Source: Bacteroidaceae bacterium
Lineage (GTDB): Bacteria > Bacteroidota > Bacteroidia > Bacteroidales > Bacteroidaceae
Direction of reading: 5' to 3'
Length of the DNA: 56,513 nt
Assembly: GCA_017416805.1 (NCBI GenBank)
Contig: JAFQBB010000017.1
Span: 1 to 56,513, forward strand
In this document: positions 1-56,513 of the stretch, piece by piece
Position numbering within the stretch: the first letter of the stretch is position 1
How the letters are laid out: every line of letters starts with the position of its first letter
Program-made: the position numbers and the translations under genes
Notes under the pieces: generated by a model
What the model was told of the DNA's origin: nothing
Seen by the model: only the letters and a program-made list of their open reading frames with translations
Databases searched by the model: none

Positions 1-110
1 TTTCACAATTAGATGTTAAGAATGAAGATACCATTGTTTATATCGTTAAAGATAAAGTGTTAAAACTAAAAGAATTATTACCTGAAAGGTGGGATAAAAA
101 ATGGGATTAA
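1..110 (+). CDS. C-terminal fragment of an unknown protein (cut by window start)
   Basis: An open frame enters from the left edge (codons in phase with base 3) and stops with TAA at 108-110, leaving 35 residues that end in LLPERWDKKWD. The composition (Lys/Glu/Asp rich, no membrane segment) looks like ordinary cytosolic protein sequence. I do not recognise the family. The next short frame starts with an ATG at 101, overlapping this stop, which suggests the two were translationally coupled. Confidence 0.5.
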   Translation, partial: SQLDVKNEDTIVYIVKDKVLKLKELLPERWDKKWD

Positions 111-215
111 ATAAATTAACAAAGATATAAGTCACAAATCACATTAGCCAAAAGGCGTGTAAAGGCATTTGAAATTGCAAATTACTTTATAGAAAATGAA
201 ATCGAAAGCAGTTAG
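101..215 (+). pseudogene. Small frameshifted ORF overlapping the preceding stop codon
   Basis: ATG at 101 opens MGLNKLTKI and hits TAA at 128-130. In the frame shifted by one base, the sequence continues without a stop through YKSQITLAKRRVKAFEIANY to TAG at 213-215. The whole reads as one plausible basic small protein of about 38 residues with a single extra base near 125-130. A strong hairpin terminator follows at 284. Product unknown. It could also be a sequencing error or two unrelated short frames; the overlap with the upstream stop favours a real gene that has decayed. Confidence 0.3.
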
Positions 216-283
216 ACAACTTTCAGTTTGATGGAGCGTCAAATTCCAATTTGTCGAACTGATGGTAATAATACTATTGTTCT

Positions 284-315
284 GAGCCGGGAGTGATCCC
301 GGCTCACACTTTTTT
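284..315 (+). terminator. Rho-independent terminator
   Basis: GAGCCGGGA (284-292), loop GTGA, TCCCGGCTC (297-305), then a short spacer and six T at 310-315. It is oriented to end transcription from the decayed genes at 1-215. Confidence 0.8.
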
Positions 316-777
316 CGGAAGAAAGATTTCTGATTGACAGGAGAAATCGTAAGTGGTATACTTTTCTCATGAAGTGTCTGCATAAGCAGACCGGAAAGGA
401 GCTTAAAAGTATGATTGTTCGCGAGGTCGTCACCAGCTAACTGAATATGGGCGCGGATAACAATGGGGGTTCAGGCCTCCTGATTTGGTGCACCGTTTTT
501 TAAGTAACTTTCGAATATGTGGTAACCGCAGGATGCAGCCATGGACGAGAGCTGCTTTGCTGCGGCTAACTATCTGATTATAAGAATGTTTATAGGGGGG
601 GGTAAGTGTTGCGAGCAATGACTCCGATGCATTTGCATAGGAGATAAAGCTATTGCCGTATGTAAGCCTACCTGTCTTCATCCTTTTATTTACTTCACAA
701 GTTTAAGCCCACAAAGGTACTTATTTTTTCACAAATAGCCAAGACGTGACCATAAAATATGATTTTAGACTAACAAT
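316..777. other. Gene-poor stretch, no supported gene
   Basis: About 460 bp without a convincing gene. A minus-strand frame at 430-681 (83 codons, Cys/Ser/Arg-rich) is open, but no promoter or start context supports it and its composition is unlike neighbouring proteins. A run of eight G at 595-602 is present. I read the stretch as decayed, possibly mobile-element-derived DNA. Confidence 0.4.
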
Positions 778-880
778 TTAATACTTTAATAAGCGTTGCA
801 GTATCCATTCTACATCGTCAATCATTTCTTCCGTTGACGGATGCAAAGGTAGCCAAACCTCATTTAGAATAAGAAAAGGT
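778..880 (-). pseudogene. Coding-like C-terminal remnant inside an inverted duplication
   Basis: On the minus strand a stretch reads LNEVWLPLHPSTEEMIDD and ends ...VEWILQRLLKY with TAA at 778-780. A motif of the form LPLHP-S-x-E-x-ID-x-V near a C-terminus resembles the tail of DegT/DnrJ/EryC1-type sugar aminotransferases, but the fragment is too short to assign. No start codon or upstream domain is present. The opposite arm of the inverted duplication carries a degenerate copy on the plus strand (LNLHPATEIND, near 958-1000), so a coding fragment was duplicated head to head. Confidence 0.3.
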
Positions 881-987
881 CAAGCGGTAAACCGTTTGGA
901 GCTGTTTCTTCCTCCGTTGGAGAGTAAACAGTTCCAAAACCTTTTCCTATTCATCGGCTTGGCTTGAATCTGCATCCGGCAACGGAG
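829..987. repeat. Large imperfect palindrome (inverted duplication)
   Basis: Left arm landmarks CCGTTGaCGGATGCA (~831-845), GAATAaGAAAAGGT and TTGGAgCTGTTT are mirrored on the right by AAACAGTTCCAA, ACCTTTTCcTATTC and TGCATCCGGCAACGG (~969-983). Similarity weakens but continues to about 805 and 1012. The left arm has a ~14-nt insertion. Total span is about 155 bp, far longer than a terminator. Confidence 0.7.
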
Positions 988-1162
988 ATAAACGACTGAC
1001 GAAATAGTAGAAAAAAGAACAGCATAAATAATAGGTCCAACTTGATAACCTATCATTCACACGGCTCTATTTCTTTCAGAGGCTTATTATTTTCGACAGA
1101 GAGAAATTTGGCAAGCGGCAGATTTCACTCCCTCCAAAATAATAGATTGAAAAGAGCGTGCT

Positions 1163-1193
1163 TTTGCCGTTCTTGGAAATTGTCGTACCTTTG
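1163..1193 (+). promoter_or_regulatory. Bacteroides-type promoter
   Basis: TTTG at 1163-1166, exactly 19 bp, then TACCTTTG at 1186-1193. This is a full match to the Bacteroides primary-sigma consensus (TTTG / TAnnTTTG). The only frame it could drive is the 25-codon ORF at 1296, which runs in the same frame as the truncated BspA-like gene. Confidence 0.7.
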
Positions 1194-1295
1194 TGCCGAA
1201 AACGTGGAATGATGGAAACATCAAACTGCAAATAGCACTGAAAAGAGAAGAAACACCCTTTATTGATACGCTTTGAGCGTTAAGAAACAATAAAA

Positions 1296-1373
1296 ATGTT
1301 AAGTCTTCACCTTTTAGAATGCACCCTTAAAGGTTATGACCATATTTCTGACTTATTACTCGCAAAATATTGA
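1296..1373 (+). CDS. 25-residue ORF at the breakpoint upstream of the BspA-like remnant
   Basis: ATG at 1296 gives a 25-residue peptide beginning MLSLHLLECTLKGY and ending LLLAKY, stop TGA at 1371-1373. It lies about 100 bp downstream of a consensus promoter and in the same frame as the BspA-like sequence beginning at 1374. It may be the start of a gene whose body was lost when the two sequences were joined. No family recognised; possibly not translated. Confidence 0.3.
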   Translation: MLSLHLLECTLKGYDHISDLLLAKY

Positions 1374-1380
1374 GTAATAA
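1353..1380. repeat. Inverted repeat at the junction with the truncated gene
   Basis: TTATTACTC (1353-1361), 10-bp loop, GAGTAATAA (1372-1380): nine perfect pairs, exactly where similarity to the BspA-like protein begins. It could be the end of an inserted element or a weak terminator; there is no T-run. Confidence 0.4.
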
Positions 1381-2453
1381 CTGGTTGCAAATACTATTGT
1401 TGCAATCTTAAAGATGTGTATTGTAATACAGAGACGGTACCAACGACAGATGGAAAGGCTTTCGTCGGTTCTGGTCACACGAACGCCACTCTGTATGTTC
1501 CTGCCACTGCGGTAGTTAGCTATAAATCAACTTATCCTTGGAGTAATTTCGGCACGATTGTAAGTCTTACCAAGTATAATCTGATTTACATCGTAGATAA
1601 AACAGAGTACAAGAAATACGAAATAGAATATGGTAGGAGTATCACCGCAGAAGCATTTCCTGTCAAGGAAGGACATACCTTCAGTGGTTGGAGCAAAATT
1701 CCCGAAACAATGCCTGCGCATGATGTAACAGTGAAAGGTTCATTTACCGTAAACCGCTACCGATTGACTTATATGCTGGACGGTGAAGAGTATTCGGTTG
1801 ACAGTATCGCCTATGGTACTGAACTTGTACAGAAGGATACTTTGATCAAGGAAGGTTATACCTTCAGTGGATGGAGCGAAATTCCCGATACTATGCCTGC
1901 ACAGAATGTAACGGTAACAGGTTCGTTTACCGTAAACCGCTACCGCTTGACTTATATGCTGGACGGTGAAGAGTATTCAGTTGATAGCATTTCCTATGGT
2001 ACTGAACTGGTTCAGAAGGAAGCATTGACCAAAGAAGGGCATACCTTCAGCGGATGGGGTGAGATTCCTGCAATGATGCCTGCACATGATGTTACGATTA
2101 GAGGTGAATTTGTGATTAACACATACAAACTGACTTACATCTTAGATGGTGAAATTTACACTACGATGCAAATATCATACGGTTCTCCTATCTATCTGAT
2201 AACAGATCCTGTCCGTGAAGGCTACACCTTCAGTGGTTGGAGCGAGGTGCCCGAAACGATGCCTGCACAGGATGTGACCGTAACGGGTTCTTTCACCGTG
2301 AATGGTATTGACGCTGTATTCAGTGACAAGTTTGTGGATGTCTATACCCTGCAAGGAACCCTTATAAAGAGACAAATAGCTGTGGAAGAACTTGAACATG
2401 AATTGCCCACAGGTATCTACATCGTAAATGGAAAGAAAATGCTTGTCCGGTAA
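1374..2453 (+). pseudogene. BspA-like surface protein, 5'-truncated (InlB_B-type repeats + C-terminal domain)
   Basis: The open frame runs from just after a TGA at 1371; the first GTG is at 1416. The N-terminal ~50 residues (NLKDVYCNTETVPTT...LYVPATAVVSYKS) are the end of a BspA-type leucine-rich-repeat (LRR_5) domain. Four ~60-residue Listeria-Bacteroides (InlB_B-like) repeats follow, each with LTYxLDGE, KEGxTFSGWSxIP and MPAxDVTVxGSFTVN. Repeats 2 and 3 are nearly identical in DNA. The last ~48 residues (VYTLQGTLI...LPTGIYIVNGKK) resemble the beta-sandwich tail of Bacteroidales surface proteins, similar to type A secretion/sorting tails. No signal peptide and most of the LRR domain are missing, so this is a 5'-truncated remnant. 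Intact relatives are adhesins or host-interaction proteins. Confidence 0.75.
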
Positions 2454-2473
2454 GCGGACAACGTGAACATAAG

Positions 2474-2512
2474 CAACCATCGTTACTTATCCCTGATAAA
2501 TAACGATGGTTG
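2474..2512 (+). terminator. Hairpin downstream of the BspA-like gene
   Basis: CAACCATCGTTA (2474-2485) pairs with TAACGATGGTTG (2501-2512), a 12-bp perfect stem 20 bp after the stop codon. There is no long T-run, but the position fits a terminator. Confidence 0.6.
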
Positions 2513-2537
2513 TTCAAATTGTTTAATGAATATACAA

Positions 2538-2584
2538 AATAATGGCCGTTTTTGTTTAATCGATTAAACAAAACAGCCATTATT
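2538..2584. terminator. Bidirectional terminator between converging genes
   Basis: The arm AATAATGGC...TTTGTTTAATC is mirrored by GATTAAACAAA...GCCATTATT around 2560, with A/T-rich flanks (ATTTTTATT at 2579-2590). It separates the plus-strand BspA-like gene from the minus-strand tolC-like gene. Confidence 0.7.
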
Positions 2585-2692
2585 TTTATTACCTGAATGA
2601 AAAAGGATATCTATTTTTGCAGAGAAAGGATATCGTCGTTACACTATAATGAACAAGATAGGGAGGCACCGCTTATTCCATCTCCAAAAGCC

Positions 2693-4033
2693 TTACCACC
2701 TTGTGCCCAAATAGTCCGTAATGCTTCCGCTGATTTGCAGGAGGGATATTTCACACATCTTTGTGTCGTATTCGGCAGAGAGGATACGCTCCTCGGCATC
2801 CAACAGGCTCTTCTGGGCTTCACGCATCTCAATACCGGAGAGGTCGCCCAGCAGGTAACGGTCGCGAGCTATCTCGTAGTTGTCGCGCGCAGCAATCAGG
2901 TTGTCGCGTTCCAAGTTCAGCAACTTGATATTGTTCTGGTATGCCTGCCACAGGTTCATCAGGTCGGCTCGCAGGCCCTGTTTCAGTTCTTCCTGCTCCA
3001 ATTGGGCATTCTCCATAGCAATGCGTGCATTGCGGCTTTCGCGCCGTTTGTTGCCATTGAAGAGGTTTATGCCTACGGTGACACCAAAGTTCAATCCTAA
3101 ATTGTCGCGGCTTTTATTGGCACCCAGTTCGTATTTGTTGTGCGTGTATCCGTATCCGGCATTGGCTTTCACGTAAGGATAGTTGCGTGATTGCACAGCC
3201 CGCAGGTCCAGTTGGGCAATCCGTTGGCTCTGCTCGGCTTTAAGCAGGTTTGCATTGGTGCGCAAGGTATTTCCCCAAAGGCGTTCCAAACGCAAAGCCG
3301 TATTGGGCTGGATCAATGTGTCAACCACAATGACCGGTCCGTTCATGTCACGGATAGCCATCAGTTCGTTCAGCCGGATACGTGAAGTGTGGAGCAGTTC
3401 CTGCTGTTTGATATACGAAGCCTGGTCGGCATTGAAATCGACACGTGCCTGCTGAAGGTCAAGGCGCGAGAAACTACCGATGTTGTATCGTGCCTCCACA
3501 ATACGCAGACGTTCGCGGCTGAGCGATACGGCATATTGCAGATTCTTCAATCGGATCTTCTGCTGTACGAAGTTATAATACTCAGCAGAAAGTTGTGCGA
3601 TGAAGTCTTCTATGACGATACGTGTCTGCGTTTCACCCATACGTTCCAGTTCTTTGAGCTTCTTGTAGTTGGTCTGTATGCCCAATCCGTCAAAGATGGT
3701 CCAGTTGAGCGAAAGGCCGACATTGAATGTCTGGTCAAAGGCTCCGCTTTCGCTTACCGTTTCGCCTGTCGAGCGGAGTTTGGTGTCAGTATCGTCCAAC
3801 GAACCGCTATAGCCCGCACTCAAGTCCAATGTGGGCAGGTAACCGGCATTGGCAATAGTGGCATTATTGTGGGCCACTTGCTCTTCGTTGCGCACAATGC
3901 GTAGCGAATAGTTGTTTTGCAACCCTTCTTCAAGACACGATTGCAGGGTATAGATGTGTTGTGCCTGCATCGGAATAGCAGAGAAGAATGCTGCGTATAT
4001 GCTGATATGTTTGATTATATGTCTTAATTTCAT
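2693..4033 (-). CDS. TolC-family outer membrane efflux protein
   Basis: 446 residues, the usual length for the family. A signal peptide (residues 1-24, ending MQAQ) is followed by two TolC/OEP repeats of long alpha-helices (for example LSRERLRIVEARYNIGS and a second copy LIAARDNYEIARDRYLLGD). It forms the trimeric outer-membrane exit duct for the RND pump encoded just upstream. The start is 27 bp after the pump's stop, so the two are in one operon (fusion protein, pump, duct). The substrate cannot be predicted. Confidence 0.93.
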   Translation of the reverse strand: MKLRHIIKHISIYAAFFSAIPMQAQHIYTLQSCLEEGLQNNYSLRIVRNEEQVAHNNATIANAGYLPTLDLSAGYSGSLDDTDTKLRSTGETVSESGAFDQTFNVGLSLNWTIFDGLGIQTNYKKLKELERMGETQTRIVIEDFIAQLSAEYYNFVQQKIRLKNLQYAVSLSRERLRIVEARYNIGSFSRLDLQQARVDFNADQASYIKQQELLHTSRIRLNELMAIRDMNGPVIVVDTLIQPNTALRLERLWGNTLRTNANLLKAEQSQRIAQLDLRAVQSRNYPYVKANAGYGYTHNKYELGANKSRDNLGLNFGVTVGINLFNGNKRRESRNARIAMENAQLEQEELKQGLRADLMNLWQAYQNNIKLLNLERDNLIAARDNYEIARDRYLLGDLSGIEMREAQKSLLDAEERILSAEYDTKMCEISLLQISGSITDYLGTRW

Positions 4034-4060
4034 AGGTCTTGATTTTTATGGGCTTGAACC

Positions 4061-7000
4061 TTACTGTTTTTTATCCTCCAAGGTAATGTCTGCTTTTTTA
4101 GAACGGTCAGTAGATATATATAGGTATATAGAGGGCACCACAAAAAGTGTCAGAATGGTGGATACCAACATGCCACCAACTACGGCCACACCCATAGCTA
4201 TACGTCCGTTGGCTCCTTCGCCTGTGGCAAAAGCCAATGGGATGAGGCCAAGAATAGTAGATACGCTGGTCATCAGGATAGGTCGCAAACGCTGGATAGA
4301 TGCATCGCGGATGGCCTCCAAACGGTTGATTCCGCTTTCTTGCTTCTGGTTGGCAAACTCTACGATGAGGATACCGTTTTTGGCCACCAGACCGATGAGC
4401 ATGATGATACCAATCTGACTATAGATATTCATTGTCTGCCCGTCAAAGGCCATGAAGATTAGTGCTCCGGCCACAGCCAAAGGTACCGTGAACATGATAA
4501 TCAGGGGGTCTTTGAAACTTTCGAACTGTGCAGACAGGATAAGGTAGATGAGCACTAACGCCAGGATGAAAGCAAACATCAGGCTGGAGGAACTCTCACG
4601 ATACTCCTTGGAGTCGCCCGAAAGGGCTGTGCGGAAGGTGTCGTCCAAAACCTCTTCAGCTATCCGGTCCATCTCGTCCAGACCATCACCAATAGTTTTC
4701 CCCTCAGCCAAACCGGCGGAAACGGTGGCTGATGCAAAACGGTTGTAGCGATAAAGTTTCGGAGGGGCAATACCTTCTTCCAAGTCTATGAGGTTGTCCA
4801 TTTGAATCATTTCTCCCTTGTCGCTACGCACATAGATGGATTTCAGGTCAACGGGCTTGTTGCGCTGCTGGCGATTGATTTCGCCCACAATCTCGTATTG
4901 TTTTCCATTCATGTAGAAGTAACCCATTCGTTGGTCAGCCAATCCATATTGCAACGTCTGTGCGATGTTTTTGGTGCTGACACCCATCACACTGGCCTTG
5001 TTGCGATTGATGTTGATTCGCGCTTCGGGCTTGCTGAACTTCAAATCCACATCGGCCATCTGGAAGACAGGGCTTTCATAAACCTTCTCCATGAATATGG
5101 GCAGAATCTTTTCCAACTTTTCGATGTTGGTAGCCTGAAGTACATATTGTACGGGCATACCACCTCGGCGTCCGCCAAAAGTTGACTGTTGCTGTACGAA
5201 AGCACGGGCCTTAGTCTTCTTGCGTACAGCGGCTGAAATCTTTTCGGCCAATTCCATCTGAGTATAGTCGCGGTCACGGATGTCGCTCAAAGTGAGTCGT
5301 ACGTTACCCGAACCACTGGAAACACGAGCGGTAACGGCAGGTACATCATCAACAAGAGAATCGACCAAAGCATTGATGTCTTCTGTATAGTCGCGGATGA
5401 ACTCGTAGGTGATACCCTCCGGGCCGCGGGTATTGATGCTGATTTGTGAACGGTCCTCAAGTGGTGCCATTTCTGCCGGAATGGCATTCCACAACCATCC
5501 GATAAGTCCGAATGTGACAACGAACAACACGATGGCAATCCATCTGAACTTCAAGAAGAAGTCCAAACCTTTGGCATAAAGGGTGTTCAAACCTTCGAAA
5601 AATGGTTCGGTTTTGCGGTAGAACCAGCTTTGTTGCTCCCGTTTCTTCAATATCTTGGTGGCCAACATCGGGGTAAAGGTCAGGGCAGAAAACGAGGATA
5701 TAATGACTGCTCCTGACACCACGAAACTGAACTCACGGAAAAGGCGTCCGGTCATTCCCTCCATGAAGACAATGGGAAAGAATACGGCCAACAGGGTTAT
5801 CGTGGTGGAGATGACGGCAAAGAATATCTCCTTTGAGCCTTCGATTCCGGCCTCCATAGGGTTCATTCCCCGTTCGATACGGATGTAAATGTTTTCCGTC
5901 ATTACAATGGCATCGTCCACAACCAGTCCTACGGCCAACACTACGGCCAACATGGAGAGCACATTGATTGAGAACCCTAATATGTACATGATGAAGAAGG
6001 AACCGATGAGTGACACAGGAATCACAATACATGGAATCAATGTGACACGCCAGTCGCGCAAGAACAGGAAGATGATAACCATTACCAATACGAAAGCCAC
6101 ATATACGGTTTCTTTCACTTCGGAAATGGAAGCACGGATGAACTTGGTATTGTCGAATCCATAGGTGTATTTCACATCTTCGGGAAGATCCTTTTCCATG
6201 GTCTTCATACGCTCATAAACGGCATCGGCAATTTCAATATGATTGGCACCAGGTTGAGGAATAACGACTACACCCACCATGGGGACTCCGTTCATCTTCA
6301 TGTAGCTTTTGATGTCGCGGGCCTCCACTTCGGCACGTCCAATATCGCTGAAGCGGATGATGCGTCCTTGGTCCTCTTTGATGATAAGGTCGTTAAATTC
6401 TTGTGCGGTGTGCATAAGTCCTAACGTCCGGATGCTGAGCTCGGTCGTATTACCTTCAATACTTCCCGAAGGCAACTCCACGTTTTCACGATCGACAGCA
6501 TTTTTCACATCCATCGGAGTCAGACCATAGCCGGACATCTTGATGGGGTCGAGCCACAGGCGCATGGAGTATCTCTTTTCTCCCCAAATGTTCACACCAC
6601 TCACATCGGGGATGGTTTGCAGCTGTTCCTTTACCGTAAGGTCTGCAATCTCACTGATTTCCAACAGTGAGCGTTTGTCGCTCTGGATGGCCACCATCAG
6701 AATGGGCATGGCGTCAGCATCGGCTTTTGACACCGTGGGAGGGTCACAGTCGCGAGGCAGGAAACGCTGGGCACGTGATACCTTGTCGCGCACATCGTTG
6801 GCTGCTGTTTCCAGATCGACAGAAAGTTCAAACTCAACGGTGATACGGCTACTTCCCTGACTGCTGACACTTGTCAGCGAACGAATGCCCGGGATACCAT
6901 TAATGTTTTGTTCGAGGGGCTCGGTTATCTGATTTTCAATAACGTCGGCATTGGCTCCCGGATAAGAGCAACTTACAGAGATGATAGGGTTATCGACCGA

Positions 7001-7114
7001 TGGATATTCACGCACACCCAATGTGCTGTAACCGATAAGTCCGAACAACAGAATGACCAATGTCATTACGGTAGATAGTACCGGACGACGTATGCTAAGT
7101 TCTGATATATTCAT
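4061..7114 (-). CDS. RND efflux pump, inner membrane subunit (AcrB/MexB-like HAE1 family)
   Basis: 1017 residues, typical of a proton-driven tripartite pump. TM1 is at residues 10-30; then comes the first porter loop (SVDNPIISVSCSYPGA); TM4 carries the paired acidic residues Asp400-Asp401 (GLVVDDAIVMTEN) needed for proton relay. The second half repeats the plan with a large loop and TM7-12, ending FVVPSIYLYIS. It exports drugs, bile salts or other amphiphiles through the TolC partner. It starts 123 bp after the fusion protein's stop; that gap contains a dispersed GC-rich repeat rather than a promoter. Confidence 0.96.
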   Translation of the reverse strand: MNISELSIRRPVLSTVMTLVILLFGLIGYSTLGVREYPSVDNPIISVSCSYPGANADVIENQITEPLEQNINGIPGIRSLTSVSSQGSSRITVEFELSVDLETAANDVRDKVSRAQRFLPRDCDPPTVSKADADAMPILMVAIQSDKRSLLEISEIADLTVKEQLQTIPDVSGVNIWGEKRYSMRLWLDPIKMSGYGLTPMDVKNAVDRENVELPSGSIEGNTTELSIRTLGLMHTAQEFNDLIIKEDQGRIIRFSDIGRAEVEARDIKSYMKMNGVPMVGVVVIPQPGANHIEIADAVYERMKTMEKDLPEDVKYTYGFDNTKFIRASISEVKETVYVAFVLVMVIIFLFLRDWRVTLIPCIVIPVSLIGSFFIMYILGFSINVLSMLAVVLAVGLVVDDAIVMTENIYIRIERGMNPMEAGIEGSKEIFFAVISTTITLLAVFFPIVFMEGMTGRLFREFSFVVSGAVIISSFSALTFTPMLATKILKKREQQSWFYRKTEPFFEGLNTLYAKGLDFFLKFRWIAIVLFVVTFGLIGWLWNAIPAEMAPLEDRSQISINTRGPEGITYEFIRDYTEDINALVDSLVDDVPAVTARVSSGSGNVRLTLSDIRDRDYTQMELAEKISAAVRKKTKARAFVQQQSTFGGRRGGMPVQYVLQATNIEKLEKILPIFMEKVYESPVFQMADVDLKFSKPEARININRNKASVMGVSTKNIAQTLQYGLADQRMGYFYMNGKQYEIVGEINRQQRNKPVDLKSIYVRSDKGEMIQMDNLIDLEEGIAPPKLYRYNRFASATVSAGLAEGKTIGDGLDEMDRIAEEVLDDTFRTALSGDSKEYRESSSSLMFAFILALVLIYLILSAQFESFKDPLIIMFTVPLAVAGALIFMAFDGQTMNIYSQIGIIMLIGLVAKNGILIVEFANQKQESGINRLEAIRDASIQRLRPILMTSVSTILGLIPLAFATGEGANGRIAMGVAVVGGMLVSTILTLFVVPSIYLYISTDRSKKADITLEDKKQ

Positions 7115-7204
7115 TTGAGCTACGCTAAATTATGGATTCTATATGTGCAATTTAGAGCATTTACAATGTACCAATTATAATGCACAAGTTGGTTTTAGTA
7201 TTTA

Positions 7205-7237
7205 GTTCTTCCCCAGTCGGGGGAATTAGAGGGGGCT
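7205..7237. repeat. Dispersed GC-rich repeat, intergenic copy
   Basis: CTTCCCCAGTC followed by GGGGGAATTAGAGGGGGCTTC. It is similar in sequence and orientation to the copies inside the M56 gene (51084-51122, 51909-51950) and at the end of blaI (52305-52334). Internal TTCCCC/GGGGAA can pair. It abuts the fusion protein stop codon (7238). Confidence 0.55.
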
Positions 7238-8317
7238 TCATTTCACTTCATCCAACGTAACGGCCAATCCGGTACGCAGCTGCATGGTTCCTGAAGTGAT
7301 GATGGTGTCGCCATAGTCCAAGCCTGTCAATACCTGTACACGGGCTTCGTTGCGGATTCCTTTGGTGATGGCCGTAGGTTGTGCCTTACCATTCTTGTAG
7401 AGGAACACTTTGTCCACTCCCATTTCGGGAACAATGGCTTCGGTGGGAATGGCAATGGCGTCACTGATTTCCTGCGCTTTCAAATGTATGTTGGTGAATC
7501 GGCCGGGTAGCAGTTCACCACGACTGTTGGCATAGAGGGCACGGACAGGCAGCGTATGTGTGATTCTATCCACTTTTGATTCGGTAGCATAGATGCGTGC
7601 AGGAAAACTTTCCAAATGACCATCCATATTGAACGTAAGATTCATTCCCGGTTTAATGACACTGGCATAACGCTCAGGTACGGCAAATTCAATTTTCAGA
7701 GGAGTAATCTTGGTAAGTGTGGCCACTACCGTACCGGTGGAGGCATAACTACCTTCGCTGACTTGTCGCAATCCGATGATGCCGTCGAATGGGGCACGCA
7801 GTTCGGTTTGTGCTATGTTCTCCTTCATCAATTCAATGTCAGCCTTCAACGAAGCCAAGTTGGTCTGTGCCTCTTCGTATGCCTCCTTACTGACTGCATC
7901 TTTTTCCAATAGGGCACTTTGGCGATATACGCGGTCTTGAGCAAGTTGCAATTGTGATTCCAGTTTCTTCAACTGTGCCTGCAGGGGGCCATCGTTGACT
8001 TTGGCCAACAATTGGCCTTTATTTACATAAGAGCCTTCCGTAAAATCTATACTCACAATCTTTCCGGAACTTTCGAATGAAAGACTTACCTCTTCATCGG
8101 GTATCAACTCACCGCTGATAACAATTTCATCGGTAAGCGAGCGTGGCTTGATGACTTCAGCTGTCACATTCAGTGCCCTGCGTCCACTTTGGGTGTTCTT
8201 TACTTTATCTGCCAATTGCAGTTCCTCGTTTTCCTTGGGAAGCTGTGACCAGATGCCCCAACCCGCCAATCCGATAATGATGGCACCCGTCAGGCACCAT
8301 TTTGTCCGTTTGTTCAT
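7238..8317 (-). CDS. RND efflux periplasmic adaptor (membrane fusion protein)
   Basis: 359 residues from the ATG at 8317 (MNKRTKWCLTG...). An upstream in-frame start would lie within the promoter, so this one is preferred. An N-terminal anchor (residues 9-27) is followed by a lipoyl/barrel half-motif (LTDEIVISGELIPDEEVSLSFE), a helical hairpin (QAQLKKLESQLQLAQDRVYRQ), the second lipoyl half (LRAPFDGIIGLRQVSEGSY), and beta-barrel and membrane-proximal domains. It bridges the pump and TolC in the periplasm and is first in the operon. Confidence 0.94.
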   Translation of the reverse strand: MNKRTKWCLTGAIIIGLAGWGIWSQLPKENEELQLADKVKNTQSGRRALNVTAEVIKPRSLTDEIVISGELIPDEEVSLSFESSGKIVSIDFTEGSYVNKGQLLAKVNDGPLQAQLKKLESQLQLAQDRVYRQSALLEKDAVSKEAYEEAQTNLASLKADIELMKENIAQTELRAPFDGIIGLRQVSEGSYASTGTVVATLTKITPLKIEFAVPERYASVIKPGMNLTFNMDGHLESFPARIYATESKVDRITHTLPVRALYANSRGELLPGRFTNIHLKAQEISDAIAIPTEAIVPEMGVDKVFLYKNGKAQPTAITKGIRNEARVQVLTGLDYGDTIITSGTMQLRTGLAVTLDEVK

Positions 8318-8362
8318 AGCAATTCGGTATATGTTTTGTCCTGTTTTTACAATAATAGGTCT

Positions 8363-8370
8363 CAAAGGTA
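8363..8370 (-). promoter_or_regulatory. -7 element of the efflux operon promoter
   Basis: On the minus strand TACCTTTG lies 46 bp before the ATG at 8317, matching TAnnTTTG. Upstream is AT-rich with no clear TTTG at the ideal distance. Confidence 0.6.
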
Positions 8371-8470
8371 CAAATTTATTTAAATCCGCTACGTCCCTTT
8401 ATCCTTCGATTAATATTATTTCACTCCTTTTTTGTAAAAGAAACTTTATGCCGACTATACCGAGACAACA

Positions 8471-8620
8471 CTGCCATTATTCTGCCACGCTGTTGACAGA
8501 AGACTGCCAAGCCACTTGTAGCATCCTGCCAAGCCACTTGTAGTGTCCTGCCAAGCCACCTGTAGCGTCCTGCCAAGCCGGTTGTAGTCTGCTGCCAAAA
8601 GAATGGCAGAAGAGTGGCAG
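8471..8620. repeat. Array A: phased CTGCCA repeats, 22-bp period
   Basis: CTGCCA occurs at 8471, 8482, 8504, 8526, 8548, 8570 and 8592, i.e. one 11-bp step then five steps of exactly 22 bp. The complement TGGCAG follows at 8604 and 8615, again 11 bp apart, so the array ends in mirror symmetry. The 22-bp unit is CTGCCAAGCCA plus CTTGTAGCATC and contains the dyad CAAG-CCA-CTTG. It starts 23 bp downstream of the alpha-2-macroglobulin stop codon and fills most of the 325-bp gap before the efflux operon. No ORF or T-run is present. Confidence 0.85.
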
Positions 8621-8642
8621 AGCGATAAGAAGCGACATGCCA

Positions 8643-11600
8643 TTAATATGCTCGGACTGCGAACTGCATCCCCGCTGTGTGCCCGACAAACTCCGGAGCA
8701 TAAGCGCATTGTACGGAGGCAATGCCAGCCTGATACTGTCCGATGCGGTCAATACGGAAGGTCTCCTCTAATGTACAAACACCCTTGGGAAGGTGGTCGA
8801 TAAAATAGGACGTAGAGGCATCCTTCACCGAACAATAATGACCGACACCTCCATGGAAACGGTATCCGGAAGCGCTGTTTACAGGCTCAAGGCAAGCGGC
8901 ACGGCCATTCTTTATCTGCACGAAGTCCATAGCCCGGTCAGTACGGATAGTGAGTTGCGAGATGATTTTATCACCGACGTGCAGTGTTGTCTTTTCCGTT
9001 ACAGGCTCCCAACTCTTTTGCCCGTTTGTCATTCGTTCTACCATCCATGTGCGTTCGATGCTCAGCGGTTGGTCAAGGGCTTGTCCGTAAGCGGTTTCCG
9101 TCCGTCCGGTATAGGTCGAGGTGACACTCTTCATCCCCTCCAGGTATTGGGCATAAACGGCACCCCACGCCAATCCGTTGTCACTCTTTTCTATAGTGGC
9201 CTTGCGGGGAAGGCGCTTCAATTCTTCTGTGGTGTAGGTATGCTTGAGATAGTCCATACCTGCTATGGACGGAAGGCTTGATTTGACCATCTTCCCATCA
9301 ATCATCAGCGTGGTATTCTTTTCGGCATTCAACAATGTGGGGCTTTGTACAAGCAGAGCATGTATGGCATCTACGGTGTTCAGCGGGTTGTCCCAACTTT
9401 GTGCCTGCTTCTGGATGAGCAGCCATTGTTTCATCTGCTCGATGCAAAGAGTGTCGGATTTGGCAAAAGCCAACGCTTCGATAGCGGCCACTTGGGTAGG
9501 GATACGTTGGTTGCGCCATCCGAAGATGATTGACGGATTGTCGAAGAAACGTCCCATCTGTGGTGTATAGGTGGAGTATTCTTTTAATGAAGAGAGTAAA
9601 ACACCAGCTTCTTTATTCATGCCGTAATGTTTCAACACTATAGATGCTTTGGCCTTTCCATAGGGCGTAAGTCCATGTAATTGCCCAGGCAAAAGCTTTA
9701 CCATATATTCAACAGCTTTTTGCATTTCTTTGTCGTACCTCTTGCCATTCAGCGCTTGGCTGCACAGGTAAGCCAGTGCTTGCTCCGAAGGGCGGACCTC
9801 TTCATCTTTTCCCTCGCAGGCTTTCAAGTGACGGTATTCGTTCATCAGTTCTTGATTGAGAAACTCGGTGGCTTGTGCCATCATGCTGCGGGTCGTGTAG
9901 TCTTGCTCGTCGCCTGTCAAATGGATTATGCGCTCCATCAGTTCTACAATGTATGTAGTCACGTAGCGACTGCTTTTCATCCCTTTGCGCCAGCTCCATC
10001 CGCCATCCTCGTTTTGCAGACTTTCCAATTTGTCCAAATAGCCTGTGATGCGTTGCCTGCTGTTCGTCTTGTCGAAGAGCAATGCCAATTGCCGTTTCTG
10101 TGCCGCCTCATCGGTGGCCTCGGTTACCCATGGAGTTTCATCAAGCAACAGGGTTTTCAAATTCTCATTTTTCTGCAGGTTACTTGATAAAACTTGGTTG
10201 CCGTTTGTTTCGGATATCCAGTTATCATATACCGCTTTGATTTCAGGTTGCGATTGGGCTATGTATGAAGCCATGCTGTGTGCATACCAGGCTGCAGCCC
10301 ACGAGAAAGCATCTTCACTGGTTGGAGTCGCAACTGTTGGCAGGGCCTGTATGGCCAACCATGCAGGATTGCCCGTCATCTCCACGGTCAGCCTATGGTC
10401 ACTTGCCGTAGGGCTATGGTGGTTAAAGAGATGGCCAAGTGACTCTTCCACCTTGCCAGGCCCATCCAACATCAACGGCAGGCTCTCTGTTATCCAAACT
10501 TTATCGGTCAGTATGGGCAGATAGCGTTGCTCGCCATCACTGAATCTGTCACCTTCAGCCACAATGCGACAAACAGGCAGGGAGACAATATTGTCCTTTA
10601 CCGTGAAGGTGAAAGTCGTTGTGGCGGATTCCTTTGCTTGGACATTGAATTTCGCTTTACGGGTCAGTATCACCCGTTCGGTCATCGGGTCAATCAACTC
10701 CAAACGGGCAGTACCTTTTATCCCCTCATCTGTCAGATTGCTGATTATGGCACTGATGGTTGTCTCGTCGCCCGAACGGACAAAACGTGGAAGGTTGGGC
10801 TGTATCATAAACTCACGTTGGGCAGTGGCAAAGTCCTCAAGTGTCGCATACTCCATTTGTCGGGAATGTGCCAATGCACGGAAGTGCCAGCGCGTCAAGT
10901 TGTCAGGTAAAGTAAAGGCAATCTTCACATGGCCCGTTGAGTCTGTGCGCAGATGAGGCTGAAAGAATGCCGTCTCTGTAAAACCTTCGCGTAGTTGCAT
11001 ACCTTCGGGTAGAGGCTCTGCATCCCTCTTCGCTCTTTGTGTGCCGGCAGCAACCTCTTCCAAAACCCCATTGGCTTGGGATTCTATAATATCTGAATCA
11101 GTCCGAGTGTTGAATCTGGCATTCGTGGCAGTAGTCATGGATAAAGCTCTGCTTGCACCTACCATCAAGGATTCTTCTTTGGCACGTTTGCGGAAGAGTG
11201 CAAGATTGAAGTTGAAATACCGTTCGGCAAAGCCATCGTATCTCCATTGGACAGGCACCCGTTTGGTCAACAGGTCAAAATTGATGCGGGTATCCGGATA
11301 ACGGAAGCCAAGGCCAAACCATCGGGGAGAGCCATATATCGTACGCATAAAATTGACGCCAAAGGACCATGATGGCTGCTTGCCCAACTGGTTCAGCGCG
11401 GTATCATACATGGAGGCCAACAGTTCTGCATCGGCTGGGGAGCCATCGGGGTGGGTCACATTCAATATCCATTCCTCTTGAATACCGGGTTTCAACTTGT
11501 TGCGGAAAGTTTCCCACTTCAATACTAATTTCTTTTCGGATTCTTTCTTGGCTAACCTTTGGGTATAGTTTAAGACGCTTCCATTCTTTACATACATGAC

Positions 11601-14507
11601 ATTGACGTACATACAGTTGCCGTACTCGGGCTGGTAGTCGAAGGTGAAAGTCTGTACAGTATCAGACATATAAAAACGGCGGCTATCAATACGCTTCGTC
11701 TCGGAGAAGACATCCATCAGGATATAGGCATCCTTCTCACGTGTACCGAATTGCAGGCGGGCAGGCTGATTGGTATCCACTTTTGTTTCTAACCAGTTGA
11801 CCCAGTCGGTTGTGCCTGAAGGAACTTTTGTCTCATTCTCAGCATAGAGGGTAAAGGCTTCGAAACTTACTACACTATCCTTTTTCCCTGCAAGAGTTGT
11901 GGTGGCCACAATCTTATAGTAAGCCGAAGGCAGTTTGTCGATAAAATCAAAAGCCGTTTGTTGATTGGAGGTTGTTCTTCCCTGATGAACCAACTTGCCT
12001 TTCTTTTCATCTCCATCCTCATTTGTCTGGTAAATGCGGTAATCCACTTCCGTGTCCACTTCTTCCCCACTCAAATTCGTAACCCTGAATGTCAGTGGAT
12101 GAGGTTTCCCTTTCATCCAATGGGAGTTCGCCTGAATAATACCCAATTCTAACGGAATACTGCTCAGAGTCAAGCTTGTCCGCGCCTCCTGGCTCTCGCC
12201 GGAGAGTGACGTTACCGCCCCCGTAATGGCATATTCATTTCGCCACCAGCACAACATTTCTTTATCGGGATGTTCTTTCAGATAGATTTTGATGCAAAAA
12301 CGACCGTCACTATCTGTAACAGCTTCTCCATCCATCATTTCTTCACCATCCCGATAGTCTGTCCATCCGCGCAACCATCCGTAATAGTTCTTGCGCACGT
12401 TATAACTTACTTTGCCTTCTGATACCGGCACACCGCTATAGGTAAGGGCTTGCCCCGTCAATGTGACCGTATCACCAATGGCGTATGCCGTTTTCACCTT
12501 ATCAAAAGTTACTTCAAAGGTAGGAAGTTTGTATTCTTCCATACGGAAAAATAGTATTGTGCTTTGGTGAGATTCTCCTCCGAGAACTTCTATTCTGTAT
12601 GAACCGTTCAACCCATCCGTAGGCAATACAAACTCTGCGTTGAATGAACCGAATTCGTTGTTCTTCACCATTCTCTTTTCGATGATTTCTCCTCTGGGAT
12701 TCTTTAAAGCCAGTTCGAGTTCCTCTCCTTTGGCAGCCCATATACTATCATTGGGTAACAACCAATGGCTTATACCTTTTATATATATAGTTTGTCCCGG
12801 TCGGAAAAGGGTTCGGTCAGAAAACAAACGGGTATAAAATCTCACTTTCCCATTCGGTTGAGTCCATTTTGAGTGATAGTTTTTAGGCACATAAGGCATC
12901 GTATTGTTTGCAACGGTGCTCGCACGTACAAGGTCGTATGATGGTTCCATTTGCATAGTGACGCACCCATATCGGTCCGTCCGTTTGCTCTCTATGGGGA
13001 TAATCTGTTTCTTTTTATGGTCATATCGTGCTGTTTGCAAGGTCGCATCCGCAATAGGATGCCCACTTCGGACATCGAGCACTGCATATTCGACAAGGTC
13101 ACCTGGCAAACTTCGTGATACCAATTTGTAGGGAGATACGTAGAAATAACTCAGATTGGAGCCTTTCCCATTGGCGATAGTCTCTATCAAATAGGCTCCG
13201 GCCTCTTTGGGCAAGGGCAGAGGCACGATAGTATCTTGTTGTCTATACTCCTTATCGCGCAGAAGGGTGTATTTTTGCTCGCCATAAAATTTACTGTACT
13301 TTTTCAATCCCTCGGCATTATAAGTGTATTCGCGGAGTGTGTCCAATGGGCAGTTGATGCGACGTAGCCAGACGGTAAAGCCGTTCAGATTCCGATGATA
13401 GACACGCAAATTGGCTGTGTCGCCAGGATAATGGTGAAGCGAAGCACCTTGCACAAACAACATTGGTTGGAGAATCATTTTCTCCATGTTATGCAACTGG
13501 TTGATAGCTCCATAGCTTGGATAATGGGTTATACCCTCGCGCAGAATCGCCAATGCTTCAGCATCTTTACCTTGTTGTCTGTAAATGGTGGCTATGTCAT
13601 AGCACAAACTTCCACAAAGGTCACTATTCTTGAATGTTTCTTTCAAGCCATAAAACAATTGCAAACATTTGTCGTTATCGCGGGCATATTGGGGAATGAC
13701 GTTCAGCCTGTTTTGCTCCATACTGAGCCATCCTTCACCCTTATCCGGTGTCTCCAACAAAGTCAACATACGTTGGAAAATACGCATTGTTTGGGCAGGA
13801 CAATCATAAGCAGAAACAGCAATGAGCGTATCGCGACGAAATTGATTGTAATCCAAATTGAATGCTTTCCACTCTGTTTGCTTATAGGCACGGCTCAATG
13901 TTGGCTCCAACTCTTTTATGCCGAAAGCCGCCCGTCGGCCAATAAGGTGCATCAAGTCATGCTGGTACATCTCACTCCATTTGCCAGAGTAGGTAATGGG
14001 GGCATAACTGAGGGTAGAATATCCTTTCAACTTCTCCAATTGGCTGACCGATGCGATGAAATGGTCAAAAGAGCGTTGGTTATACATCAGTTGTGTCCAT
14101 TGACTCATATCTTCCGGCAGTTTCTCGATGACCTTATTGTCATATCTTCCTTGGGCAGAATATGCATAGATGCTTCCCAGTAATGAATGCAATACAGCGG
14201 CATCGTTGATAGGGGTAATGGGGTCGGCCACCCATTTTTCCAATCCGGCTATATCAACATAAAAACTGTCTGTACTCAGATGGGTACGATATGCCATTGC
14301 CGTCAGATAAGCACGCATCATCTGTGGCGCAAGGCGTTCGTTTTGTGCTTTACGGAAAATCTTTTGTGTAATCTCTATAGCTGTTTGGGGTTTGTCTTCT
14401 TTTTCAGCCAAGTTTACTTCTTTCCACAATTGATTATAGCTTTGGGCGGAAAGCAAGAAAGTTCCCATTATAAAGAACAGTAAAAAGAAACGAACCTTCT
14501 GTTTCAT
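8643..14507 (-). CDS. Large alpha-2-macroglobulin family protein
   Basis: 1954 residues with a signal peptide (1-21, LLSAQ). Residues ~25-345 form an alpha-helical N-terminal region. MG-type beta domains follow, including an MG2 signature (LFRPGQTIYIKG, ~567-578) and LPTFEV (~661). The A2M domain (FFQPHLRTDSTGHVKIAFTL, ~1181-1200) precedes an alpha-alpha thioester-like domain (~1390-1700). Where thioester family members have C-x-E-Q, this protein reads TPTSEDAFSW (~1395), so it has no thioester and cannot covalently trap proteases that way. Bacterial relatives are periplasmic or outer-membrane protease baits. An ECF sigma gene precedes it. Confidence 0.92.
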   Translation of the reverse strand: MKQKVRFFLLFFIMGTFLLSAQSYNQLWKEVNLAEKEDKPQTAIEITQKIFRKAQNERLAPQMMRAYLTAMAYRTHLSTDSFYVDIAGLEKWVADPITPINDAAVLHSLLGSIYAYSAQGRYDNKVIEKLPEDMSQWTQLMYNQRSFDHFIASVSQLEKLKGYSTLSYAPITYSGKWSEMYQHDLMHLIGRRAAFGIKELEPTLSRAYKQTEWKAFNLDYNQFRRDTLIAVSAYDCPAQTMRIFQRMLTLLETPDKGEGWLSMEQNRLNVIPQYARDNDKCLQLFYGLKETFKNSDLCGSLCYDIATIYRQQGKDAEALAILREGITHYPSYGAINQLHNMEKMILQPMLFVQGASLHHYPGDTANLRVYHRNLNGFTVWLRRINCPLDTLREYTYNAEGLKKYSKFYGEQKYTLLRDKEYRQQDTIVPLPLPKEAGAYLIETIANGKGSNLSYFYVSPYKLVSRSLPGDLVEYAVLDVRSGHPIADATLQTARYDHKKKQIIPIESKRTDRYGCVTMQMEPSYDLVRASTVANNTMPYVPKNYHSKWTQPNGKVRFYTRLFSDRTLFRPGQTIYIKGISHWLLPNDSIWAAKGEELELALKNPRGEIIEKRMVKNNEFGSFNAEFVLPTDGLNGSYRIEVLGGESHQSTILFFRMEEYKLPTFEVTFDKVKTAYAIGDTVTLTGQALTYSGVPVSEGKVSYNVRKNYYGWLRGWTDYRDGEEMMDGEAVTDSDGRFCIKIYLKEHPDKEMLCWWRNEYAITGAVTSLSGESQEARTSLTLSSIPLELGIIQANSHWMKGKPHPLTFRVTNLSGEEVDTEVDYRIYQTNEDGDEKKGKLVHQGRTTSNQQTAFDFIDKLPSAYYKIVATTTLAGKKDSVVSFEAFTLYAENETKVPSGTTDWVNWLETKVDTNQPARLQFGTREKDAYILMDVFSETKRIDSRRFYMSDTVQTFTFDYQPEYGNCMYVNVMYVKNGSVLNYTQRLAKKESEKKLVLKWETFRNKLKPGIQEEWILNVTHPDGSPADAELLASMYDTALNQLGKQPSWSFGVNFMRTIYGSPRWFGLGFRYPDTRINFDLLTKRVPVQWRYDGFAERYFNFNLALFRKRAKEESLMVGASRALSMTTATNARFNTRTDSDIIESQANGVLEEVAAGTQRAKRDAEPLPEGMQLREGFTETAFFQPHLRTDSTGHVKIAFTLPDNLTRWHFRALAHSRQMEYATLEDFATAQREFMIQPNLPRFVRSGDETTISAIISNLTDEGIKGTARLELIDPMTERVILTRKAKFNVQAKESATTTFTFTVKDNIVSLPVCRIVAEGDRFSDGEQRYLPILTDKVWITESLPLMLDGPGKVEESLGHLFNHHSPTASDHRLTVEMTGNPAWLAIQALPTVATPTSEDAFSWAAAWYAHSMASYIAQSQPEIKAVYDNWISETNGNQVLSSNLQKNENLKTLLLDETPWVTEATDEAAQKRQLALLFDKTNSRQRITGYLDKLESLQNEDGGWSWRKGMKSSRYVTTYIVELMERIIHLTGDEQDYTTRSMMAQATEFLNQELMNEYRHLKACEGKDEEVRPSEQALAYLCSQALNGKRYDKEMQKAVEYMVKLLPGQLHGLTPYGKAKASIVLKHYGMNKEAGVLLSSLKEYSTYTPQMGRFFDNPSIIFGWRNQRIPTQVAAIEALAFAKSDTLCIEQMKQWLLIQKQAQSWDNPLNTVDAIHALLVQSPTLLNAEKNTTLMIDGKMVKSSLPSIAGMDYLKHTYTTEELKRLPRKATIEKSDNGLAWGAVYAQYLEGMKSVTSTYTGRTETAYGQALDQPLSIERTWMVERMTNGQKSWEPVTEKTTLHVGDKIISQLTIRTDRAMDFVQIKNGRAACLEPVNSASGYRFHGGVGHYCSVKDASTSYFIDHLPKGVCTLEETFRIDRIGQYQAGIASVQCAYAPEFVGHTAGMQFAVRAY

Positions 14508-14543
14508 AATGCATCAAATGTTTAGACAAGTTGAATTTGCTTT

Positions 14544-14551
14544 CAAAAGTA
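14544..14551 (-). promoter_or_regulatory. -7 element of the alpha-2-macroglobulin promoter
   Basis: TACTTTTG on the minus strand, 37 bp before the start codon. A TTTG lies 16 bp further upstream, closer than the usual 19-20. Confidence 0.55.
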
Positions 14552-14639
14552 GAGAATTTATCAGTAACAAATTTGCCATTATACATCTTTTCATTCTATA
14601 CATGTTTTTTTAACTGGCATTCACTTGTTGCAAGTACAA

Positions 14640-14671
14640 ATTAAGGCTCAAGCATTTGCCCGAGCCTTAAT
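14640..14671. terminator. Terminator after the ECF sigma gene
   Basis: ATTAAGGCTC (14640-14649) pairs with GAGCCTTAAT (14662-14671). It lies 49 bp after the sigma factor stop, so the macroglobulin gene is probably transcribed from its own promoter. Confidence 0.75.
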
Positions 14672-14719
14672 TCTTTATTCATGAAAATAGGTATTTGTAT
14701 TTTGTAATGTTTCTTTTTG

Positions 14720-15223
14720 TCATCTGAAATCTTTGAGTTCTACCTGTAAGCGTTGTCGGGTAAAGAAGATGCGGCTTTTGACCGTACCTAATGGCAAGCC
14801 TAGTTTTTCGGCAATCTCACGATACTTAAAACCGGAAACGTGCATAGAGAAAGGTATCCGGTATTCTTTAGGAAGACGGTTGACCGCACGACGTATTTCT
14901 TTCAAGTCGTAAGCCGCTTCAGTACTATCAAAAGCCATGTCCTTGGATTGGTTAATGTGATAAAGATTGTCGGTATGATCAACAAAAGTCTGGTCACGCA
15001 CCTGTTTTCTATAATTATTAATAAAAATATTTCTCATAATAGTGTACATCCAACCACGAAAATTAGTATCAGGTTCAAATTTGTCTTCGTTATCCAACGC
15101 TTTTAAAGAGGTTTCTTGCAACAGGTCATTAGCTTCTTCCACATCAGCAGTCAACTTGTAAGCAAAACGCAACAATTCATCTTGAATCGCGAGCAACTCA
15201 TTTTTAAAATCTAAAGTCTTCAT
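14720..15223 (-). CDS. ECF-type RNA polymerase sigma factor
   Basis: 167 residues, standard ECF length. Sigma region 2 (residues ~10-80) includes LRFAYKLTADVEEANDLLQ and FRGWMYTIMRNIFINNYR. Region 4 (~115-162) has the helix-turn-helix YREIAEKLGLPLGTVKSRIF. No anti-sigma gene is adjacent, so control may be transcriptional or by a distant partner. A possible -7 element (TAATATTG on the minus strand near 15280) precedes it. Confidence 0.93.
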   Translation of the reverse strand: MKTLDFKNELLAIQDELLRFAYKLTADVEEANDLLQETSLKALDNEDKFEPDTNFRGWMYTIMRNIFINNYRKQVRDQTFVDHTDNLYHINQSKDMAFDSTEAAYDLKEIRRAVNRLPKEYRIPFSMHVSGFKYREIAEKLGLPLGTVKSRIFFTRQRLQVELKDFR

Positions 15224-15368
15224 ATTCGTAAATGATTAGAATGTAATAAATTTGTTTTTTGTATTGTTTTCGAGTGCAATATTACAGCTTCTTCCAATCA
15301 CTTATCGGAGAAAATCAAAGATAAAAAAGGGGTAAATATGTTTAATGTCAATATTTACCCTCTCAAAA

Positions 15369-15398
15369 AAGAGGGAGATTTACAAAAATCCCCCTCTT
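15369..15398 (-). terminator. Terminator after pfkA
   Basis: AAGAGGGAGATTT and AAATCCCCCTCTT form a 13-bp stem with one mismatch and a short loop, 25-55 bp after the pfkA stop. Confidence 0.7.
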
Positions 15399-15422
15399 AT
15401 ATACATCATTTTTTCTTCTTTT

Positions 15423-16403
15423 TCAGATAGAAAGTGAATTTAGCACATTGACCAGCTCTTTCTTTATGGGCTTGTCATTCTTTATGGCCTTGGCAAATGG
15501 GACATAGACAATTTCATCATGTTCAATGCCAATCATCACGTTTCGTTGGCCTTCCATCAAAGCATCAATACTGGCTGCCCCCATACGGCTGGCTATTATG
15601 CGGTCATGGGCAGTCGGACGACCTCCACGCTGAAGATGTCCAAGAATTGAAACTCGCACATCATATTGCGGATATTCATTTTTAACGCGTTCGGCCAAAG
15701 CCATGGCACCACCGGTAATATCGCTTTCTGCAACGAGTACGATACTGCTACTCTTAGACTTACGAAAGCCATTCTTGATAAATTCCGCCAGCTGGTCAAC
15801 TTCGGTGCTGAATTCAGGGATAATAGCAGCTTCGGCTCCTGCGGCAATGGCTCCGTTCAGAGCAAGAAAACCGGCATCTCGACCCATAACCTCTACGAAG
15901 AAGAGGCGTTCATGTGAAGTTGCCGTATCACGAATCTTGTCAACAGCATCAAGTATGGTATTGAGGGCTGTATCATAACCAATGGTTGTATCGGTACCGT
16001 AAAGGTCATTGTCTATAGTACCGGGAAGGCCTATGCAAGGGATGTCGTATTCTTGTGCGAAAATGCGTGCTCCTGTGAGTGAACCGTCTCCTCCAATGAC
16101 TACGAGGGCATCGATTTCCTCTTTCTTCATATTCTCGTATGCCAAAGCACGCCCTTCAGGAGTGGCAAACTCTTTACAACGGGCTGTTTTCAGGATTGTA
16201 CCTCCCTGATGGATGATGTTGCTGACATTTTGGGTCTTGAACTCAACGATTTCCCCCGTGACCAATCCCTTATAGCCGCGATAGATACCTTTTACTCTCA
16301 ACCCATTATAGATAGCCGAACGGGTGACGGCACGAATAGCGGCATTCATACCGGGCGCATCACCTCCCGAGGTAAGTATGCCAATACATTTGATAGCTGC
16401 CAT
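15423..16403 (-). CDS. pfkA: ATP-dependent 6-phosphofructokinase
   Basis: 326 residues, the size of a bacterial PfkA subunit. It phosphorylates fructose 6-phosphate to the 1,6-bisphosphate, the committed step of glycolysis. Visible motifs: [10 protein letters not shown] (11-20), GGDGS (104-108) of the ATP site, [12 protein letters not shown] (~127-138) with the catalytic Asp, and [16 protein letters not shown] (sugar phosphate site). Glycine in GGDGS followed by S fits ATP rather than PPi use. It has its own promoter (TACATTTG at 16451-16458, minus strand). Confidence 0.97.
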
Positions 16404-16450
16404 ATTCCTTATCTCCTTATTATATATGCATTGATTCTTATAATGAAGTG

Positions 16451-16458
16451 CAAATGTA
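16451..16458 (-). promoter_or_regulatory. -7 element of the pfkA promoter
   Basis: TACATTTG on the minus strand, 48 bp before the ATG; matches TAnnTTTG. Confidence 0.55.
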
Positions 16459-16576
16459 CGAATTTAAACACCTTTACTAATCCTTTTGTCTGTAAAAAAG
16501 CTATAAAAGAAGTACTTTTGAACTATTTTACCCTCCCAACAAAGCTATCGGCCTTTACATTCTTTTTCCCCTTTTA

Positions 16577-17452
16577 TCATATTGGACTTTTCTGATAGTC
16601 TTCTATAGATTTCTTGCAAGACTCCATTAGCCATTTGGGAGTTGAAGTGGCTCCACAGATGCCGACACTCGTAATCCCTTCAAGCAAATTGAAGTCTATC
16701 TCGTTGGCATCTTCAATCAAATGTGAATTTGGATTTACCTGAAGACACTCATTGAATAGAATTTTTCCATTGGAACTTTTCTTTCCGCTTACGAAGAATA
16801 TCAAATCGTGAGCCATGGCAAAGGCTCGGATGTTAGGCATGCGGTTTGCCACTTGGCGACAGATGGTATCATAATATTCGAACGAAGCGGAGGGAGAAAT
16901 GTGCGTCTTGATATATGCCACAATTTGTCTGAATTCATCAAGCGACTTGGTGGTTTGTGAATAAAGACGGATATCTTTGCTGAAATCAAGCCTCATGGCG
17001 GCCTCCAAACTTTCAATCACAATAGCTTTTCCTGCCGTTTGCCCTACAAGTCCCAAGACCTCGGCATGTCCGGCCTTACCATAGATGACAATTTGCTTTT
17101 CGCCTCCCGCCTCCTGATTGTATTCTTGCTTGATCCGTTTTTGGAGGCGAAGCACAACGGGACATGTGGCATCGATGATTTCAATATTGTTCTTGCGGGC
17201 TATCCGATAAGTTTCGGGAGGTTCTCCATGGGCACGAAGCAAGACCTTGACATCATGCAATTGTTCAAACTCTGCGTGATTGATAGTGATAAGCCCTAAC
17301 GCTTTGAGCCGCTCACACTCTTTACCATTATGCACAATATCGCCCAAGCAATATAGAGGTTTGCCTTTACGCAATTCCTCTTCAGCTTTTTGGATGGCGG
17401 TAGTTACCCCAAAACAGAATCCCGATCCGTCATCTATTTCAATCTTTATCAT
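16577..17452 (-). CDS. ispH: 4-hydroxy-3-methylbut-2-enyl diphosphate reductase
   Basis: 291 residues. This is the last step of the MEP pathway: HMBPP is reduced to IPP and DMAPP by a [4Fe-4S] enzyme in the cytosol. The three cluster cysteines are present: Cys13 (GSGFCFGV), Cys97 (DATCPVV) and Cys198 ([10 protein letters not shown]). His/Glu substrate-site segments ([17 protein letters not shown]) are also present. The ATG overlaps the cmk stop codon (ATGA), showing translational coupling. Confidence 0.97.
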
Positions 17453-18138
17453 AATGCGGCAATCTTATGATATTGTTCAAGAAGCCATGCTTTCTGTTCG
17501 GAAAGGCTCAAGTTGCTATTGTCCAATAGAATGGCATCCTCTGCCTGGCGCAAAGGGCTGACGGTGCGTGTCTGGTCAATGCGGTCACGCTCTTTGACAT
17601 TTGCCAATATCTCTGCAAAGTCTGCTTTTTCTCCCTTTTCTTGCAACTCTTTATACCGGCGTTCGGCACGGATTTCGGCCGATGCTGTCACAAAAATCTT
17701 CAATTCAGCATCAGGAAATACAGTAGTGCCAATATCCCGGCCATCCATTACAATTCCTTTTTCCTTACCCATGGCCTGTTGCTGGGCCACAAGTGCTTCG
17801 CGTACGAACCCGATAGCCGCAATAATGCTCACACGCGACGAAACCTCCATTGTCCGGATACGGTCCTCAACATCTTTCCCATTGAGTCGGGTACGCGGAC
17901 GACCAGTTTCGGCATCAAGTTCAAAAGAGATGTTTATGTCATTGATGCGCCTTCCCAATACCTCCAAGTCTATGCTCTTCCCTTCAAAAAGCCCATTCTC
18001 GATACAATACAACGTAACGGCTCTGTACATAGCTCCACTATCAATGTAGATATACCCAATCTCGTGGGCAAGGTCTTTCGCCATAGTACTTTTTCCGCAC
18101 GATGAAAAACCGTCAATAGCAATAGTGATTTTTTTCAT
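17449..18138 (-). CDS. cmk: Cytidylate kinase
   Basis: 229 residues. It phosphorylates CMP/dCMP to the diphosphates with ATP. P-loop GFSSCGKST at 10-18, start motif [27 protein letters not shown] (CMP site) and [13 protein letters not shown] (lid). It lies between porQ (28 bp upstream) and ispH (4-bp overlap), so porQ-cmk-ispH read as one operon. Confidence 0.97.
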
Positions 18139-18166
18139 ATCTTTATCTAATATGTTTTATTCAAAA

Positions 18167-19141
18167 TTAAAGTCTTACACTGAAATTCATGACCAACGAT
18201 GAGGCCGCCGTATGATAATTGGCGTAAGCAACTCCCAATTTGATACGTTTCAGTTGCAATCCGCCACCAATGGAGAGTCCCGTCCATTTGCTCCCCCCTT
18301 CAACACTCAGGTCGTTAGCCCGTTTGCAATTATATCCGGCGGCTATATAAAACAGGTCGCCCGGCATCACTTCAACTCCAAACACCATGTGGTTGAGAAG
18401 CAAGTCGCCGAACCCCACCTTCTTGCCGGAGGGATTATAATAAGCCGACTTCCAATGCGCCAAATCATCCAACGTGACGGAAAGACGTATCGGCGCATGG
18501 GCCAGCCGTTTGGTTACTCCCAATTGCACATTCACTGGAAGTTTTTCGTGCTCTTCGTCGAAAGTCTTGACTTGGCCACCCAAGTTCTTGAAGGTCAGCG
18601 AAGCCGAGAAATCCGATTCTTCATGAAAATAGTTGATACCCAAATCCACACCGATAGCATACGAGGTATATCCGGCATAATTGCCATGAATGAGTTTGGC
18701 GGTGACACCCCCACTCCATCTGTCGCTCAACAAGTAGTTGTACGCGCCCATAAAAGCCATATCCTTGGCCGACAATTCACCCAATTCATTGTTAGCCTCG
18801 TCCGTTTCTACAATATCCCCATAATCCATGTATTGCACGAAGGCTGCCCAAGCCGAACGTTCGCCAAATTGTCGGGAAAAAGCGGCACTGGCCACCTTAC
18901 TGCCTTCTATATAAGAGGTATAGTTCAAGTTCAGGGTCTTGTCCGACACATTGGACAGAAGGGCCGGATTATGAAACACCAATGTCAGGTCATCCTCAAT
19001 CGTCGTAATATTCTCCCCGCCCAAAGCCGTGGCATGTGCAGAGTGAGGAAGCCGCAGAAAATTAAATACGGTTGTCCCATTTTGCGCCAAAGAAAATCCG
19101 GACACAAGCAGAAGAATCATGAATGTCAGCTCTTTTTTCAT
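18167..19141 (-). CDS. porQ: PorQ-like outer membrane beta-barrel protein (type IX secretion associated)
   Basis: 324 residues from ATG 19141 (MKKELTFMILLLVSG). An upstream in-frame start at 19165 falls inside the promoter and is rejected. Signal peptide to ~20. The family motif TVFNFLRLPHSAHATALGG and FHNPALLSN near the N-terminus are typical of the PorV/PorQ (FadL-like) group, followed by alternating beta strands and a terminal aromatic/Leu residue. PorQ proteins act with the type IX secretion attachment machinery, but no other type IX gene is in the window. Confidence 0.8.
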   Translation of the reverse strand: MKKELTFMILLLVSGFSLAQNGTTVFNFLRLPHSAHATALGGENITTIEDDLTLVFHNPALLSNVSDKTLNLNYTSYIEGSKVASAAFSRQFGERSAWAAFVQYMDYGDIVETDEANNELGELSAKDMAFMGAYNYLLSDRWSGGVTAKLIHGNYAGYTSYAIGVDLGINYFHEESDFSASLTFKNLGGQVKTFDEEHEKLPVNVQLGVTKRLAHAPIRLSVTLDDLAHWKSAYYNPSGKKVGFGDLLLNHMVFGVEVMPGDLFYIAAGYNCKRANDLSVEGGSKWTGLSIGGGLQLKRIKLGVAYANYHTAASSLVMNFSVRL

Positions 19142-19162
19142 CAATATCATTTTTCGCACGAG

Positions 19163-19193
19163 CAAAAGTAGTGCAATTTATTCGTTTGGCAAA
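19163..19193 (-). promoter_or_regulatory. porQ-cmk-ispH promoter
   Basis: On the minus strand TTTG (19190-19193), exactly 19 bp, then TACTTTTG (19163-19170), 21 bp from the ATG: a full consensus match. Confidence 0.75.
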
Positions 19194-19547
19194 GGCTACA
19201 CCTTATTTTATTATTATATCCGAATATAAAACTGATATTTCTTCCATTTATTGCTATTCACCTTTCCATTTTTTCCACCCCACCTGAGAAAAGTTTTTTC
19301 CAGACAGGGTAGAAAAAAAAGTACATGCATACGCCTTTGCCGGAAGCCCGAAAGAGATGTCCATGCACAAAGGAGAACAAAGAAGCAAACCTCGGCAATA
19401 TAGCCCGTTAATGATTAAAAAAACAAAAAAAAACAAGCTTTGAAGAAAAAAGGCCCTGCAAGAGTGTCCACAAATGGAAAATATGTACTACATTTGCCCA
19501 GACATAGAAAAACTGAACAATAAAAAATAATAAAATAATACAAAACT
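19194..19547. other. AT-rich divergent intergenic region
   Basis: About 350 bp between the divergent porQ and tonB genes, with A-runs but no gene, array or hairpin that I can support. TACATTTG at 19489-19496 (plus) is the likely -7 element for the TonB gene, 51 bp before its ATG. Confidence 0.5.
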
Positions 19548-20234
19548 ATGGAAGTCAAAAAAGCTCCTGTTGCCGATTTGGAAGGCAAAAAGACCACTTG
19601 GCTATTGGTGGGTTACATTTTTATCTTGGCGCTCATATTCGTTGCTTTCGAATGGACAAAGCGTGACGTAGTTGAAACCGGTGAGATTATCGAAGTTGCA
19701 ATGATTAACTTTGAGGAAGAAATCATCCCCATCACATTGCAGGAAAAACCTGTAGCACCCGTACCGGTAGAAGCAAAGGCCGTAGCCGAAATCATCAAGA
19801 TTGTAGAGGACGATGCCCAGATTGAAGAAACCATCATTGCATCAACCGAGGATACTGGTGAAGTTGTAGAGATTACAAACATTGAAAACGTTGTTGTTGA
19901 AGAACCTGAAAAAGAAGAGGAAATTTTCCAAGTGGTAGAAGCAATGCCCGAGTTCCCTGGCGGTATGGCTGAATTGATGAAATACCTCCAGAAGAGCATC
20001 AAGTATCCTTCAATCTCTCAGGAAAACGGCGTTCAGGGACGTGTAATCGTTCAGTTCGTGGTAAACAAGGACGGTTCTATTGTTGACCCCGTTGTTATCC
20101 GTAGTGTTGACCCCTATCTGGATAAGGAAGCCCTCCGCGTGGTTAAGGCCATGCCTAAGTGGAAGCCCGGTGAACAGAGAGGAAAGACCGTACGCGTGAA
20201 GTTCACCTTGCCCGTACAATTCCGTCTCCAATAA
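19548..20234 (+). CDS. TonB-family energy transducer
   Basis: 228 residues. One N-terminal membrane segment (~18-36, LLVGYIFILALIFVAFEW), an acidic Val/Glu-rich periplasmic linker (~45-135, in place of the usual Pro/Lys linker), and a TonB C-terminal domain (~150-228; VQGRVIVQFVVNKDGSI and VRVKFTLPVQFRLQ). It transmits proton-motive energy to outer-membrane receptors and would work with the ExbB/ExbD genes 2.2 kb downstream. A terminator follows. Confidence 0.92.
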   Translation: MEVKKAPVADLEGKKTTWLLVGYIFILALIFVAFEWTKRDVVETGEIIEVAMINFEEEIIPITLQEKPVAPVPVEAKAVAEIIKIVEDDAQIEETIIASTEDTGEVVEITNIENVVVEEPEKEEEIFQVVEAMPEFPGGMAELMKYLQKSIKYPSISQENGVQGRVIVQFVVNKDGSIVDPVVIRSVDPYLDKEALRVVKAMPKWKPGEQRGKTVRVKFTLPVQFRLQ

Positions 20235-20290
20235 TCTGAAGGCGATTAGCTGTAAAAACGAGAAAAAAAACACATATATTAAGAAAAGTA

Positions 20291-20326
20291 AAAGAGGTTG
20301 CCTGATATTTCAAGCAACCTCTTTTT
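20291..20326 (+). terminator. Terminator after the TonB gene
   Basis: AAAGAGGTTGC / GCAACCTCTTT stem with an 11-nt loop and T-run ending at 20326. It lies upstream of the next start codon and argues against an earlier start for that gene. Confidence 0.85.
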
Positions 20327-20342
20327 AATAAAAGGAACACCC

Positions 20343-21320
20343 ATGATGTATAAAGCCAACCAACTTCTCGAGAAAGTGAATGACTATATTGCTTCACTCG
20401 GCTACAAGCGGCCACCGGTCGGTTTGTACGAACCGATAGAATACACATTGTCCATTGGAGGCAAACGCATCCGTCCACTATTGCTACTGATGGCCTACAA
20501 CCTCTATAAGGAAGAGATAGACGAAGCCCTCACTGCCGCCGCCGCGATAGAGACCTACCATAATTACACCCTTCTGCACGATGATCTGATGGACAAGGCC
20601 GACCTGCGCAGAGGAATCCCTACTGTCCATAAGAAATGGGATGAGAACACGGCCATTCTTTCGGGAGACACCATGCTGGTTCTTGCCTACAAAATGATGT
20701 CCATGTGTCCAACCTGCCATCTGAAAACCGTGATGGAAATATTCAACGACACCGCCCTGGAAATAGGCGAGGGCCAACAATACGACATGGAGTTTGAAAC
20801 CCGCAACGATGTGACGGAAGACGAATACCTTGAAATGATTCGTCTGAAGACCTCTGTCCTGTTGGCGGCAAGCTTAAAGATTGGAGCCGTACTGGCCGGT
20901 GCCCCCGAAGAGGATGCCCGCATACTCTACGAATATGGTGTCCGTTTGGGATTGGCTTTCCAGCTTCAGGACGACTATCTGGATGTATATGGAGACCCCG
21001 CCATTTTCGGAAAAAAGATAGGAGGCGACATCCTGTGCAACAAGAAGACCTACATGCTAATCAATGCTCTCCAACGGGCGAACAACACCCAACGGGCCAA
21101 ATTGGAAATGTGGATAGCAACGAACAATTGCAACGAACAAGAAAAGATAAAGGCGGTAACAGCCCTCTACGACGCCATCGGAATCAAGGAATTGTGCCAA
21201 CAGAAAATTGAATCCTACTTCCTTGCGGCCGAAGAAAGCCTCACCAGCATAAATATCGAAGAGAGCCGTAAAAGCATCTTACGTGAGTTTGCCCTATCGC
21301 TAATGAAACGAAACGTTTGA
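20343..21320 (+). CDS. Polyprenyl diphosphate synthase (trans-isoprenyl type)
   Basis: 325 residues from ATG 20343 (MMYKANQLLEK); any earlier start would lie in the terminator. First Asp-rich motif DDLMD at 80-84 and second DDYLD at 210-214, with GGKRIRPLLLL at ~39-49. It condenses IPP with allylic diphosphates; the product is probably farnesyl or geranylgeranyl diphosphate, which the motifs alone cannot settle. It uses IPP/DMAPP made by IspH. Six bp separate it from tatD. Confidence 0.93.
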   Translation: MMYKANQLLEKVNDYIASLGYKRPPVGLYEPIEYTLSIGGKRIRPLLLLMAYNLYKEEIDEALTAAAAIETYHNYTLLHDDLMDKADLRRGIPTVHKKWDENTAILSGDTMLVLAYKMMSMCPTCHLKTVMEIFNDTALEIGEGQQYDMEFETRNDVTEDEYLEMIRLKTSVLLAASLKIGAVLAGAPEEDARILYEYGVRLGLAFQLQDDYLDVYGDPAIFGKKIGGDILCNKKTYMLINALQRANNTQRAKLEMWIATNNCNEQEKIKAVTALYDAIGIKELCQQKIESYFLAAEESLTSINIEESRKSILREFALSLMKRNV

Positions 21321-21326
21321 CAACGG

Positions 21327-22106
21327 ATGGAAATCATTGACACCCATTCACACCTGTTCACAGAGGAGTTCACTGATGATTTACCTGAGGTCATTCTTCG
21401 TGCCCGAGAAGCCGGAGTGACCCGCATATACATGCCGAATATCGACACCTCGTCAGTAGCCGACATGCTGAAAGTTTCCGAAGAATATCCCGGATATTGC
21501 CTCCCCATGATAGGACTACATCCGACCTCTGTCAATGAGGGGTATCAACAAGAATTGGACAAGTTAGAAGATTTATTAGCCTCCTCAACCGCCCGGTTCA
21601 CGGCCATTGGAGAAGTAGGAATGGACCTCTATTGGGACAAAACCTTCCAACAAGAGCAAGAAGATGCCCTGCGCCAACAGATACAATGGGCCATTCGCTA
21701 TGACTTGCCATTGGTCATACATTGCCGCGAAGCCTTCAACGAACTCTATACCATCATGTCCGATTACCGGAATACCTCCTTGCGAGGCATATTCCATAGC
21801 TTTACAGGGTCAGCCGATGAAGCATCCCGTTTCCTATCCTTCGACGGTTTCATGTTAGGGATAAATGGAGTTTTGACATTCAAGAAATCACTCCTGCCCG
21901 GAGTATTGACTCGTGTACCGATCGAACGCATTGTCATCGAGACCGACTCTCCCTACTTGGCACCTGTGCCCCATAGGGGCAAAAGGAATGAAACCGCATT
22001 CATCCAATACACATTGGCCCATCTTGCCTCCATATACGGGAAAGAGACTGAGCTGATAGCGGACATTACCACAAACAATGCGCGAAAAGTGTTTGAAAAG
22101 GGGTAA
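21327..22106 (+). CDS. tatD: TatD-family metal-dependent hydrolase (DNase)
   Basis: 259 residues, typical TatD length. Metal ligands are visible: His7/His9 (DTHSHLF), Glu in IGEVGMDLYW, His in LVIHCREAF, His in GIFHSFTGS and Asp in IETDSPYLAP. Family members are Mg-dependent 3'-5' exonucleases or D-aminoacyl-tRNA-linked hydrolases; the substrate here is not determinable. Likely co-transcribed with the prenyl synthase. Confidence 0.92.
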   Translation: MEIIDTHSHLFTEEFTDDLPEVILRAREAGVTRIYMPNIDTSSVADMLKVSEEYPGYCLPMIGLHPTSVNEGYQQELDKLEDLLASSTARFTAIGEVGMDLYWDKTFQQEQEDALRQQIQWAIRYDLPLVIHCREAFNELYTIMSDYRNTSLRGIFHSFTGSADEASRFLSFDGFMLGINGVLTFKKSLLPGVLTRVPIERIVIETDSPYLAPVPHRGKRNETAFIQYTLAHLASIYGKETELIADITTNNARKVFEKG

Positions 22107-22207
22107 AATAACCTCAAAAAGATGATAAATGTTTTAAAATGTATTAATTTTGGCCGTTTAGGAAAATTAATATGGAAAGAAAGAGGTGTAAATCGAATAA
22201 AAAAGAA

Positions 22208-22215
22208 TACATTTG
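22208..22215 (+). promoter_or_regulatory. -7 element upstream of tRNA-Ser
   Basis: TACATTTG, 73 bp before the tRNA; matches TAnnTTTG. It may also serve the exb operon, as no second clear promoter lies between the tRNA and exbB. Confidence 0.5.
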
Positions 22216-22287
22216 TAGCTGAAAACTCTGCAAGAGAGGAGAACGGCCATGAAAACCGGTAGCTTTTACATGCGGAAATACAAAGAG

Positions 22288-22375
22288 GGAGAGATGCTCG
22301 AGTGGTTGAAGAGGCACGCCTGGAAAGCGTGTATACGCCTAAAGCGTATCGGGGGTTCGAATCCCCCTCTCTCCG
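22288..22375 (+). tRNA. tRNA-Ser (GGA)
   Basis: 88 nt. The acceptor GGAGAGA (22288-22294) pairs with TCTCTCC (22368-22374). Anticodon loop CTGGAAA gives GGA. There is a long variable arm as in type II tRNAs and a TTCGAATC T-loop. CCA is not encoded. Confidence 0.96.
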
Positions 22376-22452
22376 CATAGACAGAGATAAAAAAGAGAGA
22401 AAACTAACAATCATAATAACTAATTATCAAATCTTAAAAATTTAGAAACACA

Positions 22453-23265
22453 ATGAAAAAGTTATTTGCAATCGTTGCAGTAATGGGTTTGATGACCTTT
22501 GGTCTTACCCAGTCAGTAATGGCTCAGGAAGAAGCCGCAGCTTCTACTGAAGTAGTGGATTCAGCTGCTGTTGATTCAGCTGCTGTAGCAGAGGAGGCTC
22601 CTGTAGCAGAAGAAGCTCCTGTAGAAGAAGGAAGTATTCACAAAGAGTTGAAGACTAAGTTTATCGAAGGTGACGCAGGATTTATGTCATTGGTAGCCGT
22701 TGCATTGGTTATCGGTTTGGCTTTCTGTATCGAGCGTATCATCTATTTGAGCCTTGCAGAAGTTAACACAAAAAAATTGATGGCTAAGATTGAAGAAGCT
22801 CTTGCTAAGGGCGATGTTGAAGGTGCTAAGACCGTATGCCGTAACACTCGTGGTCCTGTTGCCTCTATCTGCTATCAGGGTCTGATGCGTATTGGTGAAG
22901 GCATTGACGTTGTTGAGCGCTCTATCGTATCTTACGGCGGCGTTCAGACAGCTTACCTTGAGAAAGGTTGCTCTTGGATCACATTGTTCATCGCTATGGC
23001 TCCGTCACTCGGATTCTTGGGTACTGTGATTGGTATGGTGGCATCATTTGACGCTATCGAGGCTGCAGGTGATATCTCTCCGACCGTTGTTGCCGGTGGT
23101 ATGAAGGTGGCCTTGATTACTACTATCTTCGGTATCGTGGTAGCTTTGATTCTTCAGGTATTCTACAACTACATTCTTTCTAAGATTGAGGCTTTGACAG
23201 CTGATATGGAGGACTCTTCAATCACATTGCTCGACCTCATCATGAAGTACAACCTGAAGAAGTAA
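22453..23265 (+). CDS. exbB: ExbB/TolQ/MotA-type proton channel subunit
   Basis: 270 residues. A signal-like N-terminus (1-24, SVMAQ) and an Ala/Glu/Val-rich periplasmic extension (~25-65) precede three membrane helices (~74-95, ~177-200, ~213-240). The conserved core IAMAPSLGFLGTVIGMVASF forms the channel. With ExbD it powers TonB. First gene of a four-gene operon. Confidence 0.95.
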   Translation: MKKLFAIVAVMGLMTFGLTQSVMAQEEAAASTEVVDSAAVDSAAVAEEAPVAEEAPVEEGSIHKELKTKFIEGDAGFMSLVAVALVIGLAFCIERIIYLSLAEVNTKKLMAKIEEALAKGDVEGAKTVCRNTRGPVASICYQGLMRIGEGIDVVERSIVSYGGVQTAYLEKGCSWITLFIAMAPSLGFLGTVIGMVASFDAIEAAGDISPTVVAGGMKVALITTIFGIVVALILQVFYNYILSKIEALTADMEDSSITLLDLIMKYNLKK

Positions 23266-23298
23266 TTGAATCTATTAAATTGTAAATTAGAGTAAGTG

Positions 23299-23775
23299 AT
23301 GAAAGCACATAAAGTATCTTTTTATGTATTTATCGCATTGATTGTCGCCACATTAGTAGTCTTCGGTCTCTTCTTTGGATCAGGTTATGACAACATGCAA
23401 GGTAAATACAATGCTCCCGAGCATACAGGTACACTCATCGTGTTTATGTATGCCATGGCCGCAATCTGTATTCTGGCCACGGTCTTCGGAGCTTTATGGA
23501 ATGTAATATCTTCAATAGGCGGTCCGAAGGGCGTAAATATTACAGGTGTACCCGATACAGCCATTTCTGTGGTTTCTGTAGGACTTTTGATTGCTATCAT
23601 GATTGGTTCATTGTCTGCAGCCTCAACAGAACCTTTGGTTTTGCCCAGCGGAAAAATCTTTGACGACACTACATTGTTGACATTGACAGACACCTTCATC
23701 TATGCAATCTATTCACTGATGGCTATCGCAGGTGTTGCATTGATTGTTAACCTTTCTGGTATTTTCAAAAGATAA
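23299..23775 (+). CDS. Four-helix membrane protein of the exb operon, function unknown
   Basis: 158 residues from ATG 23299 (a GTG lies one codon earlier). Hydrophobic segments at about 8-28, 48-70, 88-108 and 132-152. The gene lies between exbB and exbD with 33 and 30 bp gaps, an arrangement I recall from other Bacteroidales. It is probably an accessory component of the TonB-energising complex; no catalytic motif seen. Confidence 0.8.
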   Translation: MKAHKVSFYVFIALIVATLVVFGLFFGSGYDNMQGKYNAPEHTGTLIVFMYAMAAICILATVFGALWNVISSIGGPKGVNITGVPDTAISVVSVGLLIAIMIGSLSAASTEPLVLPSGKIFDDTTLLTLTDTFIYAIYSLMAIAGVALIVNLSGIFKR

Positions 23776-23805
23776 TTCTAAGAACCTATTAAAGTTAGAA
23801 TAATA

Positions 23806-24390
23806 ATGGGAAAGAAAAAAAGAGAAGTACCGGAACTGAACTCAAGCTCAACGGCCGATATCTCTTTCATCCTGTTGATCTTCTTCCTCACAACCACGTC
23901 TATGGACACGGACAAAGGTTTGGCACGTCGTTTGCCACCTCCACCCGAAGACAAGGACTTGGATGCTGAGACAGAGATTAAGGAGCGTAACGTACTTCAG
24001 GTACGTATCAACGCTATGGACGAATTGATGATTGGTGGCGACTACGCTGAAGTAAGCGAAATCAGAGCAAGAGCCAAAGAGTTCATCGACAATCCGGAAA
24101 ATTTGGCCAACTTGCCTGACAAGGTAGCCAAGGAGATAGATTTCTTCGGTACGGTATATATTACTGATAAGCACGTTATCTCTTTGCAGAGCGACCGTGG
24201 TACAAGCTATGACAAATATTTTGCAGTACAAAACGAGTTGGTAGCAGCTTACAACGAGTTGCGCGATGAGTTGGCAAAACGCAAATTCCACAAGCCCTAC
24301 ACACAATGCTCTGAAGACGAACAGTTGGCTATCCGTACATACTACCCACAGAAGATTTCAGAAGCTGAACCTAAAAACTACGCTAAATAA
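23806..24390 (+). CDS. exbD: ExbD/TolR biopolymer transport protein, first copy
   Basis: 194 residues. A short cytoplasmic start, then one membrane helix (~17-32, ADISFILLIFFLTTT) with the proton-carrying Asp (TADISFI), and a periplasmic domain longer than in E. coli ExbD. Partner of ExbB. Confidence 0.93.
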   Translation: MGKKKREVPELNSSSTADISFILLIFFLTTTSMDTDKGLARRLPPPPEDKDLDAETEIKERNVLQVRINAMDELMIGGDYAEVSEIRARAKEFIDNPENLANLPDKVAKEIDFFGTVYITDKHVISLQSDRGTSYDKYFAVQNELVAAYNELRDELAKRKFHKPYTQCSEDEQLAIRTYYPQKISEAEPKNYAK

Positions 24391-24398
24391 TAATAGTT

Positions 24399-24866
24399 AT
24401 GAGCAAATTTGGAAAAGGAGAAAAAAGAGGTATGCCGGCGTTGAATACGTCATCATTGCCTGACTTGATCTTTACTATCCTGTTCTTCTTCATGATTGTT
24501 ACTACGATGCGTGAAGTTACTTTGAAGGTAGAGTTCAAGGTACCTAAAGGTACAGAAATTGAAAAGATGACCAAGAAATCATTGATTTCGTACATCTATG
24601 TAGGTAAGCCTACCCGTGAGTTCCGTGCACAGAGAGGTTCAAGCTCTCAGATCCAGTTGAACGACAAGTTCGTTGACAACTTGATTCAAGTGCAAGAGTA
24701 TATCTATCAAGAGCGTGATGCCATGAAGGAAATCGACAAGCCCTTCATGAAGGTATCACTCAAGGTTGATAAAGAAACTCGCATGGGTATTGTTACAGAT
24801 ATCAAGCAAGAATTGCGTAAAGCATGGGCCTTGAATCTTAACTATTCGGCAGATTCTCGTAATTAA
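24399..24866 (+). CDS. ExbD/TolR biopolymer transport protein, second copy
   Basis: 155 residues. Membrane helix with the conserved Asp (SSLPDLIFTILFFFMIVTT, ~19-36) and a shorter periplasmic domain than the first copy. It starts 8 bp after the first exbD stop. Two unequal ExbD paralogues in tandem suggest hetero-oligomeric stator units. Confidence 0.93.
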   Translation: MSKFGKGEKRGMPALNTSSLPDLIFTILFFFMIVTTMREVTLKVEFKVPKGTEIEKMTKKSLISYIYVGKPTREFRAQRGSSSQIQLNDKFVDNLIQVQEYIYQERDAMKEIDKPFMKVSLKVDKETRMGIVTDIKQELRKAWALNLNYSADSRN

Positions 24867-24896
24867 TAGAGAAATATAAGATTTATTGAAACGATT

Positions 24897-24934
24897 GTGG
24901 GGACGTGATTATTCACGTCCCCACTTGTTTTTTC
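24897..24934 (+). terminator. Rho-independent terminator of the exb operon
   Basis: GTGGGGACGTGA (24897-24908) pairs with TCACGTCCCCAC (24913-24924), followed by TTGTTTTTTC. Confidence 0.92.
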
Positions 24935-24988
24935 TTATACTGCAATTAATGAAGAATTTCCAAAACTATCTACGCAGGAAATTGTTAT

Positions 24989-25019
24989 TTTGAGAATTCA
25001 GAGAAAAAGTGTACTTTTG
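24989..25019 (+). promoter_or_regulatory. Promoter of the nitroreductase gene
   Basis: TTTG (24989-24992), 19 bp, TACTTTTG (25012-25019): a full consensus match, 33 bp from the ATG. Confidence 0.75.
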
Positions 25020-25052
25020 CATTCGTAAAATGCCAAAAAGAAAAAAAAGAAT

Positions 25053-25790
25053 ATGGAAACAATCAAGAACCGACGGAGCATACGTAAATATAAAAGAGAC
25101 GAGGTTTCCACCCCCTTACTGAACGAATTGTTAGAAACTGCAGCTCGGGCACAGACAATGGGGAACCTGCAACTATACAGCGTCGTAGTGACACACGATG
25201 AAAGCATGAAGGAACGCCTTGCACCTGCACATTTCAACCAACCGATGGTAAAGGGAGCACCTATAGTTCTGACCTTCTGTGCCGACTTCAACCGTACTTC
25301 GCAATGGTGCCGCTGCCGCAAAGCGGACCCGGGGTATGACAATATGCTCTCGTTCATGAATGCTGCAAGCGATGCACTACTTTTTTGCCAGAATTTCTGC
25401 AACCTGGCTGAAGAGAGAGGATTAGGAATCTGCTATTTGGGTACTACAATCTATAATGCCGGACAGATTATTGACATCCTCAAACTGCCTAAGTTAGTAG
25501 TGCCCGTGGCTACAATCACAGTAGGATGGCCCGATGAGTACCCTCCGCAAAGCGATCGTCTGCCCTTAGCCTCATTTGTACACCAAGAGACTTACCATAA
25601 CTATACCCCTGCAGACATAGACCGCCACTACTCCGCCAAAGAAGCCCTACCCGAGAACATACACTTTGTGGAAATCAACCAGAAAGAGACACTGGCCCAA
25701 ATCTTTACAGACATCCGATATACGCGCGAAGCCAACGTAGCCATATCTGCCAATCTTCTGGAGGTACTCAAACAACAAGGTTTTATGTAA
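25053..25790 (+). CDS. FMN-dependent nitroreductase family oxidoreductase
   Basis: 245 residues, in the size range of NfsA-like enzymes. N-terminal RRSIRKYKRDEV binds the FMN phosphate; LLETAARAQTMGNLQLYSVVV and EERGLGICYLGTT are typical family segments. C-terminal residues PLASFVHQETYHNYTPADID resemble the NfsA/FRP group. Expected to reduce nitro compounds or quinones with NAD(P)H. Single gene with its own promoter. Confidence 0.9.
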   Translation: METIKNRRSIRKYKRDEVSTPLLNELLETAARAQTMGNLQLYSVVVTHDESMKERLAPAHFNQPMVKGAPIVLTFCADFNRTSQWCRCRKADPGYDNMLSFMNAASDALLFCQNFCNLAEERGLGICYLGTTIYNAGQIIDILKLPKLVVPVATITVGWPDEYPPQSDRLPLASFVHQETYHNYTPADIDRHYSAKEALPENIHFVEINQKETLAQIFTDIRYTREANVAISANLLEVLKQQGFM

Positions 25791-25865
25791 AAAGAAAACG
25801 GTTCTTCTGCTATTTCACAAAGAACATGAATCTTCTGCTATTTAGCTGAAATTAGGGAGAAATAA

Positions 25866-25943
25866 GAACATAAGTTCAAATGGTCATGAACATATGTTCG
25901 TTGGCACATGAACATATGTTCAGAGGCACTTGAACATATGTTC
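25866..25943. repeat. Array B: GAACATATGTTC palindromes, 22-bp period
   Basis: GAACATAAGTTC at 25866, then perfect palindromes GAACATATGTTC at 25888, 25910 and 25932, each step exactly 22 bp. The 10-bp spacers are also related (GTTGGCACAT, AGAGGCACTT). A further GAACATGA at 25822 is 44 bp (two periods) before the first. It lies in the 370-bp gap between the nitroreductase stop (25790) and dnaA, downstream of both genes. The rest of the gap holds a terminator (26067-26110) and no gene. Confidence 0.88.
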
Positions 25944-26066
25944 ATTTTTTGGGGGTGTTTTCTACAAAAGCAACATGCTTTCCAACTAAATTACAAAAGA
26001 AGAAAAATAGTAGTGTCCAAAAAGCCAAAGACAGCCTTTTCCTTCAGACACTATAGATTCATTAGC

Positions 26067-26110
26067 AAAGCATCCTAAGATAAATATGCTCATTTATCTT
26101 AGGATGCTTT
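26067..26110. terminator. Bidirectional terminator between nitroreductase and dnaA
   Basis: AAAGCATCCTAAGATAAAT and its exact complement form a 19-bp perfect stem with a 6-nt loop; A/T runs on both sides suit termination in both directions. Confidence 0.88.
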
Positions 26111-26160
26111 TAATGGGGGGGATTCCTGCTCGTCTTTTCCTATCGGACACGAATTCCCCC

Positions 26161-27573
26161 TTATCTTTTCCTTAGAGTCGCTTCCAACTCCTCTACCTCA
26201 CTTCTAAAGGCCTTGTCAACCTCCAGCTGGCCTCCTACAATCTTGCAAGCATGGAGCACAGTGGCGTGGTCGCGCTTACCTATGAGCTTTCCAATCTTGG
26301 CCGACGAGGCATCCGTATGCTTCTTTGCCAAATACATAGCCAGTTGCCGAACTTGCACGACTTCACGTTTGCGTGTTTTGGCAGAAACAGCAGTTGTCTC
26401 CACACCATAATGTGCACAAACTTTTTCCAGCACATCCTCCACAGAAATTGTTTTTTGTTCAGACATATTGCGAATGGCCCTACGTACTACCCGCTCAGTC
26501 ATCTCGATATCGACCTCACGGTTATACACCATGGAATTAGCCATCAGGGAAGTGACTACCCCCTCCAGGTCACGCACACTTTCATCAACATTCTCTGCTA
26601 TATAATCAATCACCTCCTCAGGGAAGTTCAAACCATCGCGTCTAACCTTATTATATAATATATGTCTCCGCAGTTCTACATTCGGCCGCTCCATCTCTGC
26701 TATCAATCCCCACTTGAAACGGGTAAGCAAACGGTCTTCCATCCCTTGCAACATGACAGGTGAACGGTCCGAAGTCAGTATAAGCTGTTTCCCATTTTGA
26801 TGCAGGTGGTTAAAAATATGGAAGAAGGTATTCTGCGTTTTTGTCCGCGTAGCAAACTCTTGCACATCGTCAATAATCAACACATCAATAGACTGGTAGA
26901 AGTTTATAAAGTCATTCTGCGTATTTTCACGCACCGAATTCGTATATTGCACATAGAAAAGGTATGCCGATACATACAGGACACGTTTGTTTGGATACAA
27001 TTCCTTTATGCGTGTACCGATAGCATTGACCAGATGCGTCTTTCCCACTCCCGACGGACCATAGATAAAGAGAGGATTGAACGAAGTCTTCGCCGGACTT
27101 TGTGCAACAGCCTCTCCCGCTGTACGGGAGAGCTTATTGCTAAGCCCTTCGATGAAATTTTCAAAATTGTATTTCGGATTCAGTTGTGGATCCAAATCCT
27201 GCGGCGCTGCCACAGGTCTGGCAGGTAACACCTTATTACCATCAGCCAAAATAGGCTTAGGCCGCACGGCTTGCGAAGAGCTATCACTCTCCCACTCCTG
27301 TTCCTGCTTATTTTCTTTGTCGATAAGTACACGATATTTCAAATGTGTACCTTCACCGTATTCACGGTATATCACATATCGTAGCAGGTCTATATAATGT
27401 TCCTCCAAATACTCGCATACGAACGAGCTTGGCACACCCAAAGTCAGGATTCCCTCCTCAAACTTCACAGGCCAAATTGACAGGAAGATTCTTTCGTACG
27501 TGGGCCCTGGCACGTTGTCTGCAATGATTTTCAGACAGCGTTCCCAAAGCACAACATGATTGTTGTCCGTCAT
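26161..27573 (-). CDS. dnaA: Chromosomal replication initiator protein DnaA
   Basis: 470 residues. Domain I (1-85), a short linker, AAA+ domain III with Walker A GPSGVGKT (172-179) and Walker [10 protein letters not shown] (~234-242), and domain IV with the DNA-binding signature [13 protein letters not shown] near the C-terminus. It binds DnaA boxes at oriC and opens the origin. No cluster of TTATCCACA-like boxes is visible in the 364 bp upstream, so oriC is probably elsewhere. Confidence 0.98.
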
Positions 27574-27621
27574 AATAGCTTTTAATGGCTTAAAAAATCA
27601 AATAGTGAAACTTCTACGCTG

Positions 27622-27629
27622 CAAAGTTG
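27622..27629 (-). promoter_or_regulatory. Probable -7 element of the dnaA promoter
   Basis: On the minus strand CAACTTTG, one mismatch from TAnnTTTG, about 49 bp before the ATG. Confidence 0.4.
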
Positions 27630-27744
27630 CAAATCTTATTTGAAATAAAAAAATGATTTTTTCCTCCGTTTTTTTTGGTCAAGAATAAGGCTTTAAATTA
27701 CAGCAGTTTAGCAAGAGGAAAAATTGGGAAGTTATTTAGATTCC

Positions 27745-27776
27745 AAAAAAAATGCAACTGACTATCTGTCAGTCGC
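27745..27776 (-). terminator. Terminator after the MlaD-like gene
   Basis: On the minus strand ACTGAC-AGATA-GTCAGT extended by GC pairs, then eight T (27745-27752 on the plus strand read as A). The remaining dnaA-mlaD intergenic DNA (27777-27937) shows only AT-rich sequence. Confidence 0.75.
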
Positions 27777-27937
27777 TTTTGTTGTTTTCTTTATTTTCAT
27801 TCCATCTAAATGAAACAGGGCAAACTCGCTCCAAACCCCTCTCTAACAAGCACAATTTCATCTTAGGCCCAACTTTGTTTTTCTGCGACTTTCTATTTAG
27901 ACAAAATCTATTTTGAACAAATCATTTGCCTATTTCG

Positions 27938-28831
27938 TTACTTTTCTTTATGACCAAATAAAGAGAAGTGAACGTAACGTTTGGGATGCTCTTTAAGGTC
28001 TTCAAGCAATGCAGAGGCGTTGCCTGTAGTCTTCAACAAATTATCGTAAAGCGCACGATCGTTGAGCAACATGCCCACAGTATTCTCTTTACTTTGCAAC
28101 TGGTCCGTAAACTGCTTCACTCCTTCAAGTGTCGCATCAATACGTGCCACAGTTGAAGCATAATCTATATCCTTAAGATTTGTTGAAATCACAGCCAAAT
28201 TCTCCGTAACCATATTCAGATTTCCGGCAATGGCAGGAATATCAGAGGCCAACAAGCCATTCAAACGTTCGGTTGTGATTTGCAGATTGGCCGTAACCTG
28301 TTCGGCATTATGCAGCGTATTTGCCAACGATTGGTCAGCAAGCAGGTTGTTGAGCGACATCAGTATAGAATCCAATTTAGGCATCATCATCTCAACTTTA
28401 GGCACCAACCCGGCAGCTTTTCCCATTACTCCAGCATTCACCACACCCTGCAAGGTATCCCCTTGGACATACCATCGGTTGACCCCACGAGGCAACTTCA
28501 AGTTCATCTTCACTGTCCCCAGCATCTCGGTTTCCAATTCTGCTGTTGTACCGATAGGGAGTTTCACTTCACGGTCAAGTTCTATTTCTACGACAACATG
28601 ACCCGGATTACGATAATCATATTGTATCTCACGGACCAGTCCTATACCATACCCATCAGCATATACAGGGCTGGAAGTGACCAGACCTGCAATATCCTCA
28701 AATTCCACATAATATCCGTTTCCAGCCTTGAAAACATTAATTCCTTTCAAGAAATTAAGTCCATATACCAACACGGCTATCGCAACAATGCCTGTTATCC
28801 CAATCTTTACCTCCTTTGTCAGATATTTCAT
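27938..28831 (-). CDS. MlaD/MCE-domain phospholipid trafficking protein
   Basis: 297 residues from ATG 28831 (MKYLTKEVKIGITG); an upstream TTG is less likely. An N-terminal membrane anchor (~8-27, VKIGITGIVAIAVLVYGLNFL) is followed by an MCE domain (~35-115; YYVEFEDIAGLVTSSPVYADG) and a helical C-terminal region (~150-260) that forms the needle in related proteins. It carries lipids between membranes in the periplasm, usually with an MlaE permease and MlaF ATPase, which are not here. It follows the amidase gene with a 44-bp gap. Confidence 0.9.
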   Translation of the reverse strand: MKYLTKEVKIGITGIVAIAVLVYGLNFLKGINVFKAGNGYYVEFEDIAGLVTSSPVYADGYGIGLVREIQYDYRNPGHVVVEIELDREVKLPIGTTAELETEMLGTVKMNLKLPRGVNRWYVQGDTLQGVVNAGVMGKAAGLVPKVEMMMPKLDSILMSLNNLLADQSLANTLHNAEQVTANLQITTERLNGLLASDIPAIAGNLNMVTENLAVISTNLKDIDYASTVARIDATLEGVKQFTDQLQSKENTVGMLLNDRALYDNLLKTTGNASALLEDLKEHPKRYVHFSLFGHKEK

Positions 28832-28875
28832 TACTTTCAATTTTTTTCTATTTCCTTATTATATATAATAGAATC

Positions 28876-30039
28876 TTATTCCTTTTGTTCTCTTTCTTTG
28901 AACTCCTTTACCGCTTCCTGTATATTAATCTTTTCAGTTCCCTTGAATGCTACAACAAACGCATCCTTAAACTTATCTGCCATTTTACGTTTGAGGCGCA
29001 TGATTTCATTATAATCAGTCGTTTCGCCATACGTATATTTGTACAGACCATTCTCTTTGTAGAAAAAGGCCTTCACGCCCTTCAATCTGCTACTACCTGC
29101 TGGCAAAGGAGAGGAAGTTGACAGAATCTGCAATTTGAAGACGGGAAGATTTTTTTCCTCTTCAAGGTGTCCATCTGCCTTGATACTCTTTTTCTCCACC
29201 TCTGCCTGCGCCTGATTTTCTGTCACCTCCACTGTAGGACTTTTCCCTATATTTGCTTTCGGACGCATCTGAGAATCCTTGTATGCCACAAATGCATTAT
29301 AAATACTCCGACTGAGGGCCTCAACACCTTTTTTGCTATTCAGATAAGTCTCTTCATCCGGTGTGGAGATATATCCCAATTCAACAAGTACACTGGGCAT
29401 GGATGTTTCTCTAAGAACCAGAAAACCGGCCTGATGCACCCCTTTATCTACCCGTTTGGCATAAGAGCGGAACTGGCTTTGTATCAACTTTGCCAATGAT
29501 ACACTTTGCTCCATGTGTTTGTCTTGCATAAATTCGAATACAATATAACTTTCAGCAGACTTGGGATTGAACCCTGCATACCTCTCTTTGTAATTCTCTT
29601 CGACCAGGATTACAGCATTTTCCCGCTGCGCCACCTCCAGTTTGTCATTGGCCCGATGCATACCCAGCGTGTAGGTTTCCGTACCGCGGGCTATACGTCC
29701 TTTGGGCAAAGCATTGGTATGGATTGATATAAACAAATCAGCTTTGGCTTTATTGGCAATCCGTGCTCGTTTGTCCAACGAAAGAAAGACATCCGTCTGG
29801 CGAGTGTACACAACACGGGTGTCCGGACAATTGTTCTCTATCAGTTTTCCCAAGGCCAATGCCACATTCAGATTGATCACCTTCTCTCGCGCTTTACGCC
29901 CTACTGCGCCAGGGTCCTTTCCTCCATGACCGGCATCGATAACAACGACAAAATCCCTGCTTGCCGCCATCCCTACCAAAGGCAGGAAAAACAGCAAACA
30001 CAAACAAACTACATGTAAAGAGATTTTCTGCAGTCTCAT
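28876..30039 (-). CDS. N-acetylmuramoyl-L-alanine amidase with C-terminal SPOR-like region
   Basis: 387 residues with a signal peptide (1-26, VGMAAS). Amidase_3 domain ~30-245: zinc ligands in VVIDAGHGGKDPGA and FISIHTNALP, Glu in VILVEENYKERY, and LVELGYISTPDEE. A Lys/Glu/Pro linker (~260-300) precedes a SPOR-like tail (FKLQILSTSSPLP...LYKYTYGETTDYNEIMRLK). It cleaves the amide bond between MurNAc and L-Ala, normally in daughter-cell separation. Confidence 0.95.
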   Translation of the reverse strand: MRLQKISLHVVCLCLLFFLPLVGMAASRDFVVVIDAGHGGKDPGAVGRKAREKVINLNVALALGKLIENNCPDTRVVYTRQTDVFLSLDKRARIANKAKADLFISIHTNALPKGRIARGTETYTLGMHRANDKLEVAQRENAVILVEENYKERYAGFNPKSAESYIVFEFMQDKHMEQSVSLAKLIQSQFRSYAKRVDKGVHQAGFLVLRETSMPSVLVELGYISTPDEETYLNSKKGVEALSRSIYNAFVAYKDSQMRPKANIGKSPTVEVTENQAQAEVEKKSIKADGHLEEEKNLPVFKLQILSTSSPLPAGSSRLKGVKAFFYKENGLYKYTYGETTDYNEIMRLKRKMADKFKDAFVVAFKGTEKINIQEAVKEFKEREQKE

Positions 30040-30058
30040 GAGTTCTTGAATGTGCCTG

Positions 30059-30066
30059 CAAAATTA
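30059..30066 (-). promoter_or_regulatory. -7 element of the amidase promoter
   Basis: TAATTTTG on the minus strand, 20 bp before the ATG. A divergent TAACTTTG (30162-30169, plus) serves the gene at 30198. Confidence 0.6.
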
Positions 30067-30197
30067 CTATATTTTTAATAGAACTGGAAAATATTTTATG
30101 GTTTTCAGTTAATCAAGACGAAAGATGCGCCTTTTCGGACACAACAAACATTATTTATGCGTAACTTTGCCACCAAAAACTAACATCCACAAAAATC

Positions 30198-32222
30198 ATG
30201 CATAACATATTGCAATTGTTGAAGAATTGGACTCTTCCCATAGCCATGCTGGTAGGTACAGGTGTTTATCTGCTATTTGCCCACCTGCCTTTTCTTTTTC
30301 CTTTAAAGCCGTGGATTCATGCAGCGACAAACATCCTTACTCCCACGTTGATATTCGTCATGCTGTTCGTAACATTTTGCAAAGTGCCATTACGCCAATT
30401 GAAACCCAGCCTTTGGCATCTTTGGCTAGCCCTTTTCCAAGTTGTATCCTGCATCATTGTGGCCGTCGCCATACTTTGTTCCTCACACTCCTACAAGCTC
30501 AACATAGCTGCCGAATCTTTCATGGTATGCATTATCTGCCCTACGGCCACCGCTGCAGCCGTCATCACGGAGAAGTTGGGTGGAAACCCTTCAAGCCTGA
30601 CCACTTACACCATCCTGTCCAATATTGTTGCTGCCATTACAATCCCCTTTGTTTTTCCTTTGGTAGAACCGCACGAAGGCGCATCCTTCAGCATGGCATT
30701 TGCCACTATCATGCAGAAGGTGTTTCCGCTGCTCATTTGCCCACTCATCACAGCCTTATTGCTACGCAGATACGCCTCCCGACTGATAGAAAAGATAACC
30801 TCCATACGCGATTTGGCTTTTTATTTATGGAGTGTGGCTTTAGCCATTGTGGTGGCACAGACTCTTCGTTCCATCGTACATAGCCAAGCCTCTTTATCCA
30901 CTTTGCTGCTTTTAGGGGCAAGTGGATTTGCCGCCTGTGCCATACAGTTCTTTTTAGGTAAAAGGATAGGAGGTTATTATAATGACCGCATCAGCGGCGG
31001 ACAAGCATTGGGACAGAAGAATACGGTTTTTGCCATTTGGCTTTCTTATACCTACTTGAACCCCATTTCCTCACTGGGGCCAGGCACCTACGTTCTGTGG
31101 CAGAATTTGTTTAACAGTTGGCAACTATGGTGCAAACGCAGAGCCGCATTGAGAAGCCGGACTGCTCCCTTTCTCCTGATTCCTCTTTTATCCTTCAGCA
31201 TATTATCTTGCGAACGGATAGAGATACCAGAAACACCGACAGCCCAAGAAGATTCCAAACAAGAAGAGCTATCCGCTCCATTGCCGGAAATTGGAGATGA
31301 ACAAGGGGTACGCAACGGGACTCAAGAAAATCCCTACAAGGTATCTGATATACAAAGATTGTATTCCCCCGACAGCATTATCAAAAACGTATGGGTTCAG
31401 GGCTACATTGTAGGTTATTTGGCAAGTACCAGCTACAAATCGGCCCGTTTTTCCGCATTGGAGGCAAGCGAAACAAATCTGCTGTTGGCCGACAATTATG
31501 ATGTGCAAGATATGGCTCGCTGTCTTCCTGTGGCACTGCCGGCCAAAGGCAACGTACGTCAAGAGTTGAACCTGAAAGACCATCCGGCGAACCACAAACG
31601 GATAGTCAGGCTGAAGGGGAACATCGAAACCTACTATACGGTTGCGGGCATGAAGGGAACCTCCGCCTACGTTTTCAATCAAGGTTCTGCAGCTGAAGAC
31701 ATGGAATATGCACAGGCTGTCAGCTCCTTTTATCATGACTTCACCGAAAACCAACCGGGAGATTCCCTCTCCTTGGAAGGGTGGACCACTTTAGGTCCTT
31801 CGTCAGGTTATTGGCACATCGGACACACCCGAACCAACAAGTTTGCAACCATTACCCACACTGATTCCATCCCCGGACATCCATTTGAATATTGGCTGAT
31901 ATCCCCACCTGTCAAGGTGGGGCAAATGAAGAATGCTGTCTTGACATTCCAGACTGCTTACAACCGTTGGGACGGCAAGACACAATTCGATGTGTTCGTT
32001 TTGGGAAAGAGAGTTCCCGAAGAAAGCTCGTCCATAGCAAGAATCAAAGCAGATATAGCTTGTCCGGAGGCCACACCCGAGCTGTCTTGGATATCATCCG
32101 GAGAGATAACATTCAATTCCTATTCAGGCCTCATCTATATCGGATTCAGATACAAGGGAGAGAGCCTTGCAACAGGAAACACTATATTCCGTCTTGACGA
32201 AATTCTACTCAGGGAGAAGTAA
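30198..32222 (+). CDS. BASS-type transporter fused to a lipoprotein-like C-terminal half
   Basis: 674 residues in one open frame. Residues ~1-300 have 8-9 hydrophobic helices with CPTATAAAVITEKLGGNPSS and SGGQALGQKNTVFAIWLSYT, typical of the bile acid:sodium symporter (BASS) family. Residues ~322-340 then read like a lipoprotein signal (PFLLIPLLSFSILSC), with Cys followed by an acidic, Pro-rich linker. The rest (~370-674) looks extracytoplasmic: a DUF6359-like domain (GTQENPYKVSDIQRLY...VWVQGYIVGY) and a beta-sandwich (FEYWLISPPVKVG...YIGFRYKG). Either a genuine fusion, or a second gene starting at an internal TTG near residue 317. Confidence 0.75.
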   Translation: MHNILQLLKNWTLPIAMLVGTGVYLLFAHLPFLFPLKPWIHAATNILTPTLIFVMLFVTFCKVPLRQLKPSLWHLWLALFQVVSCIIVAVAILCSSHSYKLNIAAESFMVCIICPTATAAAVITEKLGGNPSSLTTYTILSNIVAAITIPFVFPLVEPHEGASFSMAFATIMQKVFPLLICPLITALLLRRYASRLIEKITSIRDLAFYLWSVALAIVVAQTLRSIVHSQASLSTLLLLGASGFAACAIQFFLGKRIGGYYNDRISGGQALGQKNTVFAIWLSYTYLNPISSLGPGTYVLWQNLFNSWQLWCKRRAALRSRTAPFLLIPLLSFSILSCERIEIPETPTAQEDSKQEELSAPLPEIGDEQGVRNGTQENPYKVSDIQRLYSPDSIIKNVWVQGYIVGYLASTSYKSARFSALEASETNLLLADNYDVQDMARCLPVALPAKGNVRQELNLKDHPANHKRIVRLKGNIETYYTVAGMKGTSAYVFNQGSAAEDMEYAQAVSSFYHDFTENQPGDSLSLEGWTTLGPSSGYWHIGHTRTNKFATITHTDSIPGHPFEYWLISPPVKVGQMKNAVLTFQTAYNRWDGKTQFDVFVLGKRVPEESSSIARIKADIACPEATPELSWISSGEITFNSYSGLIYIGFRYKGESLATGNTIFRLDEILLREK

Positions 32223-32255
32223 CCGTTCAACTTTTAGGCACGGATTTATATTTAT

Positions 32256-32310
32256 TGAGTCCACTTGAAAAAGTCATTTTGATCAAAAATGTCTTTTTCA
32301 AGTGGACTCA
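32256..32310. terminator. Bidirectional terminator between converging genes
   Basis: TGAGTCCACTTGAAAAAG (32256-32273) and its exact complement (32293-32310): an 18-bp perfect stem between the transporter fusion and glnA. Confidence 0.85.
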
Positions 32311-32352
32311 GTTATATTAGATATTTGAATTATGCCACACCTTCATGCATCC

Positions 32353-33855
32353 TTATCCGCAATGGAAATAGCGGTTCACGAGTTTCAGCATCTCCTCCTG
32401 ATTCGTACCGATGTCGGCACGGAGGGTACGGTCGCCATACGAACGGAGTTTCTTGATGATGCCATCAATCATAGCAGGACTGAACACGTTGTACTTCTCG
32501 AATGCGGCACGCTGACGCTCGATGCAATCGGCAGAAGCCTCACAACTGTCTGGCAGGCAAGCCAATGAGTTCAGCTTGTCGGCATTCTCCTTCTGGTGGA
32601 TATTCACGTTCACGTAAGTCTTTTCTGCAATCTCCAATGCATTGTCGAGCTCAAAACCATAACGGCAAGCTACGGCCAATCCGGCAATGAGCTGATAGAT
32701 GTCAGCCGAGCCATCCGGTGAACGCATCTCAACCGTCTGTTTCTGCGTAGTGTCGTAGTTGCTCTCTGCCTCCAAGGGGTTGGCAATCTTGCACATATCG
32801 CTCTTGGCCGCCCATCCGAGGGGAACGCGCACAAGCACCGAACGGTTGCGGTCGCCCCAACAGATGTTGGTGGGAGCCTCTTGATGAGGAACCAATCGGA
32901 AGTAAGAAGTGGGATTAGTGTTACCGAATGCGGTGATTGAGGGGGCCAACTCCATCATACCCGCAATGGCGCGACGGGCTGTAGCAGAGAGCACACCACC
33001 GTCCAACATCTGGTTCTGTCCGTCCTTTACGATGCGCATGTGGACATGGAGGCCCGAACCGGCCTTTCCTGCCGTAATCTTCGGAGCAAAGGTGATATCG
33101 TAGCCCATCTGATAACCCAAATTGCGGATAATCCATTTGGCAATCATCAACTGGTCGGCTGCATCTTCGGCATTCACGGGGAGGAACTCAATCTCGTTCT
33201 GCTCATAAATTTTGCCATCGATGGTGAAGTTGCCCACTTCTGAGTGTCCATACTTGATTTGTCCGCCAGCTTGTGCGATGTAAGCCATGCAGCGGGTGCG
33301 GAACTCGTTGAACTTGGCATAGGGGGCCGACTCGTGATAGCCCTTCTGGTCGGTAGCGGGAAACATTCCACAATCGGGTGCAATCACGTAGTACTCCAAT
33401 TCGCCCATGGCTTGAAACTCCATCCCCGTCACCTCGTTGAAGGCACGGCAAGCCTTGCGCAGAGTATTCTCTGGAGAACTTTCCAGTGGTTCACCATCCT
33501 TGTTGAAGTATGAGCAGAGCATCGACACGGTAGGAATCTCAGCAAACGGGTCGATGAAGGCCGTACTGAAACGAGGGAGCACATAGAGGTCGCTGCTGCC
33601 CGCTTCGATAAAGGGGAACAGGCTGCTGCCATCCACACGCTCGCCGCAAGTGAGGATAGCATCCAAGTATGCAGCGTTATTAATCACAAAATTCAGAGTC
33701 TTCAGTCGTCCGTCACCTGCCGGATACATGAAATTGACCATGCGGATATCATTCTGTTTGATATATCCAATGATGTCCGCCTTGGTAAACTCCTTACTCG
33801 GTTTTCCGAGTGCTGCCACCAACTTATTGGGGCACATTTCCAGTTCTTTGTTCAT
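32353..33855 (-). CDS. glnA: Glutamine synthetase (GS I-like catalytic family)
   Basis: 500 residues, much shorter than the ~700-residue GlnN (type III) common in Bacteroides. Beta-grasp N-terminus (IRMVNFMYPAGDGRLK) and catalytic domain with VDGSSLFPF, MGELEYYVIAP (metal Glu), EIEFLPVNAEDAADQ, GSGLHVHMRI (His of the substrate site) and EMRSPDGSADIY. It makes glutamine from glutamate, ammonia and ATP. The adenylylation-site tyrosine segment is not evident, so control may be by feedback or transcription. Single gene with its own promoter. Confidence 0.92.
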   Translation of the reverse strand: MNKELEMCPNKLVAALGKPSKEFTKADIIGYIKQNDIRMVNFMYPAGDGRLKTLNFVINNAAYLDAILTCGERVDGSSLFPFIEAGSSDLYVLPRFSTAFIDPFAEIPTVSMLCSYFNKDGEPLESSPENTLRKACRAFNEVTGMEFQAMGELEYYVIAPDCGMFPATDQKGYHESAPYAKFNEFRTRCMAYIAQAGGQIKYGHSEVGNFTIDGKIYEQNEIEFLPVNAEDAADQLMIAKWIIRNLGYQMGYDITFAPKITAGKAGSGLHVHMRIVKDGQNQMLDGGVLSATARRAIAGMMELAPSITAFGNTNPTSYFRLVPHQEAPTNICWGDRNRSVLVRVPLGWAAKSDMCKIANPLEAESNYDTTQKQTVEMRSPDGSADIYQLIAGLAVACRYGFELDNALEIAEKTYVNVNIHQKENADKLNSLACLPDSCEASADCIERQRAAFEKYNVFSPAMIDGIIKKLRSYGDRTLRADIGTNQEEMLKLVNRYFHCG

Positions 33856-33899
33856 AGGTCTTTATATTATTTGTCCATAAAATTCCATCATACAGCGGG

Positions 33900-33907
33900 C
33901 AAAGATA
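33900..33907 (-). promoter_or_regulatory. -7 element of the glnA promoter
   Basis: TATCTTTG on the minus strand, 45 bp before the ATG; matches TAnnTTTG. It lies about 130 bp from array C. Confidence 0.6.
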
Positions 33908-34036
33908 ATGCATGACAATCGGAGGACAAAATAAAACGGCTGATTTTTTCAGTTTCCCAATTGTTTTTCATGAGCAAGCGCCCTTTCAAAAGATTGCATC
34001 ACCTGTGCACGGGATGGCATTCAGCCGTACACTAAT

Positions 34037-34120
34037 TTGCATTTCCCAATGCACGATTGTGCATTACTCTGTGCACAGCAGTGCATTCAGCTATGCACAA
34101 CTGTGCATTGTGCCATGCAC
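34037..34120. repeat. Array C: RTGCAC-N4-GTGCAT repeats, 22-bp period
   Basis: TGCA cores lie at 34038, 34050, 34060, 34072, 34082, 34094, 34104 and 34116: spacing alternates 12,10,12,10,12,10,12, so every second core repeats at exactly 22 bp. Units read ATGCAC-GATT-GTGCAT, GTGCAC-AGCA-GTGCAT and ATGCAC-AACT-GTGCAT. Phased but degenerate cores can be followed back to GTGCAC at 34005. The array ends 5 bp before the stop codon of the GH28 gene (34126), i.e. directly downstream of it. Confidence 0.85.
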
Positions 34121-34125
34121 AATTC

Positions 34126-35778
34126 TCACTTCGCCAATTCCTTGTCAGTTGCTACTGCAATCACCCGATTCTTCACATACTGAAAGTTTTCCAACTCTGC
34201 ATTCTTCACTCCCTTCATTACAACGTAGGGCACTTCATCAGCCTTATCCACCTTCATGTTGCTCAGCTTGATGTCTTCCACATCCATCAGCACAATGGGC
34301 GGGCGCTTGTCCTCATTGATGGTTTCGAGTGTCACATTGTCAATGGTCACACCACGCGCATGGCTGATGAAAAGGCCGTATGCAGGCAATATGCCATGCG
34401 ATGAAGGTTCAGGATAGCCGTGCTCCATCTGTGGCACATCATAGGGGTCGCGTTCTTTCTTTTCGTCAACAGCCTGCGAACGGTTCCTACGGGTGTCAGG
34501 CGTACCGTTGGCTGCAGAGTTTGTGCGGGTAAAGAAGGAATTGGCACCACGCTGCAGTCTTACGTCCTCCATCGTCAACCCGCCACGATACTGGATGTGG
34601 ATGTTGCTCAAGGTAATGTCCTCAATCATGTGTCCCTCCAAACCGAAAATCATGGAAGCATAGCGGCAATCGGCATCCTTCACCACAATGTTGCTCAGCT
34701 TCACCCGTCGGATAACAGAGAAGGGTAATTCTTTCGGCCCGCGTGCACGGTTGCCCAAACGGACGTAGATGGGCGAGTTGCAAATGTCGCGCATAGCAAT
34801 GTTGTCGATGGTAATATCTTCAATGATGGCTCCATCCACCGTCTCCAATGCCAATCCACGGCAATGGTCGAAGGTGCAATTGCTGATGGTGATATTCTTG
34901 AATCCTCCGTTTGACTCAGTACCCATCTTGATACGTCCTGTCGGGCCGTCACGGTCGGGAGCGGCAGTGATGGTCTTTTGATAAGTACCGTCAAGCATTG
35001 TACCGGGGTCATAACCTGATACATGACAATTGGTGATGGTCACATTTTCCGTAGCCTTGGCATATCCCAATCCATAAGAGCATTTCAGCACAATGGCATC
35101 GTCGTTGAGCGTGTTTACCTGACAGTTGGAAACACGCACATTGGCACAACAGTCAATATCGAAGGCATCGCGGTTGGTGTCGCACCGCACATTGTCAATC
35201 GTCAGATTGTCCACTCCCGTGAGCAACATGGCAAAGTGTCCGCACTTGAGCATGCTGATGTCACGGATAGTCACATTGCGGCACTCTTTCAGAGCTATAG
35301 CCTTATTGGCAGCCGGGTGGCCGTTTTGTTTTGCTTGTCCGCGGGTGATACCTTCCGAACCGTCAATCAATCCGAAGCCTTCGATGGTAATATCATGCAA
35401 TCCGATACCCCATATCAGAGAGTTCTTCCAATGGCTGTGCCCAAAGTCCTGATAATCATCCGATAGGTTTTCTTCGGGCAGGTCATAGTGCATCGAATCA
35501 GTAGGGACTGCCGCCTTCAGCACCGCACCATGATCCAGATAAAGGGAAATGTTATTCTTCAAATGGATGGAATAGCTCTGATAGATTCCTGCAGGGAAAT
35601 AAACCGTACCTCCGCCTTTCTCTGATGCAGCTTCGATTGCCGCATTGATAGCAGGACTATCAATATGAGAGCCGTCACCCTTAGCCCCATAGTCCTTTAC
35701 GTTGTAGTATCCTCCCGTAGTAGCCCACGAACATAAGCTCATCATCAGAGCTGTCATCAGTGATAATAGTTTTTTCAT
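34126..35778 (-). CDS. Glycoside hydrolase family 28-like (polygalacturonase/pectin-type) protein
   Basis: 550 residues with a signal peptide (1-19, SLCSWA). The pectate-lyase-like N-terminal motif NVKDYGAKGDGSHIDSPAIN is followed by a right-handed parallel beta-helix with repeated DNVT/NITISN-type turns. The catalytic region has NRDAFDIDCC and LNDDAIVLKC (the Asp pair), as in GH28. Expected to hydrolyse galacturonan or similar side chains in the periplasm or at the surface. Follows the GH26 gene by 25 bp. No SusC/SusD pair is near. Confidence 0.88.
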   Translation of the reverse strand: MKKLLSLMTALMMSLCSWATTGGYYNVKDYGAKGDGSHIDSPAINAAIEAASEKGGGTVYFPAGIYQSYSIHLKNNISLYLDHGAVLKAAVPTDSMHYDLPEENLSDDYQDFGHSHWKNSLIWGIGLHDITIEGFGLIDGSEGITRGQAKQNGHPAANKAIALKECRNVTIRDISMLKCGHFAMLLTGVDNLTIDNVRCDTNRDAFDIDCCANVRVSNCQVNTLNDDAIVLKCSYGLGYAKATENVTITNCHVSGYDPGTMLDGTYQKTITAAPDRDGPTGRIKMGTESNGGFKNITISNCTFDHCRGLALETVDGAIIEDITIDNIAMRDICNSPIYVRLGNRARGPKELPFSVIRRVKLSNIVVKDADCRYASMIFGLEGHMIEDITLSNIHIQYRGGLTMEDVRLQRGANSFFTRTNSAANGTPDTRRNRSQAVDEKKERDPYDVPQMEHGYPEPSSHGILPAYGLFISHARGVTIDNVTLETINEDKRPPIVLMDVEDIKLSNMKVDKADEVPYVVMKGVKNAELENFQYVKNRVIAVATDKELAK

Positions 35779-35803
35779 GTTTTTATGTATTTAGGTTGTT
35801 ATT

Positions 35804-36781
35804 TCATTTCCAATTCTCCATTTCATCCAATGTAAGCACATCCGAATGATTATAAATACGTTTCAGTTCTTCCTTGTCGTGATTTGTCAAATGCCCCGTA
35901 TGCCACAACATCCACCACATCCACACGGTATTGTTCTTCTTGCATTCATCAGGATTTGGCAGAGTCCCACACTCGTGCAAGGGGATGAGCAAATCATCTC
36001 CATGCATTTTGACGATGGCATGATACAACTTTCCCTGTTCGTCTTTACTATATGTATCAGGACCAACAAGGTCGTAATACTCCTGTCCCGGATTGTAACT
36101 CTCATCCAGATTTCCACTATGCGGAAGGACCCAAATGAGGTTGTCCAATTTCCGCTCTTTCACTAAATAGTCATACATTGTTTGCCATAGTCGGACGAAC
36201 AATTCTCCTCCCCCCTTTCCATACCAAAACCAACGACCATCAAATTCATGCATAGGACGCCACAATACGGGGACTTTGGCCTCTTTCAGTTTTTCCAACC
36301 AACCAGCCACACGCTCCAAATCCTTCCACATAGCTACATATTCGGGGGTTCCCTCGTCAAAGCATCGGGCTACATCAATGGTCATCTTACTCTGTTCGTA
36401 GCCTTCCCCTTTTGTGGGTGCTCCCCAATGCCACATCAAAGTAGGTATCCCACCTCGTCTGTACCAATCAATCATCAACTCTACTTCGCGGGCGTTACTT
36501 CCCTCATGTATAAGGTCGTGCCCTCTGACCACAGGATATTTCCCCGTTACCTCATGTACATATTCTATCTCATCAATCCCCCAAGGTGCCCACATCTGTC
36601 CCGAAAGGGTCTTACCCTCTTTATGTATTCGTAGAAGTAATTTATACATAGCCTTAGCCTCCACACTGGCTTTCCGGTTCGAAAGTTTTTTCCTTATCCC
36701 TACGGCTTGTACATTCACACTAACCAACAACATTATCATAGCCAACAGGCGAAAGACATTTATAAGTTTCATCGTTTTCAT
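35804..36781 (-). CDS. Glycoside hydrolase family 26 (beta-mannanase-type)
   Basis: 325 residues with a signal peptide (1-26, SVNVQA). GH26 TIM barrel: LSGQMWAPWG, IPTLMWHWGAP, acid/base Glu179 in VLWRPMHEFDGRWFWYG and nucleophile Glu270 in LIPLHECGTLPNP. Expected to cleave beta-1,4-mannan linkages. It lies 23 bp after the EamA transporter gene and 25 bp before GH28, so the two hydrolases are probably co-transcribed. Confidence 0.92.
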   Translation of the reverse strand: MKTMKLINVFRLLAMIMLLVSVNVQAVGIRKKLSNRKASVEAKAMYKLLLRIHKEGKTLSGQMWAPWGIDEIEYVHEVTGKYPVVRGHDLIHEGSNAREVELMIDWYRRGGIPTLMWHWGAPTKGEGYEQSKMTIDVARCFDEGTPEYVAMWKDLERVAGWLEKLKEAKVPVLWRPMHEFDGRWFWYGKGGGELFVRLWQTMYDYLVKERKLDNLIWVLPHSGNLDESYNPGQEYYDLVGPDTYSKDEQGKLYHAIVKMHGDDLLIPLHECGTLPNPDECKKNNTVWMWWMLWHTGHLTNHDKEELKRIYNHSDVLTLDEMENWK

Positions 36782-36804
36782 CTCAATTCCTATTTACAGA
36801 CGTA

Positions 36805-37728
36805 TCATTTACCTTTATTTATTATATAGATACCACCAGTGGCCAACAAGGCGGCCATGAGATATTTCCAATAGAAAGGTTCATCCAGACAAAGGCATGA
36901 AGTGATAGCCCCAACTACCGGAATAAGCGAATTGAAGATAGCCACTTTGCCTACGGGGTTGCAACTGAGCAATTTATTGTAGAGTGTAAAACCCAATGTA
37001 GAAATGGCAATAAGCAAACCCAATATGACGATACCCATCACCGTCGCTTGAGGCAAAGTACCGCCCATCACCAAACCAGGAATTACCAACAGGGCACCAC
37101 CTATAGCCAAACTATAACCTGTACCGACAAAAACATCTACCCGTGTACGCAATCCACGTGTCATCAAACCTGCAGAAGCCGAGCAAAGTGCATTCAGGAT
37201 AATCATGCCATCGCCCCAAAAAGTAAATTTTCCGCTATCACCTCCACCTATATTGAGAGCCAATATACCGGCAAAACCGATGGCACACCCTATGATTTTG
37301 CGCGTAGTCAAGCGGTCACTCTTAAAAAACAGGCAAGCCAACAAAACCAAGAGGAACACTCCCAACGAATTGAGGATTGCTGCCCGTGCCCCCTCACTAT
37401 GCGACAAGCCTATGTAGAAGCAAGCATAATGTAATGTGGTGTTCAACAGGGCAAATGCCAACAGATACCACCAATTCCGCGGACGAGCCATCTTGAAATC
37501 CTTACCCTTTCCACGAGCAATGGCCAGCACTATCAATCCGGAGATGGCAAAACGAATACCGGCAAACAACATCTTGCTACCCGTCATCTCACTTGTAATG
37601 CCAAACTCACCAAAACCCAATTTGATGAGCGGATAGGCCCATCCCCAAGCAATAGCTGCCGTCAGAGCAAAAACAACTACCCATACAGGACGTTGGAATA
37701 TACTTGGCTTCGTCATTTCCATCTCCAT
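36805..37728 (-). CDS. EamA/DMT-family transporter
   Basis: 307 residues from ATG 37728, one base after the preceding gene's stop. Ten hydrophobic helices in two EamA repeats (LKLGFGEFGITSEM... and VIGAITSCLCLDEPFYWKYLMAALLATGGIYI). Drug/metabolite exporters of unknown substrate. Coupled to the upstream cvfB-like gene. Confidence 0.9.
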   Translation of the reverse strand: MEMEMTKPSIFQRPVWVVVFALTAAIAWGWAYPLIKLGFGEFGITSEMTGSKMLFAGIRFAISGLIVLAIARGKGKDFKMARPRNWWYLLAFALLNTTLHYACFYIGLSHSEGARAAILNSLGVFLLVLLACLFFKSDRLTTRKIIGCAIGFAGILALNIGGGDSGKFTFWGDGMIILNALCSASAGLMTRGLRTRVDVFVGTGYSLAIGGALLVIPGLVMGGTLPQATVMGIVILGLLIAISTLGFTLYNKLLSCNPVGKVAIFNSLIPVVGAITSCLCLDEPFYWKYLMAALLATGGIYIINKGK

Positions 37729-37729
37729 A

Positions 37730-38566
37730 TCAGACCAATCGGATTCCCGCCTCACTGATTGTGACAAGGCGTTTTTTATACAAATCGCCTACAGCCTTCT
37801 TGAAAGTCTTCTTACTCACACCGAATGTATCATAAATGGCTTCAGCCGGACTCTTGTCATGCAACCGGACACAACCTTCATGTTCCTTGAGATAAGCCAA
37901 TAAGGTATCCGAAAAATCTTCAACTTTGGCATATCCCTTTTTATGAAGTGTAAGGTCTATCTTACCATCTTCCCGAACTTGTTTTACATATGCGGCCAAT
38001 TTCATGCCTGGTTCTATTGCCGAAAAGAGTTCATCCTTATAGAGCAAACCACCATATAGGTTATCCACGATAACCTTCAATCCCAAATCCGTTCGTTGCC
38101 ATACAAGCACTTCCACCTCTTCACCAGGCTGATAAGCGGGATGTTCCTTACTGAGGTAACGCTCTACCTTGGCCGAAGCTACAATACGGTAACTGTCTTC
38201 ATCCAAATGGGCATGTACCAAATAGCTGCGTCCCATCTGCATCTTCATCTTCTGCTCACGGAAGGGCACAAACAGATCCTTCATCAATCCCCAATTGAGG
38301 AAAGCACCATACTCGTTCACCCAAGCCACTTCCAACCAGGCAAATTGCCCTACTTGCACCAACGGCTCCAACGTTGTAGCCACCAGACGCTCCTCATTAT
38401 CAAGATAAATAAATACGTTGAGCACATCGCCCACCCTGCAATCGGTCGGCACATAACGGGCCGGAAGCAAAATCTCCCCATCGTCGAATCCATCCAGATA
38501 GACGCCGAAATCAACCTCTTTCACTACTTCCAACTGATTATATCTTCCTAACTTGATATGTTGCAT
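37730..38566 (-). CDS. cvfB: S1-like RNA-binding protein, CvfB family
   Basis: 278 residues. Three to four S1-like OB folds (e.g. GVYLDGFDDGEILLPARYVP, GAFLNWGLMKDLFVPFREQ and YVKQVREDGKIDLTLHKKGY) and a C-terminal winged helix (~215-278; SPAEAIYDTFGVSKKTFKKA). In Gram-positives CvfB affects virulence gene expression through RNA; the role here is unknown. Promoter TACCTTTG at 38597-38604 (minus). Confidence 0.9.
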   Translation of the reverse strand: MQHIKLGRYNQLEVVKEVDFGVYLDGFDDGEILLPARYVPTDCRVGDVLNVFIYLDNEERLVATTLEPLVQVGQFAWLEVAWVNEYGAFLNWGLMKDLFVPFREQKMKMQMGRSYLVHAHLDEDSYRIVASAKVERYLSKEHPAYQPGEEVEVLVWQRTDLGLKVIVDNLYGGLLYKDELFSAIEPGMKLAAYVKQVREDGKIDLTLHKKGYAKVEDFSDTLLAYLKEHEGCVRLHDKSPAEAIYDTFGVSKKTFKKAVGDLYKKRLVTISEAGIRLV

Positions 38567-38596
38567 ACTATTCCTGCATTAAGAAATTTTAGGCAA

Positions 38597-38604
38597 CAAA
38601 GGTA
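38597..38604 (-). promoter_or_regulatory. -7 element for cvfB-EamA-GH26-GH28
   Basis: TACCTTTG on the minus strand, 31 bp before the cvfB ATG. No clear promoter is seen in the short gaps further down, so all four genes may depend on it. Confidence 0.6.
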
Positions 38605-38820
38605 ATAAATATTTCGAAGAGAGCATAACCTTTTCTTCTCTTTTGAGGAAAAATCTCTCAAGACGGAGTCTTTTGTTCTTCTCTTGCTCGTTCAAGATGA
38701 AAGGAAGTAAACCTGTATTATAATTAAGTTAAAAGAAGTTCTACGAAACCAAAGGCAGTCAACGGAAATCGTCAACATACATCCCAAGATTTTTTTAGTC
38801 AAAGTTGACTGGAGTTGGAT

Positions 38821-39420
38821 TCAATTCTCGGTCAGTTGCGACATCAATTGCGAAATATTGGCGGTAAACAGGCGGACTGCAATGGCCAACAAAATGATAC
38901 CGAAAAATTTCCGTAGCATGTAGATGCCTCCCTTCCCTAACAGGTGCTCGATGCGTCCAGTTATAGAGAGTACGACATACACCCATGCCATATTGAGAAC
39001 AAGGGCTATGACAATGTTGATTGCGGCAAATTCGGCCCTAAGGGACAATAACGTGGTGAACGAACCAGGTCCGGCCAACAATGGAAATACCAAGGGGACT
39101 AACGTAGCCTCTTTGATGGGACCTTGATTTTTGAAAATCTCTATGTCCAGAATCATCTCCAATGACATCAGGAAGATGATGAAGGCTCCTGCTACTGCAA
39201 ACGAGGCTATGTCCACCTGGAACAGTTGGAGCAGTATCTCTCCTGCGAAAAAGAAAGCCGTCATCAATAAGAATGAAAGAATAGTAGCCTTTGTGCAATT
39301 GAGGCTACGACCGCTTTGTTTAAGATTGATAATGATAGGGATAGAGCCTATGATGTCTATCACGGCAAATAGCACAATGAATGCACTGAGAATTTCCTGA
39401 AAGTTGATAGATGATAACAT
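38821..39420 (-). CDS. MarC-family integral membrane protein
   Basis: 199 residues from ATG 39420 (MLSSINFQEILSAF); an upstream frame extension overlaps the promoter. Six helices with the family motifs FAVIDIIGSIPIII and FPLLAGPGSFTTLLSL. Function of the family is unsettled despite the old link to antibiotic resistance. Confidence 0.92.
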   Translation of the reverse strand: MLSSINFQEILSAFIVLFAVIDIIGSIPIIINLKQSGRSLNCTKATILSFLLMTAFFFAGEILLQLFQVDIASFAVAGAFIIFLMSLEMILDIEIFKNQGPIKEATLVPLVFPLLAGPGSFTTLLSLRAEFAAINIVIALVLNMAWVYVVLSITGRIEHLLGKGGIYMLRKFFGIILLAIAVRLFTANISQLMSQLTEN

Positions 39421-39441
39421 AGTTTTGATGATTTTGCACTG

Positions 39442-39449
39442 CAAATATA
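39442..39449 (-). promoter_or_regulatory. -7 element of the marC-like promoter
   Basis: TATATTTG on the minus strand, 22 bp before the ATG. Confidence 0.55.
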
Positions 39450-39554
39450 TGCATAATTTATGCAACCAACAATTATTGCCGGCCTTTTGTTTCTGCGAAA
39501 GCTAAAAAAACAAAAAACAGACGTGATTCTTTCATTACTATATTTATAAACTCC

Positions 39555-39562
39555 TACCTTTG
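39555..39562 (+). promoter_or_regulatory. -7 element of the Crp-like regulator promoter
   Basis: TACCTTTG, 32 bp before the ATG, with TTTC 21 bp further up. Divergent from the marC-like promoter. Confidence 0.55.
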
Positions 39563-39593
39563 CGTGTGAAAGTTTGTTGACGAAAGTATTGGT

Positions 39594-40268
39594 ATGGATT
39601 TTACGATGTATGAAACTCTCTTGCAATTACCTCTATTTCAAGGATTGGGCAAGAATGATATAACGGAAATACTGACTGCTGTGAGGTTTCATTTCAAGAA
39701 GATTCCTCAGGACAGCTACATTTACCGTCAAGATGAGGTGTGTCAGGAAATAGCCTTTCTGCTTGGTGGAACAGTAGTGGCCGATACTCTTTCGTACGAC
39801 AAATCTTATATGCTTTGCGAAGTTCTGCCAGTACCTCATGTGGTAGAACTTTATTCTCTGTATGGCATAAATCCCCGTTATCATGCATCGTACCGTGCGG
39901 TGACGGAGACAAATGTTCTGACAATAGACAAATCATACCTTTTCGAACTGTTGTCCCGCTATGAAACTTGTGGAATCAACTATTCCAACATAATTTCCAC
40001 CCGAAGCCAATACCTGCACAAGCGTATCTGGCAGGATGTGACTGGCGGTCTGCGTGCGCGTTTTGTACAGTTTGTAATGCAACATTGTTGCCGCTTGGGG
40101 GGCGCAAAGACATTACATATCAAAATGGAAGACCTGGCTGCATTGCTTTACGACAGGCGTATCAATGTTTCCCGTATGCTCAACAAATTGCAAAACGAAG
40201 GACTTGTATGCCTCCGCCGCAAGGAGATAGAGATTCCTGCGTTGGAGAAGTTGTTGAATATTGAATGA
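39594..40268 (+). CDS. Crp/Fnr-family transcriptional regulator
   Basis: 224 residues. A cyclic-nucleotide-binding-like sensor fold (~15-120; IPQDSYIYRQDEVCQEIAFLLGG), a dimer helix (~125-150) and a C-terminal HTH (~170-215; KMEDLAALLYDRRINVSRMLNKLQNEGLVCLRRKE). The cysteine pattern of oxygen-sensing Fnr is absent. Neighbouring marC may be a target. Confidence 0.92.
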   Translation: MDFTMYETLLQLPLFQGLGKNDITEILTAVRFHFKKIPQDSYIYRQDEVCQEIAFLLGGTVVADTLSYDKSYMLCEVLPVPHVVELYSLYGINPRYHASYRAVTETNVLTIDKSYLFELLSRYETCGINYSNIISTRSQYLHKRIWQDVTGGLRARFVQFVMQHCCRLGGAKTLHIKMEDLAALLYDRRINVSRMLNKLQNEGLVCLRRKEIEIPALEKLLNIE

Positions 40269-40305
40269 AAGAAGACAGAAGGGGTATTAAGAATTAAAAA
40301 ATGAA

Positions 40306-40487
40306 AGGAGTGCAGACGATAGTGCTGCTTGCATTAATTTTTAAACTTTGAACCTTGAAAATAAAACGCAAATACGCGGAATCGCAGATTTTTTATCTAT
40401 ATTACAGCTGAACTCGATAGCGGACGCTGCACACAGCCCCCCCCTACAGAGCCTCTGAATCTCCAAACAAGAAGAGGCTCTGCGTTA
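40306..40487 (-). repeat. Interspersed ~165-bp repeat, copy 1
   Basis: Read on the minus strand this matches 53508-53718 on the plus strand. Shared blocks in order: TGTTTGGAGA, CAGAGGCTCTGTA, AGCGTCC, TTCAGC-GTAAT, CTGCG, TGCGTTTTATTTTCAAGG, TTCAAAGTT, CAGCACT and TCTGCACTC. By eye about 75-80% identical. It occupies most of the 350-bp gap between the Crp-like gene and the M3 peptidase gene. No ORF inside. An internal CAGAGCCTC/GAGGCTCTG pair can form a hairpin. Confidence 0.85.
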
Positions 40488-40618
40488 AGCCATCGTAAAT
40501 AATTGCAATCGTTAACCATAGTTAATATCAAAGAGGGCAGTCTATCTTTTGTTAAAAGTCGTTCAATACGTTTTATTGTTAAGGGTTTTTGCCGTATTTT
40601 TACCCCTCAAATGTAAAA

Positions 40619-42784
40619 ATGGAATCAATGAGAAATGTTAAACTGAGCCTTTGGGCCGTATCTTTATTGTGTATGACAACAATGATCCAGTCTTGTAAAA
40701 ATAGTGTAAAAGAGGGGAAGAATCCCTTTTTGCAGGTGTATGAAACCCCACACGGAACTGCTCCATTCCACCTTATACAAGCCGCACATTACGAACCGGC
40801 CATGATGAAGGGCATGGAGGAAGAGGACAAGGAGATTGAGGCTATCGTGAACAATCCTGATGCTCCTACCTTTGCCAATACCATTGTTCCTTATGCAAAC
40901 AGTGGAGAACTGTTGGGGAATGTGTTGAATGTATTTTATAACTTGATGGAGGCAGAAACAAATGACACCTTGCAGGAAATAGCACAGAAGATGTCACCAC
41001 TGCTGACCGAGCATGGAAACAACATCAGCCTGAATCCTAAGTTGTTCGAACGGGTAAAGACAGTGTATGAGAATCAGAAGGACGATGAGAGTCTGACTGC
41101 TGAAGACAGGGAACTGCTGAAGAAGGTATATACAGGTTTTGTGCGCAGCGGAGCTAACCTCTCGGATGAAGCAAAGGAACAATATCGCGCCTGTAGCAAG
41201 GAACTCAGTACGCTGCGCCTGCAATTCGGTCAGAATGCGTTGAAGGAAAACAATGCTTTTGAACTGCATGTCACCGATACGGCCCAATTGGCAGGATTGC
41301 CTCCGACCTCGGTCGATGCTGCCGCCGAACTTGCCAAGGAGCGCGGTAAGGAGGGATGGATCTTCACGCTGGCTGCTCCCAGCTATTTCCCCTTTATGAC
41401 ATATTGCGACAATCGTGATTTGCGTCGTCAGATGTATATGGCCTACAATACCCAATGTAGCAAGGGCGATTCGTTGGACAATCAGGCGATAGTAAAGCGC
41501 ATTGTCAGTTTGCGCCGCCAGATGGCCAATCTTTTGGGATACAAGACTCATGCGGACTATGTGTTGGAGCAACGGATGGCTGAGAACAGCCGGAATGTAT
41601 TTCAATTGTATGACCAGTTGATAGATGCCTATATGCCTGTGGCACGTAAGGAAGCTGATGCTGTGAAAACATTTGCCCAGCAGAAAGAAGGAGCTGGTTT
41701 CCAACTGCAATCGTGGGACTGGTCGTACTATTCCGACAAGTTGCGGAAGGCCAAGTATGATTTTGATGCCGAACTACTCCGTCCCTATTTCGAGTTAAGA
41801 AAAGTGCAGGAAGGGGTATTCGGACTTGCCACCAGCCTGTATGGCATCACTTTCAAGGAAAATAAGAATATTCCTGTGTATCATCCTGACGTAAAGGCTT
41901 ACGAGGTGTTGGATGAGGACAGTTCGTTCTTGGCTGTACTTTATACTGATTATCATCCGCGTGCAAGCAAGCAAAGCGGGGCCTGGATGACAGCTTACAA
42001 GGAACAGTGGATTGATGAAGATGGAACCAATAGCCGTCCGCATGTCTCCATCACCATGAACTTTACCAAGCCTACGGCCGAACGTCCGGCTTTGTTGACG
42101 ATGAGCGAAGTGGAAACCTTCCTTCACGAATTCGGACATGCCATTCATGGGCTTATGGCCAATACCAAGTATCGCACGATGAGCGGGACCAGCGTGTATC
42201 GAGATTTTGTGGAACTGCCTTCTCAAATCATGGAGAATTGGGCCGGCGAGAAAGAATTTCTCCACACCTTTGCCCGTCATTATCAAACGGGCGAGCTGAT
42301 TCCCGACGAATTGGTGGAGCGAATGAAGGCTGCCCGCAATTTCAATGTGGCCAACGGCTGTATCGGACAGGTCAAATACGGAATGCTTGATATGGCCTGG
42401 TACACTCTGGCCGAAGATTTTGATGGCAACGTGGAGAAGTTCGAGAAAAACGTGTGGGCCAACTTGCAGGTACTTCCTGCTATAGAAGGAACTTGTATGA
42501 GTGTAATGTTCTCGCACATCATGGACGGTGGTTATTCGGCAGGATATTATGGATACAAATGGGCCGAGGTTCTAGATGCTGATGGTTTTTCTGTCTTCAA
42601 GGAACGAGGGCTGTTCAGCCGTGAAGTGGGTGAAGAGTTCCGTCGTAAACTTCTTGAAAAGGGAGGTACGGTGCATCCAATGACTCTTTATAAGGATTTT
42701 CGCGGCAAAGAGCCAAGCATTGACGCCCTGTTGCAACGGAATGGTATCAAGATTGCCACTAATGTGAAGAGCCGCAGAGATTGA
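40619..42784 (+). CDS. M3-family metallopeptidase (peptidyl-dipeptidase Dcp-like), lipoprotein
   Basis: 721 residues from ATG 40619. The signal peptide ends in a lipobox (MIQSC, Cys ~26), so the enzyme is probably anchored in the periplasm. The thermolysin-like zinc site HEFGH is at ~503-507, followed ~28 residues later by ELPSQIMENW, which supplies the third ligand Glu. Dcp enzymes remove dipeptides from C-termini of short peptides. First gene of a five-gene operon; DUF4847 starts 3 bp after its stop. Confidence 0.94.
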   Translation: MESMRNVKLSLWAVSLLCMTTMIQSCKNSVKEGKNPFLQVYETPHGTAPFHLIQAAHYEPAMMKGMEEEDKEIEAIVNNPDAPTFANTIVPYANSGELLGNVLNVFYNLMEAETNDTLQEIAQKMSPLLTEHGNNISLNPKLFERVKTVYENQKDDESLTAEDRELLKKVYTGFVRSGANLSDEAKEQYRACSKELSTLRLQFGQNALKENNAFELHVTDTAQLAGLPPTSVDAAAELAKERGKEGWIFTLAAPSYFPFMTYCDNRDLRRQMYMAYNTQCSKGDSLDNQAIVKRIVSLRRQMANLLGYKTHADYVLEQRMAENSRNVFQLYDQLIDAYMPVARKEADAVKTFAQQKEGAGFQLQSWDWSYYSDKLRKAKYDFDAELLRPYFELRKVQEGVFGLATSLYGITFKENKNIPVYHPDVKAYEVLDEDSSFLAVLYTDYHPRASKQSGAWMTAYKEQWIDEDGTNSRPHVSITMNFTKPTAERPALLTMSEVETFLHEFGHAIHGLMANTKYRTMSGTSVYRDFVELPSQIMENWAGEKEFLHTFARHYQTGELIPDELVERMKAARNFNVANGCIGQVKYGMLDMAWYTLAEDFDGNVEKFEKNVWANLQVLPAIEGTCMSVMFSHIMDGGYSAGYYGYKWAEVLDADGFSVFKERGLFSREVGEEFRRKLLEKGGTVHPMTLYKDFRGKEPSIDALLQRNGIKIATNVKSRRD

Positions 42785-42787
42785 TTC

Positions 42788-43243
42788 ATGAAACAGACTA
42801 TCAGACAAATATCCCTCTTCTTCGTTGTGGCAGTTGTTGCATCTGTGACATTGTCGCTTGTGGCTTGTAACGAAGAGGATGATATTGACATCTTTGTAGG
42901 ACGCACATGGAAAGTCAGCAACTTTTTTGGAGCCTCTGACCGTCCTGTGCTCAGCAAAGAACAGGCCAATGAGGTTGCTAAGGAAGGGACTTTCTATATC
43001 AAGTTTGAGAGTAGGGAAACCTTTAGCGGACGGACAAAGGATAAGAATTTCAACGGTACATGGAGTGTGGACCTGAAGGAGCGGACCATTTCGTTGCGTG
43101 TCAAGGATACAGGTGGTGCGTCAGACAGGCTTAGCAACATGCTGATACAGGCCATCCAGAAAGCCACCTCCTATGAAGGAGATTATAAGTATTTGAAATT
43201 AAAGGAGATAGAGGGGGCATATATCCTCTTTCGTCCATATTGA
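42788..43243 (+). CDS. DUF4847-like small lipoprotein
   Basis: 151 residues. Signal peptide with lipobox (LSLVAC, Cys ~27) followed by acidic residues EEDDID, typical of exported lipoproteins. A beta-rich body (IFVGRTWKVSNFF...FNGTWSVDLKERTISLRV) resembles DUF4847. Function unknown. Tightly packed between the M3 peptidase and the dCMP deaminase. Confidence 0.82.
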   Translation: MKQTIRQISLFFVVAVVASVTLSLVACNEEDDIDIFVGRTWKVSNFFGASDRPVLSKEQANEVAKEGTFYIKFESRETFSGRTKDKNFNGTWSVDLKERTISLRVKDTGGASDRLSNMLIQAIQKATSYEGDYKYLKLKEIEGAYILFRPY

Positions 43244-43260
43244 CAATGGAAGCAGGAACT

Positions 43261-43704
43261 ATGAGTTGTGTTGATAAAAAACAAATGGACCTTGACCAGC
43301 GTTATATCCGCATGGCAAGCATCTGGGCGGAGAACTCCTATTGCCAACGCCGCAAAGTGGGGTGTCTGGTCGTAAAGGGGAACATGATTATCTCTGATGG
43401 TTACAACGGTACCCCATCGGGCTTTGAGAATGTGTGTGAGGACGAAAACAATGTGACCAAGCCTTATGTGCTTCATGCCGAAGCCAATGCTATCACCAAG
43501 ATTGCCCGTTCAGGAAATAGTAGCGATGGAGCCACTATGTATGTTACCGCCTCGCCCTGCATAGAATGTGCCAAACTGATTATTCAGTCGGGCATACAGC
43601 GGGTGGTCTATTCCGAGAAGTATCGTCTGGAAGATGGCATCCGTCTGCTAGAACGTGCCGGCATTGAGGTTTGTTATTTGGAAATGAAGAAGAATAAAGA
43701 ATGA
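43261..43704 (+). CDS. Deoxycytidylate (dCMP) deaminase family protein
   Basis: 147 residues from ATG 43261 (MSCVDKKQMDLDQRY); an in-frame ATG at 43246 is possible. Zinc deaminase motifs: HAEANAI (His72) and SPCIECAKLI (two Cys), plus DGYNGTPSGFENVCED for substrate binding. It converts dCMP to dUMP for thymidylate synthesis, or acts like ComEB. Confidence 0.92.
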   Translation: MSCVDKKQMDLDQRYIRMASIWAENSYCQRRKVGCLVVKGNMIISDGYNGTPSGFENVCEDENNVTKPYVLHAEANAITKIARSGNSSDGATMYVTASPCIECAKLIIQSGIQRVVYSEKYRLEDGIRLLERAGIEVCYLEMKKNKE

Positions 43705-43705
43705 T

Positions 43706-45331
43706 ATGAAATCCCGTAATATAGCCCTTGTCATCATTGTCAGTGTGATTACCGGCATTGCTGTCGGAACCTTTTTTACCCGTCGTCTGTTACAACCCTA
43801 TTTGAATGTCATCAATATGTCCACCAGCAAGGTAGGGGATTTGTTGCATATGGTTGATGGGATGTATGTCGACACGGTAGATGTTGACCAATTGGTGGAG
43901 GAAGCCATGCCTTTGTTGCTGAACGAATTGGATCCGCATTCTGTATATATCCCGGCCAAGGACTTGGAAGATACCAATGCCGAGTTGAAGGGCAGTTTCA
44001 GTGGTATAGGTGTACAGTTTACCATCCAAGCGGATACGGTCCACATTAACAGTGTCATCAAAGGTGGCCCTTCAGAGAAGGTGGGCCTAATGGCGGGAGA
44101 CCGAATTATATCGGTTGATGATTCAGTTTTTGTGGGCAAAGTGGTTACTAACGAAGAGACCATGCGCCGGTTGAAAGGTCCTAAAGGTACACAAGTGAAA
44201 TTAGGTATCCATCGTCAAGGCGAGAAGTTGCCTCTCAGTTTTACCATCACCCGTGGTGACATCCCCATCAAGAGTGTAGATGCTGCCTACATGATAACTC
44301 CTGAACTGGGGTATATACGTATCAATAAGTTCGGCGAAACCACATATCCTGAATTTCTTATAGCGTTGGCTCTGTTCGGACAGGTTAATTGCCAAGGAGT
44401 CATTGTCGATTTGCGCGGCAATACGGGTGGTTATATGGGTGCTGCAGTGCAGATGGTCAACGAGTTCCTTCCCAAAGACCGGCTGATAGTATATACCGAA
44501 GGGGCAAACAGTCCTCGTGAGGAGTACCGTTCCAATGGACGTGGCAACATGCAGCAGATGCCTATCATAGTTCTGATGGATGAGACATCGGCCAGTGCCA
44601 GTGAAATTTTTGCCGGAGCCATTCAGGATAACGACCGTGGCACTATCATAGGACGTCGTTCCTTTGGAAAGGGGTTGGTGCAACAGCCTTTTGAGTTTCG
44701 CGATGGCTCGGCTATGCGCCTTACTGTAGCCCGTTATTATACACCGGCAGGGCGTTGCATCCAAAAACCTTATAACAAAGGAAAGGATAAGGAGTATGAC
44801 ATGGACCTCCTTACCCGCTACGAACATGGCGAGTTCTTCTCAAAGGATAGTATCCATCAGGATGAAAGTTCCATATACCACACCTCAATAGGTCGACCAG
44901 TCTATGGTGGAGGAGGTATCATGCCCGACATCTTTGTCCCGCAGGACACCAGTGACTATACCTCGTACTACAAGATGGCGGCCATGCGTGGCTTGTTAGT
45001 GAAGTTCGCCTTCGACTATACAGACCATAACCGCTCCCTAATGAAGAACTTCACTGATGGCAAAGCATTGGAGAAGTATCTCAAGCATCAAGGCTTACTT
45101 GAACAGTTTGCCCGCTATGCTGACGGACGCGGATTGAAGCGTCGCAACAATATGCTCTACCGCTCGCGTGCCCTTTTCGAGGAGTCGCTTTATGGCAACA
45201 TCATCTATAACATGCTGGGTATGGAGGAGTACCTCAAGTTCCAAAATGTGGCAGACCCAACTGTGCAGTGTGCCATTGAAGTGTTGGAAAAGGGTGAGAG
45301 TGTGCCGAAGGCAGTGAAGAATGAAGAGTGA
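43706..45331 (+). CDS. S41-family C-terminal processing peptidase
   Basis: 541 residues. N-terminal membrane anchor (~5-25), PDZ domain (~95-175; GIGVQFTIQADTVHINSVIKGGPSEKVGLMAGD in part), and S41 core with catalytic Ser in SASASE (~297-299) and Lys in SFGKGLVQ (~320). It cleaves periplasmic proteins near their C-termini. The last residues (VKNEE) and stop lie in a short GTGAAGAATGAAGAG motif repeated elsewhere in the window. Confidence 0.94.
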   Translation: MKSRNIALVIIVSVITGIAVGTFFTRRLLQPYLNVINMSTSKVGDLLHMVDGMYVDTVDVDQLVEEAMPLLLNELDPHSVYIPAKDLEDTNAELKGSFSGIGVQFTIQADTVHINSVIKGGPSEKVGLMAGDRIISVDDSVFVGKVVTNEETMRRLKGPKGTQVKLGIHRQGEKLPLSFTITRGDIPIKSVDAAYMITPELGYIRINKFGETTYPEFLIALALFGQVNCQGVIVDLRGNTGGYMGAAVQMVNEFLPKDRLIVYTEGANSPREEYRSNGRGNMQQMPIIVLMDETSASASEIFAGAIQDNDRGTIIGRRSFGKGLVQQPFEFRDGSAMRLTVARYYTPAGRCIQKPYNKGKDKEYDMDLLTRYEHGEFFSKDSIHQDESSIYHTSIGRPVYGGGGIMPDIFVPQDTSDYTSYYKMAAMRGLLVKFAFDYTDHNRSLMKNFTDGKALEKYLKHQGLLEQFARYADGRGLKRRNNMLYRSRALFEESLYGNIIYNMLGMEEYLKFQNVADPTVQCAIEVLEKGESVPKAVKNEE

Positions 45332-45340
45332 AGCCCGTAG

Positions 45341-45362
45341 GGGCGGACCGGTGTGTCCGCCC
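45341..45362. repeat. REP-like GC-rich palindrome
   Basis: GGGCGGAC (45341-45348), 6-nt loop, GTCCGCCC (45355-45362), just after the S41 gene stop and inside an operon. It resembles the dispersed GGGCGGAC...GTCCGCCC hairpins I know from Bacteroides intergenic regions. Confidence 0.65.
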
Positions 45363-45390
45363 AAATAACAGTAAATAGCAGGAGTGAAGA

Positions 45391-45969
45391 ATGACAAATG
45401 AAGAGTTAAGGACAAAGAGCATCCTTCGCCAGTCCATTCGTACTATGAAGGCTTCCTACTCCCAAGCGGAGTTGGAAGCCCTTTCTTTATCCTTGCTCCA
45501 AAAGTTGGAGCAACACCCTGTCTTTATAGAAGCTCGTACGGTATTGCTCTACCATTCCTTGCCTGATGAAGTGGATACTCATGCTTTCATTGACCGTTGG
45601 TGTAATCAAAAAGAAATCATTTTGCCCACTGTCGTAGGTGATGACCTTGAACTGTATCGCTATACAGGTCCCGATTGCTTGGTGCCCGGCAGTTATGGCA
45701 TTTTAGAACCTTCAGGCGAACGCTTTACAGACCTTGATCATATCACTTTGGCCGTTATTCCTGGTATGGCTTTTGATGCACAAGGGAATCGCTTGGGGCG
45801 TGGAAAAGGCTACTATGACCGTTTGCTGCCTCGCTTGGCCAGTGCCTACAAGCTTGGTCTCTGTTTCCCCTTTCAGTTGTTTGACGAAGAGATACCTCAT
45901 GAGTCGCACGACCAGCGGATGGATGAAGTGTTGGCAATCTGTAAGCCCACATCAGTAAATATGGCATAG
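45391..45969 (+). CDS. 5-formyltetrahydrofolate cyclo-ligase
   Basis: 192 residues. ATP-dependent conversion of 5-formyl-THF to 5,10-methenyl-THF. N-terminal LRQSIRTMKASYS basic helix and C-terminal signature IPGMAFDAQGNRLGRGKGYYDRLLPR. Last gene of the operon that starts at 40619; array D follows its stop by 27 bp. Confidence 0.95.
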   Translation: MTNEELRTKSILRQSIRTMKASYSQAELEALSLSLLQKLEQHPVFIEARTVLLYHSLPDEVDTHAFIDRWCNQKEIILPTVVGDDLELYRYTGPDCLVPGSYGILEPSGERFTDLDHITLAVIPGMAFDAQGNRLGRGKGYYDRLLPRLASAYKLGLCFPFQLFDEEIPHESHDQRMDEVLAICKPTSVNMA

Positions 45970-45996
45970 TGATATTTGCCTGTATATTATCAAGGG

Positions 45997-46106
45997 CTTT
46001 ACATCTATGTGTAAAGCTCTTGACATATATATGTAAAACTCTTGACATTTACATGTAAACGGCTTTACATGTTATGCGTAAAGGCTTTTACATATGTGCG
46101 TAAATT
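45997..46106. repeat. Array D: CTTTACAT...GTAAAG palindromes, 22-bp period
   Basis: Five units begin CTT at 45997, 46019, 46041, 46063 and 46085, exactly 22 bp apart. Each unit is a palindrome of the form CTTTACATnnATGTGTAAAG with 2-bp spacing. Ends GTAAA lie at 46011, 46033, 46055, 46078 and 46100, with one more at 46111 (half period). It lies between the converging cyclo-ligase (stop 45969) and MG2-protein (stop 46186) genes. No T-run; the A/T-rich arms would be weak RNA hairpins. Confidence 0.88.
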
Positions 46107-46185
46107 TGGTGTAAATGCAATGCCTTGATACATATCCTTATAATTATTCTTTGAAGCAGTTTGGTGAGCCGCGGATAAAGCCGAA

Positions 46186-48681
46186 CTATTCTTCCAGATT
46201 ACCCATCAGGCCATCTGCCGTGACGGTAGCAGCGCTTACCTTCATTTGCTTGCAAGTGGGACTGTTGTAGAAACTGATGGTAGCTTCTCCATTACTGTCA
46301 GTCTCTACATTTGGATTCCAGTAAAGGGTGCGACGGTAGTCCTTTTCGTCGGGCAACAGGGATTCACTGTAGTCGGGCATGTAGAATTGTCGTTCGGGGG
46401 AGTATCCTTGCAACTTGGTATGTCGCTCGCCTTTCCTGTCTTTTCCCATACGGTTAAAGTACTTGTCCTTGACAAAGATAGTTATCACTACATGGTCGAA
46501 ATTTTCTGTAGAAAGAAGGTGCCTGTCCGGATTTTCTGCCATTGCTCTCATGATACAATGTGGTTTGTCGCTGATGGTTACAGCTTCCACTTCGTCTATA
46601 GAGAGGACATTAAGGTTGATTTCCCTTCTTCGTGGAACGAACTCATAAATGATATCTTTCCCTTTGTAGGTGTTACTGTACTTGTCAAAGTATCTGTTCC
46701 ATTCGTGTAGCCAATCGGTCACGTACATCAGGTACTCTTCGCCCGTATCGTCCATACGTAGCAGTTCCTCTTCCATGTCATAGATTATGTTCTGCCAGCG
46801 TCGGAATGCCCGCTGTTTCCATCGTTGTTTGGCTTCCACTTCCACGGTAGGTAGCAAGTTATCCCAATGTTGGGCAAACTCCTCGGCCTGTAATGTGTCG
46901 GGGGATAGTTCTATGATGGGACGGACCAGTGCGTTACGGTTCTCCGTTTCTTTGAAAAGGAGGGATTCTATCGGGTAGAGGGCGCGTCCTTGTGGAGCGA
47001 AGTCCTTGTCCTGTTTTACGGTCATCTCCTTACGTTTGCCATCCTCTTTGGTGGTGACATACATGTTCCATTTGCCCGTGAAGTCTTCAGCCTGAAAGGC
47101 AAATCTTCCCAAAGAATCGGTCATGGCCTTTCCACGTTTTACCTGTCCGCTACTGCTCCAAATGTTGACGTTGATTTCTACATTGTCTTTTACGCGATTC
47201 CGGAATACGGAACGAAGTTCGCCTTTCACTACGATGCCTTCTTCGATAAAGTGCTTGGGATTAAACTCCTTGGGACGGGCCATTTGTGCCCAGTCGTAGC
47301 GACGGTATCCGTGGGTTCCCATCAGCAGGTCCAAAGCTGCGCGGTGTTTCTGGTCATCGGCCTCGAAGTAGTAGTCTATATCGTGGATAAAGCCTTTCAG
47401 GTCTGATCCCAACAACAGGTTGGCTTCGGCTTGCGAGGCTGTACGGTTGTGTGGTGTGTCATAATCGGCATCGCGTACCGATAGGGAGAAGTTGGTCTCT
47501 ACTGGCCGGTTGTCGCGATCACTCACCAAGAAGTCCATCTCCACTATCTCGCATGGGGCATAGTACTCCTTGTTTGCCTTGTAGCTCATAAGGATTCCTT
47601 TTTGTGGACGGATAAATGCCAGGCGTTCGGCATGGATATGTCCCTCTGTGTCGAAGAGCGTGATTTGCAGTACACCGCCTTGTAATCTTTCTTTGGGGAT
47701 ATCCACTGTAGCCTTTTCTTGTTCGTCCCATCGTACTTGTCCGAACTGTACAATGCTTCCGCGCTCCATGACACTGAGTCCCACTTCGCGTGTTTCATTG
47801 CCTCGTCGGGCCAACTTTACAGTCAGATGGCTATCCTGTTCTTCCATGCTCAGGGAATATCCTGTAGGTCGCGTGGCTGGCAAGTCGAAGGTGTAGTTGT
47901 GCCCGTTCCATTCCACTTCTGCTTTATATGTCTCTCCCATTAGGGGAGTCAGGAGAGTCTTTCCCATTCCTTGATGGATACTTTTGAGAGGAGCGATTTT
48001 CTTTCCGTGGCTGTTGGTGATGACTCCCTCCACTTGGGCGGCTTGTCCCTGTTTGTCTGTAGCTTTGAAGTATATAGCCGATGTCAAGCCTTCTGTAAGG
48101 TGTCCGCCTTCGGGAAAGAATATCAAGTTCAGCTTGTCTGTATCGGGTTGCTTGTCACGTTTGTAAGGACTACGTTGCGTGTGAGGGAATCGGGTGATGG
48201 TAGGTGTGTCGTACATCTCAATCCCCTCTTCTTGTGGTGCATCAAAGATGGGGAATACGCGTGAGAACATCAGCTCCTTGTCCCAGTTGAGCATCATGCG
48301 GGTGTAGGCCCGCACTTCATAGAAACCGGCATGCAGCACTTCTGTCAGAGGCAAACTTCCGTGAGCCAGACCCTTTTCTATCTTCAACTTTTGCGAGGTC
48401 AGTATGCGCCCTTCTGGGGTAAGCAGTTCTACATGGAGTACCCGGCTCATGTCTGAGGCTTCCATGGTGGTAGAATTCATCACGTATGCCTTGAACCAGA
48501 TTGTTTCACCCATAAAGTAACCGGTATTGTCGAAGTGCAGATATACTTTCTCCTGTGGGTATAGTTGGTTGAAAGCATTGATGTCTTTCACGAACCGGGC
48601 CAGTGAGTCGGCCGGTGTCTGTGCCACAGTTGCCGATAGTGCGGTCAGTGCGGCAATGAGGATGCTGTTCAGTCGTTTCAT
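46186..48681 (-). CDS. MG2-domain (macroglobulin-like) exported protein
   Basis: 831 residues with a signal peptide (1-20, SATVAQ). Starts with QEKVYLHFDNTGYFMGETIWFKAY, the MG2-type beta-sandwich seen in Bacteroidetes proteins; further MG-like domains follow (~195-400) and a carboxypeptidase-regulatory/TonB-plug-like C-terminal half (~500-800; VKGELRSVFRNRVKDN, SIDEVEAVTISD). There is no beta-barrel, so it is not a receptor. It follows the M56 sensor gene by 38 bp, so it is probably its co-expressed partner or substrate. Confidence 0.82.
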   Translation of the reverse strand: MKRLNSILIAALTALSATVAQTPADSLARFVKDINAFNQLYPQEKVYLHFDNTGYFMGETIWFKAYVMNSTTMEASDMSRVLHVELLTPEGRILTSQKLKIEKGLAHGSLPLTEVLHAGFYEVRAYTRMMLNWDKELMFSRVFPIFDAPQEEGIEMYDTPTITRFPHTQRSPYKRDKQPDTDKLNLIFFPEGGHLTEGLTSAIYFKATDKQGQAAQVEGVITNSHGKKIAPLKSIHQGMGKTLLTPLMGETYKAEVEWNGHNYTFDLPATRPTGYSLSMEEQDSHLTVKLARRGNETREVGLSVMERGSIVQFGQVRWDEQEKATVDIPKERLQGGVLQITLFDTEGHIHAERLAFIRPQKGILMSYKANKEYYAPCEIVEMDFLVSDRDNRPVETNFSLSVRDADYDTPHNRTASQAEANLLLGSDLKGFIHDIDYYFEADDQKHRAALDLLMGTHGYRRYDWAQMARPKEFNPKHFIEEGIVVKGELRSVFRNRVKDNVEINVNIWSSSGQVKRGKAMTDSLGRFAFQAEDFTGKWNMYVTTKEDGKRKEMTVKQDKDFAPQGRALYPIESLLFKETENRNALVRPIIELSPDTLQAEEFAQHWDNLLPTVEVEAKQRWKQRAFRRWQNIIYDMEEELLRMDDTGEEYLMYVTDWLHEWNRYFDKYSNTYKGKDIIYEFVPRRREINLNVLSIDEVEAVTISDKPHCIMRAMAENPDRHLLSTENFDHVVITIFVKDKYFNRMGKDRKGERHTKLQGYSPERQFYMPDYSESLLPDEKDYRRTLYWNPNVETDSNGEATISFYNSPTCKQMKVSAATVTADGLMGNLEE

Positions 48682-48719
48682 GGTTGCTCAGTATATGATT
48701 TCTTACTCTTCATTCTTCA

Positions 48720-51700
48720 CTAATAAATCACTCTTCCCTGTTTCTCCCGATCAGGAGAGGTGTATTTGCTACGTACCGTCAGTCCCTGATAGCGTCTGGC
48801 ACCGTCGGTGTTGTGGCGGCGTTGCATACCTCCCTCGAACAGGTCAACAGTCGTCACCTTCTCGGGCAGGGCGGGGAATACCAGTACAAAACGGATGTAC
48901 TCTCCCTGCTGGCCGACTACCCAGAAGTGGGTGTCCAGTGGGAAGTGCTCTACGCCGGCAATCATGTAATGGTTTCCCGTAGTGGGGTCAACCAGCATCA
49001 TGTCATCGCTGAAGTTGAAGAACTCCCACTCCCAACGTACCTTGTAGGAAACCGTCACGTAGGTGCATCCCTTGCCGCGATAGATACGGTAGTGGTCCTT
49101 GTCGTTGTGAAACACTTGCTGGTAGGTGGTGTACACATTGGTATAGGCGGGGAAAGAGTTCTCGTTCTGTACATTGTAGTCGGCCGCTTTGGGACGTCTT
49201 AGGGTAGGAACGCTGTTGTCCGGCTTGTCGCTCTTCTCCACGGGGTGGGCGCAGACAGATTGCAGAGACTTGTCCCTAATGGTCTTTATGGATGCTTTTT
49301 CGAGGCTCTTCACCTTGTATGTCTGGTTCTCCTTGTGTGGGAAGTTCAGGGTCACCTCCTTCACTTTGCTTCTCAAGGGTGGGAACACATAGGTCACCTG
49401 CAAGGGAACCTCGCGGTAGTTGTTCACCTCCACGCTCTGCACATCGTTGGCTATTCCCTCTACCCGGCGCAGCATGTACTTGTCACCCGTGGCTGTGTCC
49501 GTCAGATACATATCGCGGTGCAGGTTGATGATTTCCTTGTCGTATTTCGGACATTCGTAGCAGATGAGGTGTGTCTCCTCTGCATAGCGTACCAGGTGGT
49601 ACTTGGGCGTTAGCTGCTGGTATTCGCTGAAAGTAAAGGGAGCCGTGGGCAGATGAACATCCTGCATATGGCGCTTTTGAGGTCTGGTTGAAACTTTTCC
49701 CTTATTGTAGTTTGGTGATGACGGGTCATCGACAATCCCAAAGTTTGTGTTTAATGCATAACCGTAAGAATTGGGGTGGGTATTGTTCTCAAACTCCCAG
49801 GTGGCATTCTTATAGGCAGCCTTTATGACAATCTTCAGTTGGCGTTCCGGTGGGAAAAGCTTTCCGTGTTGTTTGAGTACGGCTTCCACTTGGGGGCGGA
49901 TTTCTTTGTTCAGACGTGCACGCCCCTCCTCCATCTTGAGTAGGGCTGCTTTTAAATCGTTGCTCCTTTTTTCCTTATACTCCTCGTATGTAGGGATAGC
50001 TCCGGGAGGTATAGGCTCGGTCTTGAGGGCTTGTTGGAACTCCTTTTCAGTCATGACGGGCTTCTGTGCCATCTTGTTCATATCGAACCAACCTCCGAAG
50101 AACGCCTGCAATGCTTCGTCCTGCTCTCTCAGCGAAGCGTCGTTGGTGATGGCTGGTTCGTTTGCTGAGGTGTTGGTTGCGGATTTGTTCCGTCTGGCCG
50201 CTATCTTCATTTGTGTTAGTTCTTCTTCTGTGACCTTCATCGAGGGGAATATTTGCGATGAATGGGGTTTCTTCACGAATGTCCATGTCTTGTTGAAAGC
50301 CTTGGATTTCACGGTCATATTGAAGTGCTTGTCGCGCGGGAGTATCCATCCATGTTGCTTGAGCAGAGCCTCCACTTGGGGGCGGAGTTCGCTGTTCAGC
50401 TTGTGCAACCATTTGGACATGATATTGATTTGCAGAATGATTGTACCATTCCATCCCTCGTTATAATCTTCGTATGTGAAGTCTTTGGGGAAGTCCTTAT
50501 ACTTTTCGTCAAATCCCGACTCGGAAAGATGCACGGCATTTTCGCTCAAGTCGAACCATTCGGACATGAAATGCAGCAACGCCTCGTTCTGGGCTTCGTA
50601 GGAATTGTCAATGACTGATTCGTCAATGACTGGTTCCTCAGAGATTATTTCTGTTGTGAAGGTTGTCATTGGAACATCCACCACCTCACCGGGCTTTAGA
50701 GGTGCTTCTCGAATGGAGTTGGCGATGGCCGTTTGCATTCCTGTCATTCCTTCAAGCATTATTGTTTCTATAGCCTTCTTTATTTCACGTGCGTTGCTGT
50801 TGATACTGTCTAAAGAAGGTATGTTCTTGTTGGGCATTGTTTTCTTCAATTCTTCGTATTGTTCGGGAGTCAATTCCCGCACAGAAGTCGCGGTGCTCAG
50901 TAATTGTACCACTGCATTCGTATTCAAATTGCCTATTTGGGAGAGCACTTCGGGTAAGTAGTCTCTTGGATTTATGGCTTTGGCTTGATGCCATTGGCCG
51001 CTGTCGGCAGGAACTGTTTCTTCCTTTTGTTCCTTTACTGGGGATGGATGTGTAATGTCTTGTTGTTCAGATATGGCGTAACTATCTACTCCTTCCCCAA
51101 GGGAAAGGCTGGGAAGGGGGCTCTGTTCCTTTACTTTATACACCGTCTCCGCTTCGCCCACCGTGCAGCACATCAGGGCCACCACGAGCAACATCCATGC
51201 CGCTGTTCCGGCCTTGGCCAGCGAAGTCATGCGGTGGTTGGTGCTTTGCAGCATTTCCACAAAGCGGCGGCGGATGAAGGAGTGGTTGAATCCGTTGGCT
51301 ATCACTATGTCGCCGTGCAATACCTCCTCGATGAGGATGGCCTGATAGGCATAGACATCCTCGCCCGTGCCAAGTACTTCGCTGTCAGCCTCGAACTCGT
51401 GCACGTTGCGAAGCTCCTGTCGTGCCCACCATAGGAAGGGATTGAACCACAAGAGACGGGTGATGGCCTCGGCCACCCACACGTCCACGTAGTGGCGGTG
51501 CAGGATGTGTGCCCGTTCATGGGCGAGTATCATGCGGCGCTGTGTCTCCGTCAGGTTTGTAGGCAGGAAGACGGTACGGTGGAACGAGAAGGGGGCCTGT
51601 ACCCCTTCGCCCGTCAGAATGCGGATGTCCGTCTCCTTCCCCTCCTCAGTGATGGATGCCTCCTTGCGCAGACGGCGCACCAGCACCAAGTTCACTAAAA

Positions 51701-52160
51701 AGGGAATGCAGAACAATAGGATAATGAGGGCATAGAGCAGCAGAGCAAGATCTCTAAGACTCCACTTCTGTTCCTCCCCAAAGGAAGAGAGTGAAATGCT
51801 TTCTCCTTTAGAGTGAGTGGCGCTATTGGCTTTTGCTTCAATGGGTAGGTTAGATTGGAGTTCAGTATCTGCCACCTCTTCTTTGGTAAGGTTCGCGAAA
51901 GGAGGTGCATCTACGCCCCTTCCTTGAGAGAGGATGGGGGAGGGGTTGCTTTCCGCCGTCACTTCCACTACCACCGGTTCCGGCTTGTACACTTCAACCT
52001 GTAGCAGTGAGATGGCCAATGCAACGATGGGCATAGTGAGCAGATACATGCGCTTGGAGCGATAGGTGGCTTGCTTGCGCCACACGACCCAATAGAGGGC
52101 CATCAGCAGAGCCGATGCCAATATGAAACGGCCTGCAAGGAGTAAGATAGGGTAGGTCAT
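48720..52160 (-). CDS. BlaR1-like M56 metallopeptidase sensor with very long duplicated C-terminal region
   Basis: 1146 residues, about twice BlaR1. Membrane helices ~7-27, 40-54, 138-160 and 320-336. Zinc site HERAH at 214-218 and HEFEAD at ~254-259. The extracytoplasmic part contains two tandem duplications: unit 1 at ~521-632 and ~678-794 (ELRPQVEALLKQHG / EIRPQVEAVLKQHG), unit 2 at ~854-942 and ~1024-1110 (MYLTDTATGDKYML / MMLVDPTTGNHYMI). No penicillin-binding domain is present. Residues ~71-87 and 346-362 are encoded by dispersed GC-rich repeats. Expected to sense an envelope signal and cleave the BlaI-type repressor encoded upstream. Confidence 0.88.
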   Translation of the reverse strand: MTYPILLLAGRFILASALLMALYWVVWRKQATYRSKRMYLLTMPIVALAISLLQVEVYKPEPVVVEVTAESNPSPILSQGRGVDAPPFANLTKEEVADTELQSNLPIEAKANSATHSKGESISLSSFGEEQKWSLRDLALLLYALIILLFCIPFLVNLVLVRRLRKEASITEEGKETDIRILTGEGVQAPFSFHRTVFLPTNLTETQRRMILAHERAHILHRHYVDVWVAEAITRLLWFNPFLWWARQELRNVHEFEADSEVLGTGEDVYAYQAILIEEVLHGDIVIANGFNHSFIRRRFVEMLQSTNHRMTSLAKAGTAAWMLLVVALMCCTVGEAETVYKVKEQSPLPSLSLGEGVDSYAISEQQDITHPSPVKEQKEETVPADSGQWHQAKAINPRDYLPEVLSQIGNLNTNAVVQLLSTATSVRELTPEQYEELKKTMPNKNIPSLDSINSNAREIKKAIETIMLEGMTGMQTAIANSIREAPLKPGEVVDVPMTTFTTEIISEEPVIDESVIDNSYEAQNEALLHFMSEWFDLSENAVHLSESGFDEKYKDFPKDFTYEDYNEGWNGTIILQINIMSKWLHKLNSELRPQVEALLKQHGWILPRDKHFNMTVKSKAFNKTWTFVKKPHSSQIFPSMKVTEEELTQMKIAARRNKSATNTSANEPAITNDASLREQDEALQAFFGGWFDMNKMAQKPVMTEKEFQQALKTEPIPPGAIPTYEEYKEKRSNDLKAALLKMEEGRARLNKEIRPQVEAVLKQHGKLFPPERQLKIVIKAAYKNATWEFENNTHPNSYGYALNTNFGIVDDPSSPNYNKGKVSTRPQKRHMQDVHLPTAPFTFSEYQQLTPKYHLVRYAEETHLICYECPKYDKEIINLHRDMYLTDTATGDKYMLRRVEGIANDVQSVEVNNYREVPLQVTYVFPPLRSKVKEVTLNFPHKENQTYKVKSLEKASIKTIRDKSLQSVCAHPVEKSDKPDNSVPTLRRPKAADYNVQNENSFPAYTNVYTTYQQVFHNDKDHYRIYRGKGCTYVTVSYKVRWEWEFFNFSDDMMLVDPTTGNHYMIAGVEHFPLDTHFWVVGQQGEYIRFVLVFPALPEKVTTVDLFEGGMQRRHNTDGARRYQGLTVRSKYTSPDREKQGRVIY
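51084..51122. repeat. Dispersed GC-rich repeat inside the M56 gene (copy 2)
   Basis: ATCTACTCCTTCCCCAAGGG then AAAGGCTGGGAAGGGGGCT. In frame it encodes SPLPSLSLGEGVD just after the last membrane helix. Closely similar to 51909-51950, in the same orientation and frame. Confidence 0.7.
51760..51815. repeat. Degenerate GC-rich repeat inside the M56 gene (copy 3)
   Basis: TTCCTCCCCAAAGGAAGAGAG with flanking CTCCACTTCTG. Encodes SKGESISLSSFGEEQKW in the loop between helices 2 and 3. Weaker match than the other two. Confidence 0.45.
51909..51950. repeat. Dispersed GC-rich repeat inside the M56 gene (copy 1)
   Basis: ATCTACGCCCCTTCCTTGAG then AGAGGATGGGGGAGGGGTTGCT. Encodes SNPSPILSQGRGVD in the periplasmic loop after helix 2. 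Confidence 0.7.
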
Positions 52161-52239
52161 ATAATTATGAGTTTTGAGTTCTGAGTTTTGTCTTTTTTAT
52201 AAGAGATGGTAAAGTATAGATTTCTGTCATATGTTTTTG

Positions 52240-52300
52240 TCACCCAAAAGTGTGAAAATGACGTTTGGGGTGCAGATTCACCCGAAAGTGGGCTGCCATT
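52240..52300. repeat. Possible degenerate array F downstream of blaI
   Basis: CACCCAAAAGTG (52241), inverted CGTTTGGGGTG (52262) and CACCCGAAAGTG (52279), then TCAC at 52300, 22 bp after TCACCC at 52278. Spacings are irregular (about 21, 17, 22), but the position just after the blaI stop matches the other arrays. Confidence 0.35.
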
Positions 52301-52716
52301 CACTCTTTTTCTCCAGGAGGGTTAGGGCGGGACTCTTTCTGGTTCTTCCTCAGCAACGCTATAATGTGTTCTACTTCTTCTGCAGCCAATCGCTCACGTT
52401 CGGCAAAGAAGGATAGTAAGGCCGAGAAGGAACCTTTGAACAATGTGTTACGAGTCTCCTCCATAAATCCTTGTGTATATTCTTCGCGTGTCATGATGGG
52501 GGTATAGACGTGTGCCTTACCGTTTCCCGGTTTAGCTTCAACAATGCCTTTGCTGGTCAATACGCGCATCACGGTGAGTGCCGTGGTATAGGCCGGTCGT
52601 GGTTCGGGTAACATTTCCAACAGTTCGTTGACGGTAGCCTCCCCCTTGTCCCACAAGAGGTTCATCAAGTGTAGTTCCGACTTGGTGAGGCTTCGGTGTT
52701 TGGTGTCGAGGTTCAT
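52300..52716 (-). CDS. BlaI/MecI-type transcriptional repressor
   Basis: 138 residues from ATG 52716 (MNLDTKHRSLTKSELHLMNL). Winged helix (~8-75; GEATVNELLEMLPEPRPAYT recognition region) and a dimerisation helix region (~85-138). In the Bla/Mec systems it represses its own operon until the M56 protease cleaves it. The M56 gene follows by 139 bp. The last residues (RPNPPGEKE) appear to be encoded by another GC-rich repeat copy (52305-52334). Confidence 0.93.
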   Translation of the reverse strand: MNLDTKHRSLTKSELHLMNLLWDKGEATVNELLEMLPEPRPAYTTALTVMRVLTSKGIVEAKPGNGKAHVYTPIMTREEYTQGFMEETRNTLFKGSFSALLSFFAERERLAAEEVEHIIALLRKNQKESRPNPPGEKE

Positions 52717-52751
52717 GGTTTTTGAGTTTTGAATTCTGAGTTTTGAGTGTT
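52717..52751. repeat. AACTCAAAA-type leader repeat before blaI
   Basis: On the minus strand ACTCAAAACTCAGAATTC then AAAACTCAAAAACC directly before the ATG. A near-identical leader (ACTCAGAACTCAAAACTC, 52163-52190) stands directly before the M56 ATG. Both lack a Shine-Dalgarno sequence. Confidence 0.6.
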
Positions 52752-52767
52752 TCACTCTTATCGGTGG

Positions 52768-52775
52768 CAAAGGTA
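52768..52775 (-). promoter_or_regulatory. -7 element of the blaI-M56-MG2 promoter
   Basis: TACCTTTG on the minus strand with TTG 20 bp upstream; the BlaI-type operator should overlap or follow it. No clear TACA-N-TGTA operator is visible. Confidence 0.65.
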
Positions 52776-53002
52776 AACGGTGCAGAAATACTTTGCAACT
52801 ATTTTAATAGTAGATGAAATGTTTTTAAGGCTTGTTAAGAGTCTGCTTTGCGTGAATGGCTATTCAGTGAATTAGTTTTTAGAACAAAGAGAAGCTGAGG
52901 GATTGATAATAGTCGTTTATGTGATGACTGTTCAGAGACAAATCCGAAATGCCACACTCTAAAATCGGTTTGGCCGTTGCTTTACTTGATTTGGCTTAAC
53001 AG

Positions 53003-53098
53003 AAAAGTTTAATCAGCACTGATGATTATGTGATTAGCAGTGGTGATTATATAAACATCAGTGCTGATTATATGATTAGCACTGATGATTAAACTTTT
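53003..53098. repeat. Array E: GATTA/CAGCACTG repeats, 21-bp period
   Basis: GATTA at 53024, 53045, 53066 and 53087, exactly 21 bp apart, with AGCA(C/G)TG or inverted CAGTGCTG between them at the same phase (53015, 53036, 53057, 53078). The whole is enclosed by perfect inverted ends AAAAGTTTAATCA (53003-53015) and TGATTAAACTTTT (53086-53098). It lies in the 476-bp gap between DUF721 and blaI, beyond the DUF721 terminator. Bases 52776-53002 show nothing else. Confidence 0.85.
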
Positions 53099-53114
53099 GG
53101 CTAAAGTCTGATTA

Positions 53115-53154
53115 AAGAGAGCCGCACACAAACTGATTTTTGTGTGCGGCTTCT
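53115..53154. terminator. Terminator after the DUF721 gene
   Basis: GCCGCACACAAA (53121-53132) pairs with TTTGTGTGCGGC (53139-53150), with AAGA/TCTT extensions and one bulge, 39-78 bp after the stop. Confidence 0.8.
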
Positions 53155-53192
53155 TGATTTTGTTGTCAAACGTAATCCGAGGAAAATGCGGC

Positions 53193-53483
53193 TCACTGGA
53201 ATACAATATCGACGATGACCTGTGCCCCCACAGCTTCGTTGAGACGGTGAGCAAGTGTCTGGCGCGACATCTGAAGGTCTTGCCTGAGAGCAGGTGAGGT
53301 AAGGTGAACGTATAACGTCTGGTTCTTGATATACATTTTTCTTGTGTATCGGGCAATAGCTTTGCCGAGTACGCTTTCCCATGCTTGGATAAGGCGGTAC
53401 TCGTTCAGAGGAGACTCCAAGCCTTCTTCACGTAGGAAACGGTGGACAATTTCTCCAATTGGCAGGGCATTCTGGCGTTTCAT
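53193..53483 (-). CDS. DUF721/DciA-like protein
   Basis: 96 residues from ATG 53483 (MKRQNALPIGEIVHRFL). The compact DUF721 fold (VLGKAIARYTRKMYIKNQTLYVHLTSPALRQDL...LAHRLNEAVGAQVI) is the N-terminal-type core of DciA, which loads the replicative helicase in bacteria without DnaC. The position next to recF supports a replication/repair link. It lacks the long disordered tail of some DciA proteins. Confidence 0.85.
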   Translation of the reverse strand: MKRQNALPIGEIVHRFLREEGLESPLNEYRLIQAWESVLGKAIARYTRKMYIKNQTLYVHLTSPALRQDLQMSRQTLAHRLNEAVGAQVIVDIVFQ

Positions 53484-53507
53484 TCGATTATTTTTTTCTT
53501 TATATTT

Positions 53508-53718
53508 TAGAACGCAGAGACACAAAGGCACAGAGTCTTTTTCTTTTTTTCCTTCCTGTTTGGAGACCCAGAGGCTCTGTAAGAACGCTGCATGTAGCGT
53601 CCACTGTCGAATTCAGCAGTAATTTGGATAAAACCTCTGCGCCTCCACGTCTCTGCGTTTTATTTTCAAGGTTCAAAGTTCAAGGTTCAATGCATGCAGC
53701 ACTGTTTTCTGCACTCTT
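53508..53718 (+). repeat. Interspersed ~165-bp repeat, copy 2 (overlaps recF end)
   Basis: Matches copy 1 (40306-40487) in opposite orientation from TGTTTGGAGA (53557) to GCACTCTT (53718). An extra outer inverted repeat, AACGCAGAGAC (53511-53521) and GTCTCTGCGTT (53649-53659), gives it a hairpin-like plan. The end runs past the recF stop codon and supplies its last codons. Confidence 0.85.
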
Positions 53719-54810
53719 ATGAACCTCCCCATCTTCAACGACAAATAGCGTGTAGGGCTGGGCAATGGAGTGGAGGATGCTGTCCAAGTGATCACGATTG
53801 GTGTCTGTGATGAAAATCTGTCCAAAGCTGTCACCCGACACCAATTTGACAATCTGCTCTACGCGCGAAGCATCGAGTTTGTCAAAGATATCATCCAATA
53901 ATAATATAGGTGTAGTCTGACTGCCGGTGCGGCGCAAGAAATCGAACTGTGCCAGTTTCAAGGCTATGAGGTACGTCTTATTCTGTCCTTGTGAACCCTC
54001 TCGCTTTATGGGGTATTCGCCCAATCTCATATCCAATTCGTCTTTGTGAATGCCGTGCAGGGAATAACCTACAATGCGGTCTTTGGCGCGACTTTGGCGG
54101 ATGACATCGAGCAACGGACCGCGCTGCGCGTGCGAAGTGTAGTCGAGGCTTACCTCTTCGCTATCTTGCGAGATAAATGAATAAAACTTGCGGAATGTAG
54201 GAATGAATTCGTGAATAAAAGCCTTCCGCCTGCTGAAAATGAGTTCTCCCGTAGCTGCCATCATCTCTTCCCACACATCAAGCAGTTCAGGATCGGGCTC
54301 TTCTTCAGCTTTCAGTAGGGTATTACGTTGTTGCAGGGCTTTGTTATAGCGTACAAGTGCATCGAGATAAGTGCGGTCGTATTGTGAAATGACCACATCC
54401 ATGAATCGGCGTCGTTCCTCGCTGCCGCCTGCTATAAGGTCGGAATCGGCTGGTGAAACTATCACTAACGGTATGAAGCCTATATGATCCGACAAGCGCT
54501 GATACTCTTTCTTGTTGTGCTTGAACTGCTTTTTCCGTCCCCGCTTCATGCCGCAATAAATCTCCTCCGGCGTGCCGTCCTCCTGTTCGTAGGACCCTTG
54601 TATCATAAAAAAATCCTCACCGTGGCAAATATTTTGTGAGTCAATAGGGTTGGTGCTACTCTTGCAAAACGACAAATAATAAACGGCATCAAGCAAATTG
54701 GTCTTCCCCATGCCATTGTGTCCGATAAAACAGTTGAGTTTGGGCGAGAACTTCAATTCTGCTTGTCGGATATTCTTATAGTTTACGATGGAAATATGAT
54801 TCAGTATCAT
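53680..54810 (-). CDS. recF: DNA replication and repair protein RecF
   Basis: 376 residues from ATG 54810 (MILNHISIVNYKNIRQAEL); an earlier in-frame start overlaps the promoter TATTTTTG (54833-54840). ABC-type ATPase: Walker A GHNGMGKTN (~30-38), signature region KREGSQGQNKTYLIALKLAQ, Walker B ILLLDDIFDKLD. It helps load RecA at gaps. The last ~11 residues (SAENSAACIEP) and stop are encoded by the interspersed repeat, so the native C-terminus was replaced. Confidence 0.95.
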   Translation of the reverse strand: MILNHISIVNYKNIRQAELKFSPKLNCFIGHNGMGKTNLLDAVYYLSFCKSSTNPIDSQNICHGEDFFMIQGSYEQEDGTPEEIYCGMKRGRKKQFKHNKKEYQRLSDHIGFIPLVIVSPADSDLIAGGSEERRRFMDVVISQYDRTYLDALVRYNKALQQRNTLLKAEEEPDPELLDVWEEMMAATGELIFSRRKAFIHEFIPTFRKFYSFISQDSEEVSLDYTSHAQRGPLLDVIRQSRAKDRIVGYSLHGIHKDELDMRLGEYPIKREGSQGQNKTYLIALKLAQFDFLRRTGSQTTPILLLDDIFDKLDASRVEQIVKLVSGDSFGQIFITDTNRDHLDSILHSIAQPYTLFVVEDGEVHKSAENSAACIEP

Positions 54811-54832
54811 TGGATGTTTTACAAATTTCGGG

Positions 54833-54840
54833 CAAAAATA
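54833..54840 (-). promoter_or_regulatory. -7 element of the recF promoter
   Basis: TATTTTTG on the minus strand, 22 bp before the chosen ATG. Confidence 0.55.
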
Positions 54841-54926
54841 GCCATAATTCTTTATTAAACCCACCTAATTGACTGAATAAATGTAAAAAAGTGCGGTTCA
54901 AATTTCGTCAATCTATAGAAAAAGAC

Positions 54927-54934
54927 TAAATTTG
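54927..54934 (+). promoter_or_regulatory. -7 element of the TPR protein promoter
   Basis: TAAATTTG, 54 bp before the ATG; divergent from the recF promoter. Confidence 0.55.
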
Positions 54935-54988
54935 CCCGCTGAATGTGTAAAAGCTATTTTTTGAGAATAATAAAGAAACATAATTAAT

Positions 54989-55666
54989 ATGGCAAAAGAA
55001 ACAAACAAACAAGCAGAGGTGAATGTGGCAGAAGTGGTGAGTCGTTCTGAAGCATTCATTACAACAAACAAAAAAGGTATTTTGGGTGGTATCGGAGCAG
55101 TAATCCTACTGATTGTGGCAGTGATGTGTTACAACAACTTCATTTCAGCTCCGCGCGAAACAAAAGCAGCCGAGACTTTGGCAGGCGCTGAAAGACTTTT
55201 TGCAGCCGGACAGTATGAATTGGCATTGAATGGCGATTCATTGGAAACTGTAGGTTTGCTCGATGTCATTGAAGAGTATAGTGGCACAAAAGCTGGTAAT
55301 CTGGCCAAGGCTTATGCCGGAATCTCTTTGGCTCAATTGAACCGCTACGAAGAAGCAATAGAATATCTTGATGCATTTAGTGCAGACGATGCAATGGTAG
55401 GTCCTGCGGTATTGGGAACTTTAGGCAACTGCTATGCACAACTTGGACAGGAAGAGAAGGCAGCTTCTACATTGATGAAGGCAGCATCAAAGGCTGACAA
55501 CAATTCGTTGAGCCCTATTTATCTGTTGCAGGCTGGCCAACTTTATGAGAAGTTGGGTAAGGCCGGAGATGCCATTGATGCATACACTCAAATTAAGGAG
55601 AACTATTCAAACTCTGTACAGGCTTCTGATATAGACAAGTATATCGAACGTGCAGGCCTGCAATAA
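54989..55666 (+). CDS. Membrane-anchored tetratricopeptide repeat protein
   Basis: 225 residues. A charged N-terminus, one membrane helix (~31-49, GILGGIGAVILLIVAVMCY), then TPR-like helical pairs (YAGISLAQLNRYEEAIEYLD, LGNCYAQLGQEEKAASTL, LLQAGQLYEKLGKAGDAID). The layout resembles YfgM-like periplasmic proteins that bind other proteins. Located between recF and ribH with its own promoter. Confidence 0.88.
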   Translation: MAKETNKQAEVNVAEVVSRSEAFITTNKKGILGGIGAVILLIVAVMCYNNFISAPRETKAAETLAGAERLFAAGQYELALNGDSLETVGLLDVIEEYSGTKAGNLAKAYAGISLAQLNRYEEAIEYLDAFSADDAMVGPAVLGTLGNCYAQLGQEEKAASTLMKAASKADNNSLSPIYLLQAGQLYEKLGKAGDAIDAYTQIKENYSNSVQASDIDKYIERAGLQ

Positions 55667-55703
55667 GAACATTGTTTGTCAGAGTACAGATGTAATTGAA
55701 ATA

Positions 55704-55766
55704 AAGAGAGAGACTGGCCCTTTCCTCGCCGACAGGTGAAGTAAGGACTGGTCTCTTTCTTATATC
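55704..55766 (+). terminator. Hairpin after the TPR gene
   Basis: AAAGAGAGAGAC...GTCTCTTTC arms around an inner loop, then CTTATATCTTATAT. Probably a terminator; no FMN-riboswitch core is seen, although ribH follows. Confidence 0.5.
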
Positions 55767-55827
55767 TTATATATAATAAGGTATAAGAAGATTCACGATA
55801 AGTAAATTTCAAGATAGATAAAGAATT

Positions 55828-56322
55828 ATGGCTACAGCCTTTCACAATTTGTCAGATTATGACGCAGAAAGTGTTCCTGATGCGTCTGGTATGCGGTTTG
55901 GTATCGTTGTATCAGAATGGAACAGTAACATTACGGGTGCCCTGCTCGAAGGAGCAGTGAATACGCTAAAGAAGCATGGTGCCAAAGAGGAAAACATTTT
56001 GGTGCAGACTGTACCTGGCAGTTTCGAACTAACCTTTGGGTCAGCCCAAATGGTCAAGAGCGGTCAAGTGGATGCCGTTATTGCAATCGGATGCGTGGTG
56101 CGCGGCGATACTCCTCACTTCGATTATGTCTGCATGGGCGCTACTAACGGTATTACCCAACTGAACGCCGTATCTGACGTTCCTGTAATTTATGGCTTGA
56201 TTACCACAAATAATATGCAGCAAGCTGAAGACCGTTGTGGTGGAACTTTGGGCAACAAAGGAGACGAATGTGCCATTACCGCTATAAAAATGGTGGATTT
56301 TACTTGCAAGTTAAAAAAATAA
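55828..56322 (+). CDS. ribH: 6,7-dimethyl-8-ribityllumazine synthase
   Basis: 164 residues. Penultimate riboflavin step: condenses the ribityl pyrimidine with dihydroxybutanone phosphate. Motifs [52 protein letters not shown] (with catalytic His) and [17 protein letters not shown]. Single gene; the promoter of the tRNA cluster overlaps its end. Confidence 0.97.
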
Positions 56323-56326
56323 GTCG

Positions 56327-56334
56327 TACCTTTG
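56327..56334 (+). promoter_or_regulatory. -7 element of the tRNA cluster promoter
   Basis: TACCTTTG with TTG 20 bp upstream inside the last codons of ribH; 41 bp before tRNA-Tyr. Confidence 0.65.
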
Positions 56335-56374
56335 CAGCGCAATTGAGGGTAAATCTCTTTCTTCAATTGTTCTT

Positions 56375-56457
56375 GGGCAAATACCAGAGTGGCCAAATGG
56401 GGCAGACTGTAAATCTGCTGGCTTACGCCTTCGGTGGTTCGAATCCATCTTTGCCCA
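56375..56457 (+). tRNA. tRNA-Tyr (GTA)
   Basis: 83 nt. Acceptor GGGCAAA (56375-56381) with TTTGCCC (56450-56456), anticodon loop CTGTAAA (GTA), long variable arm, T-loop TTCGAATC. CCA is not encoded. Confidence 0.95.
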
Positions 56458-56465
56458 CTAAAATT

Positions 56466-56513
56466 GCGGAAGTAGCTCAGTTGATAGAGCATTAGCCTTC
56501 CAAGCTGAGGGTC
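56466..56513 (+). tRNA. tRNA-Gly (TCC), cut by the window end
   Basis: Begins GCGGAAGTAGCTCAGTTGA, D-arm with GATAGAGC, anticodon loop CTTCCAA (TCC). The 3' part lies outside the window. Confidence 0.85.

Follow-up and report, generated by a model that had tools for sequence, protein, structure and literature searches.

The closest known kind of element to the arrays analyzed here is the MITE with internal repeats, represented by BrickBuilt of Porphyromonas gingivalis as presented in the main text of its report (PMC4596501). BrickBuilt is a MITE with an internal 23-nt minisatellite, present in 19 dispersed copies. Its unit number ranges from 1 to 22.8, and its terminal inverted repeats (TIRs) match IS5-family elements (GAGACC...). 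Neither "palindrom" nor "helical" occurs in that main text, which also mentions, citing the genome report, direct repeats of 22, 23 and 41 nt in P. gingivalis W83. REP, BIME and REPIN elements, with their RAYT enzymes, are presented in PMC3733652, PMC3116915 and PMC2817692 as clustered extragenic palindromes of many families.

Judged against the same main text, our arrays resemble BrickBuilt in being intergenic, dispersed and without coded protein, in belonging to the same bacterial order and in unit length (21-24 bp versus 23 nt); arms flank the array cores, as do the leader and tail arms with small inverted ends of BrickBuilt. With the W83 direct repeats they share unit length and bacterial order. 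They depart from BrickBuilt in three respects: nearly all copies of the two families counted directly (2 and 5) hold four units, whereas BrickBuilt units vary in number; the unit is 22 bp in family 2 and 21 bp in family 5, although other families here have 23 bp; and there are many sequence families instead of one. The IS5-like TIR of BrickBuilt, GAGACCTTTGCA, has 5 matches with 2 mismatches in the 56,513-bp window versus 6.0 expected by chance, none of them within 400 bp of an array. Identification of the arrays as BrickBuilt was rejected on this chance-level TIR and on the near-constant unit number. The original prediction knew of no described element with this profile. BrickBuilt is in fact of the same kind, that of MITEs built around a short tandem core, but no class with a shared period and diverse sequences was found among the best entries listed, P. 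gingivalis papers aside, in a literature search that covered subscription journals thinly.

Five arrays in the window

The window is the whole of contig C40 (56,513 bp), one of the 64 contigs of a 3.157-Mb assembly (G000; 91% complete). Relatives of one of its proteins come from records mostly labelled Bacteroidaceae, many of them ruminant-gut. Five intergenic arrays with a 22-bp spacing (21 bp in the last) had been claimed. A lag-identity scan (66-bp frame, at least 44 identities) of the entire window recovered all five at lag 21 or 22, array 1 additionally at lag 44; the sole further repeat has lag 18, at position 22547. No array at lags 20-24 appeared in 100 Markov shuffles of the window. 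Loci and lags were thus recovered, but the last step of array 4 is 23 bp and array 3 is longer than first described (Table 1).

Table 1. Arrays and neighbouring hairpins of the window (coordinates in bp)
Feature	Position	Strand	Description
Array 1	8471..8620	.	CTGCCA half-sites on an 11/22-bp grid, inverted TGGCAG end; no per-unit palindrome
Array 2 element (family 2)	25831..26000, ends approximate	.	Four GAACATATGTTC-type palindromes, 22-bp step, 25866-25943
Symmetrical terminator-like hairpin	26067..26110	.	Beside array 2, same convergent gap; -28.9 kcal/mol, z -6.8
Array 3	about 33995..34125	.	About six TGTGCAT-N-ATGCACA-type units, 22-bp step
Array 4	45997..46106	.	Five TTTACAT-N-ATGTAAA-type units, steps 22, 22, 22, 23 bp
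Family-5 element, approximate full extent	52910..53190	.	From 22-copy alignment; degenerate inverted arms
Array 5 core (family 5)	53003..53098	.	Four 17-bp palindromes, 21-bp step, outer arms AAAAGTTTAATCA...TGATTAAACTTTT
Separate strong hairpin GAGCCGCACACAAA...TTTGTGTGCGGCTT	53119..53152	.	Beside array 5; -23.4 kcal/mol, z -7.2

The half-sites of array 1 start at 8471, 8482, 8504, 8526, 8548, 8570 and 8592, and the closing inverted motif at 8604 and 8615. Units start at 25866, 25888, 25910 and 25932 in array 2, whose element ends in TIR-like TCTTCTGCTATTTAGCTGAAA / TTCCAACTAAATTACAAAAGA, and at 45998, 46020, 46042, 46064 and 46087 in array 4. Array 1 lies downstream of the stop of an alpha-2-macroglobulin-like gene (8643-14507, minus strand) and array 3 downstream of that of a GH28-like gene (34126-35778, minus strand); array 4 lies between convergent genes for a 5-FTHF cyclo-ligase and an MG2-domain protein. 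The ORF beside array 5 had no match in a Pfam search, and Rfam at gathering scores returned three tRNA matches for the window and nothing else. Arrays 1, 2 and 5 are members of dispersed families; array 1 is matched on C63 and C61 of its own genome, and G002 and G006 hold a single match apiece. Among the 14 other genomes of the genus, 2 contain weak matches to array 3 and none matches array 4.

A genome-wide class of arrays

The five arrays sample a genome-wide class of sequence-unrelated families. In the 1.589 Mb scanned, about half of the 3.157-Mb genome, 104 arrays exceeded the threshold and 94 lie outside ORF calls, these being heuristic and crude as a noncoding filter. By lag, 16 of the 94 are at 21, 39 at 22, 14 at 23, 3 at 24 and 22 elsewhere. 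In this half of the genome 442 intergenic regions with a length of 130 bp or more were tested, and 60 of them contain an array with a 20-24 bp period (5 of the 60 carrying the heptamer type only), compared with 0 of 4,420 shuffled regions; a 200-kb control from E. coli K-12 was devoid of noncoding arrays. BLAST linkage yields families of 2 to 17 members together with single-copy arrays, and motif labels sort 64 arrays into 24 groups. Heptamer-based 21-bp arrays (ACTCGTA type; 7 or 8 of 72) were left out of the dyad and context counts. Counts of four units in the genome-wide scan are partly forced by its scan window, and direct counts come from families 2 and 5; five CTTCACA arrays hold 4 or 5 units each.

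Eleven relatives (1.12 Mb) contributed 28 noncoding arrays: 20 at lag 22, 4 at 21, 1 at 23, 2 at 44 and 1 at 14. Twenty-two of the 25 with lags 20-24 have no match in 1.59 Mb of the present genome, and the 3 that match (E <= 1e-4) are all from G012. The stretch of G001 scanned held one array, at lag 44, and those of G019 and G022 (same family, 100 kb each) and G010 (same genus, 80 kb) held none. The central claim of the original prediction, that geometry is conserved and sequence is not, is borne out by this recurrence of one spacing across unrelated families, in the genome itself and in its relatives; the autocorrelation survey and the shuffled controls that had been proposed as checks agree with it.

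Dyads and periods

A dyad had been assigned to every unit. Of 64 arrays put through a profile dyad test, 46 score as palindromic (p <= 0.05, uncorrected), arrays 2, 3 and 4 included, and 18 are not significant, array 1 among them (p = 0.43). Overlap with a short ORF kept array 5 out of the 64; in a separate test it passes (p = 0.001). Since 9 of 32 control arrays also pass, the test is not perfectly specific. The assignment therefore holds for four of the five window arrays and fails for array 1.

It had further been argued that 21-22 bp, as two helical turns, would set all dyads on the same side of the DNA. Periods run from 21 to 24 bp according to family, so that strict same-face phasing cannot apply to every one of them. 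Steps of 21-24 bp fit a footprint of about two turns, but families of 23 and 24 bp would rotate over four units, so that contact between neighbours probably accounts for the spacing better. One nucleoid-associated factor that reads phased dyads by shape, whatever their sequence, could account for a 21-23 bp step common to unrelated sequences, as had also been proposed. We consider it unlikely: no A+T pattern common to the array dyads was seen, the differing family periods rotate sites by differing amounts, and the palindromes of family 2 are conserved in sequence.

Family 2

Family 2 has 23 full copies in the sequence examined, each with four palindromes 22 bp apart. Spacing is 22, 22, 22 in 17/17 copies found by clustered palindromes; six more long matches, fitted to a fixed 22-bp grid, agree at 43-47 of 48 bases, which amounts to 12 mismatches over the 288 bases of their palindromes. 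The count does not include shorter matches at C6, C13 and C56. The genome holds 77 palindromes of this family, and 55 of the 56 in the half examined are clustered. Over 17 copies, palindromes 1-3 show 1 change in 612 bases (pi 0.003), unit 4 shows 10 in 204 (pi 0.070), and the three 10-bp linkers show 57 minor alleles in 510 (pi 0.187), at constant length; singletons in palindromes 1-3 versus linkers give a Fisher p of 1.4e-6. Palindromes 1-3 and linker length are thus near-fixed and linker sequence drifts. The near-fixed sequence of units 1-3 suggests that recognition depends on sequence and is particular to each family. The copy search favoured well-kept copies, and the tightness of the palindromes could come partly from recent dispersal or conversion. 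Linkers are 0.40 identical within one array versus 0.81 to the same-numbered linker of other copies; being unrelated within the array and alike by index, they indicate that the four-unit core was dispersed whole.

The family is looser in relatives (of 48 bases, 43 in G002, 37 in G006 with three recognisable units, 36 in G012, decayed, and 25 in G013), and a remnant in the genome itself, C46:19084, keeps one palindrome (30/48 bases). Terminal inverted repeats are visible in the family alignment; the inverted ends of the window copy alone are not above shuffles, and the TIR reading comes from this alignment and from better-kept copies. The nitroreductase-dnaA gap that holds array 2 is about 200-300 bp shorter in G003, G006, G008 and G010, where the genes are side by side (BLAST coordinates), and is without an array in the 3/3 relatives read (G003, G006 and G010). 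Either this lineage therefore gained array 2 or all those relatives lost it. A phage search with the element gave no match. The family-2 palindrome resembles the Gram-positive LexA/SOS box; LexA was rejected as its binder, PF01726 having no match in this genome.

Family 5

Twenty-two of the 23 family-5 copies read, in six genomes, hold four 17-bp palindromes at 21 bp; further matches lie outside this count. The odd copy, C46:59387, has three units, which are decayed and no longer at the regular spacing. Nearly all full copies of both families thus have four units at a family-specific spacing. In one subfamily of 5 copies the core TCGWCGA replaces GCASTGC in 18/20 units, with both arms changed. 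Array 5 has an ortholog in G005, where both flanking genes align and flanks are 79-80% identical; its units are identical at 54/68 bases versus 94% for the adjacent right part. Comparison of orthologous loci therefore gives two outcomes: one site occupied here and array-less in relatives (array 2), and one element kept at the same locus across two species. A plasmid search with element 5 gave no match.

Units of one array had been described as homogenised, and this is partly borne out. In family 5, within-array unit identity is 0.816 versus a null of 0.728 when both subfamilies are taken together, above all 1,000 shuffles, but in the main subfamily alone the excess is slight (0.817 versus 0.802, p = 0.016). 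Head-to-tail units of constant period, this slight similarity, the three-unit copy and the 4 or 5 units of the CTTCACA arrays are in keeping with ordinary minisatellites that replication slippage or unequal exchange would have built and homogenised. As the main array-building process, slippage, one of the possibilities raised in the original prediction, nevertheless appears very unlikely. Four units are kept in every full family-2 copy and in all but one of family 5, linkers are alike by index between arrays and not within them, and one period is common to unrelated sequences and genera. The near-invariant palindromes of family 2, with linkers that vary in sequence and not in length, speak for sequence-specific docking on the DNA itself rather than for slippage.

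Position relative to genes and RNA folding

Arrays are enriched between convergent ORFs (28/61 versus 96/499, p 2e-6) and depleted between divergent ones (5/61 versus 131/499, p 7e-4), in counts from heuristic ORFs that drop 3 contig-edge arrays and take same-family copies separately. All arrays had been said to lie downstream of a stop codon, four of them within about 25 to 75 bp. The five of the window each have an ORF stop no more than about 80 bp away, but genome-wide the arrays are no closer than random: for 56 arrays the median distance is 100.5 bp, versus 102 bp for random placement within the same gap. Stop-codon hugging was hence dropped as a general rule.

The convergent enrichment would suit arrays that act as RNA, their tandem hairpins being bidirectional terminators or stabilisers of mRNA 3' ends. 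Folding is far better than in shuffles for array 2 (z -8.4), array 4 (-6.5) and array 5 (-8.4), moderately so for array 3 (-3.2) and not clearly for array 1 (-1.5); palindromic arrays, however, fold by construction. Array 2 has a terminator-like score on the plus strand, with a T run, but no terminator-like site was found in a scan of array 4, and the separate strong hairpins beside arrays 2 and 5 could themselves do the termination. The exact 22-nt step, moreover, is not needed for RNA pairing.

Mismatches within the palindromes bear on the same question. In family 5, GT/AC counts are 4/20 in unit 1, 13/19 in unit 2, 26/6 in unit 3 and 27/2 in unit 4; each half carries the mismatches tolerated as G.U in an RNA that reads that half last. 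Family ATATATTTC (5 arrays) has the same lean (2/15 left versus 8/5 right, p 0.007). An RNA role, or the inverted symmetry of the element, could be the source of the family-5 asymmetry. Family 2 leans the opposite way (14/13 left, 4/13 right), and 17 motif groups pooled show no difference between halves (48/48 left, 35/47 right, p 0.37), in counts that leave out arrays whose axis is weak or whose units number under three, one family-5 array remaining inside. On the gene strand of the pooled groups G.U is not favoured (29 versus 43). No co-variation of outer arms within elements was seen in family 2 or family 5 (p 0.17 and 0.97), on which grounds selection for a whole-element hairpin was rejected. 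The strong folding of arrays 2, 4 and 5 keeps the terminator reading in play, but we consider an RNA function of the arrays rather unlikely.

Origin and dispersal

Features of MITEs are found. The copies are short, noncoding and dispersed (23 for family 2; 23 in 6 genomes for family 5), and array 2 has an empty site in three relatives. TIRs are less clear: visible when family-2 copies are aligned, and in degenerate form in family 5, they exceed shuffles only in a minority of single arrays. With one family-5 arm as query, no parent element was identifiable in 15 genomes.

Clustered extragenic palindromes in many families, depleted between divergent ORFs, also recall REP-type elements, the products of a REP-associated Y1 (RAYT) transposase. 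PF01797 (Y1 transposase) has one weak match (27-30 bits) in each of three genomes with arrays or families, G005, G012 and G014. It has none in G000, G002, G006, G008 and G011, which show arrays or families all the same, and the fixed short pace of 21-23 bp with mostly four units is unlike REP/RAYT systems as far as the sources cited above present them. We regard this origin as highly improbable. In the genome of the window, the binder and transposase candidates sought by profile, PF01726 and PF01797, gave no match.

A proposed docking-row model

A unit number that hardly varies, linkers fixed in length and free in sequence, the conservation of the palindromes and mismatches that are mostly strand-symmetric all speak for sequence-specific docking of dimers at the DNA level, inside dispersed MITE-like elements. 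The reading that we tentatively prefer, and to which we give slightly less than an even chance, is that the arrays are cores of short noncoding MITE-like intergenic elements, candidate docking rows for family-specific dimeric binders, dispersed in trans. The core of each family would be bound by a sequence-specific dimeric DNA-binding protein whose footprint covers about two helical turns, so that adjacent dimers touch. A common spacing would reflect a shared architecture of the binders, and differing sequences a separate binder for each family. A transposase acting in trans may disperse the elements, and selection against promoter insertion may underlie their depletion upstream of genes. Candidate roles of the bound row are the blocking of readthrough between convergent genes or the mobility of the element itself.

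Other observations count against this docking model. Eighteen of the 64 arrays are without a significant dyad and 9 of 32 controls pass the test. The geometry is not inviolable, as the decayed C46:59387 and the single palindrome of C46:19084 illustrate. The asymmetry of ATATATTTC, the slight family-5 homogenisation (p 0.016) and the looser family-2 relatives belong here too, as do the units of the array-5 ortholog, which differ more than the adjacent right part, and the small share of arrays whose TIRs surpass shuffles.

Biological significance

It is unusual for bacterial intergenic repeats to retain an architecture through sequence turnover, as these do in many families and several genera. 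The near-complete GCASTGC to TCGWCGA switch across the units of one family-5 subfamily suggests co-evolution of array and putative binder. A broader interpretation, which we offer as a speculative possibility, is that the arrays form an undescribed Bacteroidaceae class of docking sites, in rows of some four dyads about 22 bp apart, occupied by paralogous proteins of one quaternary geometry whose diverging specificities co-evolve with the arrays family by family, and acting as insulators or roadblocks between convergent genes. If the docking model is right, there should be DNA-binding proteins of one class that share a footprint while their specificity changes, and the arrays offer pull-down baits with a built-in control in the form of spacing mutants. 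Where such arrays are met in MAGs, a slippage minisatellite or a terminator should not be the default reading.

Site after the array-4 gene in another locus

At one of the 11 loci compared, a 22-bp array (L062:8352-8439) follows an ortholog of the gene next to array 4, the five palindromic units lying between convergent genes. Its sequence (CCAAA...TTTGG) is quite different from that of array 4, and the orthology of the two gaps is unproven because the downstream gene has no match there.

Other repeats and surroundings of the arrays

Arrays built on a 7-bp unit (ACTCGTA / ACTCATA / ACTAGTG), with lags of 14, 21 and 28, form a class of their own, and ORF ends are present near several of them. 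A 16-bp-period family, of the GTGCTAATGTGACAAT type, is also dispersed in the source genome (G000), and the 183-bp tandem repeat falls inside ORF 1416-2453 (+).

Features of the window and of G000
Feature	Location	Remarks
16-bp-period family members	G000:C3:82495, C20:10475, C63:33002, C19:57728	GTGCTAATGTGACAAT type
Tandem repeat, 183-bp unit	window 1663-2137	2.3-2.6 copies, 80-84% matches
Penicillinase-repressor-like regulator (PF03965) adjoining M56 peptidase protein (PF05569)	window 48720-52770	
Heptamer-type array	L055:5012-5155 (G000:C3:165012)	further examples at other loci
Terminator-like hairpin region	window 26042-26115	similar sequence on C32, C3, C46, C20 of G000

Array 5 is located upstream of the regulator/peptidase pair. 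A flank like GTATGTTAACGATTTCCGTTGAC recurs beside some copies of the array 2 family in G000, and a similar flank adjoins two copies of the array 5 family in a relative's genome, G006 (stretches L002, L007 and L235, L236). This recurring flank may represent a terminus of some other mobile element.
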